A program made the position numbers and the translations under genes. Under the pieces are notes generated by a model. The model was not told where the DNA came from. It was given only the letters and a program-made list of their open reading frames with translations, and ran no database searches. From Glycomyces tritici (lineage in GTDB: Bacteria; Actinomycetota; Actinomycetes; Mycobacteriales; Micromonosporaceae): 64,000 nt of DNA. The DNA lies in NCBI RefSeq assembly GCF_030403505.1, contig NZ_JAUEMJ010000007.1, positions 186,001 to 250,000 on the forward strand, given 5' to 3'. Positions 1 through 64,000 of the stretch are shown in pieces; within the stretch, counting starts at the first letter, position 1; the number at the start of each line of letters is the position of its first letter.

Positions 1-1587
1 TGCGACGAGACCGCCCTGCCGCACGTCTGGAGCGAGTGCGTCGGCGCCGGAAGGGCCAACGAGGGCCTCCGCGCGGACTGGCAGCGGCAGTTCGCCGAAG
101 CCGTCGACACCCTCGGCTTCAAGTACCTCCGCTTCCACGGCGTCTTCCACGACGACATGTTCGTCTACCGCGAGAGCTACGGCGGCGGCTTCGGCCCCGA
201 CTCCCCTCTGGACGAACCGGCATACACGTTCAGCTACGTGGACAAGGTCTTCGACTTCATCCTCGAGAGCGGCGCCCGTCCCTTCGTGGAACTCGGCTTC
301 ATGCCCCGCGCGCTCGCGACCCAGACCGAGACGCTGTTCTGGTGGCGCGCGCACTGCAGCCCGCCCAAGGACATGACCCGCTGGGTCGAACTGGTGACCC
401 GGACCGTGGAGCACTGGATCGACCGGTACGGGATCGACGAGGTCCGCCAGTGGCGGTTCGAGGTGTGGAACGAGCCGAACCTCGTGCCCCACTTCTGGAC
501 CGGGACGCGGACGCAGTACTTCGAGCTGTACGAGGCGACCGCGGTGGCGATCAAGGAGATCGACCCCGGCCTGCTGGTCGGCGGGCCCTCCACCAGCGTC
601 TTCGTGCCCGACGACCGGTACAAGGGCGAGACCCAGGACCGCTCCAAGGAGCACGCGACCGCCGCCGCGGACGACGTGGACGCGCTCGAGTGGCGCCCGG
701 TGTGGATCGAGGAGTTCATGACCTGGTGCGAGCAGCGGCAGGTCCCGATCGACTTCATCTCGACCCACACCTACCCGACCGACTACGCGTTCGACGCGAA
801 CGGCGTGGGCGTGCCCCTCTCGCGCTACATCGACGCCACCCGCGACGACCTCGCCCTCCTGCGCGGGCTCATCGCCGACAGCGCGTTCCCCGACGCGGAA
901 GTCCACATCACGGAGTGGTCGACCTCCCCGTCTTCGCGCGACCGCATGCACGACACCGTGTTCGCGGCGGCCTCGATCACCCGCTCGCTCCTGCAGTGCG
1001 CGACGCTCGCCGAGTCGATCTCCTACTGGGCCTTCACCGACGTCTTCGAGGAGGGCGGCGCCGGCATCGGCCCCTTCCACGGCGGCTTCGGCCTGGTCAA
1101 CGAGCACGGCATCCACAAGCCGACCTTCCACGCCTTCACCATGCTCAACCGCCTCGGCGACCGGCTGCTCCTCTCGACACCGCACGGCGTCGTGACCCGC
1201 GACGGCCGCACCTCGGCGGTGTCGGCCGTGTTCTTCAACTACCCCGAAGACATGGGGACGAGGTCGATCGGCTCGGCGAACTCCTACGAGGAGACGCGCC
1301 ACCTCGCCGGGCAGGGGCCGAGCAGGAGGATCCGCCACTCGATCGCCGGGCTCGAACCGGGGACGACGTTCCTCGTCGAGGCCGTCGACTGGGACCACGG
1401 GAACCCCGCCGAGGCCTGGTTCGCGATGGGCAGTCCGGTCAACTTGTCCCGCAACGAGACCCGGCACCTGGCCGCGGTCGCCGACGCGCTCCTGCGGGAC
1501 ACCCTCACCGTCCCCGAGTCCGGCGTCCTCGAGCTCGACGTCGACCTCGCCCCCTGGGCCGTGATGTCCCTGCGGCAGGCGGACTGA
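1..1587 (+). CDS. GH39-type beta-xylosidase, 5'-truncated by window edge
   Basis: The reading frame is open from base 1, so the start lies upstream; 528 residues are visible. The product resembles glycoside hydrolase family 39 (beta-xylosidase / alpha-L-iduronidase type), retaining enzymes with a TIM barrel. The first residues read WSECVGAGRA, as in the N-terminal part of the barrel. The acid/base Glu is in WNEPN (bases about 466-480) and the nucleophile Glu in HITEWS (about 904-921), so both catalytic residues are present. A beta-sandwich-like C-terminal region follows. It probably releases xylose from xylo-oligosaccharides, which agrees with the xylan/arabinan enzymes further right. Whether it has a signal peptide cannot be seen. 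A converging gene follows across a terminator-like hairpin. Confidence 0.85.
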   Translation, partial: CDETALPHVWSECVGAGRANEGLRADWQRQFAEAVDTLGFKYLRFHGVFHDDMFVYRESYGGGFGPDSPLDEPAYTFSYVDKVFDFILESGARPFVELGFMPRALATQTETLFWWRAHCSPPKDMTRWVELVTRTVEHWIDRYGIDEVRQWRFEVWNEPNLVPHFWTGTRTQYFELYEATAVAIKEIDPGLLVGGPSTSVFVPDDRYKGETQDRSKEHATAAADDVDALEWRPVWIEEFMTWCEQRQVPIDFISTHTYPTDYAFDANGVGVPLSRYIDATRDDLALLRGLIADSAFPDAEVHITEWSTSPSSRDRMHDTVFAAASITRSLLQCATLAESISYWAFTDVFEEGGAGIGPFHGGFGLVNEHGIHKPTFHAFTMLNRLGDRLLLSTPHGVVTRDGRTSAVSAVFFNYPEDMGTRSIGSANSYEETRHLAGQGPSRRIRHSIAGLEPGTTFLVEAVDWDHGNPAEAWFAMGSPVNLSRNETRHLAAVADALLRDTLTVPESGVLELDVDLAPWAVMSLRQAD

Positions 1588-1669
1588 CCGCTCGGGCGGT
1601 GCGGGCGTGCGCTCGTCCGGCCTGCCGATGAGGCTGGTGCGGAGAGGACGCGGCTTCACAGCGCAGTCG

Positions 1670-1699
1670 CCGCCTCGGCCGCAGACGCGACCGAGGCGG
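1670..1699. terminator. Hairpin between convergent genes
   Basis: Perfect 9-bp arms (1670-1678 and 1691-1699) flank a 12-nt loop between the convergent stops at 1587 and 1705. It lies 5 bases beyond the leftward gene's stop. There is no clear T-tract, which is common for GC-rich actinobacterial terminators. Confidence 0.6.
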
Positions 1700-1704
1700 G
1701 TCCG

Positions 1705-3219
1705 CTAGCGCGCGTACTCCTGCGGGTCGTAGACCGGCGCGGGCAGCGAGGCGGCGAGGGCTACCAGGTCGTCGTAGGCGTACCCGTCGACCTCGCCGTC
1801 GACCATCGTCTCGTAGGAGACCGCCCAGCCGGCCGGGTCGTACACGACCACCCAGGTCGAGACGCTGTCGCCGATGCCGAAGACGCGGGTGGCGACCAGC
1901 CGTCCGTCCACTTCGGTCTCCGTGCAGACGTCGTCCTTGTCGTCGCCCGGCCCGCCGCAGTCGAGCAGGTACGCCTCGGCGCCCGACCCCTCGGGCCGGA
2001 GCCCCGGCAGCCAGCCGCCGGGCAGGTAGTACCGCACGGAGGCGTCCACGGGGGTGCCCGTGTCGTCGTCCATCGGCAGGGCGTAGCTGGCGAGGTAGGT
2101 GCGCTGCGCGGTGTCGCCGGAATGGAGCTGGTTCGGCTGCTGGGAGAGGAGCTCGACGCCGGGGTGGATCGTGTCGATCGCGTCGGTGGCGGCTTCGAGG
2201 CTGGCCTGCGCGTCCGCGGCGGCCGTGGTCACCCACGCCTCGTCGTACTCCCAGCCCGGCGGGAATTCGAGCAGGTCCTCCACCGGCTGGAGTTCGCTGG
2301 TGTCGTAGTCGATCTCGGGCATCGCGAGCATCGCCGCGCGCAGCTCCTCCACGGTGAGGTCGCGGCCCTGGCCCTCGCAGTCGAGGTCCCACTCGGACCG
2401 CAGCGCCGACCCGTTGGGGTAGACGACCGCGGCCTCCAGTGCGCAGCCGTGGTCGGCGACCATGAGCGTGCGGCCGTCGCCCAGGTCCTCAGTGGTGAAC
2501 TCGGGGGCGTCACCGGTCCAGGAGGCCTCGTCGCTGATGAGGTGCTGCGGGAACCCGACGTCGCCCGTGGGGCCGGGCTCGGCGGTCCACCCGCCCGGCT
2601 GCAGCGCGGTGACGGTGAAGGCGGGGCGCATGGCCTCCTCGTCGCCGTCCCTGGCGATGTAGCCGCGCAGGCGGACCTGGCCGCCGTTGCCCGTGGAGGT
2701 CCAGGGCTCGAACTGGAGCGGCAGGTTGTGGAAGCCCAGTTCGGACCGCGCCTCGTAGTAGCCGATGCCGAACTCCTCCATCAGGGATTCCACCGTCGCG
2801 TCCGAAGACGGCTCCTCGTCGAGCCGCGCCGCGTCCAGGAAGCCCCCGTCGACCGCGAGGGCGCCGAACACCTCGGTCGCGGCCTCCTGCAGTTCTGGTT
2901 GGGGCACAGCCCATTCACCGCTCTGGTCGCCGGGGTATCCGGCGTGCGCCGGATCGAACCCGAAGCCCTGGTCCGCCGCGACATCCTGCCGCTCTTCGGT
3001 TTCGGGACCGGGGCCCGGCAGCCCGGTGATCGACAGGGCGAGCACGGCGGCGACCGCGCAGACGCCGGCCGCGGCCGCACCGGCGACGGCGGCGCGGTTC
3101 CGCCGGCGCGCTCGGCGGCCGTCCCGCATCACCCGTTTGATGTCCAGGGGGGTGCCTGGCGGCGGGTCGTCGGGCCTCGCCTCGGCGAACACGGTTGCGA
3201 CGTCGTCCTGCGGGTTCAC
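1705..3219 (-). CDS. Single-pass membrane protein, likely partner of the adjacent sigma factor
   Basis: 504 residues from a GTG start at 3219. The start is supported by AAAGGA overlapping the upstream gene's TGA, 16 bases away, so the two genes are translationally coupled. The N-terminal ~50 residues are polar and basic (VMRDGRRARRRNRAAV), followed by one Ala/Val-rich membrane segment (about residues 48-70) and a long acidic, probably extracytoplasmic domain. This layout is typical of proteins encoded directly downstream of SigE-family sigma factors in actinobacteria, some of which act as anti-sigma or signal-sensing partners. I see no zinc-binding anti-sigma HxxxCxxC motif, so the regulatory role is inference. 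No enzymatic motif is visible. Confidence 0.7.
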   Translation of the reverse strand: MNPQDDVATVFAEARPDDPPPGTPLDIKRVMRDGRRARRRNRAAVAGAAAAGVCAVAAVLALSITGLPGPGPETEERQDVAADQGFGFDPAHAGYPGDQSGEWAVPQPELQEAATEVFGALAVDGGFLDAARLDEEPSSDATVESLMEEFGIGYYEARSELGFHNLPLQFEPWTSTGNGGQVRLRGYIARDGDEEAMRPAFTVTALQPGGWTAEPGPTGDVGFPQHLISDEASWTGDAPEFTTEDLGDGRTLMVADHGCALEAAVVYPNGSALRSEWDLDCEGQGRDLTVEELRAAMLAMPEIDYDTSELQPVEDLLEFPPGWEYDEAWVTTAAADAQASLEAATDAIDTIHPGVELLSQQPNQLHSGDTAQRTYLASYALPMDDDTGTPVDASVRYYLPGGWLPGLRPEGSGAEAYLLDCGGPGDDKDDVCTETEVDGRLVATRVFGIGDSVSTWVVVYDPAGWAVSYETMVDGEVDGYAYDDLVALAASLPAPVYDPQEYAR

Positions 3220-3235
3220 TGGGCAACGATTCCTT

Positions 3236-3751
3236 TCATCTGGTCGGCGTGAGGGCGGCGGTCTCGGACAGCAGGCGGCGCAGCTTGGCCAGCCCCCTTG
3301 AGGACTGGCTCTTGACGGTCCCCGCGGAGCAGCCCATGGCCTCGGCGGTCTCCGCGACCGACAACTGCTCCCAGTACCGCAGGACGAGCGTGGCCCGCTC
3401 CCGCGGCGTGAGGAGGTGGAGCGATCTGGTGATGGTGAGCCGCAGGTCGACCTCCTCCTGGGGGCGGTCGACGGCCTGCACCGGCACCGTTTCCGCGGTC
3501 CGCTCGCGGCGCACCCACGACAGGCGGCGCTGCGAGAAGAACACATTGGTCACGATGCGGCGCGTGTAGGCGGCGGCGCCGCCGGGCTCGACGCGGTGCC
3601 AGGCGGTGAACAGCTTCGTCAGCGCCTTCTGCACGATGTCGTCGGCCTCGTGCCAGTCCCCGCACAGGTAGTACGCGTACCGCTGGAGGCCGTCGCGTTG
3701 TGCGAGCGCGAAGGCCTCGAACTCGGCCTCGTGCCGTTCCCTGTTCTTCAC
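3236..3751 (-). CDS. SigE-family ECF RNA polymerase sigma factor
   Basis: 171 residues, GTG start at 3751 with an AGAGG-type ribosome site just upstream. Region 2 is visible as RYAYYLCGDWHEADDIVQKALTK (about residues 24-46, quoted in part: LCGDWHEADDIVQ), and region 4 as a helix-turn-helix with LTPRERATLVLRYWEQLS followed by the recognition helix CSAGTVKSQSSRGL. Length and motifs match the actinobacterial SigE-like ECF group, which directs core RNA polymerase to a small regulon, often including its own promoter. It is followed at once by the membrane protein at 1705-3219, forming a two-gene operon. Target genes cannot be read from the window. Confidence 0.9.
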   Translation of the reverse strand: MKNRERHEAEFEAFALAQRDGLQRYAYYLCGDWHEADDIVQKALTKLFTAWHRVEPGGAAAYTRRIVTNVFFSQRRLSWVRRERTAETVPVQAVDRPQEEVDLRLTITRSLHLLTPRERATLVLRYWEQLSVAETAEAMGCSAGTVKSQSSRGLAKLRRLLSETAALTPTR

Positions 3752-3898
3752 TGGGCCTCTTTCGGATGACGGGTAGGGAGCCCGGCCCCGCCCGTTGCAG
3801 GTGGATGGAGCGAAGCCCGGCGATGTCAGTACTCCGCCGGCGGGGGTCTCGTTGTCGATCCGCCCCGATTATTTCTCCGGACGGCCCCGGGGTCTGTC

Positions 3899-4822
3899 CT
3901 AGGCCGCCTTCGCGCCGCCGTCGAGGGCGTCCAGGCGCTCCCGGGCCTCGGCCGGGACGGCGGCGTGGTCGTCCATGTCCGCCCACGGGTCGGTCTTGCG
4001 GGCGAGGCGCCTGCCGATCGAGGCGGTGGTGTATCCGTCCGGAGTGGAGCGTCCGAGTTCGCTCCAGTCGAGCGGGGTCGCGACCGCGGCGCCGGGGCGG
4101 GCCCGCAGCGAGTAGGGCGCGACGAAGGTCTGGCCGTAGCCGTTGCGGTTGGCGTCCAGGAAGATCCGGTCGCCGCGCTGGTTCTTGCGGAAGGCGGTGG
4201 TCAGCCGCTCCGGGTCGGCGGCGGCGAGGCGGTCGGTGATGCCGCCCGCGAGCGCGCGCACGAACCCGAAATCGGCGGAGCGGTCGAGCGGCGTGACCAC
4301 GTGGTAGCCGCGCCCGCCCGTGGCCTGCAGGAACGGTGTCAGGCCGATCTCGGTGCAGAGGTCCCTGGCGCGCCGCGCGACCGAGCGGAGCTCGGCGACC
4401 GTGACGCCCGCGGGCGGGTCGATGTCGATCACGAGCCGGTCGGGGCGCTCGATGTCGGGGGTCGTCGCGGTCCAGATGTGGAACTCGATGGCGGTGAGGT
4501 TCGCGAGGTACAGCAGGGTCGCGGCCTCGTCGCAGACCACATAGGGGTCGGACCCCTCGGAGCGCTTGTGCGCGATCTCGACCACGTGCATCCACTCGGG
4601 CAGGCCCGCCGGGTGCTTCTGGAAGAACCCCTCGGTCCCGATCCCGTGCGGGTAGCGGCGCAGGGTCAGCGGGCGTCCGGCCAGGTGGGGGACCATCGCC
4701 TCGGCGACGGTGCCGTAGTGGAGGAGCATGTCGCCCTTGCTCACATGGTCGTCCGGGAACAGCTCCTTGTCGAGGCTGGAGACGTTGATGTCGCGGTCGG
4801 CGACGTGGAGTACCGGTGCCAT
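3899..4822 (-). CDS. ligD-pol: LigD polymerase/primase domain protein (stand-alone)
   Basis: 307 residues, ATG at 4822, which shares one base with the TGA of the ligase gene upstream (TGATG coupling). It is the archaeo-eukaryotic primase-like polymerase of bacterial non-homologous end joining, which fills ends with nucleotides or ribonucleotides. The catalytic Asp pair is in LVIDIDPPAG, with other conserved blocks at RRYPHGI near the N terminus, the GGRGYHVV loop and RKNQRGDRIFLD. In Mycobacterium LigD this domain is fused to a phosphoesterase and a ligase domain; here it is an independent gene that ends the operon 6332 to 3899. Activity is known for the family and inferred for this protein. 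Confidence 0.9.
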   Translation of the reverse strand: MAPVLHVADRDINVSSLDKELFPDDHVSKGDMLLHYGTVAEAMVPHLAGRPLTLRRYPHGIGTEGFFQKHPAGLPEWMHVVEIAHKRSEGSDPYVVCDEAATLLYLANLTAIEFHIWTATTPDIERPDRLVIDIDPPAGVTVAELRSVARRARDLCTEIGLTPFLQATGGRGYHVVTPLDRSADFGFVRALAGGITDRLAAADPERLTTAFRKNQRGDRIFLDANRNGYGQTFVAPYSLRARPGAAVATPLDWSELGRSTPDGYTTASIGRRLARKTDPWADMDDHAAVPAEARERLDALDGGAKAA

Positions 4823-5763
4823 CAGCGCGTCTCCCTCACTACCTCGCGGGCGGGCTTGTCGACGCGCTCGCCGCGGTAGCGGGGGTGGCGCAGCATCCCG
4901 TCGGGGGTCCACTCGCTGAACCCCACCTGCACCACCGGCTCGGGGCGGATCCAGTGCGCGCCCTTCTCATGCACGGGGTCGGCGAACGGCTTCTCGTCCT
5001 GTGCCAAGGCGTCCATGCGCTTTCGCAGCGCGCGCAGGGTGCGCTCGTCGTACCCGGTGCCGACCTTGCCCGCGTACCGCAGCGTCCCGGGTTCGGCGTA
5101 GTAGCCGACGAGGAGCGCCCCGAACCCGGCGCGCGAGCCCTGCGGATCGGTGAAGCCGCCGACCACGAACTCCTGGTCGCGCACGCATTTGAACTTGAGC
5201 CAGTCCTTCGACCGGCCCGCGTGGTACCGCGAGTTCGCGCGCTTGGCGATGAGCCCTTCCCAGCCGCGCTCGCAGGCCTGCTTGAAGAACGCCTCGCCGT
5301 CGGTGTTGCGGTGGACCGAGTAGCGCAGCGGGTCGCGATAGTCGAAGGCCGCGCGCAGGAGGCGCTTGCGGTCGCGCAGCGGCTCCCGTCTCAGGTCCTC
5401 GCCGTCGAAGGAGAGGAGGTCGAACAGGTAGTAGTAGACCTCGACGCCGGTGGCGGCGATGCGGGCGGCGCCGGTGAGGTGGATGCGCGGCTGGAGGCGG
5501 GCGAAGCTGGTCATCCGGCCGTCGAAGGCGACGATCTCGCCGTCGGCCGCGAACCGGGGGCCGCCGAGCGCTTCGAGGGCGTCGACGAGTTCGGGGAAGC
5601 GCTCGTCGAGGCGGTTCCCGTTGCGCGACCAGAGTTCGGGTCGGCCGCCGTCGCGGGTGGCGAGGGCGCGCATGCCGTCGAGCTTGCGCTCGTACAGCCA
5701 GTCCCCGCTGGAGAACCGGCGCTCGGTGAGGCTCGCCGTCATGAGCTCCTGGAAGCCGGTCAT
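4822..5763 (-). CDS. ligD-lig: ATP-dependent DNA ligase (LigD ligase domain, stand-alone)
   Basis: 313 residues, ATG at 5763 overlapping the preceding gene's TGA by four bases (ATGA). The adenylated lysine is in the motif ERKLDGMR near residue 28. Other nucleotidyltransferase motifs follow: ADGEIVAFD (motif III region), YLFDLL, GWEGLIAKR (motif IV) and DWLKFKC (motif V). The C-terminal OB-fold is present (FVVGGFTDPQG, YAGKVGTGYDE). It seals double-strand breaks after end processing. It is the middle gene of the split LigD operon, placed between the phosphoesterase and the polymerase genes. Confidence 0.92.
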   Translation of the reverse strand: MTGFQELMTASLTERRFSSGDWLYERKLDGMRALATRDGGRPELWSRNGNRLDERFPELVDALEALGGPRFAADGEIVAFDGRMTSFARLQPRIHLTGAARIAATGVEVYYYLFDLLSFDGEDLRREPLRDRKRLLRAAFDYRDPLRYSVHRNTDGEAFFKQACERGWEGLIAKRANSRYHAGRSKDWLKFKCVRDQEFVVGGFTDPQGSRAGFGALLVGYYAEPGTLRYAGKVGTGYDERTLRALRKRMDALAQDEKPFADPVHEKGAHWIRPEPVVQVGFSEWTPDGMLRHPRYRGERVDKPAREVVRETR

Positions 5764-6332
5764 GCCAGGTCCCGGTTGGTGCGGCCGGTCAGCACGGACG
5801 CGAGCTGGGTCTTGGCGGGCTTGCGGCGGCGGTCGGCGCCCTCGTCGTCCTTCTTGATCAGGATCCAGTTCCGGCCTTCGCCCATTCGGGACAGTGCGAA
5901 GCCGCCGCGGATCTTCTCGCCCTCGAGCCAGACGGAGACGTGGCCGTGCTCGACGGCGTCGGCCATCGCGATCGGCTTGCCGCGCTTGGCGGTGGCGTTG
6001 CGGTAGGTGCCGGCGTCCCAGACGATCATGGTGCCCGCGCCGTACTCGCCCGCGGGGATGCGGCCCTCGAACTCGGCGTAGTCGAGCGGGTGGTCCTCGG
6101 TCTGGACGGCGAGCCGCTTGTCGCGCGGGTCGAGGGAGGGGCCCTTCGGCACGGCCCAGGAGACGAGCACGTCCCCGACTTGGAGGCGGAGGTCGTAGTG
6201 GAGGCGCGAGGCCTCGTGGCGCTGGATCACGAACCGGTCGCCGCCCCCTTCGCGGCGCCCGCCCGCGGGCTCGCCGGACTTCGCCAGGTCGCGCTTCGCC
6301 CGGTACTCGTCCAGCCGATCCCCCCGTGCCAT
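5760..6332 (-). CDS. ligD-pe: LigD 3'-phosphoesterase domain protein (stand-alone)
   Basis: 190 residues from the ATG at 6332; a longer frame exists but the family homology starts at MARGDRLDEYRAKRD. The phosphoesterase signature is clear: FVIQRHEASRLHYDLRL (His and Asp metal ligands), then SWAVPKGPS, EDHPLDYAEFEG and IPAGEYGAGTM. The family removes 3'-phosphates and ribonucleotides at DNA ends, in a Mn-dependent manner, to leave a ligatable 3'-OH. It is the first gene of the leftward operon and overlaps the ligase gene by ATGA. It is divergent from Ku, so both probably share the 176-bp control region. Confidence 0.9.
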   Translation of the reverse strand: MARGDRLDEYRAKRDLAKSGEPAGGRREGGGDRFVIQRHEASRLHYDLRLQVGDVLVSWAVPKGPSLDPRDKRLAVQTEDHPLDYAEFEGRIPAGEYGAGTMIVWDAGTYRNATAKRGKPIAMADAVEHGHVSVWLEGEKIRGGFALSRMGEGRNWILIKKDDEGADRRRKPAKTQLASVLTGRTNRDLA

Positions 6333-6460
6333 GCCGGCTGAGATACCCGGCCGGCGTTCCGGCAAAACCGCCGCGTCCGTCCGACCCACGCCTGATCACC
6401 CCTCCTGAACTGCTGAAACACGACCCGGCGCGGGCCGGCTCGTGCGACGGAACGAAGAAA

Positions 6461-6485
6461 GATCACATATAGCGATCACATGATC
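6461..6485. promoter_or_regulatory. GATCACAT repeats in the Ku / split-LigD divergent promoter
   Basis: GATCACAT occurs at 6461-6468 and again at 6474-6481 (13-bp spacing). The second copy forms an inverted repeat GATCA-CA-TGATC at 6474-6485. The site lies in the only control region between the divergent NHEJ genes, 24 bases before the Ku start, so it is a candidate operator. The binding protein is unknown. Confidence 0.45.
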
Positions 6486-6508
6486 ACTCTAGGTGCCATG
6501 CTGTGGTC

Positions 6509-7399
6509 ATGCCTGCGATCTGGACCGGAGTGATCGCGTTCGGGCTGGTGAGCATCCCAGTCAGCCTGCGGTCGGCGACATCGAGCCACGACGTCTCGAT
6601 GCACCAGTACCACGCGTCCGACGGCGGCCGGATTCGCTACCAGAAGGTCTGCGAGCTGGACGACGAGGTCGTCCCGGCCGAGGACATCGTCAAAGGCGTG
6701 GACCACGAGAGCGGCGAGACCGTGCTCCTCGACGACGACGAGCTCGAGGACCTGCCGGTGAGCTCGTCGAAGACGATCGAGGTCGTCCAGTTCGTGAGCG
6801 GCGAGCAGATCGACCCGATCCACTACGAGCGGTCCTACTACGCCGACCCGGGCAAGGCCGCGGCCAAACCGTACGTGCTCCTGCGCGAGGCGCTGCTCGA
6901 CTCGGGCAAGGTCGCGATCGTCAAGGTCGCGCTGCGCCGCCGCGAGAGCCTCGCCGCGCTGCGGCCCCGCGACGACGTGCTGGTCCTCCACACCATGCTC
7001 TGGCCCGACGAGATCCGCCGCCCCGAGGTCGCCGGCCTCGAAGGCGAGGCCCGCAAGCAGGAGCTGGAGATGGCCGCGACCCTCATCGACACCATGACCG
7101 GCGACTTCGACCCCGAGGAGTACGAGGACGAGTACCAGGAGGCGCTGCGGGCCCTCGTCGACGCCAAGGCGCGCGGGCGCAAGACCCCGGCCAAGTCGAA
7201 GAAGGAGGCGCCGAAGGCGAAGGTCATCAACCTGATGGACGCGCTGCAGAAGAGCGTCGAGGCGAAGGAGGGCGGGCGCCGGCCCGCGAAGAAGGCGGCG
7301 AAGAAGACCGTCAAGAAGGCCGCGAAGAAGGCCACCGCGCGCAAGCAGACGGCCGAGCAGACCGCCAAGAAGGCCGCGCGCAAGCAGAAGAGCGCTTGA
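6509..7399 (+). CDS. ku: Ku DNA end-binding protein
   Basis: 296 residues from the ATG at 6509; the family normally begins at the equivalent of MPAIWTGVIAFGLVSIP, so the GTG two codons earlier is less likely. Ku forms a homodimeric ring on DNA ends and recruits LigD activities in bacterial NHEJ. The Ku core runs to about residue 230 (ALRRRESLAALRPRDDVLVL). A lysine/alanine-rich tail of about 50 residues with repeated KKAAKK blocks follows; in mycobacterial and Streptomyces Ku such tails bind DNA and modulate end joining. The gene faces the split-LigD operon. Confidence 0.95.
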   Translation: MPAIWTGVIAFGLVSIPVSLRSATSSHDVSMHQYHASDGGRIRYQKVCELDDEVVPAEDIVKGVDHESGETVLLDDDELEDLPVSSSKTIEVVQFVSGEQIDPIHYERSYYADPGKAAAKPYVLLREALLDSGKVAIVKVALRRRESLAALRPRDDVLVLHTMLWPDEIRRPEVAGLEGEARKQELEMAATLIDTMTGDFDPEEYEDEYQEALRALVDAKARGRKTPAKSKKEAPKAKVINLMDALQKSVEAKEGGRRPAKKAAKKTVKKAAKKATARKQTAEQTAKKAARKQKSA

Positions 7400-7410
7400 G
7401 CGGTGACCCC

Positions 7411-7806
7411 ATGGCACCGGCTCCCGCGACCGCAGCCCTGCAGGACCGGTACCCGCTGCCGGAGTGGGTGGTCGACTCCAAGTTCAAGCGGGAGCTGACG
7501 CAGGCGGTCGCCGACGCGATCGCCGCCGAGACCGACCGCTGGCCCAGCCACGAGGGCCCCTCGGCGCTGCGGGAGCACGCCGAGCACGTCACCATGGCGG
7601 CCCGCACCGCCCTCGAACCCCTCCTGGCCTGGCTCCAGGACTGCGACACCGACGGCTACAGCTACCCCGGCGACATCCTCGTCTCCTACATCGCCCAACT
7701 CGCCCTCACCCGCCCCGGCGAGACCCTCGAGCCCGGCCGCTACCGCGAACTCCTGCGCGCCTACCGGCAGCACCTCGCCCTCCAGGCCCGGCGCTACGTC
7801 GCGTAA
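7411..7806 (+). CDS. Hypothetical protein downstream of Ku
   Basis: 131 residues from the ATG at 7411, 11 bases after the Ku stop. An in-frame TTG at 7396 overlapping the Ku stop is an alternative start. The protein is soluble, mostly helical and acidic in its middle, with aromatic patches (YPLPEWVVDSKFKREL, DGYSYPGDILVSY). I recognise no domain. Its position suggests co-transcription with Ku, so an accessory role in end joining is possible but has no sequence support. Confidence 0.65.
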   Translation: MAPAPATAALQDRYPLPEWVVDSKFKRELTQAVADAIAAETDRWPSHEGPSALREHAEHVTMAARTALEPLLAWLQDCDTDGYSYPGDILVSYIAQLALTRPGETLEPGRYRELLRAYRQHLALQARRYVA

Positions 7807-7815
7807 GCACGGCCG

Positions 7816-8724
7816 TCAAGTGCCCTGGGGGCGATCGCGGTAGGCGGTCGGGGTCATGGCGTGGTGGTGGTGGAACTGGCGCGAGAAGTACATGGGGTCG
7901 TCGAAGCCGGTCTCGCGGGCGACGGCGGTGACGGGGAGGTCGGTGCCGTCGAGCAGCTCGCGGGCCCGGGCCATCCGCAGCTGCACCTGGTACTGCAGCG
8001 GTGAGACGCCCAGGTGCTCGCGGAAGCGGGCGCTGAGGTGCGACGGGCTCAGGCCGACCATCGAGGCGAGCGCGGCCACCGAAGTGCGCTGCGGGGCGGT
8101 CGCCCGCAGATGCGCCACCGCCCGCTCCAGAGGGCTGGGCTGCGGCCCGGGGGCCCGGCGGCCGGTGGCGACCACATGGGCGAGGGCGTGCCAGGCCGCG
8201 CCGCTGCCCCGGACGAGCGCGGCGAGGGTCGGACCGGTGTCGAGCGCGTCGATGACCTGCGAGACCAGGCTCGCCACCGGGGCCGGATCGCGGAGGTGCG
8301 TCACCGGTCCGCCCGCCGCCTCGTGCGCGGTCCGGACGAGGTCCGCGGCGTCCGCGCCCGTGAAGTGCAGCCACCACAGCGTCCACGGATCCTGTTCGGC
8401 CGCACCGTAGGCGTGCGGGCGGTCGGCGGGCAGGAGCACCACGCCGCCGCGCGAGACCGGGAACCGGGTGCCGCCGGTGCGGCACCAGCCGGACCCGCCG
8501 GTGCAGACCAGCAGGACGTGCTCGGCGGCGCCCTGCGGGCGCGAGCGGCCGTGGCGCGCGGCGTGCGGGAAGTGTCCCGCGTCCGTCACCAGCAGCTTCC
8601 CGGTGAGCGGGTGGCGCAGCGCCCGGTCGACGGCGGCGCGGGGGACCACGAGCATCCGCTGCCCCGCGAAGCCCTCGGGGATCCCCTCCTCATCAGCGGC
8701 GATCAGCGATTCGTCCATGCCCAT
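7816..8724 (-). CDS. AraC-family transcriptional regulator
   Basis: About 302 residues from the ATG at 8724; ATGs at 8718 and 8727 are equally possible and no strong ribosome site decides. The N-terminal AraC cupin-like sensor is visible (HVLLVCTGGSGWCRTGG, PADRPHAYGAAEQDPWTLWWLHF). The C-terminal double helix-turn-helix includes SVAALASMVGLSPSHLSARFRE and the signature TAVARETGFDDPMYFSRQFHHH. Such proteins sense sugars or oligosaccharides and activate adjacent genes. It is divergent from the DUF5107/TPR gene with about 50 bases between them, so it probably controls that gene and the cellulase-like gene after it. Confidence 0.88.
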   Translation of the reverse strand: MGMDESLIAADEEGIPEGFAGQRMLVVPRAAVDRALRHPLTGKLLVTDAGHFPHAARHGRSRPQGAAEHVLLVCTGGSGWCRTGGTRFPVSRGGVVLLPADRPHAYGAAEQDPWTLWWLHFTGADAADLVRTAHEAAGGPVTHLRDPAPVASLVSQVIDALDTGPTLAALVRGSGAAWHALAHVVATGRRAPGPQPSPLERAVAHLRATAPQRTSVAALASMVGLSPSHLSARFREHLGVSPLQYQVQLRMARARELLDGTDLPVTAVARETGFDDPMYFSRQFHHHHAMTPTAYRDRPQGT

Positions 8725-8773
8725 CATTGAAATGACCATCGACAGCCATGTCAAGCCCTCATAAGGTCGAGCC

Positions 8774-11700
8774 ATGCCCATCGAAGCGTCGAGGATCGTC
8801 CTGCCCCACGCCCCGGACAAGCTCGCGGACCGGCCGGTGAAGGCCTGGCGCGAGCCGGTCGCGATCGACTCCTACGCCCCCGCCGCACCCGACCGGTACC
8901 CGGCCTACCTCGACCAGCGCGTCTACCAGGGCTCATCGGGCGCGGTCTACCCGCTGCCGTTCATCGACGCCGTCGCCCGCGAGAAGGCCCCGCGCGACTG
9001 GGACGCGATCCACCTCGAGAACGAGTACGTGCGGCTGATGATCCTCCCCGAACTCGGCGGAAGAATCCACATCGGATTCGACAAGACGCGCGGCCACGAC
9101 TTCTTCTACCGCAACGACGTGATCAAACCGGCGCTCGTCGGCCTCGCCGGGCCGTGGGTCTCCGGCGGCGTCGAGTTCAACTGGCCCCAGCACCATCGGC
9201 CCGCCACCCACCTGCCCGTCGAGAGCCGCATCGAGTCCGAAGCGGACGGATCGGCGACCGTGTGGTGCTCCGACCACGACCCCTTCGCGCGCATGCAGGG
9301 CATGCACGGCATCAGGCTCCGCCCCGCGAGCGCCCTCATCGAGCTGCGCGGCCGCCTCGTGAACCGCAGCGACGAGGTCCAGACCTTCCTGTGGTGGGCC
9401 AACGCGGCCGCCAAAGCAGGGGAGGACTACCAGTCGTTCTTCCCCGCGGAAGTCCGCGTCGTCGCCGACCACGCCAAGCGCGCGACCTCCACATTCCCTG
9501 CGGCGCAAGGCGAGTACTACGGTATCGACTACCCGGCCCGCCGCACCGCCGAGCGGCCGGACGGCGACCGCCTCGACTGGTACCGCAACATCCCGGTGCC
9601 GACCTCGTACATGTGCCTGGGCGGCGAAGACGACTTCTTCGGCGGCTACGACCACGCCGCCGGCGCCGGCTTCGTCCACTGGGCCGACCACCGCACCGCG
9701 CCCGGCAAGAAGCAGTGGACCTGGGGCGACGCGCCCTTCGGCTGGGCCTGGGACGCCCACCTCACCGACGACAACGGGCCCTATGTGGAGCTCATGGCCG
9801 GGGTCTTCACCGACAACCAGCCCGACTTCGCGTTCCTCGCACCCGGCGAGACCAAGACCTTCTCCCAGTACTGGTACCCGATCCAGGACACCGGACCCGT
9901 CCACCAAGCGACATTGGACGCCGCCGTCCGTCTCGACATCGACGGCACCCGCGTGCGGATCGCCGCCGCGGCCACCTCCTCGCGCCCCGGCGCGAAAATC
10001 CGCCTCCGCGCCGGCGACCGAACCGTCTACGCCGCGGAAGGCGACCTCGCGCCCGGCGCCCCGCACGTCGCCGCATTCGACATCGATGGCGGGACCGGAG
10101 ACCGACCCGCAGCGCTCGACCCGGCCGACTGCGAACTCGTCGTCGAGCACGGCGGCCGCACACTCGTGTCATGGCGGCCGAACCCGGAGCCCGCCGCACC
10201 GACCGCAGTCGCACCGGCGACCGAACCGCCTGCGCCCGAAGCGATCCCGTCAACCGACGAGCTGTACCTCACCGGCCTCCACCTCGACCAGTACCGGCAC
10301 GCGACCCGCTCGCCCGAGCCCTACTGGCGCGAGGCCCTGCGCCGCGACCCCGGCGACGCCCGCAGCAACACCGCGCTGGCCGCGCGCCTCGCCCGCGCCG
10401 GGCGGCTCGCGGAGGCCGAGACGCACTTGCGCGCCGCGGTCGACCGCTTGACCGCGCGGAACCCGAACCCGCGCGACGGCGAGGCCCACTACCGGCTCGG
10501 CATCGTGCTCGCCCGCCAAGGCCGCGCCGCCGAAGCCCAAGCGGCCCTGGGGAAAGCCCTCTGGGACGGCGCATGGGCCGATGCCGCCGCGGTCGCCGCC
10601 GCCCGGCTCGACCTCGCCGCCGGCCGCGACGCCGAGGCCGGCCTCCGCGCGGTCGTCGCCCGCAGCCCCCGCCACACGCAGGCCCGCAACCTCCTCGCCG
10701 TCGCGGTACTGCGGCGCGGCGACCGCGCCGACGCGGCCGAGATCGTCCAGGAGACCTTGCGCGACAACCCGCTCGACGCCTGGGCCCGCGACCTCGCCGC
10801 GGCACTTGGTGTCGAGGCGGCGCCGACGAACGACCCGACGATCGCGCTCGACGTCGCCCTCGAATACCGCCTCATCGGTGAGGACGACCCCGCGATCGCC
10901 GCGTTCGCGACCGCTGCGGCCCTCACGCCGGCCCCCGGCCAGGTCAACGTCGCACCCCTCGCCTGGCTCCACCGCGCCGACCTCGCCCTTGAACGCGGCG
11001 ACGAGGCCGCAGCCGACCTTGCGCTGCAACGGGTCCGCGAACTCGACCGCACCTGGTGCTTCCCCACCCGCACGGAGGACGACGCCCTCGCACGGCTGCG
11101 CACGCGCCGCCCGGACGACCCGGTGCTCGCCGCGCTCGCGGGCCACCGCCTGTACGCGGCGGGCCGCCACCGCGAAGCGATCGCCGCATGGGAGACCGCC
11201 GCCGAGGCGAACGACCCGGTGGTGCTGCGCAACCTCGGCGTCGCCGCCCACAACGTCGAAGGCGACCCCGAGCGCGCCGCCCACTGGTACGCCCTCGCCC
11301 GCGAGGCCGCGCCCGACGACGCCCGGCTGCGCTACGAGGCCGACCAGCTCGACGCCCGCCGCGGCGTCGACCCCGCGCAACGCCTTGCGGCCCTTGCCGA
11401 CCGCCGCGACCTCGTCGACCAGCGCGACGACCTCGCGGTCCAGTTCGCCGAACTCCTCACGGCGGCAGGCCGTCCCGGCGACGCACTCGACGTGCTCGCG
11501 GGCCGCGCCTTCCAGCCGTGGGAGGGCGGCGAAGGGCGGGTGCTCGCGGCCTGGGAGGACGCGCAGGCGGCACTCGCGCGCCAAGCCCTGGCGGGGGCGG
11601 AGGCGAAGCGCACGGCCGTCCGGATGGCAGTCGGCGGGGCCGACGCGACGAAGACGGAAACTGAGAAGGCAGACGCCGCGGCAGGAGCCGAATCGGCGGT

Positions 11701-12250
11701 CGCTCACGCCATGGCCGCGCTGACGCCGCCCGCGAACCTCGGCGAGGCCCGGCACCCGCTCGCGAACACGGCGGACCTCCACCTCCTGCTCGGCGACGCC
11801 CTGGCCGCGACCGGCGACCACGCCGGCGCCCGAAGCGCCTGGGAACGTGCCGCCTCCCAGCAGGGCGACTTCCAGACCATGCGCGTGCAGGCCCACTCCG
11901 AGCACTCCGCCGCCGCGGTCACCGCACTGCGTCGCCTCGGTGAATCCGAAGCGGCCCAGGCGCTCCGGGACGGCCTCGCCCGGTACATCGACGAGCAGGC
12001 CGGCGCGACCGCGACCATCGACTACTTCGCGACCTCACTGCCCTCAATGCTGCTGTTCACCACCGACCTCCAAGCCGCCCATGAGGTCCGGGTACTGGTG
12101 CTGCGCGCGCAACTGGCAATGCTCGACGGCGAACCCGACAGGGCTGCGATGCTCGCCCGGGAGGCGCTGCAGCAGGAACCGCTCAACGCCGCGGCGCGAG
12201 CCGTCGCAGCCGAAGCGCCGCGCGCTGGCCTGAGTGAAGGAACGGCATGA
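8774..12250 (+). CDS. DUF5107 protein with C-terminal TPR region
   Basis: 1158 residues, ATG at 8774. The N-terminal ~390 residues match the DUF5107 type, a galactose-mutarotase-like beta-sandwich family (YVRLMILPELGGRIHIGFDKTRG, WVSGGVEFNWPQHHRP, GKKQWTWGDAPFGWAWD). A long helical tetratricopeptide-repeat region fills about residues 490-1140. DUF5107/TPR proteins are widespread beside actinobacterial sugar-use genes, but no activity has been assigned that I can name. There is no signal peptide, so it is probably cytoplasmic. Its divergent AraC neighbour and the cellulase-like protein downstream point to handling of an imported oligosaccharide. Confidence 0.85.
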   Translation: MPIEASRIVLPHAPDKLADRPVKAWREPVAIDSYAPAAPDRYPAYLDQRVYQGSSGAVYPLPFIDAVAREKAPRDWDAIHLENEYVRLMILPELGGRIHIGFDKTRGHDFFYRNDVIKPALVGLAGPWVSGGVEFNWPQHHRPATHLPVESRIESEADGSATVWCSDHDPFARMQGMHGIRLRPASALIELRGRLVNRSDEVQTFLWWANAAAKAGEDYQSFFPAEVRVVADHAKRATSTFPAAQGEYYGIDYPARRTAERPDGDRLDWYRNIPVPTSYMCLGGEDDFFGGYDHAAGAGFVHWADHRTAPGKKQWTWGDAPFGWAWDAHLTDDNGPYVELMAGVFTDNQPDFAFLAPGETKTFSQYWYPIQDTGPVHQATLDAAVRLDIDGTRVRIAAAATSSRPGAKIRLRAGDRTVYAAEGDLAPGAPHVAAFDIDGGTGDRPAALDPADCELVVEHGGRTLVSWRPNPEPAAPTAVAPATEPPAPEAIPSTDELYLTGLHLDQYRHATRSPEPYWREALRRDPGDARSNTALAARLARAGRLAEAETHLRAAVDRLTARNPNPRDGEAHYRLGIVLARQGRAAEAQAALGKALWDGAWADAAAVAAARLDLAAGRDAEAGLRAVVARSPRHTQARNLLAVAVLRRGDRADAAEIVQETLRDNPLDAWARDLAAALGVEAAPTNDPTIALDVALEYRLIGEDDPAIAAFATAAALTPAPGQVNVAPLAWLHRADLALERGDEAAADLALQRVRELDRTWCFPTRTEDDALARLRTRRPDDPVLAALAGHRLYAAGRHREAIAAWETAAEANDPVVLRNLGVAAHNVEGDPERAAHWYALAREAAPDDARLRYEADQLDARRGVDPAQRLAALADRRDLVDQRDDLAVQFAELLTAAGRPGDALDVLAGRAFQPWEGGEGRVLAAWEDAQAALARQALAGAEAKRTAVRMAVGGADATKTETEKADAAAGAESAVAHAMAALTPPANLGEARHPLANTADLHLLLGDALAATGDHAGARSAWERAASQQGDFQTMRVQAHSEHSAAAVTALRRLGESEAAQALRDGLARYIDEQAGATATIDYFATSLPSMLLFTTDLQAAHEVRVLVLRAQLAMLDGEPDRAAMLAREALQQEPLNAAARAVAAEAPRAGLSEGTA

Positions 12251-12562
12251 ACGACCGAGCCGGACCCCGCGAGTCGATCGCTTCCTTTGCCGGTGGTGCT
12301 GTGCGGCGGTCCGCCTGCCGCAGGCGCACGCTCGCGCGCGAGGCCGCTGCGGTGCGTAGGGCATGCCCCTTCCCACCCGCATCCGCCTCCGACCAACCGA
12401 AAAGGACCACACTTTCACGAGGGTCCGACATTGCGGCGTTTTCGCAGTTCAGAGCCAACATGCAGCGACCGGACCAGGGGTCTTGCCTGCGTGCGAAGCC
12501 CGAACGCCGCCGCGTGAACACCGCACGCTGACCGCACCATCCAACCGCAAGGAGCCGCAACC
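12251..12562. other. Intergenic stretch of 312 bases with two small palindromes
   Basis: No supportable gene. It holds an inverted repeat CGCCTG-CCG-CAGGCG at 12312-12326 that could act as a weak terminator after the TPR gene, and a perfect 12-bp palindrome CTCGCGCGCGAG at 12331-12342. A less GC-rich part (about 12395-12460) may carry the promoter of the cellulase-like gene. The AAGGAG at 12549-12554 is that gene's ribosome site. Confidence 0.5.
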
Positions 12563-13837
12563 GTGACACCCGCTCATCTTCCCGAACGCCTCGCGATCAC
12601 CCTCTGGGACTTCTCCTGGTACGTGCGCACCGGACCCGGCGAGCCGTTCGAGGACCTCGACGCCGCGCTCGCCCGCGCCGTCGACCTCGGCTACAACGCA
12701 GTGCGCATCTGCGCGATGCCGTTCCTGCTCTTCAGGTCCGGCCTCGACACGACGGCGCTGCGCCTCGAACCGCTCGGGGGCGAACCGGGCGGCTACGGCT
12801 CCCGCGTCCGCTGGTACGACGTCCGCGAGACCACCGTGATCGACGCCGAGGCCCACCTCCTCGCCCTCTTCCGCGCCGCCGACCGCCACGGGGTGAAGGT
12901 CATCTCCTCGTCCTGGGAGTACCAGCAGAGCCCGGCCTTCGCCGACGACCCCGCCTGGTACGAAGCGCTGCACGCGATCGAGCCCGAGGACCGGCTCACC
13001 GTTCTCGCCGAGGCCCAGGCCGACCTCGTCGACCTGCTCGCCGAACACGGCCTCGCCCATGTCCTCGCGTGCGTCGAACCGCACAACGAAGTCCAGATCG
13101 GACACCTCACGGCCGGCCTGCCCGGCGTCGAAGACGCCGTCGTCGAGCTCCAGGGCCGACTCGAAGCCGGCATCGCCGCCTTCCAGGCCCGCCACCCCGA
13201 GGTGCTCTGCGCCCCCAACTACGGGGGCGTCCCGATCGGGTCCCTGCGGGGCCTGCCCCGCAACGCGACCGCGCTCGCCTTCCACCCGTACGTCTACGGC
13301 GTGCTGGACGATCTCGTGGAGGAGTTCGGCCTCCGCCGCGACCCCGCGCGGTTCCCGCAGGAGCGCGCCGACGCCGAACTGCTCCGCCCCGGCGCCCCGC
13401 CGCTCGCCGAGTGGCGGCTGCCGCAGGCGCACGCGTGGAAGCTCAAGGCCTCGATCATGCAGCCCGCCGAGATCTACGTCCACGACTGGTGCGACCCCGA
13501 GCGGTTCGACCGGTGGCTCTACGACCGGTATGGCGCGCACCGGGTCGCGATGGCGAACCGTCTGCGCGACTGGATCGACGCCGCGGCCGACCACGCCGCC
13601 CGCCTCGGCGTCCCGCTGCTCTTCGGCGAGGGCTGGGTCGGCTACACGCCCCGCGACGGCCGCTTCGAGGAAGGACCGGTCGGCGCCCAGATCTGCCGCG
13701 ACGCCATCGCCCACTCGGTGCGGGTCGGCGCGTGGGGCTCGATCGTGTGCTCCAACGCCGCACCGCAGCATCCCATGTGGAGTGACGAGGCGCTGCAGCG
13801 CGAATGCAACGCCGCGCTGCTGGCACCGGTGAAGTGA
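12563..13837 (+). CDS. Cellulase-like TIM-barrel glycosidase, substrate unknown
   Basis: 424 residues, GTG at 12563 with a strong AAGGAG ribosome site. The sequence fits a cellulase-like (clan GH-A type) barrel: LWDFSWYVRTG at the first strand, CVEPHNEVQIG with the Asn-Glu pair of a possible acid/base, and LLFGEGWVGYTP with a candidate nucleophile Glu. There is no signal peptide, so it is intracellular and probably acts on an imported di- or oligosaccharide. It follows the DUF5107/TPR gene in the same direction after a 312-bp gap. The substrate cannot be read from the sequence. Confidence 0.75.
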   Translation: MTPAHLPERLAITLWDFSWYVRTGPGEPFEDLDAALARAVDLGYNAVRICAMPFLLFRSGLDTTALRLEPLGGEPGGYGSRVRWYDVRETTVIDAEAHLLALFRAADRHGVKVISSSWEYQQSPAFADDPAWYEALHAIEPEDRLTVLAEAQADLVDLLAEHGLAHVLACVEPHNEVQIGHLTAGLPGVEDAVVELQGRLEAGIAAFQARHPEVLCAPNYGGVPIGSLRGLPRNATALAFHPYVYGVLDDLVEEFGLRRDPARFPQERADAELLRPGAPPLAEWRLPQAHAWKLKASIMQPAEIYVHDWCDPERFDRWLYDRYGAHRVAMANRLRDWIDAAADHAARLGVPLLFGEGWVGYTPRDGRFEEGPVGAQICRDAIAHSVRVGAWGSIVCSNAAPQHPMWSDEALQRECNAALLAPVK

Positions 13838-14050
13838 CGGCGAGGTGTCGAGGCGCGGTTCCTCGGCCTGCATGACGCCGCCAGGGCCGGTCCGCCCGTT
13901 GCGAGCCGGGTGCGGCCCTGCCCGCCGATCGGCCCCGCGCTCGTAGGTGGCGGCGCCGCGGACCTGAGGAGCCCTGCCCCACGGTCGGTACAGCGAGGCG
14001 GGGTGCGAGCCCGAGGCGGGGCCGCGCCGGAACCAAGATCCGACCGAGGA

Positions 14051-17000
14051 TCAGGGCCGCAGACGGAACGCCTTGTGCGTGGGCCGGAAGCCCGCCGCCT
14101 CCAGCAGCGGTCCGAGCGGCGCCGACAGCGCCGGGTCGTCGTTGACGCGTTCGATCGACAGCGGACCGGTGGCGCCCCCGCGCGCCGCTTCCGCCAAGGC
14201 CTCGACGGCGGCCCGCAGGCGGGCGTCGTGGTCCCCCTCGGCCGATGCCTCTGCGGGCCAGGCGAGCAGCGTCTTGCCGCCGCGCTCGAGGTAGAGCACG
14301 AGCGCGCCGTCGACCAGGACGACGAGCGAGCCCGCCTTGCGGCCGGGCTTGTGGGCCGCGCCCGCGGGCGGTTCGGGCCATGGCAGGGCCGCACCGTACG
14401 CGCTGGCGGGATCGGCCGCGGCCAGGACCACCGCGTCGAACCCTGCCGAGCGCTCGCGGCGGGTCGCCATGGCGCGCAAGCGGTCGACGGCGCCGTCCGC
14501 GGCGAACTGCGCTGCGCCGAGGCCTTCGACCACGTAGCCGCGTCGGGCCTTCCCCGACTCCTCGAAGACCGAGAGCACCCGGTAGACCTTCGCGAAGCCG
14601 CCCTCGATGTCCTCGGCCGCGACCGCGCCGCGGGTGACCACTCCGTGCCGGTCCAGGAGCGTCGTGGCCAGCGCGTGGGCGCGGACCGTGGCGTCGCTCG
14701 CGGGTGCGGGCAGCAGCGACCAGCGTCCGGCCACTGTGGGCATGACGGCGATGCCGGTCCCGGCGCGCAGCTCGCGCCAGCCCGAGCCGACGCCGGGGGA
14801 GTAGCGCCCGCGCGGGGCCGAGCGCTTGGCGCGGTGGGCGGTGGCGCCGGGGGAGCTGCCCGATCCGAGGTAGGCGCGCAGTGGCGCGAGCGTGTCGTTG
14901 GTGAGGCGTCCGGCCCAGACGAGGTCCCAGAGTGCTTCGGCGAGTTGGGATTCGGAGGCCTCGGGGTGGGCGGCGCGGACCTGCTCGGCGAGCTGGCGGA
15001 AGAACAGTCCGAAGCCGCCCGCGAGGGCGTCGAGGAGTGCGTTGTGGAGCGGCCCGGCTTCGAACGGTGCCGCCTCCGGGAGGAGCAGCGGCGCGGTCTC
15101 GGCCGGGTAGAGCGCGATCCAGCCGTCCTTGCCCGAGAGGCTGCCCGCTCCGGCCCATAGGACCTCGCCGGACGCGGTGAGTTCGTCGAGGAGCACCGGG
15201 GTGTAGTCGCCGACGCGTGAGGGCAGGACCAGTTTCTCCAGTGCGGAGGCGGGGACCGGGACGCCTTGGAGCTGTTCGACGGCGCGGGCGAGGCCGTCCA
15301 CGCCGCGGAGGTCGCCGCCGAGGTGCTGCCATTCGGGCAGGAAGCCGGCGAGTGCGGCCGGTGCCACGGGTTCGAGTTCTTTGCGAAGGGCCGCAAGGGA
15401 GCGGCGGCGAAGGCGCCGCAGCACGCCGGCGTCGCACCATTCGCGGCCCTCGCCGCCGGGCCGGAACTCGCCTCCGGTGAGGCGGCCGTCGGCGGTGAGG
15501 CGCTGGAGGGCGCCGTCGGTGACGGCGACGCCGAGGCCGAAGCGGGCGGCGGCGTCGCCGGAGGTGAAGGGGCCGTGGGTGCGGGCGTAGCGGGCGAGGA
15601 GGTCGCCGAGCGGGTCGGCGACGGGTTCGAGGAAGGCGGCCGGGACGTCGGCGGGCAGTGCGGAGCCGAGGGCGTCGCGCAGGCGGCCCGCGTCTTCGAT
15701 GGCGGCCCAGTGGTCCCGGCCGGCGATGCGCACCTTGAAGGCCCGGCCGGCCGCCTCCAGTTCCGCGGCCCATTCGGGTGGGGCGCCGCGTTCGGCTAGT
15801 TCGGCTTCCTGGAGCGGGCCGAGGAGGCGCAGCAGGTCGGCGACGCTCTCGGCGTCCCTCGCGCGGCGGTCCCCGGTCAGCCACTGCAGCTCGGACTCCA
15901 ACTGCGCCAATGCGTCAGGGTCGAGCAGTTCGCGCAGCTCGGCCTGGCCCAGCAGTTCGCCGAGCAGCCGGGAGTCCAGGGAGAGTGCGGCGGCGCGGCG
16001 CTCGGCCAGCGGGGTGTCGCCCTGGTACATGAACTGCGCGGCGTATCCGAAGAGGAGCGAGCGGGCGTACGGGGAGGCCTCGGGGGTCGCGACCTCGATG
16101 AGGCGCACGCGGCGGGCCTCGATGTCGCCCATCAGCTCGGCGAGGCCGGGCACGTCGTACACGTCCTGGAGGACTTCGCGGACCGCTTCGAGGATGATCG
16201 GGAACGACGGGTATTGCGCGGCGACCTCGAGCAGCTGCGAGGAGCGCAGTCGCTGCTGCCACAGCGGCTGCCGCTTGCCGGGCTGGCGGTGAGGCAGGAG
16301 CAGGGCGCGGGCGGCGGCCTCGCGGAAGCGGGAGGCGAACAGGGCGGAGCCGCCGGCGGCCTCGGTGACGATGCCGGTGATCTCGCCCTTGTCGAAGACG
16401 AGGTCGGCGGGGTCGAAGCCGAAGTCCTCGGTGTCGGGCAGGCGCAGGACGATCCCGTCGTCGTGGTGCATGAGCTGCGGGTCGACGCCGTGCCGTCCGC
16501 GCAGTCTCGCGCCGAGGGCGAGCGCCCAGGGGGCGTGGACCTGGGCGCCGAAGGGGGAGTGGACGACGATGCGCCAGTCGCCGAGCTCGTCGCGGAACCG
16601 CTCGACGACGATCGTGCGGTCGTCGGGCACGTGGCGGGTGGCCTCGGCCTGCTCTGCGAGGTAGGCGAGGGCGTTGCGGGCGGCGAAGTCGTCCAGGCCC
16701 GCCGCGTTGAGCCGCTTGCGGGCGCGGTCCTTCGGGAGTGCGGCGATCTCGCGGGTGAACGCGCCGAGGGCGCGGCCGAGTTCGAGGGGCCTGCCGAGGG
16801 TGTCGCCGATCCAGAACGGGAGGCGGCCGGGCACGCCGGGCGCGGGCGAGACGACGACGCGGTCGCGGGTGACCTCCTCGATGCGCCAGGAGGAGGTGCC
16901 GAGCGAGAACACGTCGCCGACCCGCGACTCGTAGACCATCTCCTCGTCGAGTTCGCCGACCCGGCCGCCGCCGCGCTTGGGGTCGGTGCCCGCCAGGAAG

Positions 17001-18643
17001 ACGCCGAAGAGCCCCCGGTCGGGGATGGTGCCGCCGGAGGTGACGGCGAGGCGCTGCGCCCCTGGGCGGGCGGTGAGGTTCCCGGTCGCGCGGTCCCAGA
17101 CCAGGCGCGGGCGCAGCTCCGCGAACGCGTCCGAGGGGTACCGGCCCGCCAGCATGTCCAATGTGGCGTCGAAGGCGGACTGGGGGAGCGAGGCGAACGG
17201 GGCGGCGCGGCGCACCACCGCGAGCAGGTCCGCGGCGGCCCAGTCGTCCATCGCGCACATCGCCACGATCTGCTGGGCGAGCACGTCGAGCGGGTTCGCG
17301 GGGATCTTGAGCGCCTCGATCGCCCCCTCCCGCATGCGCTCGACGACCACCGCGGACTGCACGAGGTCGCCGCGGGTCTTGGGGAAGAACACGCCGCGCG
17401 AGACCGCCCCGACCTGGTGCCCGGCGCGGCCGACGCGCTGCAGCCCGGACGCGACCGACGGCGGGGCCTCGACCTGGACGACGAGGTCGACCGCGCCCAT
17501 GTCGATGCCGAGCTCGAGACTGGAGGTGGCCACGACGGCGCGCAGCCGGCCGGCCTTGAGGTCCTCCTCGACCAGCTTGCGCTGCTCCTTCGAGATCGAG
17601 CCGTGGTGGGTGCGGGCCAGGATCGGCGGTGCGCCCGGGGTCGCGGAGGCGCCGCCCATCAGCTCGGCCGGGCCGTGGTCCTCCGGCAGGCGCTCGCCGG
17701 TGCGCCGCTCGTACTCGATCTCGTTGAGCCGGCCCGAGAGCCGCTCGGCCACGCGGCGGGCGTTCGTGAACACGATCGTCGACCGGTGCTGCTCGACCAG
17801 ATCGGTGATGCGCTCCTCCACGTGCGGCCAGATCGACCGGGCCGCACGGGCGGACCCGGACGGGGAGCTCGTCGCGGTCGGCGCCTCCGCCAGGTCGCCC
17901 ATGTCCTCGACCGGGACGACCACCGAGAGGTCGAACACCTTCGCCGAAGGGGGCTGCACGATCGCGGTGCGCCGCTGCGGGGACACGAACCGGGCCACCT
18001 CCTCGACCGGCCGCACGGTCGCGGAGAGGCCGATCCGGCGGGCGGGCCGGGCCAGCAGCTCGTCGAGGCGCTCGAGCGAGAGCGCCAGGTGCGCGCCGCG
18101 CTTCGTGCCCGCGACGGCGTGCACCTCGTCGAGGATGACCGTGTCGATGCCGGCCAGCGCCTCCCGCGCCTTCGAGGTGAGCATCAGGAACAGCGACTCG
18201 GGGGTCGTGATGAGGATGTCCGGCGGCCGGACCGCGAGCGAGCGCCGCTCGGCGGGCGGCGTGTCGCCCGACCGCACGCCGACGCGGATCTCGGGTTCGG
18301 GGAGCCCGAGCCGGGCCGCTTCGGCGCGGATGCCTTCGAGCGGGACGGCGAGGTTGCGTTCGACGTCGACCCCGAGGGCCTTGAGCGGCGAGATGTAGAG
18401 GACCCGGCAGCGCAGCTTCGGGTCCTCGGGCGGCGGCGCGGAGGCGAGGGCGTCGAGCGAGGAGAGGAACGCCGCGAGGGTCTTGCCCGAGCCGGTGGGG
18501 GCTACGACCAGGACGTCCTTCTCCTCGGCGAGCGCCCGCCAGGCGCTCTCCTGCGCGGGCGTCGGCGCCTCGAACGCGCCCGTGAACCATGCGGCGGTCG
18601 CGGGCGAGAACCGGTCGAGCGCGGACGTGCGAGGTGAGGCCAT
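14051..18643 (-). CDS. lhr: Lhr-family ATP-dependent DNA helicase
   Basis: 1530 residues from the ATG at 18643 (MASPRTSALDRF), close to the ~1510-1540 residues of mycobacterial and E. coli Lhr. The helicase core shows Q-motif context (PTPAQESAW), Walker A APTGSGKT, the DEVH box ILDEVHAVAG, motif III SATVRP and the second RecA domain with SSLELGIDMGAVD and QRVGRAGHQ. The winged-helix and Lhr-specific C-terminal regions follow. Lhr is a superfamily 2 3'-5' helicase that unwinds RNA:DNA hybrids and is DNA-damage associated in actinobacteria. It fits the local group of repair genes. Confidence 0.95.
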   Translation of the reverse strand: MASPRTSALDRFSPATAAWFTGAFEAPTPAQESAWRALAEEKDVLVVAPTGSGKTLAAFLSSLDALASAPPPEDPKLRCRVLYISPLKALGVDVERNLAVPLEGIRAEAARLGLPEPEIRVGVRSGDTPPAERRSLAVRPPDILITTPESLFLMLTSKAREALAGIDTVILDEVHAVAGTKRGAHLALSLERLDELLARPARRIGLSATVRPVEEVARFVSPQRRTAIVQPPSAKVFDLSVVVPVEDMGDLAEAPTATSSPSGSARAARSIWPHVEERITDLVEQHRSTIVFTNARRVAERLSGRLNEIEYERRTGERLPEDHGPAELMGGASATPGAPPILARTHHGSISKEQRKLVEEDLKAGRLRAVVATSSLELGIDMGAVDLVVQVEAPPSVASGLQRVGRAGHQVGAVSRGVFFPKTRGDLVQSAVVVERMREGAIEALKIPANPLDVLAQQIVAMCAMDDWAAADLLAVVRRAAPFASLPQSAFDATLDMLAGRYPSDAFAELRPRLVWDRATGNLTARPGAQRLAVTSGGTIPDRGLFGVFLAGTDPKRGGGRVGELDEEMVYESRVGDVFSLGTSSWRIEEVTRDRVVVSPAPGVPGRLPFWIGDTLGRPLELGRALGAFTREIAALPKDRARKRLNAAGLDDFAARNALAYLAEQAEATRHVPDDRTIVVERFRDELGDWRIVVHSPFGAQVHAPWALALGARLRGRHGVDPQLMHHDDGIVLRLPDTEDFGFDPADLVFDKGEITGIVTEAAGGSALFASRFREAAARALLLPHRQPGKRQPLWQQRLRSSQLLEVAAQYPSFPIILEAVREVLQDVYDVPGLAELMGDIEARRVRLIEVATPEASPYARSLLFGYAAQFMYQGDTPLAERRAAALSLDSRLLGELLGQAELRELLDPDALAQLESELQWLTGDRRARDAESVADLLRLLGPLQEAELAERGAPPEWAAELEAAGRAFKVRIAGRDHWAAIEDAGRLRDALGSALPADVPAAFLEPVADPLGDLLARYARTHGPFTSGDAAARFGLGVAVTDGALQRLTADGRLTGGEFRPGGEGREWCDAGVLRRLRRRSLAALRKELEPVAPAALAGFLPEWQHLGGDLRGVDGLARAVEQLQGVPVPASALEKLVLPSRVGDYTPVLLDELTASGEVLWAGAGSLSGKDGWIALYPAETAPLLLPEAAPFEAGPLHNALLDALAGGFGLFFRQLAEQVRAAHPEASESQLAEALWDLVWAGRLTNDTLAPLRAYLGSGSSPGATAHRAKRSAPRGRYSPGVGSGWRELRAGTGIAVMPTVAGRWSLLPAPASDATVRAHALATTLLDRHGVVTRGAVAAEDIEGGFAKVYRVLSVFEESGKARRGYVVEGLGAAQFAADGAVDRLRAMATRRERSAGFDAVVLAAADPASAYGAALPWPEPPAGAAHKPGRKAGSLVVLVDGALVLYLERGGKTLLAWPAEASAEGDHDARLRAAVEALAEAARGGATGPLSIERVNDDPALSAPLGPLLEAAGFRPTHKAFRLRP

Positions 18644-18698
18644 ACCGACAATCGTGCCCTGGACCGCCGACACGGCCGGGCCGGTTCGGCGATCCGTC

Positions 18699-18732
18699 CC
18701 GCCGCCCGGGCGTTCTCACGCCCGGGCGGCGG
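18699..18732 (-). terminator. Strong hairpin downstream of the mycoredoxin gene
   Basis: Perfect 14-bp GC-rich arms (18699-18712 and 18719-18732) with a 6-nt TTCTCA loop, starting 6 bases after the mycoredoxin stop in its direction of transcription and ending upstream of the lhr start. It should insulate lhr from mycoredoxin transcription. Confidence 0.8.
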
Positions 18733-18737
18733 ATCCG

Positions 18738-19010
18738 TTACGCGTCGAGGATCGCGAGTTCGCGGAGTTTCGCCTCGACCTCGGCGTTGCTCGGCTCGAC
18801 CTGGTGCGTCCCGTCCGGGTAGACCACGACCGGGATGTTCGTCCGGCCCGAGATGCGCTGCGCCTCGCCGGCGGCGGCCGGGTCGGCCTCCAGGTCGACG
18901 TAGTCGACGTCGACGGCGAGTTCGCTGAACTGGCGCTTCGTGCGGCGGCAGTCCCCGCACCACTCGGCGCCGTACACGCGGATCGCAGTGCTGCCTTCGG
19001 CGTTCGCCAT
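18738..19010 (-). CDS. Mycoredoxin-like glutaredoxin
   Basis: 90 residues, ATG at 19010 behind AAGAAGGGG. The thioredoxin-fold redox site is VYGAEWCGDCRRTKRQF, with a CxxC active site, followed by the cis-Pro loop TNIPVVVYPDG. Mycoredoxins reduce mycothiol mixed disulfides in actinobacteria. The known active site is usually CGYC or CPYC; the Asp here (CGDC) is a variant also seen in family members. It is a single-gene unit ending at the hairpin 18699-18732 and divergent from endonuclease IV. Confidence 0.85.
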   Translation of the reverse strand: MANAEGSTAIRVYGAEWCGDCRRTKRQFSELAVDVDYVDLEADPAAAGEAQRISGRTNIPVVVYPDGTHQVEPSNAEVEAKLRELAILDA

Positions 19011-19089
19011 GTCGGTACCCCTTCTTTCGGCCTCCGTTACCGTAGACCTTTGCGAGCGCAGGCGGTAGCGAGTGAACGGGAGGCGCCAG

Positions 19090-19959
19090 GTGGGGGCGGT
19101 CAAGAGTGCAGTGGGCCACCCGGTGGGCGCGCACGTGCCCGTCGCGGGCGGCCTGGTCCGGCGCGGCATCGCCAACGCGATCGAGTTCGAGGTCGAAGCG
19201 CTGCAGGTGTTCATCGGCTCACCGCGAGGTTGGGCACCGCCCCGCCTCGACCGGGCGGTGGCCGACGACTTCCGCGAGCAGTGCGCCGCGCGCGGCTGGC
19301 CCGTCTACGTCCACGCCGCCTACCTGCTGAACCTCGCCTCGCCAGTGGCCGAGACCGTGCAGCGCTCGGTCGAGAACCTGCGCGTCGCGATGGCCTCCGC
19401 CGAGCGGATCGGCGCCGCCGGGGTCGTCGTCCACGCCGGGTCGTCGATCGACGGCGACCGGCCCGCCGCACTGAAGCGCCTCGCGCCCGCGTTCCGCGCC
19501 GTCCTCGACGACGCCCCGTCCTCGGTCAGGCTCCTCGTCGAGCCCACCGCCGGGGGCGCCAACTCGATGGCGTCCACATTGGTGAGCGCGGGGGAGTACC
19601 TGCAGGCCGTGGGCATCGCCGAAGTCGGCCTGTGCCTGGACACCTGCCATATGCACGCCGCCGGGGAGGACTTGGCGGACCGGGACGCCTTCGAGGCGTC
19701 CCTTGCGGCGCTGAGCGCGGCCGCCGGTCCGGGCCGGGTCGGCCTGGTGCACTTCAACGACAGCAAGGACCCGCGGGACTCGCGCCGCGACCGGCACGAG
19801 GCGCTGGGCGAGGGCCTGCTCGGCGACGACGGGCTCCGGGCGGTGGCGGCGAGCCCGGCGCTGGCGGGCATCCCGCTGATCGTGGAGACCGCGACCCAGG
19901 CCCGCGACGTGGCCCATGCCAAGCGCCTCGTCCGAGAGGCCGCCTCCGGCACGTCCTGA
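19090..19959 (+). CDS. nfo: Endonuclease IV (AP endonuclease)
   Basis: 289 residues from the GTG at 19090, preceded by GGGAGG at a good distance; an in-frame GTG at 19072 lacks such a site. It cleaves 5' to abasic sites in base excision repair, using three Zn ions. The fold and metal ligands are readable: GAHVPVAGGL at the N terminus, YVHAAYLLNLASP, VVVHAGS, LLVEPTAGG (Glu), GLCLDTCHMHAAG (Asp and His), LVHFNDSKDPRDSRRDRHE and the final VETATQ Glu. It is divergent from the mycoredoxin gene. Confidence 0.9.
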   Translation: MGAVKSAVGHPVGAHVPVAGGLVRRGIANAIEFEVEALQVFIGSPRGWAPPRLDRAVADDFREQCAARGWPVYVHAAYLLNLASPVAETVQRSVENLRVAMASAERIGAAGVVVHAGSSIDGDRPAALKRLAPAFRAVLDDAPSSVRLLVEPTAGGANSMASTLVSAGEYLQAVGIAEVGLCLDTCHMHAAGEDLADRDAFEASLAALSAAAGPGRVGLVHFNDSKDPRDSRRDRHEALGEGLLGDDGLRAVAASPALAGIPLIVETATQARDVAHAKRLVREAASGTS

Positions 19960-20000
19960 CACGACGACCGCACCGGTCGAGAACGTGTCGACGACGGTCT

Positions 20001-20016
20001 ATGTTTTCGACAACAT
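20001..20016. promoter_or_regulatory. LacI-type operator upstream of the GH93-like gene
   Basis: ATGTTTTCGACAACAT is a 16-bp palindrome with two mismatched positions, centred on CG as LacI-family operators are. It lies 84 bases before the start at 20100. It nearly matches the site at 23537-23552 and both are followed at a similar distance by TTAG. The LacI gene at 22350-23423 is the likely binder. Confidence 0.75.
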
Positions 20017-20099
20017 TTCTGTTAGGTTGAGCCACGAACACGGGTGCGGGCACCGGCGCAGAACCCGCCCCACCGCAGCATGCCCCTTGAGGAGTGGCG

Positions 20100-22349
20100 A
20101 TGAAGCCGAAGAGATCCATGTGGTGGAGGGCGCTGGCCGCGCTCTGCGCGGCGGCGGCGCTGGTGCTCGCACCGTCGGCCCCGGCCCAGGCCTACAACCC
20201 GACGGGCGGGGTCCTCTACGACCTCGGCGACCGGGACTGCCTGAAGGGCCTGGGGAACTGCGCGGTCTACCCCAAGTCCGCCCAACTGCCGAGCGGCCGC
20301 CTCGTCGCGGCCTTCGAGAACGCCGTCGTCGCCCCCTCCGGCAGCGCGGACGGCGAGACCCTGCCCGTCTACAAGAGCGACGACCTCGGCACCGGCTGGA
20401 GCCACCTCACCGAGGTGCCCGCCCCCGCCTACCTCTCCGCCGACCCGGCGTACGACCGGTACATCAGCCACTGGGGCAGCCCGTACCTCTACACCCTCCC
20501 GCAGCGGGTCGGCGACCTCGCCGCCGGAACGCTGCTGCTCGCCAGCGTCGTCACCGGCGACGACCACTACTACCTCGAACGCAAAGCGGCCGACCCGAAC
20601 TGGGTGCCCACCAACGACGGCGACCGCTCCGACATGGCCCTCGCCCTGTACGCCAGCAATGACGAGGGCGCGACCTGGCGGGTCGTCAACATCATCGCCA
20701 CCGGCGGCTGGCAGGGCGGCAGCGCCGGGGCCACGGGCGTCAACGTCGCCGCCGCCAACACCTACCGTCAGGTCGACCCCGTCTGGGAGCCGTTCCTGAT
20801 GGTCTACAACGGACAGCTGGTGGCGTACTACTCCGACGAGAACGACTACATCGGCGTCACCGCCGCCGGCGTCCCGATCCTCGACCCGGCCAACGCCACC
20901 GCGCCCGACTCGCACGGGCAGATCCTGGTGCACAAGACCTGGAACGGCACCAGCGCCGCCTGGTCCAGCCCCGTGGTCGACGTGCAAGGCCTCACGCAGG
21001 GCATGGGCGGCGGCAAGACCGTGATCGGCGGCGGCCGTCCGGGCATGACCACCGTCGCGCCCACCTCGGACGGCAAGTGGCTCATCACCTACGAGTACTG
21101 GGGCGGCGGCGCGAACGTCCGCTACAAGGTCGCGAGCAGCCCGCTCGACTTCAGGACCGTGGGCGGCGAGGCGGGCGCGGCGATCGGCGGCCTCCCGGTC
21201 GCGAGCGGCTCACGCGCCCTCGCGACCGGCGGCAGCCCGGTCCTCATCGGACTCCCGGACGGCCGCATCGTCTACAACGCCTCGGGCAGCGGCAGCGTCT
21301 GGGTGAACGAGACCGGCTCGAGCACCGGCACCTGGACCGAGCACCAGACCGACATCGGCGCCGGGTACAGCCGGACCCTCCAGTACGTGGAGGGCACCGG
21401 CCGCGTCGTGATCCTGCAGGGCACGTGGGGCGGCCCGACCAGCGCCGCGGTCATCCGCTTCGGCGAAGTGGACCTCGGCGGCTCGGACGGCGCGTACCAC
21501 CAGCTGGTGAACCGCCAGACCGGCCAGGTCCTGGGCACCGGCGGCAACACCACGGACGCGAACCTCGGCAACGGGGACGTCCCGGACGTGGTCCTCGAGG
21601 ACGCCGGCGCGACCCCGGAGCCCGACACCCAGTACTGGCACCTCGCGACCAAGGGGGGCGACTCGGTGACCCTGCTGAACAAGTCGGGCGGCCGCGCCGC
21701 CGGCATCTGGACCGGCAGCGCCACGGCCGGCCAGCGGATCGGCCAGTGGGTCGACGACACCGCCACGGGCACCTGGAACCTCGTCGCCACCAGCGACGGC
21801 TACCACCGGTTCCAGTCCACAGCGAACCCGAGCCTCTACCTGACCGGCGGGGCCGAGGGCGCCGCGGCCACCTTGCAGCCCTTGACGGGCAACGGATCGC
21901 AGGAGTGGCGCCTCACCGCCGGCACCGCCGGTGCGGTGACCCTCGCGGCGCGCCATTCAGGCAAGTGCGCCGACGTGTTCGGCGCCTCCACTGTGAACGG
22001 CGCCGAGGCCGCCCAGTACGCCTGCAACGGCGGAGCGAACCAGTCCTGGCGGTTCCAGAGCCTCGGCAACGGCTACCACCAGGTCACGGCGGTCCACTCG
22101 GGCAAGTGCCTCGACGTGAACGCCGCCTCGACCGCCGACGCCGCCAGAGTCGTCCAGTGGACCTGCAACGGCGGCCGCAACCAGCAGTGGGAGGTCGTCG
22201 ACGCCGGAGGCGGCAACATCCGGCTCGTCGCCCGCCACAGCGGCAAGTGCCTGGACGTGCCGAGCAGTTCGACCGCCGACGGCGCCCGCCTGCAGCAGTA
22301 CGCCTGCAACGGCGGTCAGAACCAGCAGTTCACCTGGGCCGCAGCCTGA
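20100..22349 (+). CDS. Secreted GH93-like exo-arabinanase with C-terminal ricin-type domain
   Basis: 749 residues from the ATG at 20100 (GAGGAG at 20089-20094); the in-frame GTG at 20094 sits inside that ribosome site. A signal peptide ends near APAQAY. The catalytic ~430 residues form a BNR/six-blade propeller, with WEPFLMVYNGQLVAYYSDEND and GGGRPGMTTVAPTSDGKWLITYE (quoted in part: GRPGMTTVAPTSDGKW), like family GH93 exo-1,5-alpha-L-arabinanases. A ricin-type beta-trefoil follows (about 460-749), with repeated GKCLDV and QQW/QQF motifs that bind xylan or other polymers. The operator at 20001-20016 links it to LacI. A sialidase-like function is a weaker alternative. Confidence 0.75.
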   Translation: MKPKRSMWWRALAALCAAAALVLAPSAPAQAYNPTGGVLYDLGDRDCLKGLGNCAVYPKSAQLPSGRLVAAFENAVVAPSGSADGETLPVYKSDDLGTGWSHLTEVPAPAYLSADPAYDRYISHWGSPYLYTLPQRVGDLAAGTLLLASVVTGDDHYYLERKAADPNWVPTNDGDRSDMALALYASNDEGATWRVVNIIATGGWQGGSAGATGVNVAAANTYRQVDPVWEPFLMVYNGQLVAYYSDENDYIGVTAAGVPILDPANATAPDSHGQILVHKTWNGTSAAWSSPVVDVQGLTQGMGGGKTVIGGGRPGMTTVAPTSDGKWLITYEYWGGGANVRYKVASSPLDFRTVGGEAGAAIGGLPVASGSRALATGGSPVLIGLPDGRIVYNASGSGSVWVNETGSSTGTWTEHQTDIGAGYSRTLQYVEGTGRVVILQGTWGGPTSAAVIRFGEVDLGGSDGAYHQLVNRQTGQVLGTGGNTTDANLGNGDVPDVVLEDAGATPEPDTQYWHLATKGGDSVTLLNKSGGRAAGIWTGSATAGQRIGQWVDDTATGTWNLVATSDGYHRFQSTANPSLYLTGGAEGAAATLQPLTGNGSQEWRLTAGTAGAVTLAARHSGKCADVFGASTVNGAEAAQYACNGGANQSWRFQSLGNGYHQVTAVHSGKCLDVNAASTADAARVVQWTCNGGRNQQWEVVDAGGGNIRLVARHSGKCLDVPSSSTADGARLQQYACNGGQNQQFTWAAA

Positions 22350-23423
22350 TCAGCGCCCCGGCGCCCACGTCGTCGAGGCCCGGATCACGAGTTCGGTCTG
22401 CAGCGACGGCACCCGCGGCGGCGGCGCCTGATCGATCCGGCTGAGCAGCTCCTGCACCGCTGAACGGCCCTGCGCGGCGAAGTCCACGCGCAGGGTCGTC
22501 AGCGGCGGGGCGAAGTACGCCGCCTCGGGGATGTCGTCCACGCCGGTGACACTGACGTCCTCGGGGATGCGCAGGCCCAGCTCGCGCAGGGCGAGCATGG
22601 CACCCAGCGCCGTCTGGTCGTTCGCGGCCACGATCGCCGTCGCGCCCAGGCCGGCCCCGCGGCTCATCACCGCGTCGTACCCGGACTTGGCCGACCAGTC
22701 CCCGTGGATCGTCCCCGCCGACGCCAGGCCCCGGTCGCCGAGCGCGCGCTCGTACGCGCGGGCGCGGTTGCGCGCGGCGGAGTACGCGGACGGCCCGGCG
22801 ATGTGGAGGAACCGCTCATGGCCGAGCCCGGCCAGGTAGGCGATCAATGACGGGAACCCGATGTCGCTCAACTCGGTGCGGTGCCCGGTGACCTCGTCGT
22901 CCTCCTCGGCGGCGATGTGCGCCGGGACCCGGAAGTCGGTGCGCTCGAAGACCTCGGTCATCGCGTCGGTGGAGGCCAGCGCGAGGATGCCGGCCACGTC
23001 CTGGCTCGCGGCGAGGCGGACGGCCTCGTCGACCGCGTCCGCGTCGGTCATGTCGAAGGTGATGATGTCGAGGAGGTACCCCGCCTGCCGGGCCGCGGCG
23101 CTGGCGCCCTGGATGATCCGGCTGGGGCCGACCTGCTCGATCTCATGGGTGAGGGCGGCGAGGCGGTGGGGGCGCCCGCTCTTGAGCGAGCGGGCGGTCA
23201 GGTTCGGGCGGTAGCGCAGCTCGTCCAGCGCCTTGGCCACCTTCTCCCGCGTCTGCGGCCGGATGCCCTGGTAGCCCTTGAGGAAGCGGCTCACCGTCTG
23301 GTGCGAGACGCCGGCGGCGCGGGCCACGTCGTAGATCGTGGCGGGTTTCGAGGCCGCCTCCGCGGACGCCTCGCCGGGGGTCCCCGGGGAGGGCGTCGTC
23401 TCGCCGACCGCGTCCACTGCCAT
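22350..23423 (-). CDS. LacI-family transcriptional repressor
   Basis: 357 residues, ATG at 23423 with GGAGGT upstream. An unusual N-terminal extension of ~27 residues precedes the helix-turn-helix TIYDVARAAGVSHQTVSRFL. The periplasmic-binding-like sensor follows, ending with VSVTGVDDIPEAAYFAPPLTTLRV, typical of sugar-responsive LacI proteins. It is divergent from the importer at 23608-26820 and converges on the GH93-like gene, whose stop codon directly abuts its own. Candidate operators lie at 20001, 23506 and 23537. The inducer is probably an arabino- or xylo-oligosaccharide (inference from neighbours). Confidence 0.92.
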   Translation of the reverse strand: MAVDAVGETTPSPGTPGEASAEAASKPATIYDVARAAGVSHQTVSRFLKGYQGIRPQTREKVAKALDELRYRPNLTARSLKSGRPHRLAALTHEIEQVGPSRIIQGASAAARQAGYLLDIITFDMTDADAVDEAVRLAASQDVAGILALASTDAMTEVFERTDFRVPAHIAAEEDDEVTGHRTELSDIGFPSLIAYLAGLGHERFLHIAGPSAYSAARNRARAYERALGDRGLASAGTIHGDWSAKSGYDAVMSRGAGLGATAIVAANDQTALGAMLALRELGLRIPEDVSVTGVDDIPEAAYFAPPLTTLRVDFAAQGRSAVQELLSRIDQAPPPRVPSLQTELVIRASTTWAPGR

Positions 23424-23505
23424 CCACTACCTCCGAAGTCCGGTGCCCGTGCACCTGATTGTGCCGCGCCGGGCGCGGTGCCGCCCAGTCTGGCCCGGAC
23501 GATCG

Positions 23506-23521
23506 AGTTTATCGAAAACAT
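23506..23521. promoter_or_regulatory. Secondary LacI-type operator in the importer promoter
   Basis: AGTTTATCGAAAACAT matches the ATGTTTTCGAAAACAT consensus at 13 of 16 positions. Its centre is 31 bp (three helical turns) from the stronger site at 23537-23552, so cooperative binding of one LacI protein to both is plausible. Confidence 0.55.
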
Positions 23522-23536
23522 CTTGGTAAACACGTC

Positions 23537-23552
23537 TTGTTTTCGAAAACAT
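23537..23552. promoter_or_regulatory. Primary LacI-type operator in the importer promoter
   Basis: TTGTTTTCGAAAACAT is a 16-bp palindrome with one mismatched pair, 55 bases before the first permease gene and in the only space between it and the divergent LacI gene. The 12-bp core GTTTTCGAAAAC is perfect. Followed by TTAG at 23559, a possible part of the -10 region. Confidence 0.8.
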
Positions 23553-23607
23553 TCTGCGTTAGCGTACACACCTGCCTCACCCGAAACAGCAACGGAGCGA
23601 CAACGCG

Positions 23608-24495
23608 ATGCCCCCTCACACCCTCCGACGACGCCGCCGCGACTGGCGCGGCTGGCAGTTCACCGGACCGTTCGCCGCGGTCTTCGTATTCGTGTTCATC
23701 GCCCCGCTCGCGTACGCACTGTGGCTGAGCCTCTTCCAGAACCGGCTCGTGGGCGGCAACGCGTTCGTGGGCCTGGAGAACTACGCCACCGCGCTGACCG
23801 ACCCCCAGTTCTGGGACGGCTTCCTGCGCGTCCTGCTGTTCCTGGTCGTCCAGGTGCCGGTCATGCTCGCCCTCGCGCTCATCGCGGCCCTCGCGATCGA
23901 CGGCGCCCGGCTCTACGCCACCGGCCTCTTCCGGCTGGTGATCTTCCTGCCCTACGCGGTTCCGGCCGTCGTCGCGGTCCTCATGTGGGGCTTCATCTAC
24001 GGCGACCACTTCGGCCTCACCGCCGACCTCAACGAGCTCCTCGGCACCGACCTGCGGCCGTTCTCCTCCTCCTGGATGCTCGCCTCCCTCGGCAACATCG
24101 TCACCTGGGAGTACGTCGGCTACAACATGCTCATCTTCTACTCCGCCCTGAAGACGGTCCCGTTCGAGCTGTACGAGGCCGCCGAGATCGACGGCGCCCG
24201 CGGCGTCCAGGTCCTCAAGGCGATCAAGCTGCCCGCCGTGCGCGGCGCCGTCGTCATCGCCACGATCTTCTCGATCATCGGCAGCTTCCAGCTCTTCAAC
24301 GAGCCGAACGTCCTCAAGCCCTTGGCCAACAACGTCGTCAACTCCTACTTCACGCCCAACATGTACGCCTACAACCTCAGCTTCGCGGGCCAGCAGTACA
24401 ACTACTCCGCCACGATCGCGATCGTCATGGGCGTCATCACCGCCGCGATCGCCTACGCGGTCCAGTTGCGCGGCACCCGCAGGGAGGACCGCTGA
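23608..24495 (+). CDS. CUT1 sugar ABC permease (first)
   Basis: 295 residues, ATG at 23608. A MalF-like membrane subunit with six predicted helices starting FAAVFVFVFIAPLAYALWLSL; the ATPase-contacting EAA loop is YEAAEIDGARGVQVLKAIKLP (in part). Near the C terminus it has TIAIVMGVITAAIAY. It forms the channel of an oligosaccharide importer with the next two genes. No ATPase gene is nearby, so a shared MsiK-type ATPase is likely. Controlled by the two LacI sites upstream. Confidence 0.92.
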   Translation: MPPHTLRRRRRDWRGWQFTGPFAAVFVFVFIAPLAYALWLSLFQNRLVGGNAFVGLENYATALTDPQFWDGFLRVLLFLVVQVPVMLALALIAALAIDGARLYATGLFRLVIFLPYAVPAVVAVLMWGFIYGDHFGLTADLNELLGTDLRPFSSSWMLASLGNIVTWEYVGYNMLIFYSALKTVPFELYEAAEIDGARGVQVLKAIKLPAVRGAVVIATIFSIIGSFQLFNEPNVLKPLANNVVNSYFTPNMYAYNLSFAGQQYNYSATIAIVMGVITAAIAYAVQLRGTRREDR

Positions 24496-25406
24496 TGTCC
24501 CTCGCCACCCGACACCACCGCACGATCCACCACCGGGCCCGCCGGCCGCGCCACTCGGTCGCCTCACCGCGCAAGTCCCTCGTCCTCACCCTCCTCATGG
24601 GACTGTTCCTGGCCTACGCCCTCGTGCCGCTCGCCTGGCTCTTCATCAACGCCTCGAAGACCCAGGCCGACCTCTTCAGCGGCTTCGGACTCGCCTTCGG
24701 CGACTCCTTCGCCCTGTGGGACAACATCATGCGCACCTTCACCTACGACGACGGCATCTTCCTGCGCTGGCTCGGCAACACCCTGCTGTACGTCGTCGCC
24801 GGCGCCGGCGGTGCGACGCTCCTCGCCACCCTCGCCGGGTACGGCCTCGCCAAGTACGCCTTCCCCGGCCGCAAGGCCTACTTCGCCGTCATCCTCGGCG
24901 CGATCGCCGTGCCCGGCACCGCCCTCGCCGTCCCCACGTTCCTCCTGTTCAGCGAGCTCGGACTCACCAACACCCCCTGGGCGATCATCGTCCCCTCGCT
25001 GATCAGCCCCTTCGGGCTCTACCTGATCTGGGTCTACACCCTCGAATCGGTCCCGAAGGAGCTCCTGGAGGCCGCGCGCATCGACGGCGCCGGCGAGATG
25101 CGCATCTTCTTCACCATCTCGGCGAAGCTCCTCGCCCCCGGCATCGTCACCGTCGCGCTCTTCGCGGTCGTCGCCACCTGGAACAACTACTTCCTGCCGC
25201 TCATCATGCTCAGCGACCCGAACTGGTACCCGCTCACCGTGGGGCTCAACCAGTGGAGCGAGCAGGCCTCCGGCGTCGCCGCCGAACCGATCTTCAACCT
25301 CGTCCTGACCGGATCGCTCCTCACGATCGTCCCGATCGTCGCGGTCTTCATCCTCCTGCAGCGCTTCTGGCAGTCCGGCCTCAGCGCCGGAAGCGTCAAG
25401 GGCTGA
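24495..25406 (+). CDS. CUT1 sugar ABC permease (second)
   Basis: 303 residues, ATG at 24495 sharing one base with the preceding TGA. A MalG-like permease: short basic N terminus, helices from LVLTLLMGLFLAYALVPL onward, EAA loop LLEAARIDGAGEMRIFF, and the usual C-terminal GSVKG. It pairs with the 23608-24495 permease. The two are translationally coupled. The importer's substrate is inferred from the LacI site shared with the GH93-like arabinanase. Confidence 0.92.
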   Translation: MSLATRHHRTIHHRARRPRHSVASPRKSLVLTLLMGLFLAYALVPLAWLFINASKTQADLFSGFGLAFGDSFALWDNIMRTFTYDDGIFLRWLGNTLLYVVAGAGGATLLATLAGYGLAKYAFPGRKAYFAVILGAIAVPGTALAVPTFLLFSELGLTNTPWAIIVPSLISPFGLYLIWVYTLESVPKELLEAARIDGAGEMRIFFTISAKLLAPGIVTVALFAVVATWNNYFLPLIMLSDPNWYPLTVGLNQWSEQASGVAAEPIFNLVLTGSLLTIVPIVAVFILLQRFWQSGLSAGSVKG

Positions 25407-25494
25407 CCGGACCCCTCCGGCCCCGCCCAATCCAGCCCAGCCCCGTCCCGGGAGTCTCCGCACCCCCGCACCACGAAGTGAAGGAACCCTCACC

Positions 25495-26820
25495 ATGTCG
25501 CACATCAAGCGCCGCACCGTCATCGGCACCGTCCCCGCCGCACTCGCCACCGGCGCCCTCGCCGCCTGCGGCGACGACGCCGCACCGGCCGCCGCCGGGA
25601 AGCCCGAAGACCTCGACGCCGCCCTCGAAGCGGGCGGCAAGCTCACCTACTGGACCTGGACGCCCTCCGGCGAAGCCCAGGCCGCCGCCTTCACCGCCCA
25701 GTACCCGAACGTCGAGGTCGAAGTCGTCAACGCCGGCACCGCCACCGACGAGTACACCGCCCTCCAGAACGCCGTCGCCGCCGGCTCCGGCGCACCCGAC
25801 GTCGCCCAGATCGAGTACTACGCGCTGCAGCAGTTCGTGCTCTCCGACGCCCTCGTGGACCTCGCCCAGTACGGCCTCGCCGACCTCGAACCCCAGTACA
25901 CCGCCTCGACCTGGGCCGCCGTCAACCTCGGCGGCGTCTACGGCCTGCCCCAGGACTCCGGACCCATGGTCCTGCTCTACAACCAGGCCGTCTTCGACCA
26001 GTTCGGCCTCACCGTCCCCGCCACCTGGGACGAGTACGTCGCCGCCGCCGAAACCCTCCACGCCGCCGACCCGAACCGCTTCCTCACCAACGACGCCGGC
26101 GACCCCGGCTTCGCCCAGCCCCTCATCTGGCAGGCCGGCGGCCGCCCCTACACCGTCGACGGCACGAACATCGGCATCGACCTCCAGGACGAGGGCACCC
26201 GCCGCTGGGCCGACCTGTGGAACCGGATGCTCCAGCCCGGACTCCTCGCCCCCATCCCCACCTGGAGCGACGACTGGTGGAAGGCACTCTCCAACGGCAC
26301 CGTCGCCAGCCTCATCAGCGGCTCCTGGATGCCCGGCATCCTCGAAGGCTCGGTCCCCGAAGGCGCCGGGAACTGGCGCGTCGCCCCCGTCCCCAGCTAC
26401 GACGGCACCCCCGTCACGGCCGAGAACGGCGGCAGCGCCCAGTCCGTGCTCAAGCAGTCCGCGAACCCGGCCCTCGCCGCGGCCTTCCTGCGCTGGCTCA
26501 ACAGCTCCCCGGAGAGCATCGCCGTGTTCCTCGAGAACGGCGGCTTCCCCTCCACCACCGCCGAACTCGCCTCACCCGAGTTCACCGGCACCGCCCCCGA
26601 CTACTTCGGCGGCCAGCGGATCAACGAGGTCTGCGTCGCCGCCTCCGAGAACGTCGCCACCGGCTTCCAGTACCTGCCGTTCCAGGTCTACGCCAACAGC
26701 GTCTTCCCCGACACCGTCGGCGCCGCCTACACCGAGCAGGGCGACCTCAACGCCGGGCTCGAGGCCTGGCAGGAGTCGCTGCAGGAGTACGGCGAGACCC
26801 AGGGCTTCCAGGTGGACTGA
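25495..26820 (+). CDS. Sugar-binding lipoprotein of the first importer
   Basis: 441 residues, ATG at 25495. A signal peptide with Arg-Arg and lipobox ALAAC (Cys near residue 24) anchors it outside the membrane. It is a family 1 extracellular solute-binding protein: LTYWTWTPSGEAQ at the first strand, ADPNRFLTNDAGDPGFAQPLIW and SWMPGILEG in the ligand cleft. It delivers an oligosaccharide to the two permeases upstream. The 88-bp gap before it may allow higher expression of the binding protein. A hairpin at 26846-26888 terminates the operon. Confidence 0.92.
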   Translation: MSHIKRRTVIGTVPAALATGALAACGDDAAPAAAGKPEDLDAALEAGGKLTYWTWTPSGEAQAAAFTAQYPNVEVEVVNAGTATDEYTALQNAVAAGSGAPDVAQIEYYALQQFVLSDALVDLAQYGLADLEPQYTASTWAAVNLGGVYGLPQDSGPMVLLYNQAVFDQFGLTVPATWDEYVAAAETLHAADPNRFLTNDAGDPGFAQPLIWQAGGRPYTVDGTNIGIDLQDEGTRRWADLWNRMLQPGLLAPIPTWSDDWWKALSNGTVASLISGSWMPGILEGSVPEGAGNWRVAPVPSYDGTPVTAENGGSAQSVLKQSANPALAAAFLRWLNSSPESIAVFLENGGFPSTTAELASPEFTGTAPDYFGGQRINEVCVAASENVATGFQYLPFQVYANSVFPDTVGAAYTEQGDLNAGLEAWQESLQEYGETQGFQVD

Positions 26821-26845
26821 CCCTCGCACGGGCACCTGTACGACC

Positions 26846-26888
26846 GCTGCGCGGCCGCGGCGATCCGTCTCGGCCGCGACCGCGCAGC
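26846..26888. terminator. Hairpin between the importer operon and the MFS gene
   Basis: 15-nt GC-rich arms with one mismatch (26846-26860 and 26874-26888) and a 13-nt loop, midway between the convergent stops at 26820 and 26912. It probably works in both directions and marks the left edge of the metabolite cluster. Confidence 0.75.
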
Positions 26889-26911
26889 CTTCCAGCCGCA
26901 CCAGTGAGGCT

Positions 26912-28120
26912 TCAGGCCGCCTCGGGCTCGCGCACGCCCCTCCACATCGCGAGGAACGCCACGAGACCCACTGCGGCGCACATGATCCACACGAACGACT
27001 GCTCGATCTGGAACAGGTAGGTGCCCACGGCCGGCCCCAGCGCGTAGCCGCCGATCTGGGCCGTGGTGATCGCCCCGATGTAGCGGCTGCGGTGCCGGTC
27101 CGTGGGGGCCGCGAGCGCCGGGTACGCCACCACCGAGGGCGCGGAGATGATCTCGCCGAACGTCCACACCAGGACCCCCGCGAAGCACACCCAGATCCCC
27201 GCCGGAACCCCGAACAGCGCCAGGCCCGCGCCGATGAAGAGGCTGCCGAACGCGATCGTCGTCCGCATCGGCAGCCGCTGCGCGTACCGGGTCACCGGCA
27301 GCTCGAACAGGATCACGATGGCGCCGTTCAAGGTCACGATCGTCCCGTACAGCCACGCCGGATGGCCCTCGCTCAGGATCTGCAGCGGCAGCACCGCCTG
27401 GTACTGCGACTCGATGAACCCGGTCAGGAACATCGCGACGATCACCAGCACGTACTTCGAGTCCTTGAAGACGTCCCGGTAGCTCACCGCCCGCGCTTCG
27501 TCGGGCGACTCCTCACCGTCGCGCGCGTTCGGGAGCAGGAGCAGCGCGATGAGCCCGAACGCGATGTGCGTCAACGCGTTCACCACGAACATCAGCGCGA
27601 ACGAATGCGTCAGCAGCCACACCCCGAGCATCGGCCCGGCCGCCGCGCCGACGTTCAGCCCCAGCCGCGCCGCGGCCGAGACCATCACGAGCCGCTGCGG
27701 CGGCGTCAGCGCGGCCATCATCGCCGCGGCCGCGGGCCGGTACATCTGCCCGAACAGGCCCGCCGCGAACGCGAGCGCGACGAGCAGCCGGTAGTCGTCG
27801 GCGAACGCGACCCCGAGCACCGCCAGTCCGGAGAGGAGCATCGACCCGACGATGACCTGCCGGGCGCCCCACCAGGCCGTGACCGTGCCCGAGGCGAAGC
27901 TCCCGACTATCGAGCCGACGCCGAACACCGTGAGCGCGAGCCCCGCGCCGGCGGGGGAGTGGCCGAGATCGGTGAGGTAGAGCGTGAGGAAGACCGCGAT
28001 GAAGGTGCCGGTGCGACTCAGCGCGATGCCGACGAGGAGGGTGATGACCGACGGCGGCAGGTCCCGCAGGGTGGACCAGACGCCGTCGTCGGCCTCCTCG
28101 GGGGCGCGGGTCCCGCTCAT
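26912..28120 (-). CDS. MFS exporter of the specialised-metabolite cluster (left operon)
   Basis: 402 residues, ATG at 28120 overlapping the preceding ATP-grasp gene by ATGA. Twelve hydrophobic segments are apparent, with the MFS loop after helix 2 (VTAWWGARQVIVGS) and a charged central loop (NARDGEESPDEARA). It resembles drug-efflux type transporters of the MdtH class. As the last gene of the six-gene leftward operon it probably exports the product or an intermediate. A second, unrelated MFS gene is in the rightward operon (38447-39682). Confidence 0.88.
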   Translation of the reverse strand: MSGTRAPEEADDGVWSTLRDLPPSVITLLVGIALSRTGTFIAVFLTLYLTDLGHSPAGAGLALTVFGVGSIVGSFASGTVTAWWGARQVIVGSMLLSGLAVLGVAFADDYRLLVALAFAAGLFGQMYRPAAAAMMAALTPPQRLVMVSAAARLGLNVGAAAGPMLGVWLLTHSFALMFVVNALTHIAFGLIALLLLPNARDGEESPDEARAVSYRDVFKDSKYVLVIVAMFLTGFIESQYQAVLPLQILSEGHPAWLYGTIVTLNGAIVILFELPVTRYAQRLPMRTTIAFGSLFIGAGLALFGVPAGIWVCFAGVLVWTFGEIISAPSVVAYPALAAPTDRHRSRYIGAITTAQIGGYALGPAVGTYLFQIEQSFVWIMCAAVGLVAFLAMWRGVREPEAA

Positions 28121-29340
28121 GCGGCTCCCCGCAGCGGCGTGCACTCGAAGATCGTCTCGGCTTCGGCGCGGTCGAGGATCTCCTGGCACTCGTTCGCACT
28201 GCCGCCCATGGCGATCAGGCAGCCGTAGCGGGCGATGTACCCGTCCGGCGGCATGAGGAGCTCGTCCCCGGGGGCCGCGACCTGGACCGTCTCGAGTTCG
28301 CCGGCGCGCGCGGGCGGGAGCGCGATCTTATCGACGACCGCGCTGCAGGGCGGCACGAGGAACCGGATGGCGGCGTGGCGGTCCTGGCGGTGGGTGAGGT
28401 CGGGCCGTGCGCCGAGGGCGAGCCGGGTGCCCGCGACGCCGGAGTCGATCCCGTTGGCCAGCATGCCGAGATAGGGGATGAGGTCGCCGCCGAGCCGGCC
28501 GTTGATCTCCACCAGGACGGGGCCTGAGGGGGTCAGTTTGACCTCGGTGTGGGTGCTGCCGTGGCGCCAGCCGACCGCTTCGTGGGCGGCGGCGAGCATG
28601 CCGGTGAGTGCCGCGTCGGCCAGCAGCGGGTCGTGCGGGTCGACGGTGTGCCCCATCTCCTCGAAGTACGGTTCGGGTCCGATCTGCTTGCGCGCCAGCG
28701 CGTACGGCAGGTACTCGCCGTCGATGACGGCGGCGTCCACGCTGATCTCGGGCCCGGTGAGGTACTGCTCCAGGAGCAGCGTCCCGTCGTTGCGCATGCC
28801 CGCCTGCCGGGTCCGCCTCGCCGCCGCGACGGCCGCGGCCAGGTCCTCGGCCCGGTCCACTTTGATCACGCCTTGGCTCGCGCCGAGTGCGATGGGCTTG
28901 ACCACCAGAGGGAATCCGATCGCGGCGGCCGCCTGAGCCCCGCCTTCACCCGGGGCGAGGACGTGGAAGGCCGGTTGCGGCAGCCCCGCTTCGGTGAGGG
29001 CCCGGCGGGTGGCGGACTTGTCGCGGACGGCCCGCACCGCTTCGGGGTCGGGGCCGGGCAGGCCGAGTTCGGCGGCGGCTTCGGAGGCGGCCTGGACGGC
29101 GGCCTCGTGCCAGCAGAACACGCCGAGGACGTTGTGCTCGGCGGCGACCCGCCGCACGGCGTCGCGGGCCGCTTCGGGGTCGAACACGTCGCAGACGGTG
29201 TGCCCGGCGAGGTACTTCGCCTGCCAGGTCGGCTCGGCGGGGTCGAGCGCCCACAAGGGGGGCCCGTCCGCGGCGGCGGAGGCCAGGAGGTACTCGCGGA
29301 ACAGCTCGTGCCCGGTCCCCATGATCAGCAGCAGGTCCAT
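28117..29340 (-). CDS. ATP-grasp carboxylate-amine ligase 1
   Basis: 407 residues, ATG at 29340. The ATP-grasp fold is visible: N-terminal Rossmann-like part with CWHEAAVQAASEAAAELGLPG (in part: AAAELGLPGPD), the lysine strand GFPLVVKPIALGASQGVI, LLEQYLTGPEISVDA and the metal-binding EINGRLGGDLIPY, with the Glu and Asn intact. The C-terminal BL00-type domain follows. Such enzymes join a carboxylate to an amine through an acyl phosphate. The substrate is unknown; a benzoate-type acid or an amino acid would fit the neighbours. It is coupled to the MFS gene. Confidence 0.85.
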   Translation of the reverse strand: MDLLLIMGTGHELFREYLLASAAADGPPLWALDPAEPTWQAKYLAGHTVCDVFDPEAARDAVRRVAAEHNVLGVFCWHEAAVQAASEAAAELGLPGPDPEAVRAVRDKSATRRALTEAGLPQPAFHVLAPGEGGAQAAAAIGFPLVVKPIALGASQGVIKVDRAEDLAAAVAAARRTRQAGMRNDGTLLLEQYLTGPEISVDAAVIDGEYLPYALARKQIGPEPYFEEMGHTVDPHDPLLADAALTGMLAAAHEAVGWRHGSTHTEVKLTPSGPVLVEINGRLGGDLIPYLGMLANGIDSGVAGTRLALGARPDLTHRQDRHAAIRFLVPPCSAVVDKIALPPARAGELETVQVAAPGDELLMPPDGYIARYGCLIAMGGSANECQEILDRAEAETIFECTPLRGAA

Positions 29341-29359
29341 CGGCGTCGCTCCATTCTGG

Positions 29360-30307
29360 TCAGGGCAGGATCAGGCCTTGCTCGGTGAACGCGTCCCGAG
29401 CGCCGGGCTGGTCGAGGACGCCCACTTCCTCGAACAGCCGCAGGGTCTTCGCCGCCGAGTGCCGGATGCCGGCCAGCACCCGCTCGCTCGAGAAGGAGTC
29501 GGCGATGACGTCCTTCACCTGCGTCTCGCTGAGCCCGGTGGACAAGAGCGCGTCCCGCGCGGGGTCGGTGGCCGGGCGCAGCGACCGGAGGACGAGCGGC
29601 GGCAGGTAGTGCGCGACCCGCTGCCGCAGCGGCGGTTCGAGCCGGCTCCACAGGTGCTTGAAGAAAGCGCTGAAGAAGGCGTGGTGGCGGCCTTCGTCGA
29701 TCGCGTGCTCGCGCACGGTCTCGCGCATGATGGTCACGACGCTCTCGTCCGGCGGGATGTCGGAGAGGATCGAGGTCACGAGCGTCTCGAACACCACGAC
29801 CTGGAGCAGTTCCACGAGCTTGCGGTGCTGCGGGAACTCCTCGCCCACGGCGTCGAGCCCGGCGATGAACGGCCCGAAGTCGTAGTCCAGCGCCGGGATC
29901 CCGGAGCGGTTCACGAGCTGGTGCTGGACGTCGAGGCTGTACAGCGAGTGGTACCCCTCGTCGACGACGATCTTGTACGCGTCCATGCGGGTCGTCTCGT
30001 GCAGGTGCAGTCCGCTGGAGCCGTCCGCGATCTTCTGCGAGGCGCGCACGACCACCGCGACCTCGAAATGCATCGTGAACCGCAGCCACTGGTACGCGTG
30101 CTGCGCCGTCAGGTACCGGCGCAGCACGGGGTCGTCCTGATCGAGGAGCGGGTGGTCCAGGTGCGGCACCAGGTGCTCGGGGAAGAACGCCTTGTGGATG
30201 TCGTCCTCGGCGTCGATCATCTTGCGGTGCTCGGCCCGGACGCCGGCGCGTTCGTACCAGTTGCGGAAGGCCTCGATCCGCGGCATCGGGGCGTCGCCTG
30301 TGAACAC
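29360..30307 (-). CDS. AurF/CmlI-type diiron N-oxygenase
   Basis: 315 residues from a GTG at 30307, two bases after the previous stop and behind GGGAG; an ATG at 30286 is the alternative. All seven diiron ligands of the AurF family can be placed: Glu82 (HFEVAVV), Glu117 and His120 (VVDEGYHSLY), Glu174 (VFETLV), and His201, Glu205, His208 (HAIDEGRH). Characterised members (AurF, CmlI, AzoC) oxidise aryl amines to hydroxylamine, nitroso or nitro groups. This one probably acts on the aminobenzoate made by the chorismate-aminating pair at 35700-37822. Being between carbamoyltransferase and ATP-grasp genes suggests that it may act on a conjugate rather than the free acid. Confidence 0.85.
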   Translation of the reverse strand: MFTGDAPMPRIEAFRNWYERAGVRAEHRKMIDAEDDIHKAFFPEHLVPHLDHPLLDQDDPVLRRYLTAQHAYQWLRFTMHFEVAVVVRASQKIADGSSGLHLHETTRMDAYKIVVDEGYHSLYSLDVQHQLVNRSGIPALDYDFGPFIAGLDAVGEEFPQHRKLVELLQVVVFETLVTSILSDIPPDESVVTIMRETVREHAIDEGRHHAFFSAFFKHLWSRLEPPLRQRVAHYLPPLVLRSLRPATDPARDALLSTGLSETQVKDVIADSFSSERVLAGIRHSAAKTLRLFEEVGVLDQPGARDAFTEQGLILP

Positions 30308-30309
30308 GG

Positions 30310-32049
30310 CTACTCCCGGGTCCGCGCGGGGTGGTCGGCGGGCAGCTCGCGCCCGGGCTTGCCCACCAGGTACCCCTCGATGTAGAGGTGGTCGATCTCG
30401 GTGCGGGCGAAGGTCCGCAGCGCGTCCTCGGGGGTCTCGACGATCGGCTCGCCGTTGTCGTTGAACGAGGTGTTGAGGACGATCGGCACACCGGTGCGCT
30501 CGGCGAAGTGCGCGATCAGCTCGTGGTACTCGGGGTCCACTGCGGCGTCGACGGTCTGGACGCGGGCGGTGCCGTCCACATGGGTGATCGCGGGCAGCCC
30601 GTCGCGGCGGTCCTCGCGGACCGAGGGGACCAGCAGCATGAACGGGCTCGAACCGCGGAAGTCGAACCAGTCCTCGACGGCCTCGGCGAGCACCGAGGGC
30701 GCGTAGGGCCGGAACGGCTCCCGGTGCTTCACGGTGTCGTTCAGGTAGTCGCGCACGCGCGGGTGCCGCGGGTCGGCGAGGATCGACCGGTGCCCGAGCG
30801 CGCGCGGGCCCATCTCGGAGCCGCCGTTCACCCACGCCACGATGCGGTGCTCGGCCAGCAGGTCGGCCACCTCGCTGATCGGGGCCTGCCGCCACTCCAG
30901 CGTGCCTTCGTACGCCTGCAGCGCTTCGAGGACGCGCTCCTGCGAATAGCGCTGCCCGTAGGCGGCGGTGGTCATCTGCCCGCGCCGCTCGGTCCCGCCT
31001 TCGAGGATCTGGTGCCAGCCGTACAGGGCCGCGCCGATGGCGACGCCGGAGTCGCCGGCCGGGGCCGGGATGAACACCTCCTTGAAGGGGCCCTCGGCGA
31101 GGACGCGGTGGTTGGCGACCGAGTTGAGCATGACGCCGCCGCCGAGGCAGAGCCTGGTCTCGCCGGTGCGGCGGTGCGCCTCCCCGGCGAGGTGCAGCAT
31201 GGCCTCCTCGAGCTCGTCCTGGACCTTGCGCGCCACGTCCTTGGCGAACCGGCAGTCCCAGCGCCGCTCGGTGAGCGACTCGAACTCGGCGCCGTCTGAG
31301 GCGACGATGTCCTTCCAGATCTGCTCGAGACCCGCCTGGGAGACGGTGATGTCGAAGCCGTCGAAGGTGAGCCACCGGCCCCAGTCGGGCCGGGGCTCGC
31401 CGTAGGGCGCCAGGCCCATCGTCTTGCCGGCCTCGGGGTAGCCGCCGCACTCGAAGACTCCGAAGTCGGGCGTCCCGTACCGGGTGGTGAACCCGAGCTT
31501 GGCGGTGAAGAAGTCGTAGAACAGCCCGATGCTCATGTCGCTGTAGTCGACCGGGTACGCCGTCTCGGCCACGCGGGTGAGTTCGACGCCGCTGCCGGTG
31601 AACAGGGTGTGCTTCTCGACCATGCCTTCGCCTGAGCGGCTGCCGGCCTGGTCGACGATGAGCACGGCCGCCCGCTCGAACGGCGAGGTGTAGAACGCGG
31701 TGGCGGCGTGCGCCAGGTGGTGCGAGGGGAACGGGAAGGCCCGCACCTTGCTCTTGTCCTTGAGCGGCAGGTCGCGCAGGATGCGCGGGACCGTGCGGTC
31801 GCCGAGCGGCCGGTTGCCGACGATGAGGTCGACCTCGTCGATGCCGATCCCGGCGGCGTCGAGGCAGTAGGCGATGGACTTGATCGGGATGAGTTTCGTG
31901 AGGCGCTCGAAGTGGCCCTGGATCAGGAACCCTTCGGAGTGCTTGATGCGGTCGAGCCGCTCCTCCTCGATCGCGGCGAGGACCTCGCCGTCCTTGACGA
32001 TGGCGGCCGAGCGGTCGTGGCTGAGGTTGACGCCGAGGATGTAGGTCAT
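30310..32049 (-). CDS. O-carbamoyltransferase 1 (TobZ/NodU/CmcH family)
   Basis: 579 residues, ATG at 32049. The family has a Kae1-like N-terminal domain that makes carbamoyl-adenylate from carbamoyl phosphate and ATP, and a YrdC-like part that transfers the carbamoyl to a hydroxyl. Visible markers: LSHDRSAA with His11, the metal pair His110 and His114 (PSHHLAHAATA), VDQAG with Asp133, LGGGVMLNSVANH, GPRALGHRSIL and NTSFNDNGEPIV. It is a full-length member. Products are O-carbamates on sugars or aglycones, which fits the three glycosyltransferases nearby. It shares only partial identity with its neighbour at 32083-33792. Confidence 0.93.
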   Translation of the reverse strand: MTYILGVNLSHDRSAAIVKDGEVLAAIEEERLDRIKHSEGFLIQGHFERLTKLIPIKSIAYCLDAAGIGIDEVDLIVGNRPLGDRTVPRILRDLPLKDKSKVRAFPFPSHHLAHAATAFYTSPFERAAVLIVDQAGSRSGEGMVEKHTLFTGSGVELTRVAETAYPVDYSDMSIGLFYDFFTAKLGFTTRYGTPDFGVFECGGYPEAGKTMGLAPYGEPRPDWGRWLTFDGFDITVSQAGLEQIWKDIVASDGAEFESLTERRWDCRFAKDVARKVQDELEEAMLHLAGEAHRRTGETRLCLGGGVMLNSVANHRVLAEGPFKEVFIPAPAGDSGVAIGAALYGWHQILEGGTERRGQMTTAAYGQRYSQERVLEALQAYEGTLEWRQAPISEVADLLAEHRIVAWVNGGSEMGPRALGHRSILADPRHPRVRDYLNDTVKHREPFRPYAPSVLAEAVEDWFDFRGSSPFMLLVPSVREDRRDGLPAITHVDGTARVQTVDAAVDPEYHELIAHFAERTGVPIVLNTSFNDNGEPIVETPEDALRTFARTEIDHLYIEGYLVGKPGRELPADHPARTRE

Positions 32050-32082
32050 CGGTGCGCGCTCCTTCCGGTGCTGGGGTGTGGG

Positions 32083-33792
32083 TCAGCCGCTGTTGCGGCG
32101 GTAGAGGGTGCCTTCGCTCCAGACGAGGTCGACGCGGCCCCAGGCGAGGGCGGAGGCGACGTCGGGGAAGAACCCGCTGCCCTTGAGGTTCGCGCTGGTG
32201 TTGCACAGCACGGGGATGCCGCTGACCGCGAAGTAGGACTCGAGGAGGCGCCGCACGGCGCCGTCGCCGCGTCCGACGGTCTGGAGCCGGGCCGTCCCGT
32301 CGAGGTGGACGATCGCGGGGATGCGGGCCCGCCACTCGGGGCGGACCTCGTGGTCGAAGAGCATGTACGGGTCCGGGCTGCCGGGGGTGAAGACGCCGGG
32401 GGCGGCCTCTTCCAGGCAGATCGGCGCCACGGGCCGGTACGGTTCGCGGTCCTTGACCTCGTTGAGGCGGTCCTTCATCTTCGGCGAGGTGGCCGGGGCG
32501 ATGATCGACCGGCTGCCGAGCGCGCGCGGCCCGAGTTCGGCGCGGCCGTCGAGGACCACGCACGGCTCGCCGGTGCGGTGGAGGATCCGGCCCAGCTCCT
32601 CCTCGTCCACCGCGGCGGTGCTCCAGCCTGCGGGGACTTCGGGGGTGGGCTTGAGCGCGGGGCCGAGCTTCACATGCCAGTCGACCGGTGCGGCCGGGTT
32701 CGCACGGCCCAGGGCCGCCGCGCCGATCGCCGATCCGGAGTCGTTGGGGAACGGCGGCACCCACACGTCCGTGAACTCATCGAGCGCGCGGAGCCGGGAG
32801 TTCCACTTGATGTTCAGGGCGCAGCCGCCGACGAAGCAGAGGTTCCAGGGGCCCTCGCCCCGCCACTCGCGCACCTTGGCCCGCAGCCCCTCGGAGAGGA
32901 GCCGTTCGAGGAACACGTGGACGCTGGCGAGCACGTCCGCGTCGGAGGCGGCGCTGAGGCCGGCGCCGCGCACGATCCGCTTGACCTCGCGGAAGTAGTG
33001 GTGCAGGTAGTCGAGCACCGGTTCGGAGGTGGAGCCGAAGCCGCCCACCGCATGGCGGTAGCCGACCGCCAGGGGCTCGGCGCCGAGGAAGTTCTCCTCG
33101 TACTTCTCCCGCAGCACGGCGATGACGTCCTCTTTGGGCGATCCGAGCGCGATGTACGCCATGAGCTTGCCGGCCACCGAGAGGTCCTCGTTGACCGAGG
33201 CGGGGCGCTCGTCCCAGTGGAACGGTCCGAAGTGGTGCGCGGCGACGGCGTACGTGTGCCCGGTGAGCGGGAACAGCGCGCCGCCGTTCTCGACCGTCCC
33301 GTCCGGGTCGACGTGGTAGAGCCGCGGGAAGCTGCCGCCGTCCCACACCAGGACCAGCGCGCTCTCGCGCCGCTGCCCGAAGGGGCTGAGGCCGTAGGCG
33401 CTCGCCACGTGGCCGGCGACGTGGACATGGCTCGTGTAGGGCCGCGCCCTGCCCGCGATCGGCAGGGTCCCGTCGAATCCGGGCTCGAACAGGTTCGGCA
33501 CGGCCTCGGTCTCGCGGTAGGGGGCGAGCTGGAGCAGGACGGGCTCGCCGTCCGACTCGAGGCTCACCTGCCCGTACTTGGCGCCGTCCCAGCCGTCGAC
33601 GACCCACCGGTCGACCTGGTCGGGCCGGTAGCCGAAGTCGGCGAGGAGCTCGGTGACGACGGCGAGGTCGGCCACCTGGCCGTGCCGGGCGCCGTTGCCG
33701 AGCTTCTCCATCTCGACGCTGAAGACCAGCCGGTCGCCGTCGATGAGCGCGACGGCGCCGTCGTGCGTGAGTTTGAGGCCGCAGACGATCAT
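32083..33792 (-). CDS. O-carbamoyltransferase 2 (TobZ/NodU/CmcH family)
   Basis: 569 residues, ATG at 33792 overlapping the preceding gene by ATGA. Same family as the next gene: LTHDGAVAL with His10, His124 and His128 (HVHVAGHVASA), Asp151 (LVWDGGSF), GGCALNIKWNSR, GPRALGSRSIIAP and NTSANLKGSGF at the C terminus. It diverges strongly from carbamoyltransferase 1 (for example VFSVEMEKLGNG for AAIEEERLDRI), so the two probably modify different hydroxyls or different substrates and are not a recent duplication. It carries all expected catalytic residues. Confidence 0.92.
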   Translation of the reverse strand: MIVCGLKLTHDGAVALIDGDRLVFSVEMEKLGNGARHGQVADLAVVTELLADFGYRPDQVDRWVVDGWDGAKYGQVSLESDGEPVLLQLAPYRETEAVPNLFEPGFDGTLPIAGRARPYTSHVHVAGHVASAYGLSPFGQRRESALVLVWDGGSFPRLYHVDPDGTVENGGALFPLTGHTYAVAAHHFGPFHWDERPASVNEDLSVAGKLMAYIALGSPKEDVIAVLREKYEENFLGAEPLAVGYRHAVGGFGSTSEPVLDYLHHYFREVKRIVRGAGLSAASDADVLASVHVFLERLLSEGLRAKVREWRGEGPWNLCFVGGCALNIKWNSRLRALDEFTDVWVPPFPNDSGSAIGAAALGRANPAAPVDWHVKLGPALKPTPEVPAGWSTAAVDEEELGRILHRTGEPCVVLDGRAELGPRALGSRSIIAPATSPKMKDRLNEVKDREPYRPVAPICLEEAAPGVFTPGSPDPYMLFDHEVRPEWRARIPAIVHLDGTARLQTVGRGDGAVRRLLESYFAVSGIPVLCNTSANLKGSGFFPDVASALAWGRVDLVWSEGTLYRRNSG

Positions 33793-35180
33793 GCGTCAGC
33801 CCTTCTCGATTCGTGGCCCTTGGCGAGCAGGGATTCCAGGTTGTCGAGGACGTGGTAGGCGTCCGCGACGAGGGTGTCGGCCGAGGCGGCCCGGAGCATG
33901 AAGATGCCGCCGTAGCCGAGTGCGCCGGTGCTGAGGTCGTAGGCGGGCATGGGGGTCCCGGCCGGGATGCAGAGGCCGGGGACGGCGGTGACCGTCGTGG
34001 CCGGGTCGACGACGCCCGTCCAGTCCACGAGGGATTCGTCCCAGACGGAGTGGTCGGTCCACGGCCGCCCCGCCGAGTCGGTGGCGATGAGCGACAGCGA
34101 TCCGGCCGCGCCCGTGGCGTCGGTGTCGAGGAGCATCCGCGCGGGCGGGTCGATCGGCTCGCCCAGGAGCGCGTCGGTGAGCATCCCGACGATGTCGACG
34201 CCGAAGCAGTGCTCGATCTCGGCCGCGACCATGACGCCGCCGAGCCGCGCGGCCGACTCCAGGACCGACAACCGTCCGTCGGGGCAGAGCTTGAGCTCGG
34301 TGTGGGTCCCGCAGTAGTCGAGTTCGAGGGCGTCCACCGCGGCGCGGGCGACGCGTTCGATCTCCCGTTGGGCCGCTTCGGGAAGCGCGCACGGCGCGAG
34401 GTTGCTCAGCTCGGTGAACGGCGGGATCGTGGGAATGCGCGAGGTGATGCAGACCGGGTGGTAGACCCCGCCGGCGACCACGCCCTCGACGCTCAGGTAG
34501 TCGCCGTAGCCGCTTTCGGGGTCCCACCAGGACTCGGTGCCGGACTGGATGACCTCCTCCACGAGGAAGTCCGCGTCGGCCCCGGCGACCTGCATCTCGG
34601 TGTAGCCGCGCTCGCGCGCCCGGATCATGGCCTCGTTCGCCTGCGCCCAAGCGGGTTCGACGTCCGCCTCGGTCTCGAGCACGATCTGGCCGATGGCCCC
34701 GGCGCCCCAGGCGTGCTTGAGCAGCATCGGGGCGTCGAGTTCGCGGAAGGCGTCGCGGAGGTCCGCGGCGGAGTCTACGGGCCGGAACCGCGGCACCGGG
34801 ACTCCGGCGTCCTCCCACACCTGCCGCATCCGGCGCTTGTCGCGGGAGTTGACGGCATTGGGGCCGGCGCCGCGCAGACCGAGGCGCTCGGCCGCTTCGG
34901 CGACGGCGATGACCGCGTACTCCGAGAGCGTCAGGACCGCGTCCGCGCCGATCCGCCGGGCCTCGTCGACGATGAGGCCGACCAGGTCGTCACCAGTGCG
35001 CTCGATCTCCCAGCGGGGGGTCACCGAAGCGCAATGCGGACTCCACAGTGGTTCGGTATGAGTCGGCGGCGGCTTGAGTGCGAGTACGTGCAATTCGGCC
35101 TTGGACGCAATTTTCGGAAAGGCGTACTCGAGTGGCGCGCCGCCGCGCGAATAGACGAAGAGCACCTTTTTTCCAGGCAC
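33789..35180 (-). CDS. ATP-grasp ligase 2, with an altered metal-binding motif
   Basis: 463 residues from the GTG at 35180, preceded by GGGAG; upstream codons in frame look non-coding. The fold is that of ATP-grasp carboxylate-amine ligases: KKVLFVYSRGGAPLEY, ERLGLRGAGPNAVNSRDKR, APMLLKHAWGAGAIGQIV, FLVEEVIQSG and HTELKLCPDG. The usual C-terminal Glu-x-Asn-x-Arg metal motif reads ESAARLGG, with Ala for the Asn. That residue normally binds the second Mg, so activity may be altered. It is the first gene of the leftward operon, and its promoter is in the 519-bp divergent region. Confidence 0.82.
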   Translation of the reverse strand: MPGKKVLFVYSRGGAPLEYAFPKIASKAELHVLALKPPPTHTEPLWSPHCASVTPRWEIERTGDDLVGLIVDEARRIGADAVLTLSEYAVIAVAEAAERLGLRGAGPNAVNSRDKRRMRQVWEDAGVPVPRFRPVDSAADLRDAFRELDAPMLLKHAWGAGAIGQIVLETEADVEPAWAQANEAMIRARERGYTEMQVAGADADFLVEEVIQSGTESWWDPESGYGDYLSVEGVVAGGVYHPVCITSRIPTIPPFTELSNLAPCALPEAAQREIERVARAAVDALELDYCGTHTELKLCPDGRLSVLESAARLGGVMVAAEIEHCFGVDIVGMLTDALLGEPIDPPARMLLDTDATGAAGSLSLIATDSAGRPWTDHSVWDESLVDWTGVVDPATTVTAVPGLCIPAGTPMPAYDLSTGALGYGGIFMLRAASADTLVADAYHVLDNLESLLAKGHESRRADA

Positions 35181-35699
35181 AGTCGTCTCCCTACTGTGAT
35201 GGCGAGAAGAACGCGGGGAAGGGGTCCGGCCCCGCATGCGAGCGGGTCGGCTATAGGGGTATCGGGTTCCAGGCGGTGACACGACGTGTCGGGCCGGTGA
35301 CGATCGTATGAGACGCGGGGGCCCGTGTCAAGCACGTCCTGGAATGCGCTTCCACAGTGGTGGGAGTGCATGAGCTGGCAACACTGAGGCGTGATGGTTC
35401 CATTGTGACCAGAGGTGTCGCACCGTCGGCGGAACCCACCGTGCGATGCGTGCGGAGTGTCCCGAACGCCGGATCTATGACCACAGTCACAAACGCCGGA
35501 TCACCGTGGATTTCGCCGCCGCTGAGCACCGCAATCGTCACCGTGGGGAGTCGCCGCATGTTCGAAGACTTTCGCACCAGGGGCCTCAATGGATGCAGTT
35601 CATCCCAGTCGGCCCAATGGTGTGGGAGCGTTGCGCAACGGTATTGGGCGGCCGATGCTAATCTGACCCGATCCCCCAGCCGGCGAAAGGGCCCCATTG
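35181..35699. promoter_or_regulatory. Divergent control region of the metabolite cluster (519 bases)
   Basis: No gene is supportable here; it must carry the promoters of both operons. It holds an 11-bp direct repeat AACGCCGGATC at 35465-35475 and 35492-35502 (27-bp spacing), an inverted repeat TGAC-CACA-GTCA at 35478-35489 between those copies, and a perfect 12-bp palindrome CGTTGCGCAACG at 35629-35640 about 60 bases before the rightward start. Base composition is less GC-rich than the flanks. These are candidate regulator sites; no regulator gene lies inside the cluster. Confidence 0.6.
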
Positions 35700-37229
35700 A
35701 TGAGCGCAGCTGCTGACCGACCCAAGATCGAATTGCGGCGCTTCACCTCCAAGGCCGAAGACCCCTTCACGTCGTTCATTCGACTGCGCGCGGCCGAAGG
35801 CGAGCGGAACGTCTTCCTCTTCGAATCGCTCGCCGGCCCCGCCGCCGACAAGACCCGCGCCATGATCGGCGCGACCCCGCTGCTCGACGTCGTCGTCCGC
35901 GACGGGGTCCTCGAGTTCGACGGCCGGGAGCCCTGGCTCGACTGGGCGCTGCGGCGCATGGCCGGATTCGGCGGCGCGCGGCCCGAGGACGAGCGGTTCT
36001 TCCGCCTCCACGAGCGCACCGCCCTGTGGGAGGCCCTGCGCCACCTCGAACGCGGCCTCGACGTCCACGGCCTCGACGACCAGGGCTTCGGCTTCGGGTT
36101 CGTCGCCCTGCTCAGCTACGACGCCGTGACCTACATCGAGACCCTGCCGCGCCTGATCGAGGCCGACGACCGGGTCCCCGACGCGGTGTTCCGGATCTAC
36201 CGCTCCGTCATCGAGATCGACCTGGTCCGCGCCGAGGCCCAGCTCTACGTCGCCCACTGCCCCGAATGGAACGAGCCCGACCCGGCCGACGTGCACCGCC
36301 ACATCGAAACCGCGCTGGCAGCCGAGATCGCGCAGGCGAGCGCGGTCCCCGAACCGCCCCTGAGCGACGTCGAACCGGAACTCACCATCACCCCCGAGGC
36401 CTACGGCGAACGCGTCGAGCGCTCCCTGGAGCGCATCCGCGCCGGCGACATCTACCAGGTCCAGATCGGCCACGAGGTCCGCATGCGCGGCAAACGCTCC
36501 GACCTCGACGTCTACCTGCGGATGCGGGCCAACAACCCCTCGCCGTACATGGGCTTCGTGCCCTTCGACGACCTCACGCTCCTGAGCGCCAGCCCCGAAC
36601 TCCACGTCCGCATCGAGGCCGACCACCTCACCATGCGCCCCATCGCCGGGACGGCCCGCCGCGGCGCCACCGCCGCCGAGGACGAGGCCCGCGCCGCGCG
36701 CCTGCGCGGCGACGAGAAGGAGATCGCCGAGCACATCATGCTCGTCGACCTGTGCCGCAACGACCTCGGCCGCGTCGCCGACCCAGGCTCCGTCGAGGTC
36801 GACGACCTCATGAACGTCGAGGCCTACTCCCATGTGCTGCACCTGGTCTCCACGGTCACGGCCGACCTCGCCGCCGGCTTCGACGCCTACGACGTCATCC
36901 GCGCGACCTTCCCGGCCGGGACCATGACCGGCGCCCCGAAACTGCGCGCCATGGAGATCATCGAGACCACCGAGACCAGCCGCCGCGGCATGTACGCCGG
37001 CGCGTTCGGCGTCATCGGCTTCGGCGGGTTCACCAACCTCGCCCTGAGCATCCGCACCATCGTCGCCACCGGCGACGCCTACACGGCCCGGGCCTCCGCC
37101 GGGGTCGTCGCCGACTCCTCACCCCAGGGCGAATGGCGCGAGACCCTCGCGAAACTCGGCTCATCGATCCACGCCGTCGTCGGCCACGACGCGGCGACCG
37201 ACTCCGCACCGGAGGGCGACACCCGATGA
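35700..37229 (+). CDS. Chorismate-binding aminase, TrpE/PabB type
   Basis: 509 residues from the ATG at 35700 (AAAGG nine bases before). It is the large subunit of anthranilate or aminodeoxychorismate synthase. Visible blocks: FLFESLAG near the N terminus (the LLES element that binds tryptophan in TrpE), YQVQIGHEV, the active-site loop MRPIAGTARRG, HIMLVDLCRNDLGR, FPAGTMTGAPKLRAMEII and ARASAGVVADSSP. The Ala in PIAGT is usual for TrpE, but some PabB proteins (B. subtilis) also have it, so the product (anthranilate or 4-amino-4-deoxychorismate) stays open. No pabC lyase is present. It opens the rightward operon. Confidence 0.88.
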   Translation: MSAAADRPKIELRRFTSKAEDPFTSFIRLRAAEGERNVFLFESLAGPAADKTRAMIGATPLLDVVVRDGVLEFDGREPWLDWALRRMAGFGGARPEDERFFRLHERTALWEALRHLERGLDVHGLDDQGFGFGFVALLSYDAVTYIETLPRLIEADDRVPDAVFRIYRSVIEIDLVRAEAQLYVAHCPEWNEPDPADVHRHIETALAAEIAQASAVPEPPLSDVEPELTITPEAYGERVERSLERIRAGDIYQVQIGHEVRMRGKRSDLDVYLRMRANNPSPYMGFVPFDDLTLLSASPELHVRIEADHLTMRPIAGTARRGATAAEDEARAARLRGDEKEIAEHIMLVDLCRNDLGRVADPGSVEVDDLMNVEAYSHVLHLVSTVTADLAAGFDAYDVIRATFPAGTMTGAPKLRAMEIIETTETSRRGMYAGAFGVIGFGGFTNLALSIRTIVATGDAYTARASAGVVADSSPQGEWRETLAKLGSSIHAVVGHDAATDSAPEGDTR

Positions 37230-37822
37230 AGGCACTGCTCATCGACGCGTACGACAGCTTCGCGCACATCATCTACCAGTACCTGCGCGTCCTCGACATC
37301 GACACGGACGTGATCCGCTCCGGCGACATCGCGCCCGCCGGGGCCCTCGCCCACGACGCCGACTTCGTCCTCCTCGGCCCCGGACCCGGCACCCCCGAGG
37401 ACTCCGGCCACGTCGAGATGGTCCGCGCCCTCGCCGGCGTCAAACCCGTCCTCGGCGTCTGCCTCGGCCACCAGGCCATCGGCGTCGCCTTCGGCGCCCA
37501 GGTGCGGCCGGCCCGCCACCTCATGCACGGCAAGACCAGCACCGTCGAGCACGACGGCCGCGGCGTCTTCACCGATGCGCCGCAACGCTTCAGCGCCACC
37601 AGGTACCACTCGCTGATCATCGTCGAGGACACCCTCCCCGACGAGCTCGAAGTGACCGCCCGCGCCGCCGACGACGGCTACGTCATGGGCGTGCGGCACC
37701 GCGGCCACCTCATCGAAGGCGTCCAGTTCCACCCCGAGTCGATCCTCACCGAATCCGGCATGGGTCTCTTCGCCGGGTTCGCCGCCGCCGTCCGCGCGCA
37801 GCCCGCAGAGGCCCGCGCATGA
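37226..37822 (+). CDS. Glutamine amidotransferase subunit, TrpG/PabA type
   Basis: 198 residues, ATG at 37226 overlapping the preceding TGA (ATGA). Class I amidotransferase: nucleophile Cys79 in GVCLGHQAIG, oxyanion strand LLGPGPGTPEDSG, and the His169/Glu171 pair in GVQFHPES. It supplies ammonia to the chorismate aminase. Because it sits inside a cluster that has no other tryptophan or folate gene, it is a dedicated copy for the metabolite. Confidence 0.92.
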   Translation: MKALLIDAYDSFAHIIYQYLRVLDIDTDVIRSGDIAPAGALAHDADFVLLGPGPGTPEDSGHVEMVRALAGVKPVLGVCLGHQAIGVAFGAQVRPARHLMHGKTSTVEHDGRGVFTDAPQRFSATRYHSLIIVEDTLPDELEVTARAADDGYVMGVRHRGHLIEGVQFHPESILTESGMGLFAGFAAAVRAQPAEARA

Positions 37823-38442
37823 AGATCCTGACGATCAACGGCTCCGAGCGCTCCCGCGGCTCCACCTGGCTCGCCGTCCAGGCCATCGTGGAGCGCGCCC
37901 GCGCCCGCGGCTGCGAGACCCGCGAAGTCGACCTCGCCGAGCAGCGCGTCGTCCGCTGCGACTGCGGCCGCTGCAACTCCCGCCCCGACCCCTGCCCCGT
38001 GGACGACGACGTGGGCGCGATCGTCGCCGCCATGGTCGAGGCGGACGCCGTCTTCCTCGCCGCGCCCGTGCACGGCTTCGGCCTCTCCTCGCTCATGCAG
38101 ACCTTCGTCGAACGCGCCGGGGTCGGGCACCTGCGCTTCGAGCGGCCCCTCACCAACACCATCGGCGCCGCCGTCGTCATCGGCCGCCGCTACGGCCACC
38201 TCGACGTGCACGCCCAGCTCCTGCACAACCTGCTGCTCAACCGCTTCATCATCGTCGGCAGCGGCTTCCCCGTGACCATCCACTCCGGAGGCGAGCAGGG
38301 CGTCCTCTCCGACACCGAGGGCATGGAGGCGCTGCACCGCACCGTCGACCGGATCATCGACATCGGCACCGCCCTCGCCGAGTCCGGGACGCGGCTGCCG
38401 CGCCCGGCCGAGGTCGAACGACGCGTCGGAAGGACGAGCTGA
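37819..38442 (+). CDS. Flavodoxin-like NAD(P)H-dependent FMN reductase
   Basis: 207 residues, ATG at 37819 overlapping the preceding gene by ATGA. The FMN-binding P-loop is INGSERSRGSTWLAVQA; a Cys-rich segment DCGRCNSRPDPCPVDDDV and the flavin loop AAPVHGFGLSSLMQTFVERAG (in part: PVHGFGLSSLMQTF) match multimeric flavodoxin / iron-sulfur flavoprotein relatives. Such proteins reduce quinones, nitroaryl or nitroso compounds, or supply electrons. Here it could reduce an N-oxidised aryl intermediate or power the diiron enzyme; both are inferences. Confidence 0.85.
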   Translation: MKILTINGSERSRGSTWLAVQAIVERARARGCETREVDLAEQRVVRCDCGRCNSRPDPCPVDDDVGAIVAAMVEADAVFLAAPVHGFGLSSLMQTFVERAGVGHLRFERPLTNTIGAAVVIGRRYGHLDVHAQLLHNLLLNRFIIVGSGFPVTIHSGGEQGVLSDTEGMEALHRTVDRIIDIGTALAESGTRLPRPAEVERRVGRTS

Positions 38443-38446
38443 CCGA

Positions 38447-39682
38447 GTGACCACGACGCAGGCCCCGCAGGCCCTCCCCTGCGGCCTGGGCCTCCTCATC
38501 GGCAGCAAGTTCGCCTCCACCGTCGCCTACGCGACCTCGTGGGTCCTGCTGCCGCTCTACGTCTACCAGGCGAGCGGCTCGGCCGTGCTGACCGCGCTGG
38601 CCTCCGCGGCGAACGTGCTCCCGTTCCTCCTCTTCGGACTCTTCGCCGGGGCCGCCGTCGACCGCTCCTCGCCGGTGCGGGTCATGGCCTGGATGGAAGT
38701 GGCCAACGCCGCCGTGCTGCTGTGCGTGCCGCTCCTGGCCGCCACGATCGGCGCGGGCCCGGTCCTCCTGTGCGCCATCGGGTTCGCCTCCGCGACCGCA
38801 TACGTCTGGTTCGACGTGGCCAGCGCGGCGCTCCTCCCGGCGCTCGCCGGGGCCGACGGGGTCTTCCGCGCCAACAGCTACCTGTGGATGACCACCACGG
38901 TGCTCACGGCCGTCGCCGCCCCGGTCGGCTACTTCCTGCTCGACGCGCTCCGGCTCGGCCCCACGTTCGCCGTCCTCGCGGGCTGCTACCTGCTCTCGGC
39001 GGTGCTCATCGCCGCGATCCGGCCGCGCCCGGACACGGCCGGCTCCGCCCGGCCCGAGCCCGGCGCGGTCTGGGCCGGCGTCAAGTACCTGGCCGCACAC
39101 CCGCTGCTGCGGGCCTACACCACGGTGAACGTGGGCGTCGGGGTGAGCGCCGGGGCCGTCTACGGGATGCTGGTCGTCTTCGCCTCCCGCGCGCTCGGCC
39201 TGCCCAGCGACGACTACCGGGTGGCGTGGATCGTCGCCGCGTCAGGGGTGGGCGCGCTGGTGGGCGCGATCGCGGCCCGGCGCTTCAAGGGCGTGCCGCC
39301 GATCCCGGCGGCCCGCTGGATGACCGGCCTCGACCTGGTCCTGCTGCTCGCGTACGCCGCCGCGCCGTCCTGGCAGCTGGCCGCCGTGCTGCTCCTGTGC
39401 TGGAACACCGTCCACACCTGCTTCCTGGTGGTGGGCATCTCGGTGCGCCAGACGGTGACGCCGCAGCGGCTCCAGGGCCGGGTGAACGCGGTGGGCCGCA
39501 TGATCGTCTGGGGCTCGGTGCCGCTCGGTACGCTGCTGTGCGGCGGCCTCACCGAACTCATCGGTCCACGGTGGGCACTGGCCGCCCTGGGCGTGTTCGC
39601 GTTCGCGAGCCTCGTCGCCGCTCTGCGCGCCCCCAGCGCGCTCACCATGGACAACGCACTTCTTGAGAAAGCAGAGACATGA
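38447..39682 (+). CDS. MFS exporter of the right operon
   Basis: 411 residues, GTG at 38447, four bases after the preceding stop. Twelve membrane segments with the MFS loop RSSPVRVMAWMEVAN after helix 2, and a C-terminal half similar to MFS_3/enterobactin-exporter-like permeases. Probably exports the cluster's product or confers self-protection. It overlaps the next gene by ATGA. It is not closely similar to the MFS protein of the left operon. Confidence 0.88.
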   Translation: MTTTQAPQALPCGLGLLIGSKFASTVAYATSWVLLPLYVYQASGSAVLTALASAANVLPFLLFGLFAGAAVDRSSPVRVMAWMEVANAAVLLCVPLLAATIGAGPVLLCAIGFASATAYVWFDVASAALLPALAGADGVFRANSYLWMTTTVLTAVAAPVGYFLLDALRLGPTFAVLAGCYLLSAVLIAAIRPRPDTAGSARPEPGAVWAGVKYLAAHPLLRAYTTVNVGVGVSAGAVYGMLVVFASRALGLPSDDYRVAWIVAASGVGALVGAIAARRFKGVPPIPAARWMTGLDLVLLLAYAAAPSWQLAAVLLLCWNTVHTCFLVVGISVRQTVTPQRLQGRVNAVGRMIVWGSVPLGTLLCGGLTELIGPRWALAALGVFAFASLVAALRAPSALTMDNALLEKAET

Positions 39683-40911
39683 CCTCATCCCGTCCACTGA
39701 GGGTGCTCTTCGTGGCCTTCAGCCGCTCCAGCCTCGGCCACGTGACGCGCATGCGCACGGCCGCCAGGCGCTTCGCCGACGCCGGGCACATCGTGGCCGT
39801 CGCCGCCCACGAGGAGGTCCGGCACCTCATCGAGCACGCCGGGCTGGCATGGATCGGCATCGACGAGATCGGGCCCGCCCCGGCCTGGCGCGGCATGAGC
39901 GATGTCGCGAGCCTGCGCGCGTTCGCCCGCACGCGGCTCGCCAGCCCCATCTACGTGCAGGCCTCCCTGCGCGACGAGCTGCGCGCCATCGACGAGTTCG
40001 GGCCGGACGCCGTGGTCAGCGACATGCGCAACACCGCGTCCGTGGCGGCCTCGATGCGGGGGCTGCCGAGCTTCACCTGCCACAACCTGCGGCTGTTCAA
40101 GCACCCGATGCACGCGGTGCTCCCGGAGATCCTGGCGACCCTGGAGGCGATCGGCGTCGAGCCCGAGCACCGTGTGCCCCTTGGGGACGCGGTGCTCGTG
40201 CCGGACCTGCCGCTGCTGGACCCGCTCTCCGGCGTCCCGGCCGAGACCGCCGGGCTCATGGCCGAGCTGACCGCGGAGATCCGCCACATCGGACCGCTCG
40301 TGCCGCAGGAGCTGCTGGCGCCGCCGGTCGCTTCGATGCGCGAACCGGTCCTGAACATCACGCTCGGCGGTTCGGGCGCGGGGGACAAGGACCTGCTGCG
40401 GGTCGTGGCCGCCGCGAGCGGCCTCGGGGTGCGCCTCGCGGTCACCCTCGGCGTGGAAGGCCCCGACAGCGACGCGCTCGCCGACCAGGTGCGGGCCGCG
40501 GCGGGGGGCGCCGAGACCGAGATCGCGGCGTTCCGGCACGACGCGGTCGACCTCATGGCGCGCAGCGCCGCCGCGGTCGTCCATGGTGGACACTCCTCGA
40601 TGATCGAGGGACTGCTGTGCGCGACGCCGCTGGTGTTCACGCCGCACTCCGCCGAGCAGCGCGGCAACGCCGCCCGCGTGGCCGCGCTCGGCCTCGGGAC
40701 GGTCGTCGCCGACGACGACCCCGCCGACGCCGTCACCGACGCGATCCGCGCGGCGCTCGCCGCCGACCGGGGGCCGCACGACGCGTTCGCCGCCGTGCTG
40801 CGCTCCGCCGACGGCGCGGGCGCGATGCTCGAGACCGTCGAGCGCGCGGTGGCACTGTACCGCGCCCACAGCCGTGCGGGCGTGGCGAACGGGGCCGCCG
40901 GTGCGCGCTGA
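39679..40911 (+). CDS. GT-B glycosyltransferase (GT1/GT28-like)
   Basis: 410 residues, ATG at 39679 coupled to the MFS gene (ATGA). An N-terminal acceptor domain begins RVLFVAFSRSSLGHVTRMRTAA. The C-terminal nucleotide-sugar domain has VHGGHSSMIEGLLCATPLVFTPHSAEQ (in part: VHGGHSSMIEGLLCATPLV), the usual HGG(S/T) and donor-binding pattern of MGT/UGT-type enzymes, and VLNITLGGSGAG. It probably adds an activated sugar to the aglycone. It is one of three glycosyltransferases of different folds in this operon. Confidence 0.85.
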   Translation: MTSSRPLRVLFVAFSRSSLGHVTRMRTAARRFADAGHIVAVAAHEEVRHLIEHAGLAWIGIDEIGPAPAWRGMSDVASLRAFARTRLASPIYVQASLRDELRAIDEFGPDAVVSDMRNTASVAASMRGLPSFTCHNLRLFKHPMHAVLPEILATLEAIGVEPEHRVPLGDAVLVPDLPLLDPLSGVPAETAGLMAELTAEIRHIGPLVPQELLAPPVASMREPVLNITLGGSGAGDKDLLRVVAAASGLGVRLAVTLGVEGPDSDALADQVRAAAGGAETEIAAFRHDAVDLMARSAAAVVHGGHSSMIEGLLCATPLVFTPHSAEQRGNAARVAALGLGTVVADDDPADAVTDAIRAALAADRGPHDAFAAVLRSADGAGAMLETVERAVALYRAHSRAGVANGAAGAR

Positions 40912-41995
40912 CATCGCTCTCTCCACCGCGATCATGACCCACCCGGCCCGCGAGGACCGCGCGCGCAAGCTCGCCGAATCGCTGCCGGACCTCAACCCGG
41001 CCGTCCTCGTGGACGACACCGAACCCGGCCGGGGCAACCTCGGCAACGCCCTGCGCGCCTGGGGCGCAGTGGGGGAGGACGCCACGCACCACCTGGTGCT
41101 CCAGGACGACGTCGTCCCCTGCGACGGCTTCACCGCGCTGGTGCGCCGGGCGGTCGGCGCCCGCCCGGACGCCGCGATCAGCCTGTTCTGCGAATGGGGT
41201 TCGCGCAGTGCGACCCTCGCGCGCGTCGCGGCCCGCCGCGGCTGGGGCTGGGCCCGCGCGGTCGACATGTACACGCCCTCGCAGGGCCTCGTCATGCCGC
41301 GCGACACCGCCCTCGCCTTCGCGGCCACCGAGGACGCCGGCGGCGCCGACGACCTCGCGCTCGTCGCCTACCTGCGCGGGAACGGCGTCGAGAACCTCGT
41401 CACCGTGCCGAACCTGCTCGAGCACGACGACCGGTTGAGCCTGACCGCCAACGGGTTCCAGGGTCCGCGGCTCGCCGTCTGCACCGCGCCCGCCGGCGCC
41501 GACCCGGACTTCGGCACGCCCGCCGCCGGGACCGGCCTCACGCGGCTCCCGTACGCCTCCTGGATGCGGGTCCACGCCGAGTGGTTCTACTGCGGCGAGT
41601 CGCCCGAGGCGTACACGTGGCTCGGGGAGTTCGGCGACACGCGCCTCCCCGAGGGCTTCCGCAAGACCGACCTGGCCGAGCGGTTCCGCGCGGACCTCGC
41701 CGAAGTCGGCGCGCCGCTGACGCAGGCGGCGAGCGAACTGACCCTCTTCGAGTACTGGACCGTCCACTTCGCACTCGGCCTCGTCCAGCCCGAACCGCTC
41801 GCAACCCCGCCCGGCCCGTTCGCCGAGGCCGCGTTCGCCACCGCGTTCCCCGGCCTGTTCCGCCGCTACCTGCCGCTGGACACCGTCGACGCCCTGCGCG
41901 GCAGCGCCGGCCGCCTCGCCGCCGCCGCGTTCGAACGCGGCGCCGCCGCCGACATCGAACGGCCGCAACCGGCCTGGTACGAGGAGACCCGATGA
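40901..41995 (+). CDS. Putative GT-A-type glycosyltransferase with unassigned C-terminal region
   Basis: 364 residues from the GTG at 40901, which overlaps the previous gene by 11 bases; a family-like start MRADIALSTAIMTHP supports this. The N-terminal half resembles a GT-A Rossmann domain: AIMTHPAREDRARKLAESLP, the possible DxD-like site HLVLQDDVVPCDGF and MYTPSQGLVMPRD. The C-terminal half (about 210-364) matches nothing I recognise. There are no membrane segments. The donor and acceptor are unknown. Between two other glycosyltransferases and a P450, a role in assembling a short glycan on the product is plausible. Confidence 0.65.
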   Translation: MRADIALSTAIMTHPAREDRARKLAESLPDLNPAVLVDDTEPGRGNLGNALRAWGAVGEDATHHLVLQDDVVPCDGFTALVRRAVGARPDAAISLFCEWGSRSATLARVAARRGWGWARAVDMYTPSQGLVMPRDTALAFAATEDAGGADDLALVAYLRGNGVENLVTVPNLLEHDDRLSLTANGFQGPRLAVCTAPAGADPDFGTPAAGTGLTRLPYASWMRVHAEWFYCGESPEAYTWLGEFGDTRLPEGFRKTDLAERFRADLAEVGAPLTQAASELTLFEYWTVHFALGLVQPEPLATPPGPFAEAAFATAFPGLFRRYLPLDTVDALRGSAGRLAAAAFERGAAADIERPQPAWYEETR

Positions 41996-43410
41996 CCGTG
42001 CCCGGGCCCGCGCCCCACCGGTGGCTCGGGCGGCGGCGCAACGCCCACGAGTACGCCGTCGACCCGGTCGGCTACACCGCCCGCCTCCACCACGAGTACG
42101 GCCCCGTCAGCGGGCTCGTGCACGGGGACCGGCGCCAGGTCTTCGCGTTCGGGCCCGAGCACAACCGGACCGTCCTCACCCGCGGCGACACCTTCCACAC
42201 CGTGCTCGAGTACGCCATCCCGCAGGGCATCCGGGACGCCAGGCGCGGCATCGGGCTGCTCAACATGAACGGCCCCGAGCACCGCCGGGCCCGCCGCGTC
42301 GCCACGCCCTCGTTCAGACCGCAGGCAGCTCTGGCGCACGGCGAGCTGATCGCCCGCCTCGCCGCCGAAGAGGTCGACTCGTGGATGCCCGGCGAGCCGT
42401 TCGACCTGACCGACCGGATGCGCCGCCTGACGCTTCGGATCGCGTGCCTGTGCTTCTTCGGCGTCGACATCGCCGCGCAGGCCGACCACATCGGACGCAT
42501 GGTCCAGGACATGCTGGCGCTGCGCTACTTCGCCTCCTCCATCCGGTACTTCCCGTTCGACCTCCCCGGCACCCCGTACCGGCGGCTGCTCACCGTGATC
42601 CGCAGGCTCGACGGCGCGCTCGCCGAGATCATCGAGACCCGCCGCGCCGGCGCCCGCCCCGAAGGCGCCGCCCCCGACCTGCTCCAGTCCCTCATGGACG
42701 CCCGCGGCGAGGACGGCGGCGCCTTCGGCGACGACCAGCTCGTCGGGCAGCTCACGACCCTCCTCGTCGCCGGGCACGAGACCTCCTCGAACACCCTGGC
42801 CTGGACGCTCCTGCTGCTCTCGCAGCACCCGGCCGAACTCGACAGGCTCCTCGCGGCCCTTCCGGAACGGCCCGAGGGGCGGGCGGTCGCGCTCGAGTTC
42901 CCCGCGGGCCTGGACCACGTGCTCAAGGAGGTCCTGCGGCTCCTGCCGCCCGGACCCAACACCTCCCGGATCGCCGTGGAGCCCACCGAGATCGGCGGCC
43001 ACGAGATCCCGGCCTGGTGCCAGGTCGTCACCAGCAAGTTCGCCACCCACCGCGACCCCGAGGTCTTCGCGGAGCCGCTCCGCTTCCACCCCGCCCGGTG
43101 GGAGACCCTGCGGCCCAGCCTGTACCAGTACCTGCCGTACGGGGCCGGCCCGCACGCCTGCATCGGCGCCGCGTTCGCCGACCTGGAGATGAAGACTGTG
43201 CTCGCCACCGTCCTCGGCCGCTACCGGCTCGACCCGGCCCCCGGCGCCGACGTCTCGCGCCAGGTCGGACTCATGATGGCGCCCAAGGGACCCGTACCCG
43301 TGATCGCGCGCCCCCGCGCCGACCCGGCCCCGCCGCCCACCGCGGTCACGGGCGACCTGCACGACATGGTGGACCTCGACGGCGAGACCCGATGGAGGCT
43401 CGGATGGTAG
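41992..43410 (+). CDS. Cytochrome P450
   Basis: 472 residues, ATG at 41992 (ATGA overlap). The oxygen-binding I-helix is LLVAGHETSSNTLAW (Gly261-Thr264 region), the K-helix ExxR is KEVLRLL (Glu313, Arg316) and the heme-ligand loop is YLPYGAGPHACIG with Cys390. The usual Phe at the start of the heme loop is Tyr here. The sequence is like CYP102/CYP4-type bacterial P450s in the region from HHEYGPVSGLVH, longer than the ~400-residue norm. It probably hydroxylates the scaffold or a sugar, making sites for carbamoylation or glycosylation (inference). No ferredoxin gene is adjacent. Confidence 0.93.
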   Translation: MTVPGPAPHRWLGRRRNAHEYAVDPVGYTARLHHEYGPVSGLVHGDRRQVFAFGPEHNRTVLTRGDTFHTVLEYAIPQGIRDARRGIGLLNMNGPEHRRARRVATPSFRPQAALAHGELIARLAAEEVDSWMPGEPFDLTDRMRRLTLRIACLCFFGVDIAAQADHIGRMVQDMLALRYFASSIRYFPFDLPGTPYRRLLTVIRRLDGALAEIIETRRAGARPEGAAPDLLQSLMDARGEDGGAFGDDQLVGQLTTLLVAGHETSSNTLAWTLLLLSQHPAELDRLLAALPERPEGRAVALEFPAGLDHVLKEVLRLLPPGPNTSRIAVEPTEIGGHEIPAWCQVVTSKFATHRDPEVFAEPLRFHPARWETLRPSLYQYLPYGAGPHACIGAAFADLEMKTVLATVLGRYRLDPAPGADVSRQVGLMMAPKGPVPVIARPRADPAPPPTAVTGDLHDMVDLDGETRWRLGW

Positions 43411-44414
43411 AACACCCCCAGGTCAGCCTGGTGATGGCGACCTGCGACAAGCGCGACTACCTCGCGCTCACCCTCGAATCCCTGCTGGCGCAGACCTACC
43501 GGCGGTTCGAGGTGGTCGTGTGCGACGACGGGACCGCCGGCGGCGTCGCCGACATCGTCGACCCGCTCCGCGACCGGCTCGACCTCACCCTCGTGGTGCA
43601 GGAGAACCGGGGCCGCGCCGCCGCCCGCAACGCCGCCCTCGAACGCGCCCAAGGCGACCTCGTCGTCTTCATGGACGACGACCGCATGGCCGCCCCCGGC
43701 TTCGTCGCCGCCCACGTCGCCGCCGCCGGCGACGACTCGCACGCCGCCATCGGCTGGAAGCGCCGCGCCCTCACCTGGTGGCGGCCCGGCGTCCTCCCCG
43801 TCGGCGAGGACGACCTCCTGCGGCTCGCCGACCGCGTCGGCGGCGCCGAGCGGCTGCGCGAACCGATCCGCCTCCTCGAACCCGGCGACCTCGCCGCCGA
43901 CCCCGAAGCGGCCCTGGCCCGCGTCGAACTGGGCGACGAGCCCGACAACTACCACGCGGTCGTCGAGGAGTACGGGACCAGCCTCGACGGCTTCCGGTTC
44001 GGATGGGCGCTGGCGACGACGGCGAACCTGGGCGTCTCGCGCGAGGCGGTCGCGAAGGCCGGCGGCTTCGACGAGTCCTTCACCGGCTGGGGCCTGGAGG
44101 ACACCGACCTGAGCTACCGGCTGCACCGCCTCGGCATCCGGTTCTCGGTGCGCACCGAGGCCGTGAACCACCACCAGGTCCACCCGCTGGCCGATCCGAA
44201 CCCGATGGTGGCGCAGCGGGTCATGCGCGCCCAGCTGATGCGCAACCTCGACCACTTCTGCCGGCGGCACCGCGCGCTCGACGCCTACCTGTTCCGGCGG
44301 CGCTGGGAGCACGCCATGACCCTGGCCGAGGCCGACCGGCTCCTGAAGCTGGTCGAAGGCGAGGAGGACCCGGTCCTGCGACGCGAGCTCGAATCGCTCT
44401 ACGGGGACCGGTAA
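43404..44414 (+). CDS. GT2-family glycosyltransferase
   Basis: 336 residues from the ATG at 43404, overlapping the P450 stop by 7 bases and behind GGAGG at 43395-43399; an in-frame ATG at 43392 is less well placed. The GT-A core is clear: VSLVMATCDKRDYLALTLESL, VVVCDDGTAGG, RAAARNAALERAQGD, the DxD site VFMDDDRM, and the GT2/GT7-type GWGLEDTDLSYRLHRLG. It transfers a sugar with inversion. As the last gene of the right operon it is followed at once by a perfect terminator hairpin. Confidence 0.9.
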   Translation: MVEHPQVSLVMATCDKRDYLALTLESLLAQTYRRFEVVVCDDGTAGGVADIVDPLRDRLDLTLVVQENRGRAAARNAALERAQGDLVVFMDDDRMAAPGFVAAHVAAAGDDSHAAIGWKRRALTWWRPGVLPVGEDDLLRLADRVGGAERLREPIRLLEPGDLAADPEAALARVELGDEPDNYHAVVEEYGTSLDGFRFGWALATTANLGVSREAVAKAGGFDESFTGWGLEDTDLSYRLHRLGIRFSVRTEAVNHHQVHPLADPNPMVAQRVMRAQLMRNLDHFCRRHRALDAYLFRRRWEHAMTLAEADRLLKLVEGEEDPVLRRELESLYGDR

Positions 44415-44443
44415 GGCCCCGGGGGACCGCGTCCCCCGGGGCC
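44415..44443. terminator. Strong terminator at the right end of the metabolite cluster
   Basis: Perfect 13-bp arms (44415-44427 and 44431-44443) around a 3-nt CGC loop, starting directly after the TAA of the GT2 gene and 13 bases before the convergent EF-hand gene's stop. It marks the right boundary of the cluster and should work in both directions. Confidence 0.88.
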
Positions 44444-44455
44444 TGAAGCCGTACC

Positions 44456-45139
44456 TCAGAACTGGGCCGGTGCCAGTATCGGGCTGCCGACCTTGCCCAG
44501 CAGGTTGTTCGCCGGGTGGTTGCGCTCGCTGCCGAGGAAGAAGCTGAAGATCGCGCTCCGCCACTCGTCGGGCGAGATCCGGTTGTCGTGGTCGGCGTCC
44601 AGGTACTCGAACACGCGGTGGCTCTCCTGGTAGTCCACGCCGTGCCAGTTGCGCAGCAGCTGCACGAACTCGCCGGAGCCGATGAGGCCGTCGCCGTCCT
44701 CGTCGGCGATCGCGAAGTACGCGTCCGCGATCGAGGCGAGCTTCGCGGCGGCGGCGAACTGGTCGGCGATCATGTGCTCGGCCAGCGCGGCGCGCAGCTC
44801 CCGGCGGCCGACCCGGCCCTCGGCGCCGTCGGCCTTCGGGGCGATGAACTCGCTCCACAGCCGCTCGGTGGCCTCGCGCAGCTCCAGGCCCATCGGGCTG
44901 TCGACGGGGATGCCGCGCGCGCCGAGGACGCGGGCGGCGGCCTCGTTCAGGTTCGCCTCGGTGATGTAGCCGTTCCCGTCGATGTCGAGCGTGTCGAACC
45001 AGCGGTCGAACTTGTTCAGGCGGATTCTGCCGACGTTCGCGGGCCGCTGGGACCTGACGGCGATGGCGATCGCCGCCCCGGCGGCGACCGCGGTCGCGAC
45101 GGCCCCGACTGCCAGTGCCCTGGTGCGCTGCTTCTTCAT
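44456..45139 (-). CDS. Membrane-anchored EF-hand calcium-binding protein
   Basis: 227 residues, ATG at 45139. An N-terminal signal anchor (residues about 9-28, ALAVGAVATAVAAGAAIAIAV) leads to a calmodulin-like domain. Three EF-hand loops look functional: DIDGNGYITEAN, DEDGDGLIGSGE and DADHDNRISPDE; a fourth (KADGAEGRVGRRE) is degenerate. It should bind calcium outside or at the membrane. It converges on the metabolite cluster and faces away from it, so it is probably unrelated. A role in calcium-dependent signalling is family inference only. Confidence 0.88.
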   Translation of the reverse strand: MKKQRTRALAVGAVATAVAAGAAIAIAVRSQRPANVGRIRLNKFDRWFDTLDIDGNGYITEANLNEAAARVLGARGIPVDSPMGLELREATERLWSEFIAPKADGAEGRVGRRELRAALAEHMIADQFAAAAKLASIADAYFAIADEDGDGLIGSGEFVQLLRNWHGVDYQESHRVFEYLDADHDNRISPDEWRSAIFSFFLGSERNHPANNLLGKVGSPILAPAQF

Positions 45140-45329
45140 GGATCTCCCGTTTCCTCTGGTGTTCGGTGACCGGACCCCCGGCCGGGAATGTCCGGTTCGC
45201 TATCCAGGTCGGATCGTGCCACGGCGGGCGCGGCCCGGGGACTGAAACCGCCGATCCGGCTCGCATGCCGGGACCGGTCCCGAGCGATCGGTGCTGCACT
45301 GGGGCGGTCCCGACGCCCCGAGGAGCGCC

Positions 45330-46877
45330 ATGTACCCCGAGCCCGCCCCGCAGTTCCCGCCGCAGTCCGCGGCGCCGCCGCCGCGTCCCGCGCCGCCTCG
45401 CCGCGCGACCGACCCGGTGGCCGCGGTCGCCGGGAACGCCACCATGCTCGGCCTCGGCTACATGCTCATGCGCCGCCCGGTCCTGGCCGTCCTCGCGCTC
45501 TGCGGGACCGGGTTCCTGCTGTGGTCCGCCGCCGTCCAGACCGAGAACCCGCTCTGGAGGCTCCTGCTGCCCGCCTGGGGCCTGGTGATGATCCTCCACG
45601 CCTGGTGGCTCACCCGCCGCTCGCGCCCCGACCGGCTCGTCGACCTCACGGACTCGGCCGCCCTGCTCGGCTCCGCGAAGCCCGATCCGGGCCGGCGCTC
45701 CAAGGTCTTCGCCGTCACCGCCGCCGCGCTCGTCCTGCTCACCGCGGTCTGGTTCCGCGTCGACGCGTGGCGGATCGCCGACGACGCGGAGACCGCCCAC
45801 ACCGCGGGCGACTGCGAGGAGGCCACGGCCGCACTCGACCGCTTCGACGCGGTCCACCGCGTCGCCTTCGGACCGGCCGTCCTGCGCGGCGAGGAGGAGC
45901 GGGAGGCCTGCGCACTCCTCCTGGCCGCCCTGGAGTCGTCCCGGGAGGCCCCCACCGAGGCCGCCGCCACCATGGAGACCTACCTCGGCCACCCCGGCGC
46001 GCTCTGGGACGGCGCCGGCCCCAAGCGCGCCCAGTTCATGCTCGAAGCGGCGCTCCTCGACTCCCACCCGAACCCCACCGTCCTCGAGGAGGCCTTCGCG
46101 CAGCTCTCGACCACGCTCGACGAGCACCCCGGCCAGTCCGCGGCCGTAGCATCCACAGTGGAGGGGTTCATGGCCGGCCTCGCCGAGGCCCCGCCGTGCA
46201 CCGGCCACGCCGTGGACGACTGGCTCGCCGCGCAGTCATGGGAAGCGGAGGAGCTCACCGCGCCGGTCGCCGCCGCCGTGGACCAGGTGCCGCTGCGGAT
46301 GCTCGACTGCGCCAAGGAGACCGCCGAGGCCGGTGGCGGCGACGGCGCCGTGCTCTTCCGCGAGTTCCTCACCGCCTACCCCGACCACGAACGGGCCGGC
46401 GAGGCCGCGGACGGCGTCCTCGCGTCAGGCACGTACTGCGCCGACCCGGTCGCCTACCGCGGCGCCCCCGACCCCGGCGGCACCGGCCCCCACCCGATGC
46501 AGCTGGCCGGCTCCTGGGGCTCGGAAGGGCGCGGCTTCCCCGACTCCTGGCTCGCGACGACCGCCGCCGAGACCGCACTGGTCGTCTGCGCGGACGCCGA
46601 GGCCGGGGAGTTCCAGGAGGCCTGCCGGTACCGCAGGCCCTCCGGAGACACCTTCTACGCCTACTTCTTCGCGCACCGCTTCACCATCAAGGCCTACGCG
46701 CTCCAGACCGGCGAGCTCGTCGAGGAGTACGCCCGCGAGATCGGCGACCCGTGCCCGGACACCCTCGACGGCACCTACGCCACCATCTTCGTCCAGATCT
46801 CCGACACCAGCCTGTCCATGGCCTCGGAGTACACCGACGAGGACTTCCGCGACATGTTCGCCCCGCTCATGGATTGA
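45330..46877 (+). CDS. Membrane protein of unknown function
   Basis: 515 residues from the ATG at 45330 with AGGAG at 45321-45325. A Pro-rich N terminus (residues 1-25) precedes three predicted membrane helices (about 48-66, 74-92 and 124-141), then a large, mostly helical, probably exported domain of ~370 residues with several Cys residues. Periodic Ala/Glu-rich helices (EEATAALDRFDAVHRV, EAAATMETYLGHP) recall TPR-like repeats, but I cannot assign them. A promoter and regulatory region is shared with the divergent EF-hand gene (190 bp). No enzymatic motif is visible. Confidence 0.75.
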   Translation: MYPEPAPQFPPQSAAPPPRPAPPRRATDPVAAVAGNATMLGLGYMLMRRPVLAVLALCGTGFLLWSAAVQTENPLWRLLLPAWGLVMILHAWWLTRRSRPDRLVDLTDSAALLGSAKPDPGRRSKVFAVTAAALVLLTAVWFRVDAWRIADDAETAHTAGDCEEATAALDRFDAVHRVAFGPAVLRGEEEREACALLLAALESSREAPTEAAATMETYLGHPGALWDGAGPKRAQFMLEAALLDSHPNPTVLEEAFAQLSTTLDEHPGQSAAVASTVEGFMAGLAEAPPCTGHAVDDWLAAQSWEAEELTAPVAAAVDQVPLRMLDCAKETAEAGGGDGAVLFREFLTAYPDHERAGEAADGVLASGTYCADPVAYRGAPDPGGTGPHPMQLAGSWGSEGRGFPDSWLATTAAETALVVCADAEAGEFQEACRYRRPSGDTFYAYFFAHRFTIKAYALQTGELVEEYAREIGDPCPDTLDGTYATIFVQISDTSLSMASEYTDEDFRDMFAPLMD

Positions 46878-46881
46878 ACCG

Positions 46882-46902
46882 GATCATCCATAGTGGATGA
46901 TC
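46882..46902. terminator. Hairpin between convergent genes
   Basis: Perfect 9-bp arms GATCATCCA / TGGATGATC (46882-46890, 46894-46902) with a TAG loop, between the stops at 46877 and 46941. It is less GC-rich than the other terminators here and has no T-tract. A regulator site is an alternative reading. Confidence 0.6.
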
Positions 46903-46940
46903 GAGGCCGAGGCCGACCGCGTTCCTCGCTTCCGTCGGGT

Positions 46941-47375
46941 TCAGGAGGCCTTTCGGGGCGTCACGCCGACCACGCCGACCGTGAGCAGCAGGTTCGAGTA
47001 CTGGCGCTGGTCGCCCGTGGCGACGACCACGGCGGTGTCGGCGCCCTTCGCGAGGTCGTAGAACGCGAACCGCTCGACCGCCTCGAACGGCACCACGTCA
47101 CCGAGCATCGTCCGGTAGCCCTCGTGGGCGGGCACGGACGGCCCGTCGGACGCCATCACGACCGCGTGCTCGACCGCCACCGCGTCCAGCAGCGTCTCGA
47201 GCACCTGGTCCCCGGTGAGCAGGTTCGCCCGGAGGTTGAGGTGGATCATCGCCGCCGCCGGATTGGCATGCGTCGAGCACGGGAAGTGCCCGTCCGCGAT
47301 GAGGATCCGCGAGCCGTGGCCGGCCGCGGCCAGCGCCGCCAGGAGCGGCGGGTGGATGAGCGGGTATCTGAGCAT
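46941..47375 (-). CDS. RbsD/FucU-family sugar mutarotase, FucU-like
   Basis: 144 residues, ATG at 47375 behind GGAAAGG. Members interconvert sugar anomers (FucU: alpha/beta-L-fucose; RbsD: ribose ring forms). Visible: LLAALAAAGHGSRILIADGHFP with the catalytic His near residue 20, VERFAFYDLAK and GDQRQYSNLLLTVGVV near the C terminus, closer to FucU than RbsD. It lies upstream of a beta-helix glycosidase and an enolase-superfamily enzyme, so L-fucose or a related deoxysugar is a reasonable substrate, though not proven. Confidence 0.85.
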   Translation of the reverse strand: MLRYPLIHPPLLAALAAAGHGSRILIADGHFPCSTHANPAAAMIHLNLRANLLTGDQVLETLLDAVAVEHAVVMASDGPSVPAHEGYRTMLGDVVPFEAVERFAFYDLAKGADTAVVVATGDQRQYSNLLLTVGVVGVTPRKAS

Positions 47376-47517
47376 GTTCGCCTTTCCGGAGCCGGTCGGG
47401 CCGAGCCGCGACCCTGACCAAGGTACATCTGATCCATACGAGCGATCGAAGCGATCATTGCCCCGGCAATGCCGCGGGACACCGCTGATACAGCGATCGG
47501 CATTCGATCGCGACGCC

Positions 47518-47547
47518 GATGGCGCGGCCCGCGAGGGCCGCGCCATC
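47518..47547 (-). terminator. Terminator after the beta-helix enzyme gene
   Basis: Perfect 13-bp arms GATGGCGCGGCCC / GGGCCGCGCCATC (47518-47530, 47535-47547) with a 4-nt GCGA loop, 20 bases downstream of the 47568 stop in the direction of transcription. Confidence 0.85.
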
Positions 47548-47567
47548 AGTGTCCGGTCGAGCCGTGG

Positions 47568-49970
47568 TCAGCCGAGCGTCCAGCGCTGGTTCGCGCCGCC
47601 GTTGCAGGTCCACAGCACCACTTTGGAGCCGTTCGCGGTCGCCGCGCCGGAGACGTCGAGGCACAGCCCCGACCCGGCGTTGGTGATCGAGCCGTCCGCG
47701 TTGCGGTTCCACTTCTGGTTCGTGCCGCCGTGGCACGACCAGATGATGGCCGCCGTGCCGTTGGCCGTGCCGCCGCCGCTCGCGTCCAGGCACCGCCGGT
47801 TCCCGTCCGCGTACACCGTGAACTCGCCTGCGGCCGTGAAGGTCCACTGCTGGTTCGCGCCGCTCCAGCAGTCGTAGATCTGCAGCTGCGTGCCGTTGGT
47901 CGTGGACTGGTTCGGCACGTCCAGGCACCGGTTCGCGCTGGCCGAGCGCAGCGCGCCCGACCCGCCGGGGTTCCCGCCGTCGCGCGGACCGGCGGCCGCC
48001 ATGATCTGCGAGGCCGCGGCCGGGGGCGAGCCGGCGTTGAACGTGGTGTTGTTCCTGACGGTGTTGCCGCGCTGGCCGTCCACGAGCCCGGTGATGCTCG
48101 AGTTCGTGGTGTAGTTCCCGGTGACGGACATGTTGCCGGTGAGGTTGCCGCTCTGGTTGTTGGCGTGCGCCCATTGCCCGTACGTGTTGCGGAAGACGTT
48201 GCCGGACAAGCTGAAGTACCGCGAGCCCTCGTCGAAGTACATGCCGAGCTGGCCGCTGTTCTCGCAGAAGTTCCCGCTGATGGCGCTGTTCGGGTGTGCC
48301 GACAGCGAGTAGATGCACCCGGCGTCGAACAGCGTCTCCACGACGTTGCGGACGTGGTTGCCGGTGACGTTCACGTACTGGGAGGTCGTGGGCGTCTGGT
48401 AGATCGGCTGGAAGTCGTAGAGCCCCCGGTTGAGGTACTCGGGGCTGCCGCCCGGATCGTTGGCGCCCCAGCCGAAGCCGACGTTGATGCCGCTGTAGGG
48501 CATGTCGGACACGTAGTTGTGGGCGATGGTGAGGCGGGTGGCGTAGGTGCCGAGGATCGCGACCTGGTCGAGGTACTCGACCGCGGTGTCGTGGATGCTG
48601 TTGTCGCTGATCATGATGTCGCTGTTGATCATCCGGGAGTCGCCGGGGTGGTGGGCGTCGGGGCGGACCCCGCCGACCACGATGCCGCCGCCGGCGCCCG
48701 CGGTGAAGGTGTTGCCGGTGACCTCGATGTTCTTGGCGCCGAGGCCGACTCCGGTGCTGTGCGCGTTGGCGTCGTTGCCGATGCCGAGGTCGACGGAGCC
48801 GAGGTTGCGGAAGGTGTTGCCGGTGAAGGTGATGCCGTCGGCGGCCGAGACCTGCACCGCGGCGGGCACCTGGGCCCAGCTGTTGCGCGCGGCCTCGAAG
48901 CCCTTGCAGCCGGAGCGGCACGAGGTGAACGCGTCGGCGGGCCGGTTGGGCTGGACGCCGGTGATGAACGTGCCGGTCTGCTGGTTCGCGTACCCGTTGT
49001 TCGAGCCGGCGTCGAGCCAGCTGGTGCCGGTGAAGGTGAGCCCGGCGAACTCGAGCGCGCGCACCGGCTGGTCGTAGGTCCCGCCCACTTCGACGAGCGT
49101 CTCCAGGCGCGGGAGCTCGACCTTGGCGTTCGCCATGTTCTGGCCCGACAGCGGCTTGTAGTAGAGCCGCCCGGCGGCCGTGTCGAGGTACCACTCGCCG
49201 CCCTGGTCGAGGAAGCGCTTGGAGTTGAGCAGGTAGAACTTCGGCGTGCGGAACGGGTTCTGGATCGCGTCGTACCCGTAGGTGTTGTTGTTCCACGCGG
49301 GCTGCTGCATCGTCACGGTCCGGCCGCTGATGCCCTGCACGGGCGCGAACCGGTTGGTGAAGGAGAGCAGGGCCTGGAGCTCGATGCGCTGCTTGTCGGG
49401 CAGCGACGCCAGGTAGTCGAAGTTGCCGTTGTTCAGGGTGAACCCGCTGGCGTTCAGCGTCATGTCCGAGGGCGCGATGCTGGTGCGCGCCCGCTGGGCG
49501 AGGACGCCGTCCACGTAGAGCTGCCGGGTGTCGAAGCCGGTGCCCACGTCGGCCCGGTAGATCCCGGTCGCGGCGTCGTCGAGGGTCCAGCCGGTGACCG
49601 CTTGCGCGCCGGTGACCACGGGGCTCGCGCCGTCGGCGGCCCGCCAGGTCACGGTGTGGCCGTTCCTGCCCGAGTCGCCGGCGTTGAACCGCAGCGGGCT
49701 CGAGAGCCGGTAGGTGCCGTTGAGGAGGTTGACCGACACGTCGCCGTCACCCGCTCCGGCGGCCTGGCGGGCCCGCCTCTGGGCCTCGGTCAGGGTCTTG
49801 AGCGGTTGGCTCGAGGTGCCCGCGGCGGTGTCGCTGCCGGTGGGGGAGACGTAGAAGTCGTAGGCGGTCTGCGCTTGTGCCGGGGAAGCGCCGAGGCCCG
49901 CGAGGGCTCCGGCGACGGCGAGAAGCAGAGCCGCCGCAAGGGCGAGTCGCTTCGGGGGTGAGTGCCGCAT
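47568..49970 (-). CDS. Secreted right-handed beta-helix glycosidase with ricin-type domain
   Basis: 800 residues from the ATG at 49970 (GGAAAGG upstream; a second ATG at 49988 has no such site). A signal peptide ends near SPAQAQ. The N-terminal YDFYVSPTGSDTAAGTSSQPLKTL and the segment LDQGGEWYLDTAAGRLYYKPLSG match beta-helix glycosidases of the GH141/GH120-like type. The long central helix carries repeated ITFTGNTF, IEVTGNTF, VTGNHVRNV coils. A C-terminal ricin-type beta-trefoil (about 675-800) has repeated RCLDV / NQQW motifs for polymer binding. GH141 includes alpha-L-fucosidases and xylanases, so the exact substrate is open. It is part of the fucose-like locus. Confidence 0.82.
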   Translation of the reverse strand: MRHSPPKRLALAAALLLAVAGALAGLGASPAQAQTAYDFYVSPTGSDTAAGTSSQPLKTLTEAQRRARQAAGAGDGDVSVNLLNGTYRLSSPLRFNAGDSGRNGHTVTWRAADGASPVVTGAQAVTGWTLDDAATGIYRADVGTGFDTRQLYVDGVLAQRARTSIAPSDMTLNASGFTLNNGNFDYLASLPDKQRIELQALLSFTNRFAPVQGISGRTVTMQQPAWNNNTYGYDAIQNPFRTPKFYLLNSKRFLDQGGEWYLDTAAGRLYYKPLSGQNMANAKVELPRLETLVEVGGTYDQPVRALEFAGLTFTGTSWLDAGSNNGYANQQTGTFITGVQPNRPADAFTSCRSGCKGFEAARNSWAQVPAAVQVSAADGITFTGNTFRNLGSVDLGIGNDANAHSTGVGLGAKNIEVTGNTFTAGAGGGIVVGGVRPDAHHPGDSRMINSDIMISDNSIHDTAVEYLDQVAILGTYATRLTIAHNYVSDMPYSGINVGFGWGANDPGGSPEYLNRGLYDFQPIYQTPTTSQYVNVTGNHVRNVVETLFDAGCIYSLSAHPNSAISGNFCENSGQLGMYFDEGSRYFSLSGNVFRNTYGQWAHANNQSGNLTGNMSVTGNYTTNSSITGLVDGQRGNTVRNNTTFNAGSPPAAASQIMAAAGPRDGGNPGGSGALRSASANRCLDVPNQSTTNGTQLQIYDCWSGANQQWTFTAAGEFTVYADGNRRCLDASGGGTANGTAAIIWSCHGGTNQKWNRNADGSITNAGSGLCLDVSGAATANGSKVVLWTCNGGANQRWTLG

Positions 49971-50007
49971 GGCGTGTTGCCTTTCCATCGTTGGCGAGGC
50001 GGTGGTC

Positions 50008-51246
50008 CTAGAGGTCGGTGACGGGTACTCGCAGCTCGGCGGCTGATGCCTCGGGGTCCTCCTGCCCGCGGCGAGTAGGGGATCGGTCGGTCGTGTCGTC
50101 CTGCTGCGCGGTCGCGAGCAGGTGGAGTCCGGCGCGCTCGGGCCGGACGCCCGGACCGGCGGGATCCGCGTGGCGCGGTCTCGGGCCGAGTCCGGATACG
50201 GCTCCCTCATGGACGCGGACGCCCAGGCCGGGAGTGTCGCCGAGGACGAACGCGCCGTCCTCGATGTCGAGGTCGGCGGTGACGCCGACGGGCGGGCGCA
50301 GGTCCTGCAACTCGCTGACCAGGTGGTTCGGCACCGCGGTGGCGGCGTGCAGCAGGCCGACGGGCACGTTCCCGATCGGGCTCACCGGCAGGTCGAACGC
50401 GTGCGCCAGCGCGGCGGTGCGCAGGAAGTGCGTGACGCCGCCGACCGCGGAGGTCTGGACGATGTCGACCCCGCCCGCTTTGAGGAGCGGCCGGAACTGC
50501 TCCAGCCCGGTGAGGTTCTCGCCGGTGGCCACGGCGGCGCGCACGCCTCGGTGCACGGCCGCGAGGCCCTCGGCGTCCCAGCGCCGCACCGGTTCCTCGA
50601 TCCACGCGAGGTCGATGGTGCGTTCGAGCTCGCCGACGTGGCGCACGGCCTGCTTGCGCGACCACATCTCGTTCGCGTCGAGCATGAGGCCCGGCCGTTC
50701 GGCGCCCGCGTCGGCCAGGACCTCCCGCACCAGGGCGAGTCGGCGCCGGTCGTCCTCGACGTCGAGGCCGCCTTTGAGCTTCGCCGCCCGCAGGCCGCGC
50801 TCGGCGTACACGCGGTAGGCCGCGGCCAGGTCCTCGTCGTCGAGGCCGATGTCGAGCCCGGACGCGTAGGCGGGCACGACCCGGTCGCGTCCGCCGAGGA
50901 AGCGCCAGAGCGGCTCCTCGGCGGCCTGGGCCTTGAGGTCCCACAGGGCCGTGTCGAGCGCGCCGATGGTGGCGAACACGGCGCCGCCGTGCCCGGCCTT
51001 GAAGGTGTGCCGCAGCATCCGGTCGTACAGCGCGGTGACGCTCCGCGGGTCCTCGCCCTCGATCGCGGCGAAGACCGTCGCGATCTCCACATGCGAGCCG
51101 ATCCCGACGCCGGTGAGGCCGTCGTCGGTGTCCACCATGACGAGCGGGATGGTCGTGACGCCGTCGGCGAAGACGCCGTTGGCGTCGCCGACGGGCCGCG
51201 CCCACTCCTGGATCGTCGTCAGCGTGCGGTAACCGGTGATCCGCAT
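50008..51246 (-). CDS. Enolase-superfamily enzyme (mandelate racemase/muconate-lactonising type) with odd C-terminal tail
   Basis: 412 residues, ATG at 51246. The fold begins MRITGYRTLTTIQ; the barrel has the KxK motif (AAKLKGG), metal ligands in LDANEMW, WIEEPV and TGENL, and a later Asp in GGVDIVQTSAV. The His of the MR-type His-Asp dyad is absent (SPIGNVPVG), so the second base must differ. A lyase, racemase or dehydratase on an acid sugar is likely. The last ~55 residues (from about GLGPRPRHADP) are low-complexity and charged, unlike the family. It is the last gene of the importer operon 54302 to 50008. Confidence 0.8.
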   Translation of the reverse strand: MRITGYRTLTTIQEWARPVGDANGVFADGVTTIPLVMVDTDDGLTGVGIGSHVEIATVFAAIEGEDPRSVTALYDRMLRHTFKAGHGGAVFATIGALDTALWDLKAQAAEEPLWRFLGGRDRVVPAYASGLDIGLDDEDLAAAYRVYAERGLRAAKLKGGLDVEDDRRRLALVREVLADAGAERPGLMLDANEMWSRKQAVRHVGELERTIDLAWIEEPVRRWDAEGLAAVHRGVRAAVATGENLTGLEQFRPLLKAGGVDIVQTSAVGGVTHFLRTAALAHAFDLPVSPIGNVPVGLLHAATAVPNHLVSELQDLRPPVGVTADLDIEDGAFVLGDTPGLGVRVHEGAVSGLGPRPRHADPAGPGVRPERAGLHLLATAQQDDTTDRSPTRRGQEDPEASAAELRVPVTDL

Positions 51247-51247
51247 G

Positions 51248-52075
51248 TCATCCTTTCGTGGCGCCGGCGGTGACGCCGGCGGTGATCTGGCGCTGGAAGC
51301 AGAGGTAGAGCGCGAGCACCGGCACGGCCGCGATGAGCACGCCCCCGGCGAACGTGGGGATGTCCGCCGAGTACTGGCCGCGCAGCGAGGTGACCCCGAC
51401 CATGAGCGTGCGGTGCTCGGCCGAGGGCATCAGGAGCAGCGCGATGAGCACGTCGTTCCAGCAGAACAGGGCGTTGAGGATGCCCACCGAGAGGAGCGCG
51501 GGCCGCCCCAGCGGCAGCATGATCCGGCCGTAGACCCCGTACACGGAGTTGCCGTCGATGCGGGCGGCGTCGATGATCTCGGGCGGGATGCCGCTGTAGT
51601 AGCTGGTCATCAGGAACACCGTGAACGGCAGGAACTGCGCGGTGTAGGCCAGGATCAGCCCGGGGTAGGTGTCGATGAGACCGACCTGTCCCATGGTGCG
51701 GGCGAGCGGGACCATGATGACCTGGAACGGGATGAACAGCGCCGAGAGGATGGCGAGGAAGAGGAGCCGCGAGCCGCGGAATCGCAACTGGCTCAAGGCG
51801 AATCCGGCCATGGACCCGAAGAGCAGGAGGAGCGCGACCGCGCCGGTGACGACCAGGAGCGAGTTGGCGAGGTAGCGGCCCATGTCGGCGCTGGCCCAGG
51901 CGGTGGCGAACGCGTCCCAGCGCAGCCCCGTGGCCGGGGCGAAGCGGTCGAGCACGTACTCGTGCCGGGTCTTCATGGCGACGTTGGCCGTGAACACCAG
52001 CGGGTAGACGGTGGCGATCGCCAAGGCGGCCATGGGGACGGCGGCGAGCCAGCGGCCCGCGCGGAGCGGTGTCAT
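51248..52075 (-). CDS. CUT1 sugar ABC permease, second importer (MalG-like)
   Basis: 275 residues, ATG at 52075 sharing one base with the preceding TGA. MalG-like permease: helix one MAALAIATVYPLVF, EAA loop IIDAARIDGNSVYGVYGRI (in part), and C-terminal TAGVTAGATKG. It forms an importer with 52075-53031 and the binding protein 53034-54302. The next gene, the enolase-superfamily enzyme, starts one base after it ends, so transport and catabolism are co-expressed. Confidence 0.92.
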   Translation of the reverse strand: MTPLRAGRWLAAVPMAALAIATVYPLVFTANVAMKTRHEYVLDRFAPATGLRWDAFATAWASADMGRYLANSLLVVTGAVALLLLFGSMAGFALSQLRFRGSRLLFLAILSALFIPFQVIMVPLARTMGQVGLIDTYPGLILAYTAQFLPFTVFLMTSYYSGIPPEIIDAARIDGNSVYGVYGRIMLPLGRPALLSVGILNALFCWNDVLIALLLMPSAEHRTLMVGVTSLRGQYSADIPTFAGGVLIAAVPVLALYLCFQRQITAGVTAGATKG

Positions 52076-53031
52076 CAGTCCTCCCTCCCGGCTCGGCGCA
52101 GGACGGCGATCTGGGCCAGTCCGACGACGAGCATTACGCCGAAGAGCACTGTGGACGCGGCCGAGGCCATGGCCGGGCGTCCCATCTGGCCCTGCTGGAA
52201 CCAGATGTAGTACTCGGGCAGGTAGGTCGAGCCCTCGGGGCCGCCGCCGGTCATGACGTAGAGCAGGCCGAACATCGAGGTGAGCATGCCGATCATGGTG
52301 GTGACGACGACGAACTGGATGGTCCGCGAGAGACCGGGGACGATCACGTGCCGCACCACGCGCGGCAGGGAGGCGCCGTCGACGCGGGCCGCGTCGATCA
52401 ACGACGCGTCCAAGGTCGCGAACCCGGCGAGGAACACCACGAGCGCCATGCCGAAGGTGGCCCAGATGTGCACGCCAACGACGGCGAACATGGCGATGTC
52501 CGGGTCGCCGAGCCAGTCGACGGGTCCCAGGCCCAGGGCGCCCAGCAGCGCGTTGGCGGGGCCGTCGAAGGCGAGCAGCAGGTTGAAGATCGCGCCGATG
52601 ATCACCGGGGAGAGCACCGCGGGGAAGAAGTAGACGCCCCGGTACACCCGGTGCCCGGGCACCCGCAGGTAGATGAAGGTGGCGAGGAGCCCTGGGATCA
52701 GGACGGCCACGGGAAGGAGCAGGACCAGCAGGCCCACGTTCTTCATGGACGCCAGGAACAGCGGGTCGTCGAAGAGCGCGGTGTAGTTGTCCAGTCCGAC
52801 GGCCTGCCCGTTGCGGTCGCCGTCCCCGGTGAACGAGAAGTTCACGCCGAGGGCCAGCGGGTAGAGCCGGAACACGCCGATGATGAGCGCTGCGGGCGCG
52901 ATGAGCAGGTAGGGCGCGAGCCGCTCCGACCGGGACGTGCCCGCGGCGCCGCGCCCGGATCTCACGCGGCGCCGCGGTGTCGGGGTGCCGGTCCGGACGC
53001 TGGTCCGGACCGGCGAGGCGAGCTGGGGCAT
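52075..53031 (-). CDS. CUT1 sugar ABC permease, second importer (MalF-like)
   Basis: 318 residues, ATG at 53031, 2 bases after the binding-protein stop. The basic Arg-rich N terminus (VRTGTPTPRRRVRSGRG) precedes helix one APYLLIAPAALIIGVFRLYPL. The EAA loop is DAARVDGASLPRVVRHVIVP. Six helices are predicted. It pairs with the MalG-like permease to the left. No ATPase gene is in the operon. Confidence 0.92.
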   Translation of the reverse strand: MPQLASPVRTSVRTGTPTPRRRVRSGRGAAGTSRSERLAPYLLIAPAALIIGVFRLYPLALGVNFSFTGDGDRNGQAVGLDNYTALFDDPLFLASMKNVGLLVLLLPVAVLIPGLLATFIYLRVPGHRVYRGVYFFPAVLSPVIIGAIFNLLLAFDGPANALLGALGLGPVDWLGDPDIAMFAVVGVHIWATFGMALVVFLAGFATLDASLIDAARVDGASLPRVVRHVIVPGLSRTIQFVVVTTMIGMLTSMFGLLYVMTGGGPEGSTYLPEYYIWFQQGQMGRPAMASAASTVLFGVMLVVGLAQIAVLRRAGRED

Positions 53032-53033
53032 GC

Positions 53034-54302
53034 CTAGGCCGCCTGGTCGCTCTCGGCGAGCTGGGCGAGCGCGTCGTCCACAGTGACCGATCCGCTGAGG
53101 AGCTGCTGCGAGAGCCGCCCCATCAGTTCGAGGGTCTCGGCGGAGAGGGCCACGTGCAGTGCGGGCTTGCCCGTGGGGAGCTCGTCGACGATGGCGGCCG
53201 TGGCGGGACCGGCGCTGGAGGCGTCGATCGTGGTGTCGGCGGCGATCGCCCCGGCGTCGGCGTAGAACGCCTCGAGCGCCATGGTGGAGGAGAGCGAGCG
53301 GACCAGGTCGGCCGCCAGCTCGGGGTCCGCGGTCCACTCCGCGACGCCGTACCCGATGCCGCCGTCGTACGGCATGTTCGGCGCGGCGTCGGGATTGACC
53401 AGCGGTGCGGGCATGACGCCGACGTTCTCGGCGCCGAGGAACTCGCTGAAGTCCTTCCAGTGGCCCACATCGGACATGAGGCCGATGACGTGGGCGGCGT
53501 CCCCGGCGTCGAAGATCGCGAACTCGTCGTTGAACATCGCGGTGGAGTTCACGCCGTCGTTGTTGAGCCCGGCCTGGTCGGTCTCGGCCCACAGCTCGAA
53601 GATCCGCTTCACGCCCGGTGAGGTCCAGTCGCGGTCGCCCTCGATCCACGCGTCGTACTCGTCGGGGGTGAGCACGCCCGAGCCGAGGCCCGAGAGGAAG
53701 AACTGGATGCCGAAGCCCTCCTTGTTGCCCATGGCGAAGCAGTCAGCGCCGGTGGCCTCCGTGAGCTGCTCGCAGTTCGCGAGGAACTCCTCCCAGGTGG
53801 CGGCGGGCGCCTCGGGGTCGAGCCCGGCTTCGGCGTACAGCGCCTTGTTGTAGTAGATCGGGTGGCCCTGCAGGGTCACGGGCGCGGCGTAGACGTGCCC
53901 GTCTGCGGAGAAGGCCTCCCAGCCGGCCAGGCGGTCCATGTCGTCGGCGAGGTACTCCTCAAGGGGCAGCAGTGCATCGGTGCGGTCGCGCAGCTGGCCG
54001 CCGCCGTTGAAGAGCATCACGTCAGGGCCTTCGCCGGACTGGATCGCGGTGCCCAGCAGGTTGTAGTACTGGTCGAACGGCTGGGCCACGAACTCGACCT
54101 CGACGTCCGGGTGCTTCCGGGCGAAGTCGGCCTTCGCCTCCTCGATGTAGGACTTGGCGGTCTCGTCGCCGGACTTCCAGTCCCAGACCACGAGGGTGCC
54201 GCTGTCGCCGCCTTCGGAGGAGTCCGGTCCGGCCGCGCTGCCGCATCCGTAGAGCGCGAGGGGCGCTACCAGGGCGGTCGACCACAGTGCTCGTCGCTTC
54301 AT
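53034..54302 (-). CDS. Sugar-binding lipoprotein of the second importer
   Basis: 422 residues, ATG at 54302. A lipoprotein signal with lipobox ALYGC (Cys at about residue 20). Family 1 solute-binding protein: LVVWDWKSGDE at the first strand, PVTLQGHPIYYNKALYAEAG and ADCFAMGNKEGFGIQFF in the cleft. First gene of the operon, transcribed from a promoter (TTGACG at 54387-54382, TACGTT at 54364-54359, 17-bp spacing) that overlaps a GntR-type operator. The gene upstream, on the opposite strand, is the GntR regulator. Confidence 0.92.
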   Translation of the reverse strand: MKRRALWSTALVAPLALYGCGSAAGPDSSEGGDSGTLVVWDWKSGDETAKSYIEEAKADFARKHPDVEVEFVAQPFDQYYNLLGTAIQSGEGPDVMLFNGGGQLRDRTDALLPLEEYLADDMDRLAGWEAFSADGHVYAAPVTLQGHPIYYNKALYAEAGLDPEAPAATWEEFLANCEQLTEATGADCFAMGNKEGFGIQFFLSGLGSGVLTPDEYDAWIEGDRDWTSPGVKRIFELWAETDQAGLNNDGVNSTAMFNDEFAIFDAGDAAHVIGLMSDVGHWKDFSEFLGAENVGVMPAPLVNPDAAPNMPYDGGIGYGVAEWTADPELAADLVRSLSSTMALEAFYADAGAIAADTTIDASSAGPATAAIVDELPTGKPALHVALSAETLELMGRLSQQLLSGSVTVDDALAQLAESDQAA

Positions 54303-54358
54303 TGCAGGTCACTCTCTGTAGGGGCGCCGGAGGGGTCCGGCTCACAGGGTCGCCAGTA

Positions 54359-54387
54359 AACGTAACTTGTATGACGTCTTACGTCAA
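54359..54387 (-). promoter_or_regulatory. Promoter of the second importer, overlapping a GntR-type operator
   Basis: On the leftward strand TTGACG (54387-54382), 17-bp spacer and TACGTT (54364-54359) form a sigma-70-type promoter. The perfect inverted repeat TGACGT-CTT-ACGTCA (54372-54386) covers the -35 edge and spacer, so a bound repressor would block transcription. On the rightward strand TATACT at 54401-54406 could be the -10 box of the GntR gene. Confidence 0.7.
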
Positions 54388-54441
54388 TGGAGTCATGCCG
54401 TATACTGGCGGCGATCCCGAAAGCGCCGGACGGAGGACCGA

Positions 54442-55212
54442 ATGACGGCATTGCAGCGGCCCGCCGCGCAGGAGCCCGCGCCCCCCGCCTGGTCGCGCCG
54501 GCCCGCGAACCTGGCGAAGGCCGTGACCGAGGAGCTGGTCCGCCGCGTCGTGCGCGGCGACTACCCGCCCGGGTCCGCGCTCCCCGCCGAGCACGCCCTC
54601 TGCGCCACGTTCTCCGTGAGCCGCACCGTGGTCCGCGAGGCCGTGAAGGTCCTCCAGGAGAAGGGCCTGGTGCAGATCCGCCAGGGCTCGGGCACCGCCG
54701 TGCTGCCCTCGACCTCCTGGAACCTGCTCGACGAACTCGTGCTCGCCGCGACCATCGACGACGACGCGACCCTCGGCATCCTCGACGACCTCGTCGTCAC
54801 CCGGCGCCTCCTCGAGTCCGACATGGCGAACGTGGCCGCCCGCGCCGCGGACCAGGGCGCCCTCGACCGCATGCGCGACCTCGTCGACCGCATGGACGAG
54901 CTGGTGGACGACCCGGAGTCCTACCACGAGCACGACCGCGCCTTCCATGACACGGTCATGCGCGCCTCGGGCAACCGCATCGCGCGCGCCGTCGTGCGCT
55001 CCCTGGAGAGCCAGGTCATCAACACCTCGAGCTACATGGGACGGACCGAGCGCTCCCTCTGCGAGGCCTCGAACCGCGGCCACCGCCGCATCTGCGAGCG
55101 CATCACCGCCCGCGACCCCGAAGGCGCCGCCGAGGCGATGTACGCCCACATCACGGAGGCCTGGCTGGTCCGCCGCAGCGCGCAGGGCGACCCCGACCGC
55201 CTGGCGCGCTGA
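54442..55212 (+). CDS. GntR-family (FadR-type) transcriptional regulator
   Basis: 256 residues from the ATG at 54442 behind GGAGGA; an upstream in-frame start has no ribosome site and runs through the promoter. The winged helix-turn-helix is AVTEELVRRVVRGDYPPGSALPAEHALCATFSVSRTVVREAVKVL (in part: PAEHALCATFSVSRTVVREA). The C-terminal all-helical FCD domain with metal-binding residues (Asp in LESDMANVAARA, His in HEHDRAFHDTVM, His near SSYMGRTERSL and RGHRRICERI) senses an organic acid or sugar acid. It is divergent from the importer operon and should control it through 54372-54386. Confidence 0.9.
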   Translation: MTALQRPAAQEPAPPAWSRRPANLAKAVTEELVRRVVRGDYPPGSALPAEHALCATFSVSRTVVREAVKVLQEKGLVQIRQGSGTAVLPSTSWNLLDELVLAATIDDDATLGILDDLVVTRRLLESDMANVAARAADQGALDRMRDLVDRMDELVDDPESYHEHDRAFHDTVMRASGNRIARAVVRSLESQVINTSSYMGRTERSLCEASNRGHRRICERITARDPEGAAEAMYAHITEAWLVRRSAQGDPDRLAR

Positions 55213-55289
55213 ACCACCGCGGAGTGATCGGATGTATCGCACTCCGCGGCAAGGACATTGGACCCTAAACTTCTGGAACCTCCCGGGTA

Positions 55290-55317
55290 TTGACCGCATA
55301 GATCCAATTTATATAGA
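55290..55317 (+). promoter_or_regulatory. Promoter of the CE1 esterase gene
   Basis: TTGACC (55290-55295), 16-bp spacer, TATAGA (55312-55317) in an AT-rich patch of an otherwise GC-rich region, 157 bases before the esterase start. No clear operator palindrome is seen beside it. Confidence 0.6.
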
Positions 55318-55473
55318 CTATCGTCGATATTCAAGGCACTGCACGGCCTGATTCCCTGCGTCGACTGGGAGCGATTCCAGCTGGCGCTCGGCCGCACCCT
55401 CCGCAGCAGCGGACCTCTCATGCGATGCCGCCCCGCAGGTCTCAACGAGCCTGACCACAAGGAGTTCCGTCCT

Positions 55474-56787
55474 ATGTCGAGATTCAGAACCGCTCTCGCG
55501 TGCCTCGCGGCCGCGATCGTCGTGGCAACGGCCGGAGGTGCGTCGGCGCAGGCCGCCGAAGCGCCCCAGGCCGTCGGCGCCGCCGACGTCTCCGCGGCGG
55601 CCAGCACCGGCTGCGGCAAGGCCCCCACCCTCAACAGCGGCACCCACACCATCCAGAGCAGCGGCCAGAACCGCAGCTTCATCCTGAAGGTCCCCGCCAA
55701 CTACGACCGCAACAAGCCGCACAAGCTGATCTTCGGCAACCACTGGTGGGGCGGCACCGCCCAGCAGGTCGCCGGAGGCGGCTCGGACGGCGCCGTCTAC
55801 GCCCACTACGGGCTCGACGCGCTCTCGGGCGGCTCGGCGATCTTCGTCGCCCCGCAGGGCCTCGACAACGCCTGGGCCAACCCCAATGGCCGCGACATCA
55901 CCTTCTTCGACGACATGATCCGCCGCATCGAGGCCGACCTCTGCGTCGACGAGTCGCAGCGGTTCTCCCTCGGCTTCAGCTACGGCGGGGCGATCAGCTA
56001 CGCCCTCGCCTGCGCGCGGCCGGACGTGTTCCGCGCGGTCATCGCCATCGCCGTCCCGGGCCCGGTCAGCGGCTGCAGCGGCGGCACGGGTTCCGTGGCG
56101 TACTTCGGCATCCAGGGTGTCACCGACTCCATGCCCAACGCCCGGTCGATGCGCGACCGGTTCGTGGCCAACAACGGCTGCGCGGCGATGAGCCCGCGCG
56201 AGCCCGCCTCGGGCAGCGGCACCCACATCACCTCCAACTACTCCTGCCGCGCAGGCGAGCCGGTCCGCTGGGCCGCCTTCGACGGCGGGCACCAGCAGGG
56301 CCCGGTGGACGGCTGCACGGGCTGCGAGAGCGGCGCCCGCAGCTGGGTGAAGAACGAGGTCTGGAACTTCATCAGCCAGTTCGGCACCAGCACCCCCACG
56401 GAGACCGACCAGGTGCGCAACAACGCGGCGAACCGCTGCCTCGACGTTGCGGCCCAGTCGACCTCGAACGGCGCCCTGACGCAGCTGTGGGACTGCCACA
56501 CCGGTGCGAACCAGCAGTGGACGCGGACCTCGGCCAAGCAGCTGAACGTCTACGGCAACAAGTGCCTCGACGCTGAAGGCGCGGGCACGGCCCCCGGCAC
56601 CCGGGTCATCATCTGGGACTGCCACAGCGGGACGAACCAGCAGTGGAACGTGAACGCCGACGGCACCGTCACCGGCGTCGCGTCGGGCCTGTGCCTGGCG
56701 ACCGCGAACAACGGCACCGCCAACGGCACCGGCGTGGTCCTGGCGAGCTGCAACGGCTCGAACGGCCAGAAGTGGACCTTCGTCTAG
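55474..56787 (+). CDS. Secreted CE1-type esterase (feruloyl/acetyl-xylan) with ricin-type domain
   Basis: 437 residues from the ATG at 55474 with AAGGAG nine bases upstream. A signal peptide ends near SAQAAEA. The alpha/beta-hydrolase domain (about 45-300) resembles CE1 / PHB-depolymerase-like feruloyl and acetyl-xylan esterases: GQNRSFILKVPANYD, FGNHWWGGTA, and the nucleophile Ser169 in LGFSYGGAIS; the His is probably in FDGGHQQGPVDG. The C-terminal ~125 residues form a ricin-type beta-trefoil (NRCLDV, NKCLDA, GLCLAT and QQW repeats). It probably removes ester side groups from plant xylan. It ends at a strong terminator. Confidence 0.85.
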   Translation: MSRFRTALACLAAAIVVATAGGASAQAAEAPQAVGAADVSAAASTGCGKAPTLNSGTHTIQSSGQNRSFILKVPANYDRNKPHKLIFGNHWWGGTAQQVAGGGSDGAVYAHYGLDALSGGSAIFVAPQGLDNAWANPNGRDITFFDDMIRRIEADLCVDESQRFSLGFSYGGAISYALACARPDVFRAVIAIAVPGPVSGCSGGTGSVAYFGIQGVTDSMPNARSMRDRFVANNGCAAMSPREPASGSGTHITSNYSCRAGEPVRWAAFDGGHQQGPVDGCTGCESGARSWVKNEVWNFISQFGTSTPTETDQVRNNAANRCLDVAAQSTSNGALTQLWDCHTGANQQWTRTSAKQLNVYGNKCLDAEGAGTAPGTRVIIWDCHSGTNQQWNVNADGTVTGVASGLCLATANNGTANGTGVVLASCNGSNGQKWTFV

Positions 56788-56824
56788 CACCACCGACGGC
56801 GTACTCTCAGCGCCGCGCATGAGT

Positions 56825-56854
56825 GAACGGGCCTCCCTCGCGGGAGGCCCGTTC
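56825..56854. terminator. Bidirectional terminator between esterase and GH43 genes
   Basis: Perfect 13-bp arms GAACGGGCCTCCC / GGGAGGCCCGTTC (56825-56837, 56842-56854) around a TCGC loop, between convergent stops at 56787 and 56864; followed by TT in both directions. Confidence 0.88.
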
Positions 56855-56863
56855 TGCCGCGCC

Positions 56864-58264
56864 TTAGACGGTGAAGCGCCAGTGATCCACATTGAACAGG
56901 TATCCGCTGCCGCCGGTGAACTTCAGGTACAGGTCACGGGTGCCGGTCGCGCCGCTGACCGGGCACGAGACGTCCGCCCAGTTCTGCCACCCGCCGGTGC
57001 CCGACACGGTGCACCTGCCCACGACCGGGCCGTTCGGTCCGTCGACCCGCAGCTCGATCGTGCCGCCGCCGGTCGCCGAGGCCACCCGCGCGGTGAACTG
57101 CCGCGCTCCGGTCCCGAAGGCCGCGCCCTTGACCTTGATCGAGTCCCCGTTCTCGATCCAGCCGACGTTCATGCCGCCCGCGCTCGAGCGCTCGGTCTCG
57201 ACCCCCGTGGCCCAGGCGATCGTCTCGGCCTCCTGGCGCACATAGGGATTGAGGGTCCCCACCTGCGGCGCCCCGGCCGTGGTCATGTTGATCTGGGGAA
57301 TCGTCCCGTCAGGGTTGTACGTGAACTTCTCCACGGCCACCGACCTGGTGAAACCGCCGCCGCCCGGCAGCGCGCCGTTGTGGTAGAAGAAGTACGACGA
57401 GCCCTTGAAGTCGATGATCCCGGGGTGGTTGGTGAAGCTCGAGCCCTGCGTGGGCATCACCGTGCCCCGGTAGGTCCACGGCCCGGTCGGACCCGGCGCG
57501 GTCGAGTAGGCGATGTGCTCGGAGCAGCACTGCGCCGCGTACACGTTGTAGTACAGCGATCCTCGCTTGTAGACCCACGGCCCCTCCTCGTACAGCGTCG
57601 GCCGGTCCGTGCTCCCCGGGCGGGTGCCGAAGCCCTGGGTGGTGAGCGGGATCTTCGTGGGGGAGCCCGAGTAGGAGATCATGTCGGCGTTGAGCTTCAC
57701 GTACCAGAGGTTCGGGTTGCCCCAGTACAGGTAGGCCTGGCCGTCGGTGTCGATGAAGACCGTGGGGTCGATCTCGCCGTTCTGGACCAGCGGGCGCCCG
57801 AGGGCGTCCCGGAACGGCCCGGTGGGGCTGTCCGCCACGGCCACCCCGATGGCGGGCCTGCCGGTGGCGTCGTTGATGACCGGCACGTACCAGTAGAACT
57901 TGCCGTTGCGCTCCACGGCCTGGCCGGCCCACGCGTCCTGGCGCGCCCAGGAGAACGTGTCGAGGTTGAGCGGCGAGCCGTGGTCGGTCCAGTTGACCAT
58001 GTCGTCGGAGGACCAGACCCGCCACTCCTTCATGGTGAACCAGGTCGAGCCGTCCTCGTCGTGGCCGGTGTAGAGGTAGACGCGGCCGTTGTGGACCAGG
58101 GGCGCGGGGTCGGCGGTGTAGATGGTCTGGACGATCGGATTGTCGGCCCGCGCGGGGGAGGGCGACGGATCGGCGGCGGTGCTCAGCAGGGCCGCGACGA
58201 CCACGGCGACGACGGCCGCTGCGATCGCGGCCGGCCGGCGCCGGGTGGCATTCGGGGTCTTCAT
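56864..58264 (-). CDS. Secreted GH43 glycosidase with CBM6-like module
   Basis: 466 residues from the ATG at 58264 behind GGAGAGG. A signal region AAVVAVVVAALLSTA is followed by the five-blade GH43 propeller: the base Asp in TADPAPLVHNGR, the pKa-modulating Asp in GEIDPTVFIDTDG, and the acid Glu probably in YEEGPWVYKR. A C-terminal CBM6-like beta-sandwich (about 340-466) ends YLFNVDHWRF. Family members are beta-xylosidases or alpha-L-arabinofuranosidases; the CBM6 supports arabinoxylan. Its promoter is TTTACA (58393-58388), 17 bp, TACCCT (58370-58365). Confidence 0.9.
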   Translation of the reverse strand: MKTPNATRRRPAAIAAAVVAVVVAALLSTAADPSPSPARADNPIVQTIYTADPAPLVHNGRVYLYTGHDEDGSTWFTMKEWRVWSSDDMVNWTDHGSPLNLDTFSWARQDAWAGQAVERNGKFYWYVPVINDATGRPAIGVAVADSPTGPFRDALGRPLVQNGEIDPTVFIDTDGQAYLYWGNPNLWYVKLNADMISYSGSPTKIPLTTQGFGTRPGSTDRPTLYEEGPWVYKRGSLYYNVYAAQCCSEHIAYSTAPGPTGPWTYRGTVMPTQGSSFTNHPGIIDFKGSSYFFYHNGALPGGGGFTRSVAVEKFTYNPDGTIPQINMTTAGAPQVGTLNPYVRQEAETIAWATGVETERSSAGGMNVGWIENGDSIKVKGAAFGTGARQFTARVASATGGGTIELRVDGPNGPVVGRCTVSGTGGWQNWADVSCPVSGATGTRDLYLKFTGGSGYLFNVDHWRFTV

Positions 58265-58694
58265 GGGAAACCTCTCCGGCGCTCGCGCGCCACAGGTGTC
58301 ACGCAGGAATCTCGGACGCCCTCGAAACTTTCGACTGATGTGTCGAAAACAAGGGCTACAGGTCAGGGTATCCATAGTGTCTAGATATGTAAATAGGTCG
58401 ATATCTGACTCGAGGTTGCGTGTGCCCGCGACCTGGGAGTCTCATCATGCGGGCGGAGAGATCTGATCAATGACCGCGTCAATTCAGAAGGCACCGCCCA
58501 AATCCGGACACAAGGCGAGATTGAAGATCGCTCCCATAGAAGAGATCAGATCTTTCGGCGTTCGATGTATTGACGGATCTGATTCCTCGTATCTATCGTG
58601 AACGTTCACGAAGTCCAGGTCGCAAAGGAGCGAGCGTGCGAGTGACGAATGGAGAGCGCCCCCGGCAGGCGCGCGGAGCGAAGGCGGCGATGCG
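58265..58694. promoter_or_regulatory. Divergent control region between GH43 and the third importer (430 bases)
   Basis: No gene. It contains a leftward promoter (TTTACA 58393-58388, TACCCT 58370-58365). Downstream of it lies an inverted repeat TCGAAA-C-TTTCGA (58322-58334) and a TCGAAAACA half-site (58343-58351) like those of the LacI sites at 20-23.5 kb. Nearer the importer it has the palindrome 58597-58610 (separate entry) and a TTGACG at 58570-58575. Much of it is less GC-rich than the genes. Confidence 0.6.
58597..58610. promoter_or_regulatory. Perfect 14-bp LacI-type operator of the third importer
   Basis: CGTGAACGTTCACG is a perfect palindrome centred on CG, as LacI-family operators are, 85 bases before the importer's first start and just after a TTGACG (58570-58575) with TATCGT at 58594-58599. 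The LacI protein at 63552, at the end of the same operon, is the likely binder. Confidence 0.75.
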
Positions 58695-59687
58695 GTGAGC
58701 GCCGTGGTCCAAGGTGGAGTCGAAGGCGGAGTCGGCAGCGTCGCGAGCCGTGCGGGAGCGGCGCGGACCGTCCCGAAGCCGCGCCGGAAGTCGGTGAAGG
58801 ACCGCGTCAAGCGCCACTGGCAGCTCTACCTGCTGCTGGTGCTCCCCGTGGCGTACTTCGTGATCTTCCAATACATCCCGATGGCCAACAACGTGATCGC
58901 GTTCAAGGACTACAACGTGGTCCAGGGCATCTGGGGCAGCCCCTGGGCAGGGCTCGACCACTTCGAGCGGTTCTTCGCCAACCCCGTTGCGTGGGACCTG
59001 ATCCGCAACACGCTCATGCTGAGCCTCTACGGGTTCCTCGCGGGGTTCCCGGTCCCGATCATCCTCGCCTTGGCGCTCAACGAGGTCCGGGCCAGGTTCT
59101 TCAAGCGCACCGTCCAGATGGTCACGTACGCACCGCACTTCATCTCGACGGTGATCGTGGTGTCGATGCTCATCCTGATCTTCTCGCCCCGGATCGGGTT
59201 CATGGCCGACTTCCTCGGGTTCTTCGGCATGGACTCGAACCTCCTCGCCCAGCCCGACGCGTTCCGCAGCGTCTATGTCTGGAGCGACATCTGGCAGACC
59301 GCCGGGTACTCCGCGATCATCTACATGGCCGCGCTCGCGGGCATCGACCCGAGCCTGTACGAGGCCGCCCGGCTCGACGGGGCCAGCCGCCTGCGCAAGA
59401 TCTGGCACGTCGACCTGCCCGGCATCGCGCCCACCGTGGTCGTGGTGATGGTCCTGAGCGTCGGCTCGGTGATGGCGATCGGCTTCGAGAAGGCGTTCCT
59501 GCTGCAGAACCCCCTGAACCTCTCGACCTCGGAGATCATCGCGACCTACACCTACAAGATCGGCCTGCTCAACGCCGACTTCAGCCTCGCGACGGCGGTC
59601 GGGCTGTTCAACTCCGTCATCAATCTCATCCTGCTCCTGGTTGTCAACACCGTGTCCAAGCGCGTGACCGGCAACGGACTGTGGTGA
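58695..59687 (+). CDS. LplB/YteP-type polysaccharide ABC permease
   Basis: 330 residues, GTG at 58695. Six helices starting LYLLLVLPVAYFVIFQYIPM; the signature MANNVIAFKDYNVVQGIWGS and the EAA loop SLYEAARLDGASRLRKIWHVDLP (in part) place it in the LplB/YteP group, used for large or charged oligosaccharides such as those from pectin or xylan. First gene of the operon 58695 to >64000. Controlled by the operator at 58597-58610. Confidence 0.92.
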   Translation: MSAVVQGGVEGGVGSVASRAGAARTVPKPRRKSVKDRVKRHWQLYLLLVLPVAYFVIFQYIPMANNVIAFKDYNVVQGIWGSPWAGLDHFERFFANPVAWDLIRNTLMLSLYGFLAGFPVPIILALALNEVRARFFKRTVQMVTYAPHFISTVIVVSMLILIFSPRIGFMADFLGFFGMDSNLLAQPDAFRSVYVWSDIWQTAGYSAIIYMAALAGIDPSLYEAARLDGASRLRKIWHVDLPGIAPTVVVVMVLSVGSVMAIGFEKAFLLQNPLNLSTSEIIATYTYKIGLLNADFSLATAVGLFNSVINLILLLVVNTVSKRVTGNGLW

Positions 59688-59701
59688 AGGGAGCCCCTGC
59701 A

Positions 59702-60661
59702 ATGACCCTTGAGACCGCGACCGGCGCGGCCCTCGGCACCGAGCCGGAGTCCAAGGCGCGCAAGTCCAAGCGCCGCCGCCCCACCCCGGTCCAGGACACC
59801 CCGGTGGACCGGATCTTCATGGTCGGCGTCTACATCCTGCTGACGACCTTCCTGCTCATCGTCCTGATCCCCTTGGTCAACATCCTCGCCAGCTCGTTCT
59901 CCAGCCCCGCGGCGGTGTCCGGCGGGCGGGTGTTCCTGTGGCCGATCGACTTCACGCTCGTCGGGTACGAAGCGGTGCTCGGCAACAAGGCCGTCCTCAC
60001 CGGCTTCGGGAACTCGCTGTTCTACGCGATCGTCGGGACGGTCATCAGCGTCGCCCTCACGGTGATGATCGCCTACCCGCTCTCACGCTCGGAACTGGTG
60101 GGCCGCAAGGTCCTCATCGGCGGCGTCCTGTTCACCATGCTGTTCTCCGGCGGCCTGATCCCGACCTACATGGTGGTGCGGGCCCTCGGCCTGCTCGACA
60201 CCCGGTGGGCGATCATCCTCCCCGCAGCGGTCGGCGCCTGGCAGGTGCTCATCGCGATGACCTTCTTCCGCTCCTCGATCCCCGGCGAGCTCTACGAGGC
60301 GGCGCAGCTCGACGGGGCCAGCGATCTGCGGTTCCTGTGGTCGGTCGTGCTGCCGCTGTCGAAACCGCTGCTCGCGGTCATCGCCCTCATGTACGGCATC
60401 GGCCAGTGGAACTCGTACTTCAGCGCCCTCATCTACCTCAGAAGCGAAGAGCTGTACCCGCTCCAGCTCGTGCTGCGGAACATCCTGATCGTCAACAACA
60501 GCGCCGGGACGAACATCGCCGATCAACTCGCGGCCCAGCAGATGGCCGACCTCATGAAGTTCTCCCTCATCGTCATCTCCACCGTGCCCGTGCTCCTCGT
60601 CTACCCGTTCGTGGCCAGGCACTTCACCAAGGGCGTGATGCTCGGCTCCGTGAAGGGCTAA
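59702..60661 (+). CDS. YtcP/LplC-type ABC permease
   Basis: 319 residues, ATG at 59702, 14 bases after the first permease. LplC/YtcP-like: helix TTFLLIVLIPLVNILASSFS, EAA loop LYEAAQLDGASDLRFLWSVVLP (in part), the C terminus ending MLGSVKG. It pairs with the LplB-type permease. The gap after it carries a repeat pair and hairpin (60664-60735). Confidence 0.92.
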   Translation: MTLETATGAALGTEPESKARKSKRRRPTPVQDTPVDRIFMVGVYILLTTFLLIVLIPLVNILASSFSSPAAVSGGRVFLWPIDFTLVGYEAVLGNKAVLTGFGNSLFYAIVGTVISVALTVMIAYPLSRSELVGRKVLIGGVLFTMLFSGGLIPTYMVVRALGLLDTRWAIILPAAVGAWQVLIAMTFFRSSIPGELYEAAQLDGASDLRFLWSVVLPLSKPLLAVIALMYGIGQWNSYFSALIYLRSEELYPLQLVLRNILIVNNSAGTNIADQLAAQQMADLMKFSLIVISTVPVLLVYPFVARHFTKGVMLGSVKG

Positions 60662-60663
60662 TT

Positions 60664-60735
60664 CACGGCTCGCAAACTTCGCCGTGGCCGGCTGACCCGC
60701 CTCCCGATCTTCGCCGTGACCGGCTCGCCGGCGAG
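60664..60735. repeat. Tandem 17-bp repeat and palindrome between permease and binding protein
   Basis: CTTCGCCGTGGCCGGCT at 60677-60693 recurs with one change at 60709-60725, 32 bp apart. The first copy pairs with CACGGC at 60664-60669 as a small hairpin; the second leads into a perfect 12-bp palindrome CTCGCCGGCGAG (60724-60735). In the mRNA these could form stem-loops that raise binding-protein levels relative to the permeases. Confidence 0.5.
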
Positions 60736-60779
60736 TCCCCTCCATTCCCGTCAACTCCTCAATCGAAAGGCAGTCAACG

Positions 60780-62432
60780 ATGACCAGCAGATTCGTCCGA
60801 GCGGCAGCGGCCGGAGCGGCACTGGCCGTATCGGCCACCGCGTTCGCCGCGTGCTCCTCGGAACCGGAGACCACTCCGGACGACGTGATCACGATCTTCG
60901 CCCCCCAGGACGCCGCCCAAGAGCAGAACCTGGACGAGAACGCGTTCACGAAGTTGCTCGAAGCGAAGTTCGACGTCGACCTCCAGTTCGAGACCACCAC
61001 CTGGGACGGCACCGCGGCAGGGGAGAAGCGGCAGATCTCCCTCGCCAGCGGCGACTACCCCGACGCGTACATGCTCATCCCGTGGATCGACCAGTTCTCC
61101 AGCGACGAGCTGGTGAAGCTCGGCGGCCAGGGCGTGCTCATGCCGCTCGACGACCTCATCGGCGAGGACACCCCGAACCTGGTCGCCGCCTTCGAGAAGG
61201 AGCCCGGCTTCAAGGAGCTGGCGACCTCCCCGGACGGCAAGATCTGGGGCATCCCGGCCTGGAACGACTGCTTCCACTGCTCCTACCCCTCGAAGCTGTG
61301 GATGAACTCCGACTGGCTCGACACGCTCGGCCTGGAGCAGCCCACCACGCCTGAGGAGCTGCGCGCGGTCCTGGAGGCCTTCAAGACCCAGGACCCCAAC
61401 GGGAACGGCGCGGCGGACGAGATCCCGCTCTCCGCGACCGGCGGCGGCTCCCTCCTCTCGTACCTGATGAACCCGTTCATCTACACCCCGGAGATGGGTG
61501 CGGAGGGCACCATCCCGGCCACGCTCGGCGTCGTCGGCGGCGAGGTCGCCATGCAGCCCACCCGCGACGAATGGCGCGACGGCATCTCCTATGCGGCGTC
61601 CCTGTACGCGGACGGCCTGATCGACGAGGCCGCCTTCACGCAGAACGGCGAGGCGATCATGGCGAAGGGCAACAGCGCCGAGGGCGTGATCGTCGGATCG
61701 GCCGCCATGATGCACCCGTGGTTCGTCTCCGACGACCACGAGGACGGGCGCTACACGCAGTACGACGCGGTCGCGCCGCTGACCGGGCCGAACGGGAGCG
61801 ACGCCACCTACACCGGCGGCGCCGCCGGAGCCGCGCCCGGCGCGACGTTCGTCATCACGAACCGCTCCAGCGAGGCGAAGCAGAAGAAGCTCATGCAGAT
61901 CGTCGACTTCATGGTCTCCTACGACGGCCACGTGCAGGGCGAGTTCGGCGTCGAGGGCGTCAACTGGGTCGGGCCCGAGGCGGGCGACGTGGCCCTGGAC
62001 GAGACCCTCGAACCGAACTTCAAGGTCCTCGCACTGCCCGAGGGCGAGGGGCTGAACAACTCCTGGGGCCCGATCGCGCAGTTCTTCACCGACGCGGAGT
62101 TCCGCAACTCCCAGGTCACCGCGACCGACGTCGACACGCCCGAAGGCTACGAGCGCCGCCTGTTCGAAGCCACGGAGCTCTACGCCGGCCACGAGTCCGA
62201 CGAGCTGTTCCCCTACTGGGAGGCGGCGGTGACCGGCGAGACCGCGAAGGAGCTCGCCACGATCCAGACCAATGTGGAGAGCTTCGTGGTCCAGGCGGCC
62301 GCGGAGTTCGTGAGCGGCGTCCGCGACATCGAGAGCGACGAGGACTGGGCCGAGTTCCAGCAGAACCTCACCGACCTCGGCGCCGAGCGGTACGTCCAGA
62401 TCTACCAAGAGGCATGGGACGCCTCGAAGTAG
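60780..62432 (+). CDS. LplA/YtcQ-type oligosaccharide-binding lipoprotein
   Basis: 550 residues, ATG at 60780. Lipobox AFAAC (Cys at about residue 24). The large size and features (VITIFAPQDAAQEQNL, EKRQISLASGDYPDAYM, GKIWGIPAWNDC) fit the LplA/YtcQ family of binding proteins paired with LplB/YtcP permeases for complex oligosaccharides. It ends EEFQQNLTDLG-like helices. The downstream hairpin at 62451-62490 separates it from the GH43 gene. Confidence 0.9.
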   Translation: MTSRFVRAAAAGAALAVSATAFAACSSEPETTPDDVITIFAPQDAAQEQNLDENAFTKLLEAKFDVDLQFETTTWDGTAAGEKRQISLASGDYPDAYMLIPWIDQFSSDELVKLGGQGVLMPLDDLIGEDTPNLVAAFEKEPGFKELATSPDGKIWGIPAWNDCFHCSYPSKLWMNSDWLDTLGLEQPTTPEELRAVLEAFKTQDPNGNGAADEIPLSATGGGSLLSYLMNPFIYTPEMGAEGTIPATLGVVGGEVAMQPTRDEWRDGISYAASLYADGLIDEAAFTQNGEAIMAKGNSAEGVIVGSAAMMHPWFVSDDHEDGRYTQYDAVAPLTGPNGSDATYTGGAAGAAPGATFVITNRSSEAKQKKLMQIVDFMVSYDGHVQGEFGVEGVNWVGPEAGDVALDETLEPNFKVLALPEGEGLNNSWGPIAQFFTDAEFRNSQVTATDVDTPEGYERRLFEATELYAGHESDELFPYWEAAVTGETAKELATIQTNVESFVVQAAAEFVSGVRDIESDEDWAEFQQNLTDLGAERYVQIYQEAWDASK

Positions 62433-62450
62433 GCCTTTCCCTCCCCACCA

Positions 62451-62490
62451 GGTGGGCCGCCCCAGGGGTCGAGACCGGGGGCGGCCCACC
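62451..62490 (+). terminator. Intercistronic hairpin with nested stem
   Basis: Perfect 13-bp arms GGTGGGCCGCCCC / GGGGCGGCCCACC (62451-62463, 62478-62490); the loop itself contains GGTC-GA-GACC. It lies between the binding protein and the GH43 gene in one transcription unit, so it may attenuate or protect the upstream mRNA and need not end the operon. Confidence 0.75.
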
Positions 62491-62528
62491 GCCGCGAACA
62501 CCTGCAGCAATCCATCGACAGGAGACCC

Positions 62529-63521
62529 ATGTCCACCGCACCCGGCTCTGCTTCGAACGACGCCGCCTCGAACGACGCCGCGCCGTACGCCGGCTACCTC
62601 TACGCGCACTTCAAACGCGAGGACGCCGACGGCGAGCAGATCTACTTCGCCCTGAGCGAGGGCAACGACCCGCTGCACTTCGACGACCTCAACGGCGGCG
62701 AGCCGGTCCTGCGCTCCACCCTGGGGGACGGCGGGGTCCGCGACCCGCACATCGTCCGCGCCCCGGAAGGCGACCGGTTCTACCTGGTCGCCACCGACCT
62801 CTGCCTCTACAAGAGCCTCGACTGGGACCACCACCAGCGCTGGGGCAGCCGATCCATCATGGTCTGGGAATCGCGCGACCTCGTCGACTGGGGCGAAGGG
62901 CGGCTCGTCGAAGTGTCGCCGCCGGAGGCGGGCAACACCTGGGCGCCCGAAGCGGTGTGGGACCCCGAGCAGGAGGCCTACCTCGTCCACTGGTCGTCCA
63001 AGCTCTACGACGGCCCCGACCACGTGGGCGAGACCCACAACCGGATCATGTGCGCGACCACCCGCGACTTCCGCGAGTTCTCCGCACCGAAGGTGTGGAT
63101 CGACCGCGGCTGGCACACGATCGACACCACCGTCATCGAGCACGACGGCCTGTACCACCGCTTCCTCAAAGACGAGCGCAGCCGCACCCACGGTGTGCCC
63201 CACGGCAAGACGATCTTCTCCGAGACTTCCCCGAGCCTCACGGCCGCCGCATGGACGCCCCTCGCGGAGGGCATCGGCCTCGGCCCGGTCAGCCAGGGCG
63301 AAGGGCCGCTCGTGTACAAGTCGAACACCGAGGACAAGTGGTACCTCTGGATCGACGAGTTCAAGGCCGACCGCCGCTACGTGCCGTTCGAGACCGACGA
63401 CCTCGCCGGCGGCGAGTGGACCCCCTCGACCGACTTCCGGCTGCCCGCGGACCCGTGCCATGGTGTGGTCCTGCCCGTGACCGCGGCGGAGTACGAACGG
63501 CTCCAGTCCAACTGGGGGTGA
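62529..63521 (+). CDS. Intracellular GH43-family glycosidase
   Basis: 330 residues, ATG at 62529; no signal peptide. GH43 propeller: AHFKREDADGEQIYFALSEG, the base Asp in GGVRDPHIVRAPEGDRF, TWAPEAVWDPEQEAYLVHWSS (in part), and the acid Glu probably in SQGEGPLVYKS. This type acts as an exo-arabinofuranosidase or xylosidase in the cytoplasm on imported oligosaccharides. It follows the LplABC-type importer, which would provide its substrate, and precedes the LacI gene by 30 bases. Confidence 0.88.
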   Translation: MSTAPGSASNDAASNDAAPYAGYLYAHFKREDADGEQIYFALSEGNDPLHFDDLNGGEPVLRSTLGDGGVRDPHIVRAPEGDRFYLVATDLCLYKSLDWDHHQRWGSRSIMVWESRDLVDWGEGRLVEVSPPEAGNTWAPEAVWDPEQEAYLVHWSSKLYDGPDHVGETHNRIMCATTRDFREFSAPKVWIDRGWHTIDTTVIEHDGLYHRFLKDERSRTHGVPHGKTIFSETSPSLTAAAWTPLAEGIGLGPVSQGEGPLVYKSNTEDKWYLWIDEFKADRRYVPFETDDLAGGEWTPSTDFRLPADPCHGVVLPVTAAEYERLQSNWG

Positions 63522-63551
63522 GACCGAGCAGGTCGAAGGAGGAGGGGAACC

Positions 63552-64000
63552 GTGGCCAAGCGGGTGACGATCCACGATGTGGCGGCCGAGGCCGGCGTGT
63601 CGCGCCAGACCGTGACGCGGGCGATGAACGACAGGGACGACATCAAGGAGGCGACCCGCGTCCGGGTCCTCGAAGCCGTCGAGCGCCTCGGCTACCGGCC
63701 GAGCCGCTTCGCCCGCAACCTGGTCACCCGGCGCAAGCAGCACGCGCTGGGCCTGGTGGTGGCCTCCTTCGACAACCCGTACTACACGAGCATCGCCGCC
63801 GAGATGCTCACCGCCGCCGCCGAGCGCGGCTGGCAGCTGATGATGGCGGCCGCGCAGGACGACACGGAGGCCGTGCTCGGCATGCTCGCCTCCCAGGCGG
63901 ACGTCGTGGCCCTCCACTTCGGCGGCACCGGGGCCGAGCTGGACGAGATCGCCGGCGGACTGCCCGTGGTGCGCCTGGAGGCCGAGAGCCTCCTGCCCGG
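63552..64000 (+). CDS. LacI-family regulator, 3'-truncated by window edge
   Basis: 149 residues visible from the GTG at 63552 with GGAGGGG just upstream. The helix-turn-helix is VTIHDVAAEAGVSRQTVTRAMN and the hinge has RPSRFARNLVTRRKQHALGLVV (in part), followed by the start of the sensor domain. It closes the operon of the third importer and GH43 gene. The palindrome at 58597-58610 is its probable operator, giving autoregulation. Confidence 0.92.
   Translation, partial: MAKRVTIHDVAAEAGVSRQTVTRAMNDRDDIKEATRVRVLEAVERLGYRPSRFARNLVTRRKQHALGLVVASFDNPYYTSIAAEMLTAAAERGWQLMMAAAQDDTEAVLGMLASQADVVALHFGGTGAELDEIAGGLPVVRLEAESLLP

What the first reader, a model, noticed from the sequence alone, without database searches (positions are those of the whole stretch)
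26912..44414. Possible undescribed PKS/NRPS-free metabolite cluster: chorismate amination, N-oxidation, glycosylation, double carbamoylation
Two divergent operons hold 14 genes: two ATP-grasp ligases, two O-carbamoyltransferases, an AurF-type diiron N-oxygenase, a TrpE/PabB-TrpG/PabA pair, a flavodoxin-like reductase, three glycosyltransferases, a P450 and two MFS exporters. Nearly all genes within each operon overlap or are a few bases apart, and strong hairpins at 26846-26888 and 44415-44443 bound it. A product with an N-oxidised aryl amine, sugars, O-carbamates and an ATP-grasp-made amide follows from these families. I know no characterised pathway with this set.
Basis: partly seen in the sequence, partly recalled or inferred. 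Interest (0 to 1): 0.88.

Follow-up and report, generated by a model that had tools for sequence, protein, structure and literature searches.

The report
Two adjoining gene clusters, not one
A stretch of a soil bacterium's chromosome read as one new antibiotic-type pathway is better explained as two separate gene sets lying side by side, one for a sugar-decorated compound made from chorismate and one for an oxidised, carbamoylated amino-acid-like compound, and neither matches a characterised pathway that I could find.

Summary
The 14 genes are present in two tight divergent operons as described; 13 of 14 labels hold, and the third glycosyltransferase (40901-41995) matches no Pfam family. The window is from a Glycomyces close to G. 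algeriensis.

The one-pathway reading is not supported. The minus operon (module A: MFS, ATP-grasp, AurF-type, two carbamoyltransferases, ATP-grasp) stands alone in Micromonospora sp. WMMD1082 and lies on another contig than B in G. paridis. The plus operon (module B) stands without A in 8 of 13 genomes that carry it; one unnamed close relative has the same flanks and B but no A.

B's TrpE-like protein is 44.5% identical to SgcD and its flavoprotein 49% to SgcG. So B probably makes 3-enolpyruvoylanthranilate (OPA) from chorismate and glycosylates it. The known OPA-cyclising ligase is missing in 12 of 12 carriers searched, and present in 5 of 6 control genomes.

AurF's relatives sit by diaminopropionate- and ornithine-carbamoyltransferase-like genes (at least one in 26 of 43 loci) and never by TrpE (0 of 43), so an aliphatic amine is the likelier substrate.

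Cooperation of A and B is possible: an A variant adjoins B in Catellatospora coxensis. Nothing was shown biochemically.

The parts
26912..28120 (-). Module A: MFS transporter (MFS1)
   Evidence: Pfam MFS_1 3e-45; last gene of module A in G. algeriensis, G. luteolus, YM15, G. paridis and WMMD1082
28117..29340 (-). Module A: ATP-grasp ligase 1, L-amino acid ligase-like
   Evidence: Pfam ATP-grasp_4 2e-18; LAL_C2 under its cut-off; 58% in WMMD1082; split over two reading frames in G. paridis
29360..30286 (-). Module A: AurF-family diiron oxygenase (alternative GTG start at 30307)
   Evidence: Pfam AurF 3e-24; E82, E117, H120, E174, H201, E205, H208 (numbered from the GTG at 30307) invariant in 54 of 54 rows aligned, the window's included
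30310..32049 (-). Module A: carbamoyltransferase 1, TobZ/GdmN/NovN-like
   Evidence: Pfam Carbam_trans_N and _C; best solved relatives NovN, GdmN, TobZ
32083..33792 (-). Module A: carbamoyltransferase 2, NodU-like
   Evidence: Pfam Carbam_trans_N and _C; NCBIfam NodU 669 bits, under the 1000-bit cut-off; 62% relative beside AurF in the CB03234 locus
33789..35180 (-). Module A: ATP-grasp ligase 2, BacD-like
   Evidence: Pfam ATP-grasp 5e-8; NCBIfam alanine-anticapsin ligase 169 bits, under cut-off 850; homology runs to the GTG at 35180 in four Glycomyces
35700..37229 (+). Module B: TrpE-like protein of the SgcD (ADIC synthase) type
   Evidence: Chorismate_bind 1e-82; 44.5% to SgcD against 37-38% to trp-operon TrpE; four motif blocks shared with SgcD-likes; tree, see full report for its limits
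37226..37822 (+). Module B: TrpG/PabA-like glutamine amidotransferase
   Evidence: GATase 2e-48
37819..38442 (+). Module B: SgcG-like ADIC dehydrogenase (FMN, Cys-rich motif)
   Evidence: FMN_red 1e-25; 49% to SgcG of S. globisporus C-1027 over 91% of the query; four cysteines in the aligned motif
38447..39682 (+). Module B: MFS transporter (MFS2)
   Evidence: MFS_1 3e-15; present in the B loci
39679..40911 (+). Module B: glycosyltransferase, GT28/GT1-like
   Evidence: Glyco_tran_28_C 1e-5; MGT and MJ1255 models under cut-off
40901..41995 (+). Module B: protein of unknown family, possible glycosyltransferase
   Evidence: no Pfam or significant PDB match; 12 sequences from B loci with 76% mean column identity
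41992..43410 (+). Module B: cytochrome P450
   Evidence: Pfam p450 2e-66; absent from the B locus of G. tenuis and of G202
43404..44414 (+). Module B: family 2 glycosyltransferase
   Evidence: Glycos_transf_2 2e-22 (frame 42021-44414); absent with the P450 in G. tenuis and G202
26846..26888 (.). GC-rich hairpin between the end of module A and the neighbouring sugar-binding gene
   Evidence: z -4.4 (minus) and -2.6 (plus) against shuffles
44415..44443 (.). GC-rich hairpin between the end of module B and a convergent EF-hand gene
   Evidence: z -5.6 (plus) and -4.3 (minus) against shuffles

Best explanation
Two separable biosynthetic modules lie back to back. Module B (35700-44414): the TrpE/TrpG pair aminates chorismate to ADIC, the SgcG-like flavoprotein oxidises ADIC to 3-enolpyruvoylanthranilate (OPA), and glycosyltransferases and usually a P450 decorate the product, exported by MFS2. 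No cyclising acyl-AMP ligase is present, so the end product is an OPA- or 3-hydroxyanthranilate-derived glycoside rather than benzoxazolinate. Module A (26912-35180): the AurF-type diiron enzyme N-oxygenates an amine, probably an aliphatic amine of an amino acid, two carbamoyl-adenylate-type carbamoyltransferases carbamoylate it, two ATP-grasp ligases join it to other amino acids, and MFS1 exports it. Shown: gene content, separability, the SgcD/SgcG kinship and the absence of the ligase. Inferred: every reaction, A's substrate, and that the two products are separate.
For: Module A alone, same order, in WMMD1082 and on another contig than B in G. paridis. Module B with no A gene in the fetched stretch in 8 of 13 B genomes, none of which has an AurF match at E 1e-60 anywhere, and with A on another contig in a ninth. 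Syntenic locus of G197 with the same flanking genes, B present and A absent (L153); in YM15 an antiporter gene directly adjoins A, so A is bounded as exactly six genes. TrpE-like: 44.5% to SgcD against 37-38% to trp-operon TrpE, 28-29% to fused TrpEG, 23% to the PhzE-type row; motifs QxGH, RPIAGT, TMTG and EWxExLxK shared with SgcD-likes. Flavoprotein 49% to SgcG. SgcG-adjacent ligase absent in 12 of 12 B genomes searched, found in 5 of 6 genomes with other SgcG-likes. AurF loci outside Glycomyces: 26 of 43 with at least one of PALP, OCD or OTC within 8 kb, OTC in 26, TrpE in 0.
Against: All four Glycomyces genomes found with A also carry B, three of them adjacent. An A variant adjoins B in C. 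coxensis. Glycomyces A has none of the SbnA/SbnB/OTC genes that support the amino-acid reading, and 3 of 4 Glycomyces A genomes have no SbnB match at E 1e-8. Unrooted, the TrpE tree shows B, SgcD-likes and the rest as three groups meeting at one node, so it does not by itself join B to SgcD. Six B loci of Catellatospora type have no TrpE/TrpG of their own, and the PhzE-type protein that could supply ADIC is present in 308 of 354 family genomes, so it proves little. One of the six control genomes with an SgcG-like (G098) lacks the ligase too. 16 of 43 AurF loci have no carbamoyltransferase match near. The match to solved AurF is weak (1.7e-8), and AurF-like enzymes also include a hydrazone oxidase (passages of PMC13061610).
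Confidence: 0.6

Rival explanations
1. One composite pathway: the ATP-grasp ligases of A couple an N-oxygenated, carbamoylated amino acid to the glycosylated OPA unit of B, giving one hybrid product in the genomes where A and B adjoin.
For: Divergent neighbours in G. luteolus, G. algeriensis, YM15 and the window; a different A variant beside B in C. coxensis; AurF and B co-occur in 5 of 354 family genomes, against 19 with AurF and 13 with B (four of the five are related Glycomyces, so the p value of 3e-4 is not independent evidence); an AurF-like (P0022) and an SgcG-like (P0136) are each reported with a longest JGI contig of 15368 bases.
Against: Each module stands alone elsewhere; unlinked in G. 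paridis; the A variant of C. coxensis is absent from the B loci of five relatives.
Confidence: 0.25
2. One reading: the TrpE/TrpG pair makes anthranilate or p-aminobenzoate, AurF oxidises its aryl amine, and carbamates and sugars are added.
For: Adjacency and the AurF family name; the solved relatives are p-aminobenzoate N-oxygenases.
Against: 0 of 43 non-Glycomyces AurF loci have TrpE near; the TrpE is nearer SgcD than trp-operon TrpE in identity and motifs; A lives without B.
Confidence: 0.06
3. B's TrpE/TrpG is an ordinary anthranilate synthase that boosts anthranilate supply, and the flavoprotein does something else; the Catellatospora-type genomes use housekeeping anthranilate instead.
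For: PIAGT motif shared with TrpE; TrpE-less B loci in six genomes; NCBIfam ranks trpE_most first, though under its cut-off; the unrooted tree does not join B to SgcD by itself.
Against: Identity and motifs shared with SgcD and with TrpE-likes beside SgcG-likes; 49% identity of the flavoprotein to SgcG, whose substrate is ADIC (passages of PMC10098953).
Confidence: 0.09

Closest known systems
Benzoxazolinate cassette of C-1027 (sgc) and of benzobactins (xsb, pbz)
   Same: SgcD-like chorismate enzyme with its TrpG partner and SgcG-like ADIC dehydrogenase (PMC10098953 passages); a locus lacking SgcD is known there too (xsb), as in the Catellatospora-type B loci
   Different: No acyl-AMP ligase for ring closure in the 12 B loci or the 12 B genomes searched; glycosyltransferases, a P450 and MFS instead of an enediyne or NRPS
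Paulomycin and other chorismate-derived glycosides
   Same: Glycosylated product derived from chorismate (search listing and starts of abstracts only)
   Different: Paulomycin genes were not compared here; module B has no deoxysugar genes inside the operon
AurF, CmlI and related ferritin-like diiron N-oxygenases
   Same: Pfam family match, and the seven recalled metal-ligand positions conserved
   Different: Distant in sequence (best PDB profile match 1.7e-8); many relatives sit by amino-acid and carbamoyl genes
Nebramycin, novobiocin and geldanamycin carbamoyltransferases (TobZ, NovN, GdmN) and NodU
   Same: Both domains of the family in CT1 and CT2
   Different: Two copies beside an AurF-type enzyme; acceptors unknown
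SbnA/SbnB diaminopropionate and viomycin-type carbamoyltransferase gene sets
   Same: Many relatives of A carry SbnA-, SbnB- or OTC-like genes
   Different: Module A of Glycomyces and WMMD1082 has none of these inside it; the viomycin comparison is recalled, not tested

Membership tests
ADIC/OPA (SgcD-SgcG) pathway, module B | SgcD-type chorismate enzyme | tested here: met
   44.5% identity to SgcD and four shared motif blocks. Rooted on the distant PhzE-type or PabB-like row, B and the SgcD-likes form one clade (0.991); unrooted the tree is undecided. 7 of 13 B loci have the gene
ADIC/OPA (SgcD-SgcG) pathway, module B | SgcG-type FMN and Fe-S dehydrogenase | tested here: met
   49% over 91% of the query to SgcG; cysteine motif aligned; Fe-S content itself not testable
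Benzoxazolinate biosynthesis | cyclising acyl-AMP ligase (XsbC type) | tested here: not met
   0 of 12 B genomes (G202 not searched) and 0 of 1 A-only genome, against 5 of 6 control genomes; none in the window or 12 B loci. I therefore do not file B as benzoxazolinate
AurF family, module A | PF11583 domain with the diiron ligands | tested here: met
   E 3e-24; positions invariant in 54 of 54 rows; which residues are ligands is recalled from AurF
AurF family, module A | oxidation of an aryl amine | not testable with these tools
   genomic context argues against it
O-carbamoyltransferases | both Carbam_trans_N and Carbam_trans_C domains | tested here: met
   CT1 and CT2
NodU | NCBIfam equivalog cut-off | tested here: not met
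   CT2 669 bits, CT1 165 bits, cut-off 1000: NodU-like, not NodU
One 14-gene cluster | modules stay together in relatives | tested here: not met
   A without B beside it in WMMD1082 and G. paridis; B without A beside it in 9 of 13, and with an A variant beside it in one more
A described cluster | entry with the same gene set in MIBiG | not testable with these tools
   no MIBiG or antiSMASH here; paper searches gave none

The most novel reading that the evidence does not exclude
Module A and its relatives are a widespread but undescribed pathway family in which an AurF-type diiron enzyme N-hydroxylates a side-chain amine of an amino acid (diaminopropionate in the SbnA/SbnB-bearing loci) and carbamoyltransferases then cap it, giving N-hydroxyurea or O-carbamoyl-hydroxylamine amino acids that ATP-grasp ligases put into small peptides. 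With one carbamoyl on N and one on O, ring closure to a quisqualate-like oxadiazolidinedione is conceivable in the diaminopropionate version. In Glycomyces such a unit may also be joined to the glycosylated 3-enolpyruvoylanthranilate of module B.
Probability: 0.3. Interest if true: 0.75.

Novelty: new variant of a known kind. Interest (0 to 1): 0.52.

Why it matters
If right, module B is a further use of the SgcD/SgcG branch of chorismate metabolism, beside enediyne and NRPS benzoxazolinates: a ligase-free, glycosylated one kept by Glycomyces and Catellatospora. Module A marks a family of AurF-type enzymes that probably act on amino-acid amines and are often paired with carbamoyltransferases, which gives genome miners a concrete handle. 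The two-module split also changes the experiment: each operon should be deleted or expressed alone before a joint structure is sought.

Tried and rejected
What remains is that the 7 genomes whose B has TrpE/TrpG are without that match (four listed as such, three absent from the list of matches) and the 6 others have it (Fisher p 6e-4), but this is close to one contrast between two lineages. Glycomyces as a diaminopropionate user was tested by its SbnB gene: no match in G002, G003, G201 and G093, one 33% match in G001.

Led nowhere: fold of the 40901-41995 product; Rfam on the window (none); plasmid search for that protein (weak hits) and for AurF (21-37% only); paper searches. Papers: PMC10098953, PMC11705231, PMC13061610, PMC10724926, PMC11479980 and PMC2922099 were seen as found passages only; paulomycin and the other hits in the listing and starts of abstracts only. 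The viomycin comparison, the AurF ligand residues and quisqualate chemistry are recalled.

Rows dropped and faults: in the TrpE tree three rows (chor_L180, chor_L187, chor_L177) were wrong proteins picked by length; one search repeats the tree without them (24 rows). The row L065, a duplicate of L111, was left out. In one search the GT2 query was out of frame. My gene caller is crude and was trained on the window; it set ATP-grasp 2 too short (35024), and one search supports 35180.
Full report
What is there. The region 26912-44414 holds two tight divergent operons of six and eight genes, with spacings of -11 to +33 bases. Pfam supports 13 of the 14 functional labels. The product of 40901-41995 has no family; it is conserved beside the other B genes and may be a glycosyltransferase, but a 12-sequence model was poor and matched nothing. 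Hairpins at both ends are real against shuffles and sit between convergent genes. The AurF search found G. paridis at 90%, and the genome scan found G. luteolus, YM15 and G. algeriensis. G. algeriensis is closest over the whole stretch, 90-97% per protein, so the window is a Glycomyces.

Two modules. I followed the AurF gene into 47 contigs and into the 354 held genomes of the family, and the flavoprotein gene into the same 354. AurF relatives at E up to 1e-60 occur in 19 of 354. Flavoproteins at E up to 1e-50 occur in 37, of which 13 are of the B type (79-97% identity). I looked at the B locus of all 13 (for YM15 the stretch shown ends in MFS2). Three have module A as divergent neighbour (G001, G003, G201). 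One, G. paridis, has A on another contig. One, C. coxensis, has an A variant beside B. Eight (G093, G095, G108, G187, G188, G190, G197, G202) have no A gene in the stretch fetched and no AurF match at 1e-60 in the genome, though G202 is a 3.3 Mb assembly whose locus lies on a contig of 12.5 kb. Conversely, G332 has the six A genes in the same order with no B near (L131, L132); it is named Micromonospora sp. WMMD1082 here because its contig length equals that of P0009.

Names. G001, G002, G003 and G006 are named through their loci. YM15 (G201), G. tenuis (G093) and three Catellatospora (G108, G188, G190) are named by equal contig lengths.

The clearest single case is G197 (L153). The genes that lie at 12563-19959 in the window are followed directly by TrpE to GT2 and then by the gene that lies at 44456-45139, without module A and without the genes at 20118-26820. 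In YM15 (L141) an antiporter gene adjoins MFS1 directly. Together these bound module A as exactly the six genes 26912-35180.

Module B. The TrpE-like protein is 44.5% identical to SgcD, taken from the C-1027 plasmid of S. globisporus, against 37-38% to trp-operon TrpE, 28-29% to fused TrpEG and 23% to a PhzE-type row. It shares with SgcD and with TrpE-likes beside SgcG-like genes the blocks QxGH, RPIAGT, TMTG and EWxExLxK, where trp-operon rows read SQR, HPIAGT, TLSG and NK. On a tree of 24 sequences B, the SgcD-likes and all the rest are three groups that meet at one node; rooted on the distant PhzE-type or PabB-like row, B and the SgcD-likes are one clade with 0.991 support, but unrooted the tree does not decide. 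The flavoprotein is 49% identical to SgcG over 91% of its length, and a relative at 50% is named ADIC dehydrogenase by its source (P0195). SgcD and SgcG make ADIC and then OPA (passages of PMC10098953).

That paper assigns ring closure to an acyl-AMP ligase. The C-1027 ligase has no match at 1e-20 in 13 genomes (12 of the 13 B genomes, G202 not searched, plus WMMD1082). The same query matches in 5 of 6 genomes with other SgcG-likes, the exception being G098, so the blank is meaningful. Hence B probably makes OPA but not benzoxazolinate, and its glycosyltransferases and P450 make something else. The P450 and GT2 genes are missing in G. tenuis and G202, so a smaller product is possible.

Six B loci of Catellatospora type (G006, G095, G108, G187, G188, G190) lack TrpE/TrpG. 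All six genomes hold a 636-638 aa PhzE-like protein; two were scanned and show the chorismate and amidotransferase parts in PhzE order, and that of C. coxensis matches PhzE 3r74 at 5e-157. It could supply ADIC from elsewhere, as in xsb. But 308 of 354 family genomes have one, so this is only compatible. The seven genomes whose B carries TrpE/TrpG have no such match.

Module A. The AurF-type protein keeps the seven recalled diiron ligand positions in 54 of 54 aligned rows. Within 8 kb of AurF in the 43 non-Glycomyces loci, 26 have at least one of an SbnA-like (PALP), SbnB-like (OCD) or OTC-like gene, 14 have all three, 27 have some carbamoyltransferase, 16 have none, and none has TrpE (tblastn E 1e-12; loci cut by contig ends are included). 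The SbnA and SbnB models are the best NCBIfam matches but under their cut-offs. Glycomyces A lacks these genes and has a second, NodU-like carbamoyltransferase; a 62% relative of that one also adjoins AurF in Streptomyces sp. CB03234 (L005), next to a FemAB-like gene and near a tRNA-editing-like gene. The most economical reading is N-oxygenation of an aliphatic amino-acid amine followed by carbamoyl transfer and ATP-grasp ligation. The substrate is not known.

Do A and B work together? For: adjacency in three Glycomyces and the window, and a different A variant beside B in C. coxensis. Co-occurrence is 5 of 354 genomes against 19 and 13, but four of these are related. Against: both stand alone, and G. 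paridis keeps both unlinked. I give the composite reading 0.25.

Novelty. Paper searches of an open-access library found no pathway with either set; subscription papers and MIBiG were not searchable. B is a new variant of the ADIC/OPA branch; A is a new combination of known families. No reaction was demonstrated.

Noticed in passing
L158:7524-17166 and L106 (WMMD1082 and G098): Another ADIC/OPA-type locus: SgcD-like, TrpG, SgcG-like, PALP, ATP-grasp, MFS, B3/4 tRNA-editing-like domain, cupin, chorismate mutase and UbiD genes (Pfam run on L158 only), and no C-1027-type ligase match in either genome. SgcG-likes of 45-53% identity occur in 24 of 354 family genomes besides the 13 with B; few of those loci were looked at.
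   Followed up: partly
L005:1466-10930: Streptomyces sp. CB03234 locus with a NodU-like carbamoyltransferase and AurF, an amino acid permease, a tRNA-editing-like gene, a FemAB-like gene and an ATP-grasp gene: looks like an amino-acid analogue pathway.
   Followed up: partly
L190-L195: PhzE-type chorismate enzyme in 308 of 354 family genomes but without a match in the seven whose module B has its own TrpE/TrpG; why nearly all keep it is unclear.
   Followed up: partly
L071:11267-12235 and L072:11530-12528: A second GT2 gene, 71-74% identical to that of module B, elsewhere in G. luteolus and G. algeriensis.
   Followed up: no
L110:7622-8778: ATP-grasp 1 of G. paridis module A is split over two reading frames, so it may be broken or a sequencing error.
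   Followed up: partly
window 20118-26820: A 743-aa gene, a LacI-type regulator and an ABC sugar-transport set lie beside module A; they are present in G. luteolus but missing at the syntenic place in YM15 and G197.
   Followed up: partly
proteins P0022 and P0136; P0135 and P0267: An AurF-like and an SgcG-like protein, and an SgcG-like and a 40901-type protein, are reported with longest contigs of identical length (15368 and 7915 bases), possibly the same contigs.
   Followed up: no
L073/L074 (C. coxensis): A variant of module A with SbnA-, SbnB- and OTC-like genes sits between an aldo/keto reductase gene and GT2 of module B; in G095, G108, G187 and G188 that reductase gene lies within about 2 kb of GT2 without it.
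   Followed up: yes
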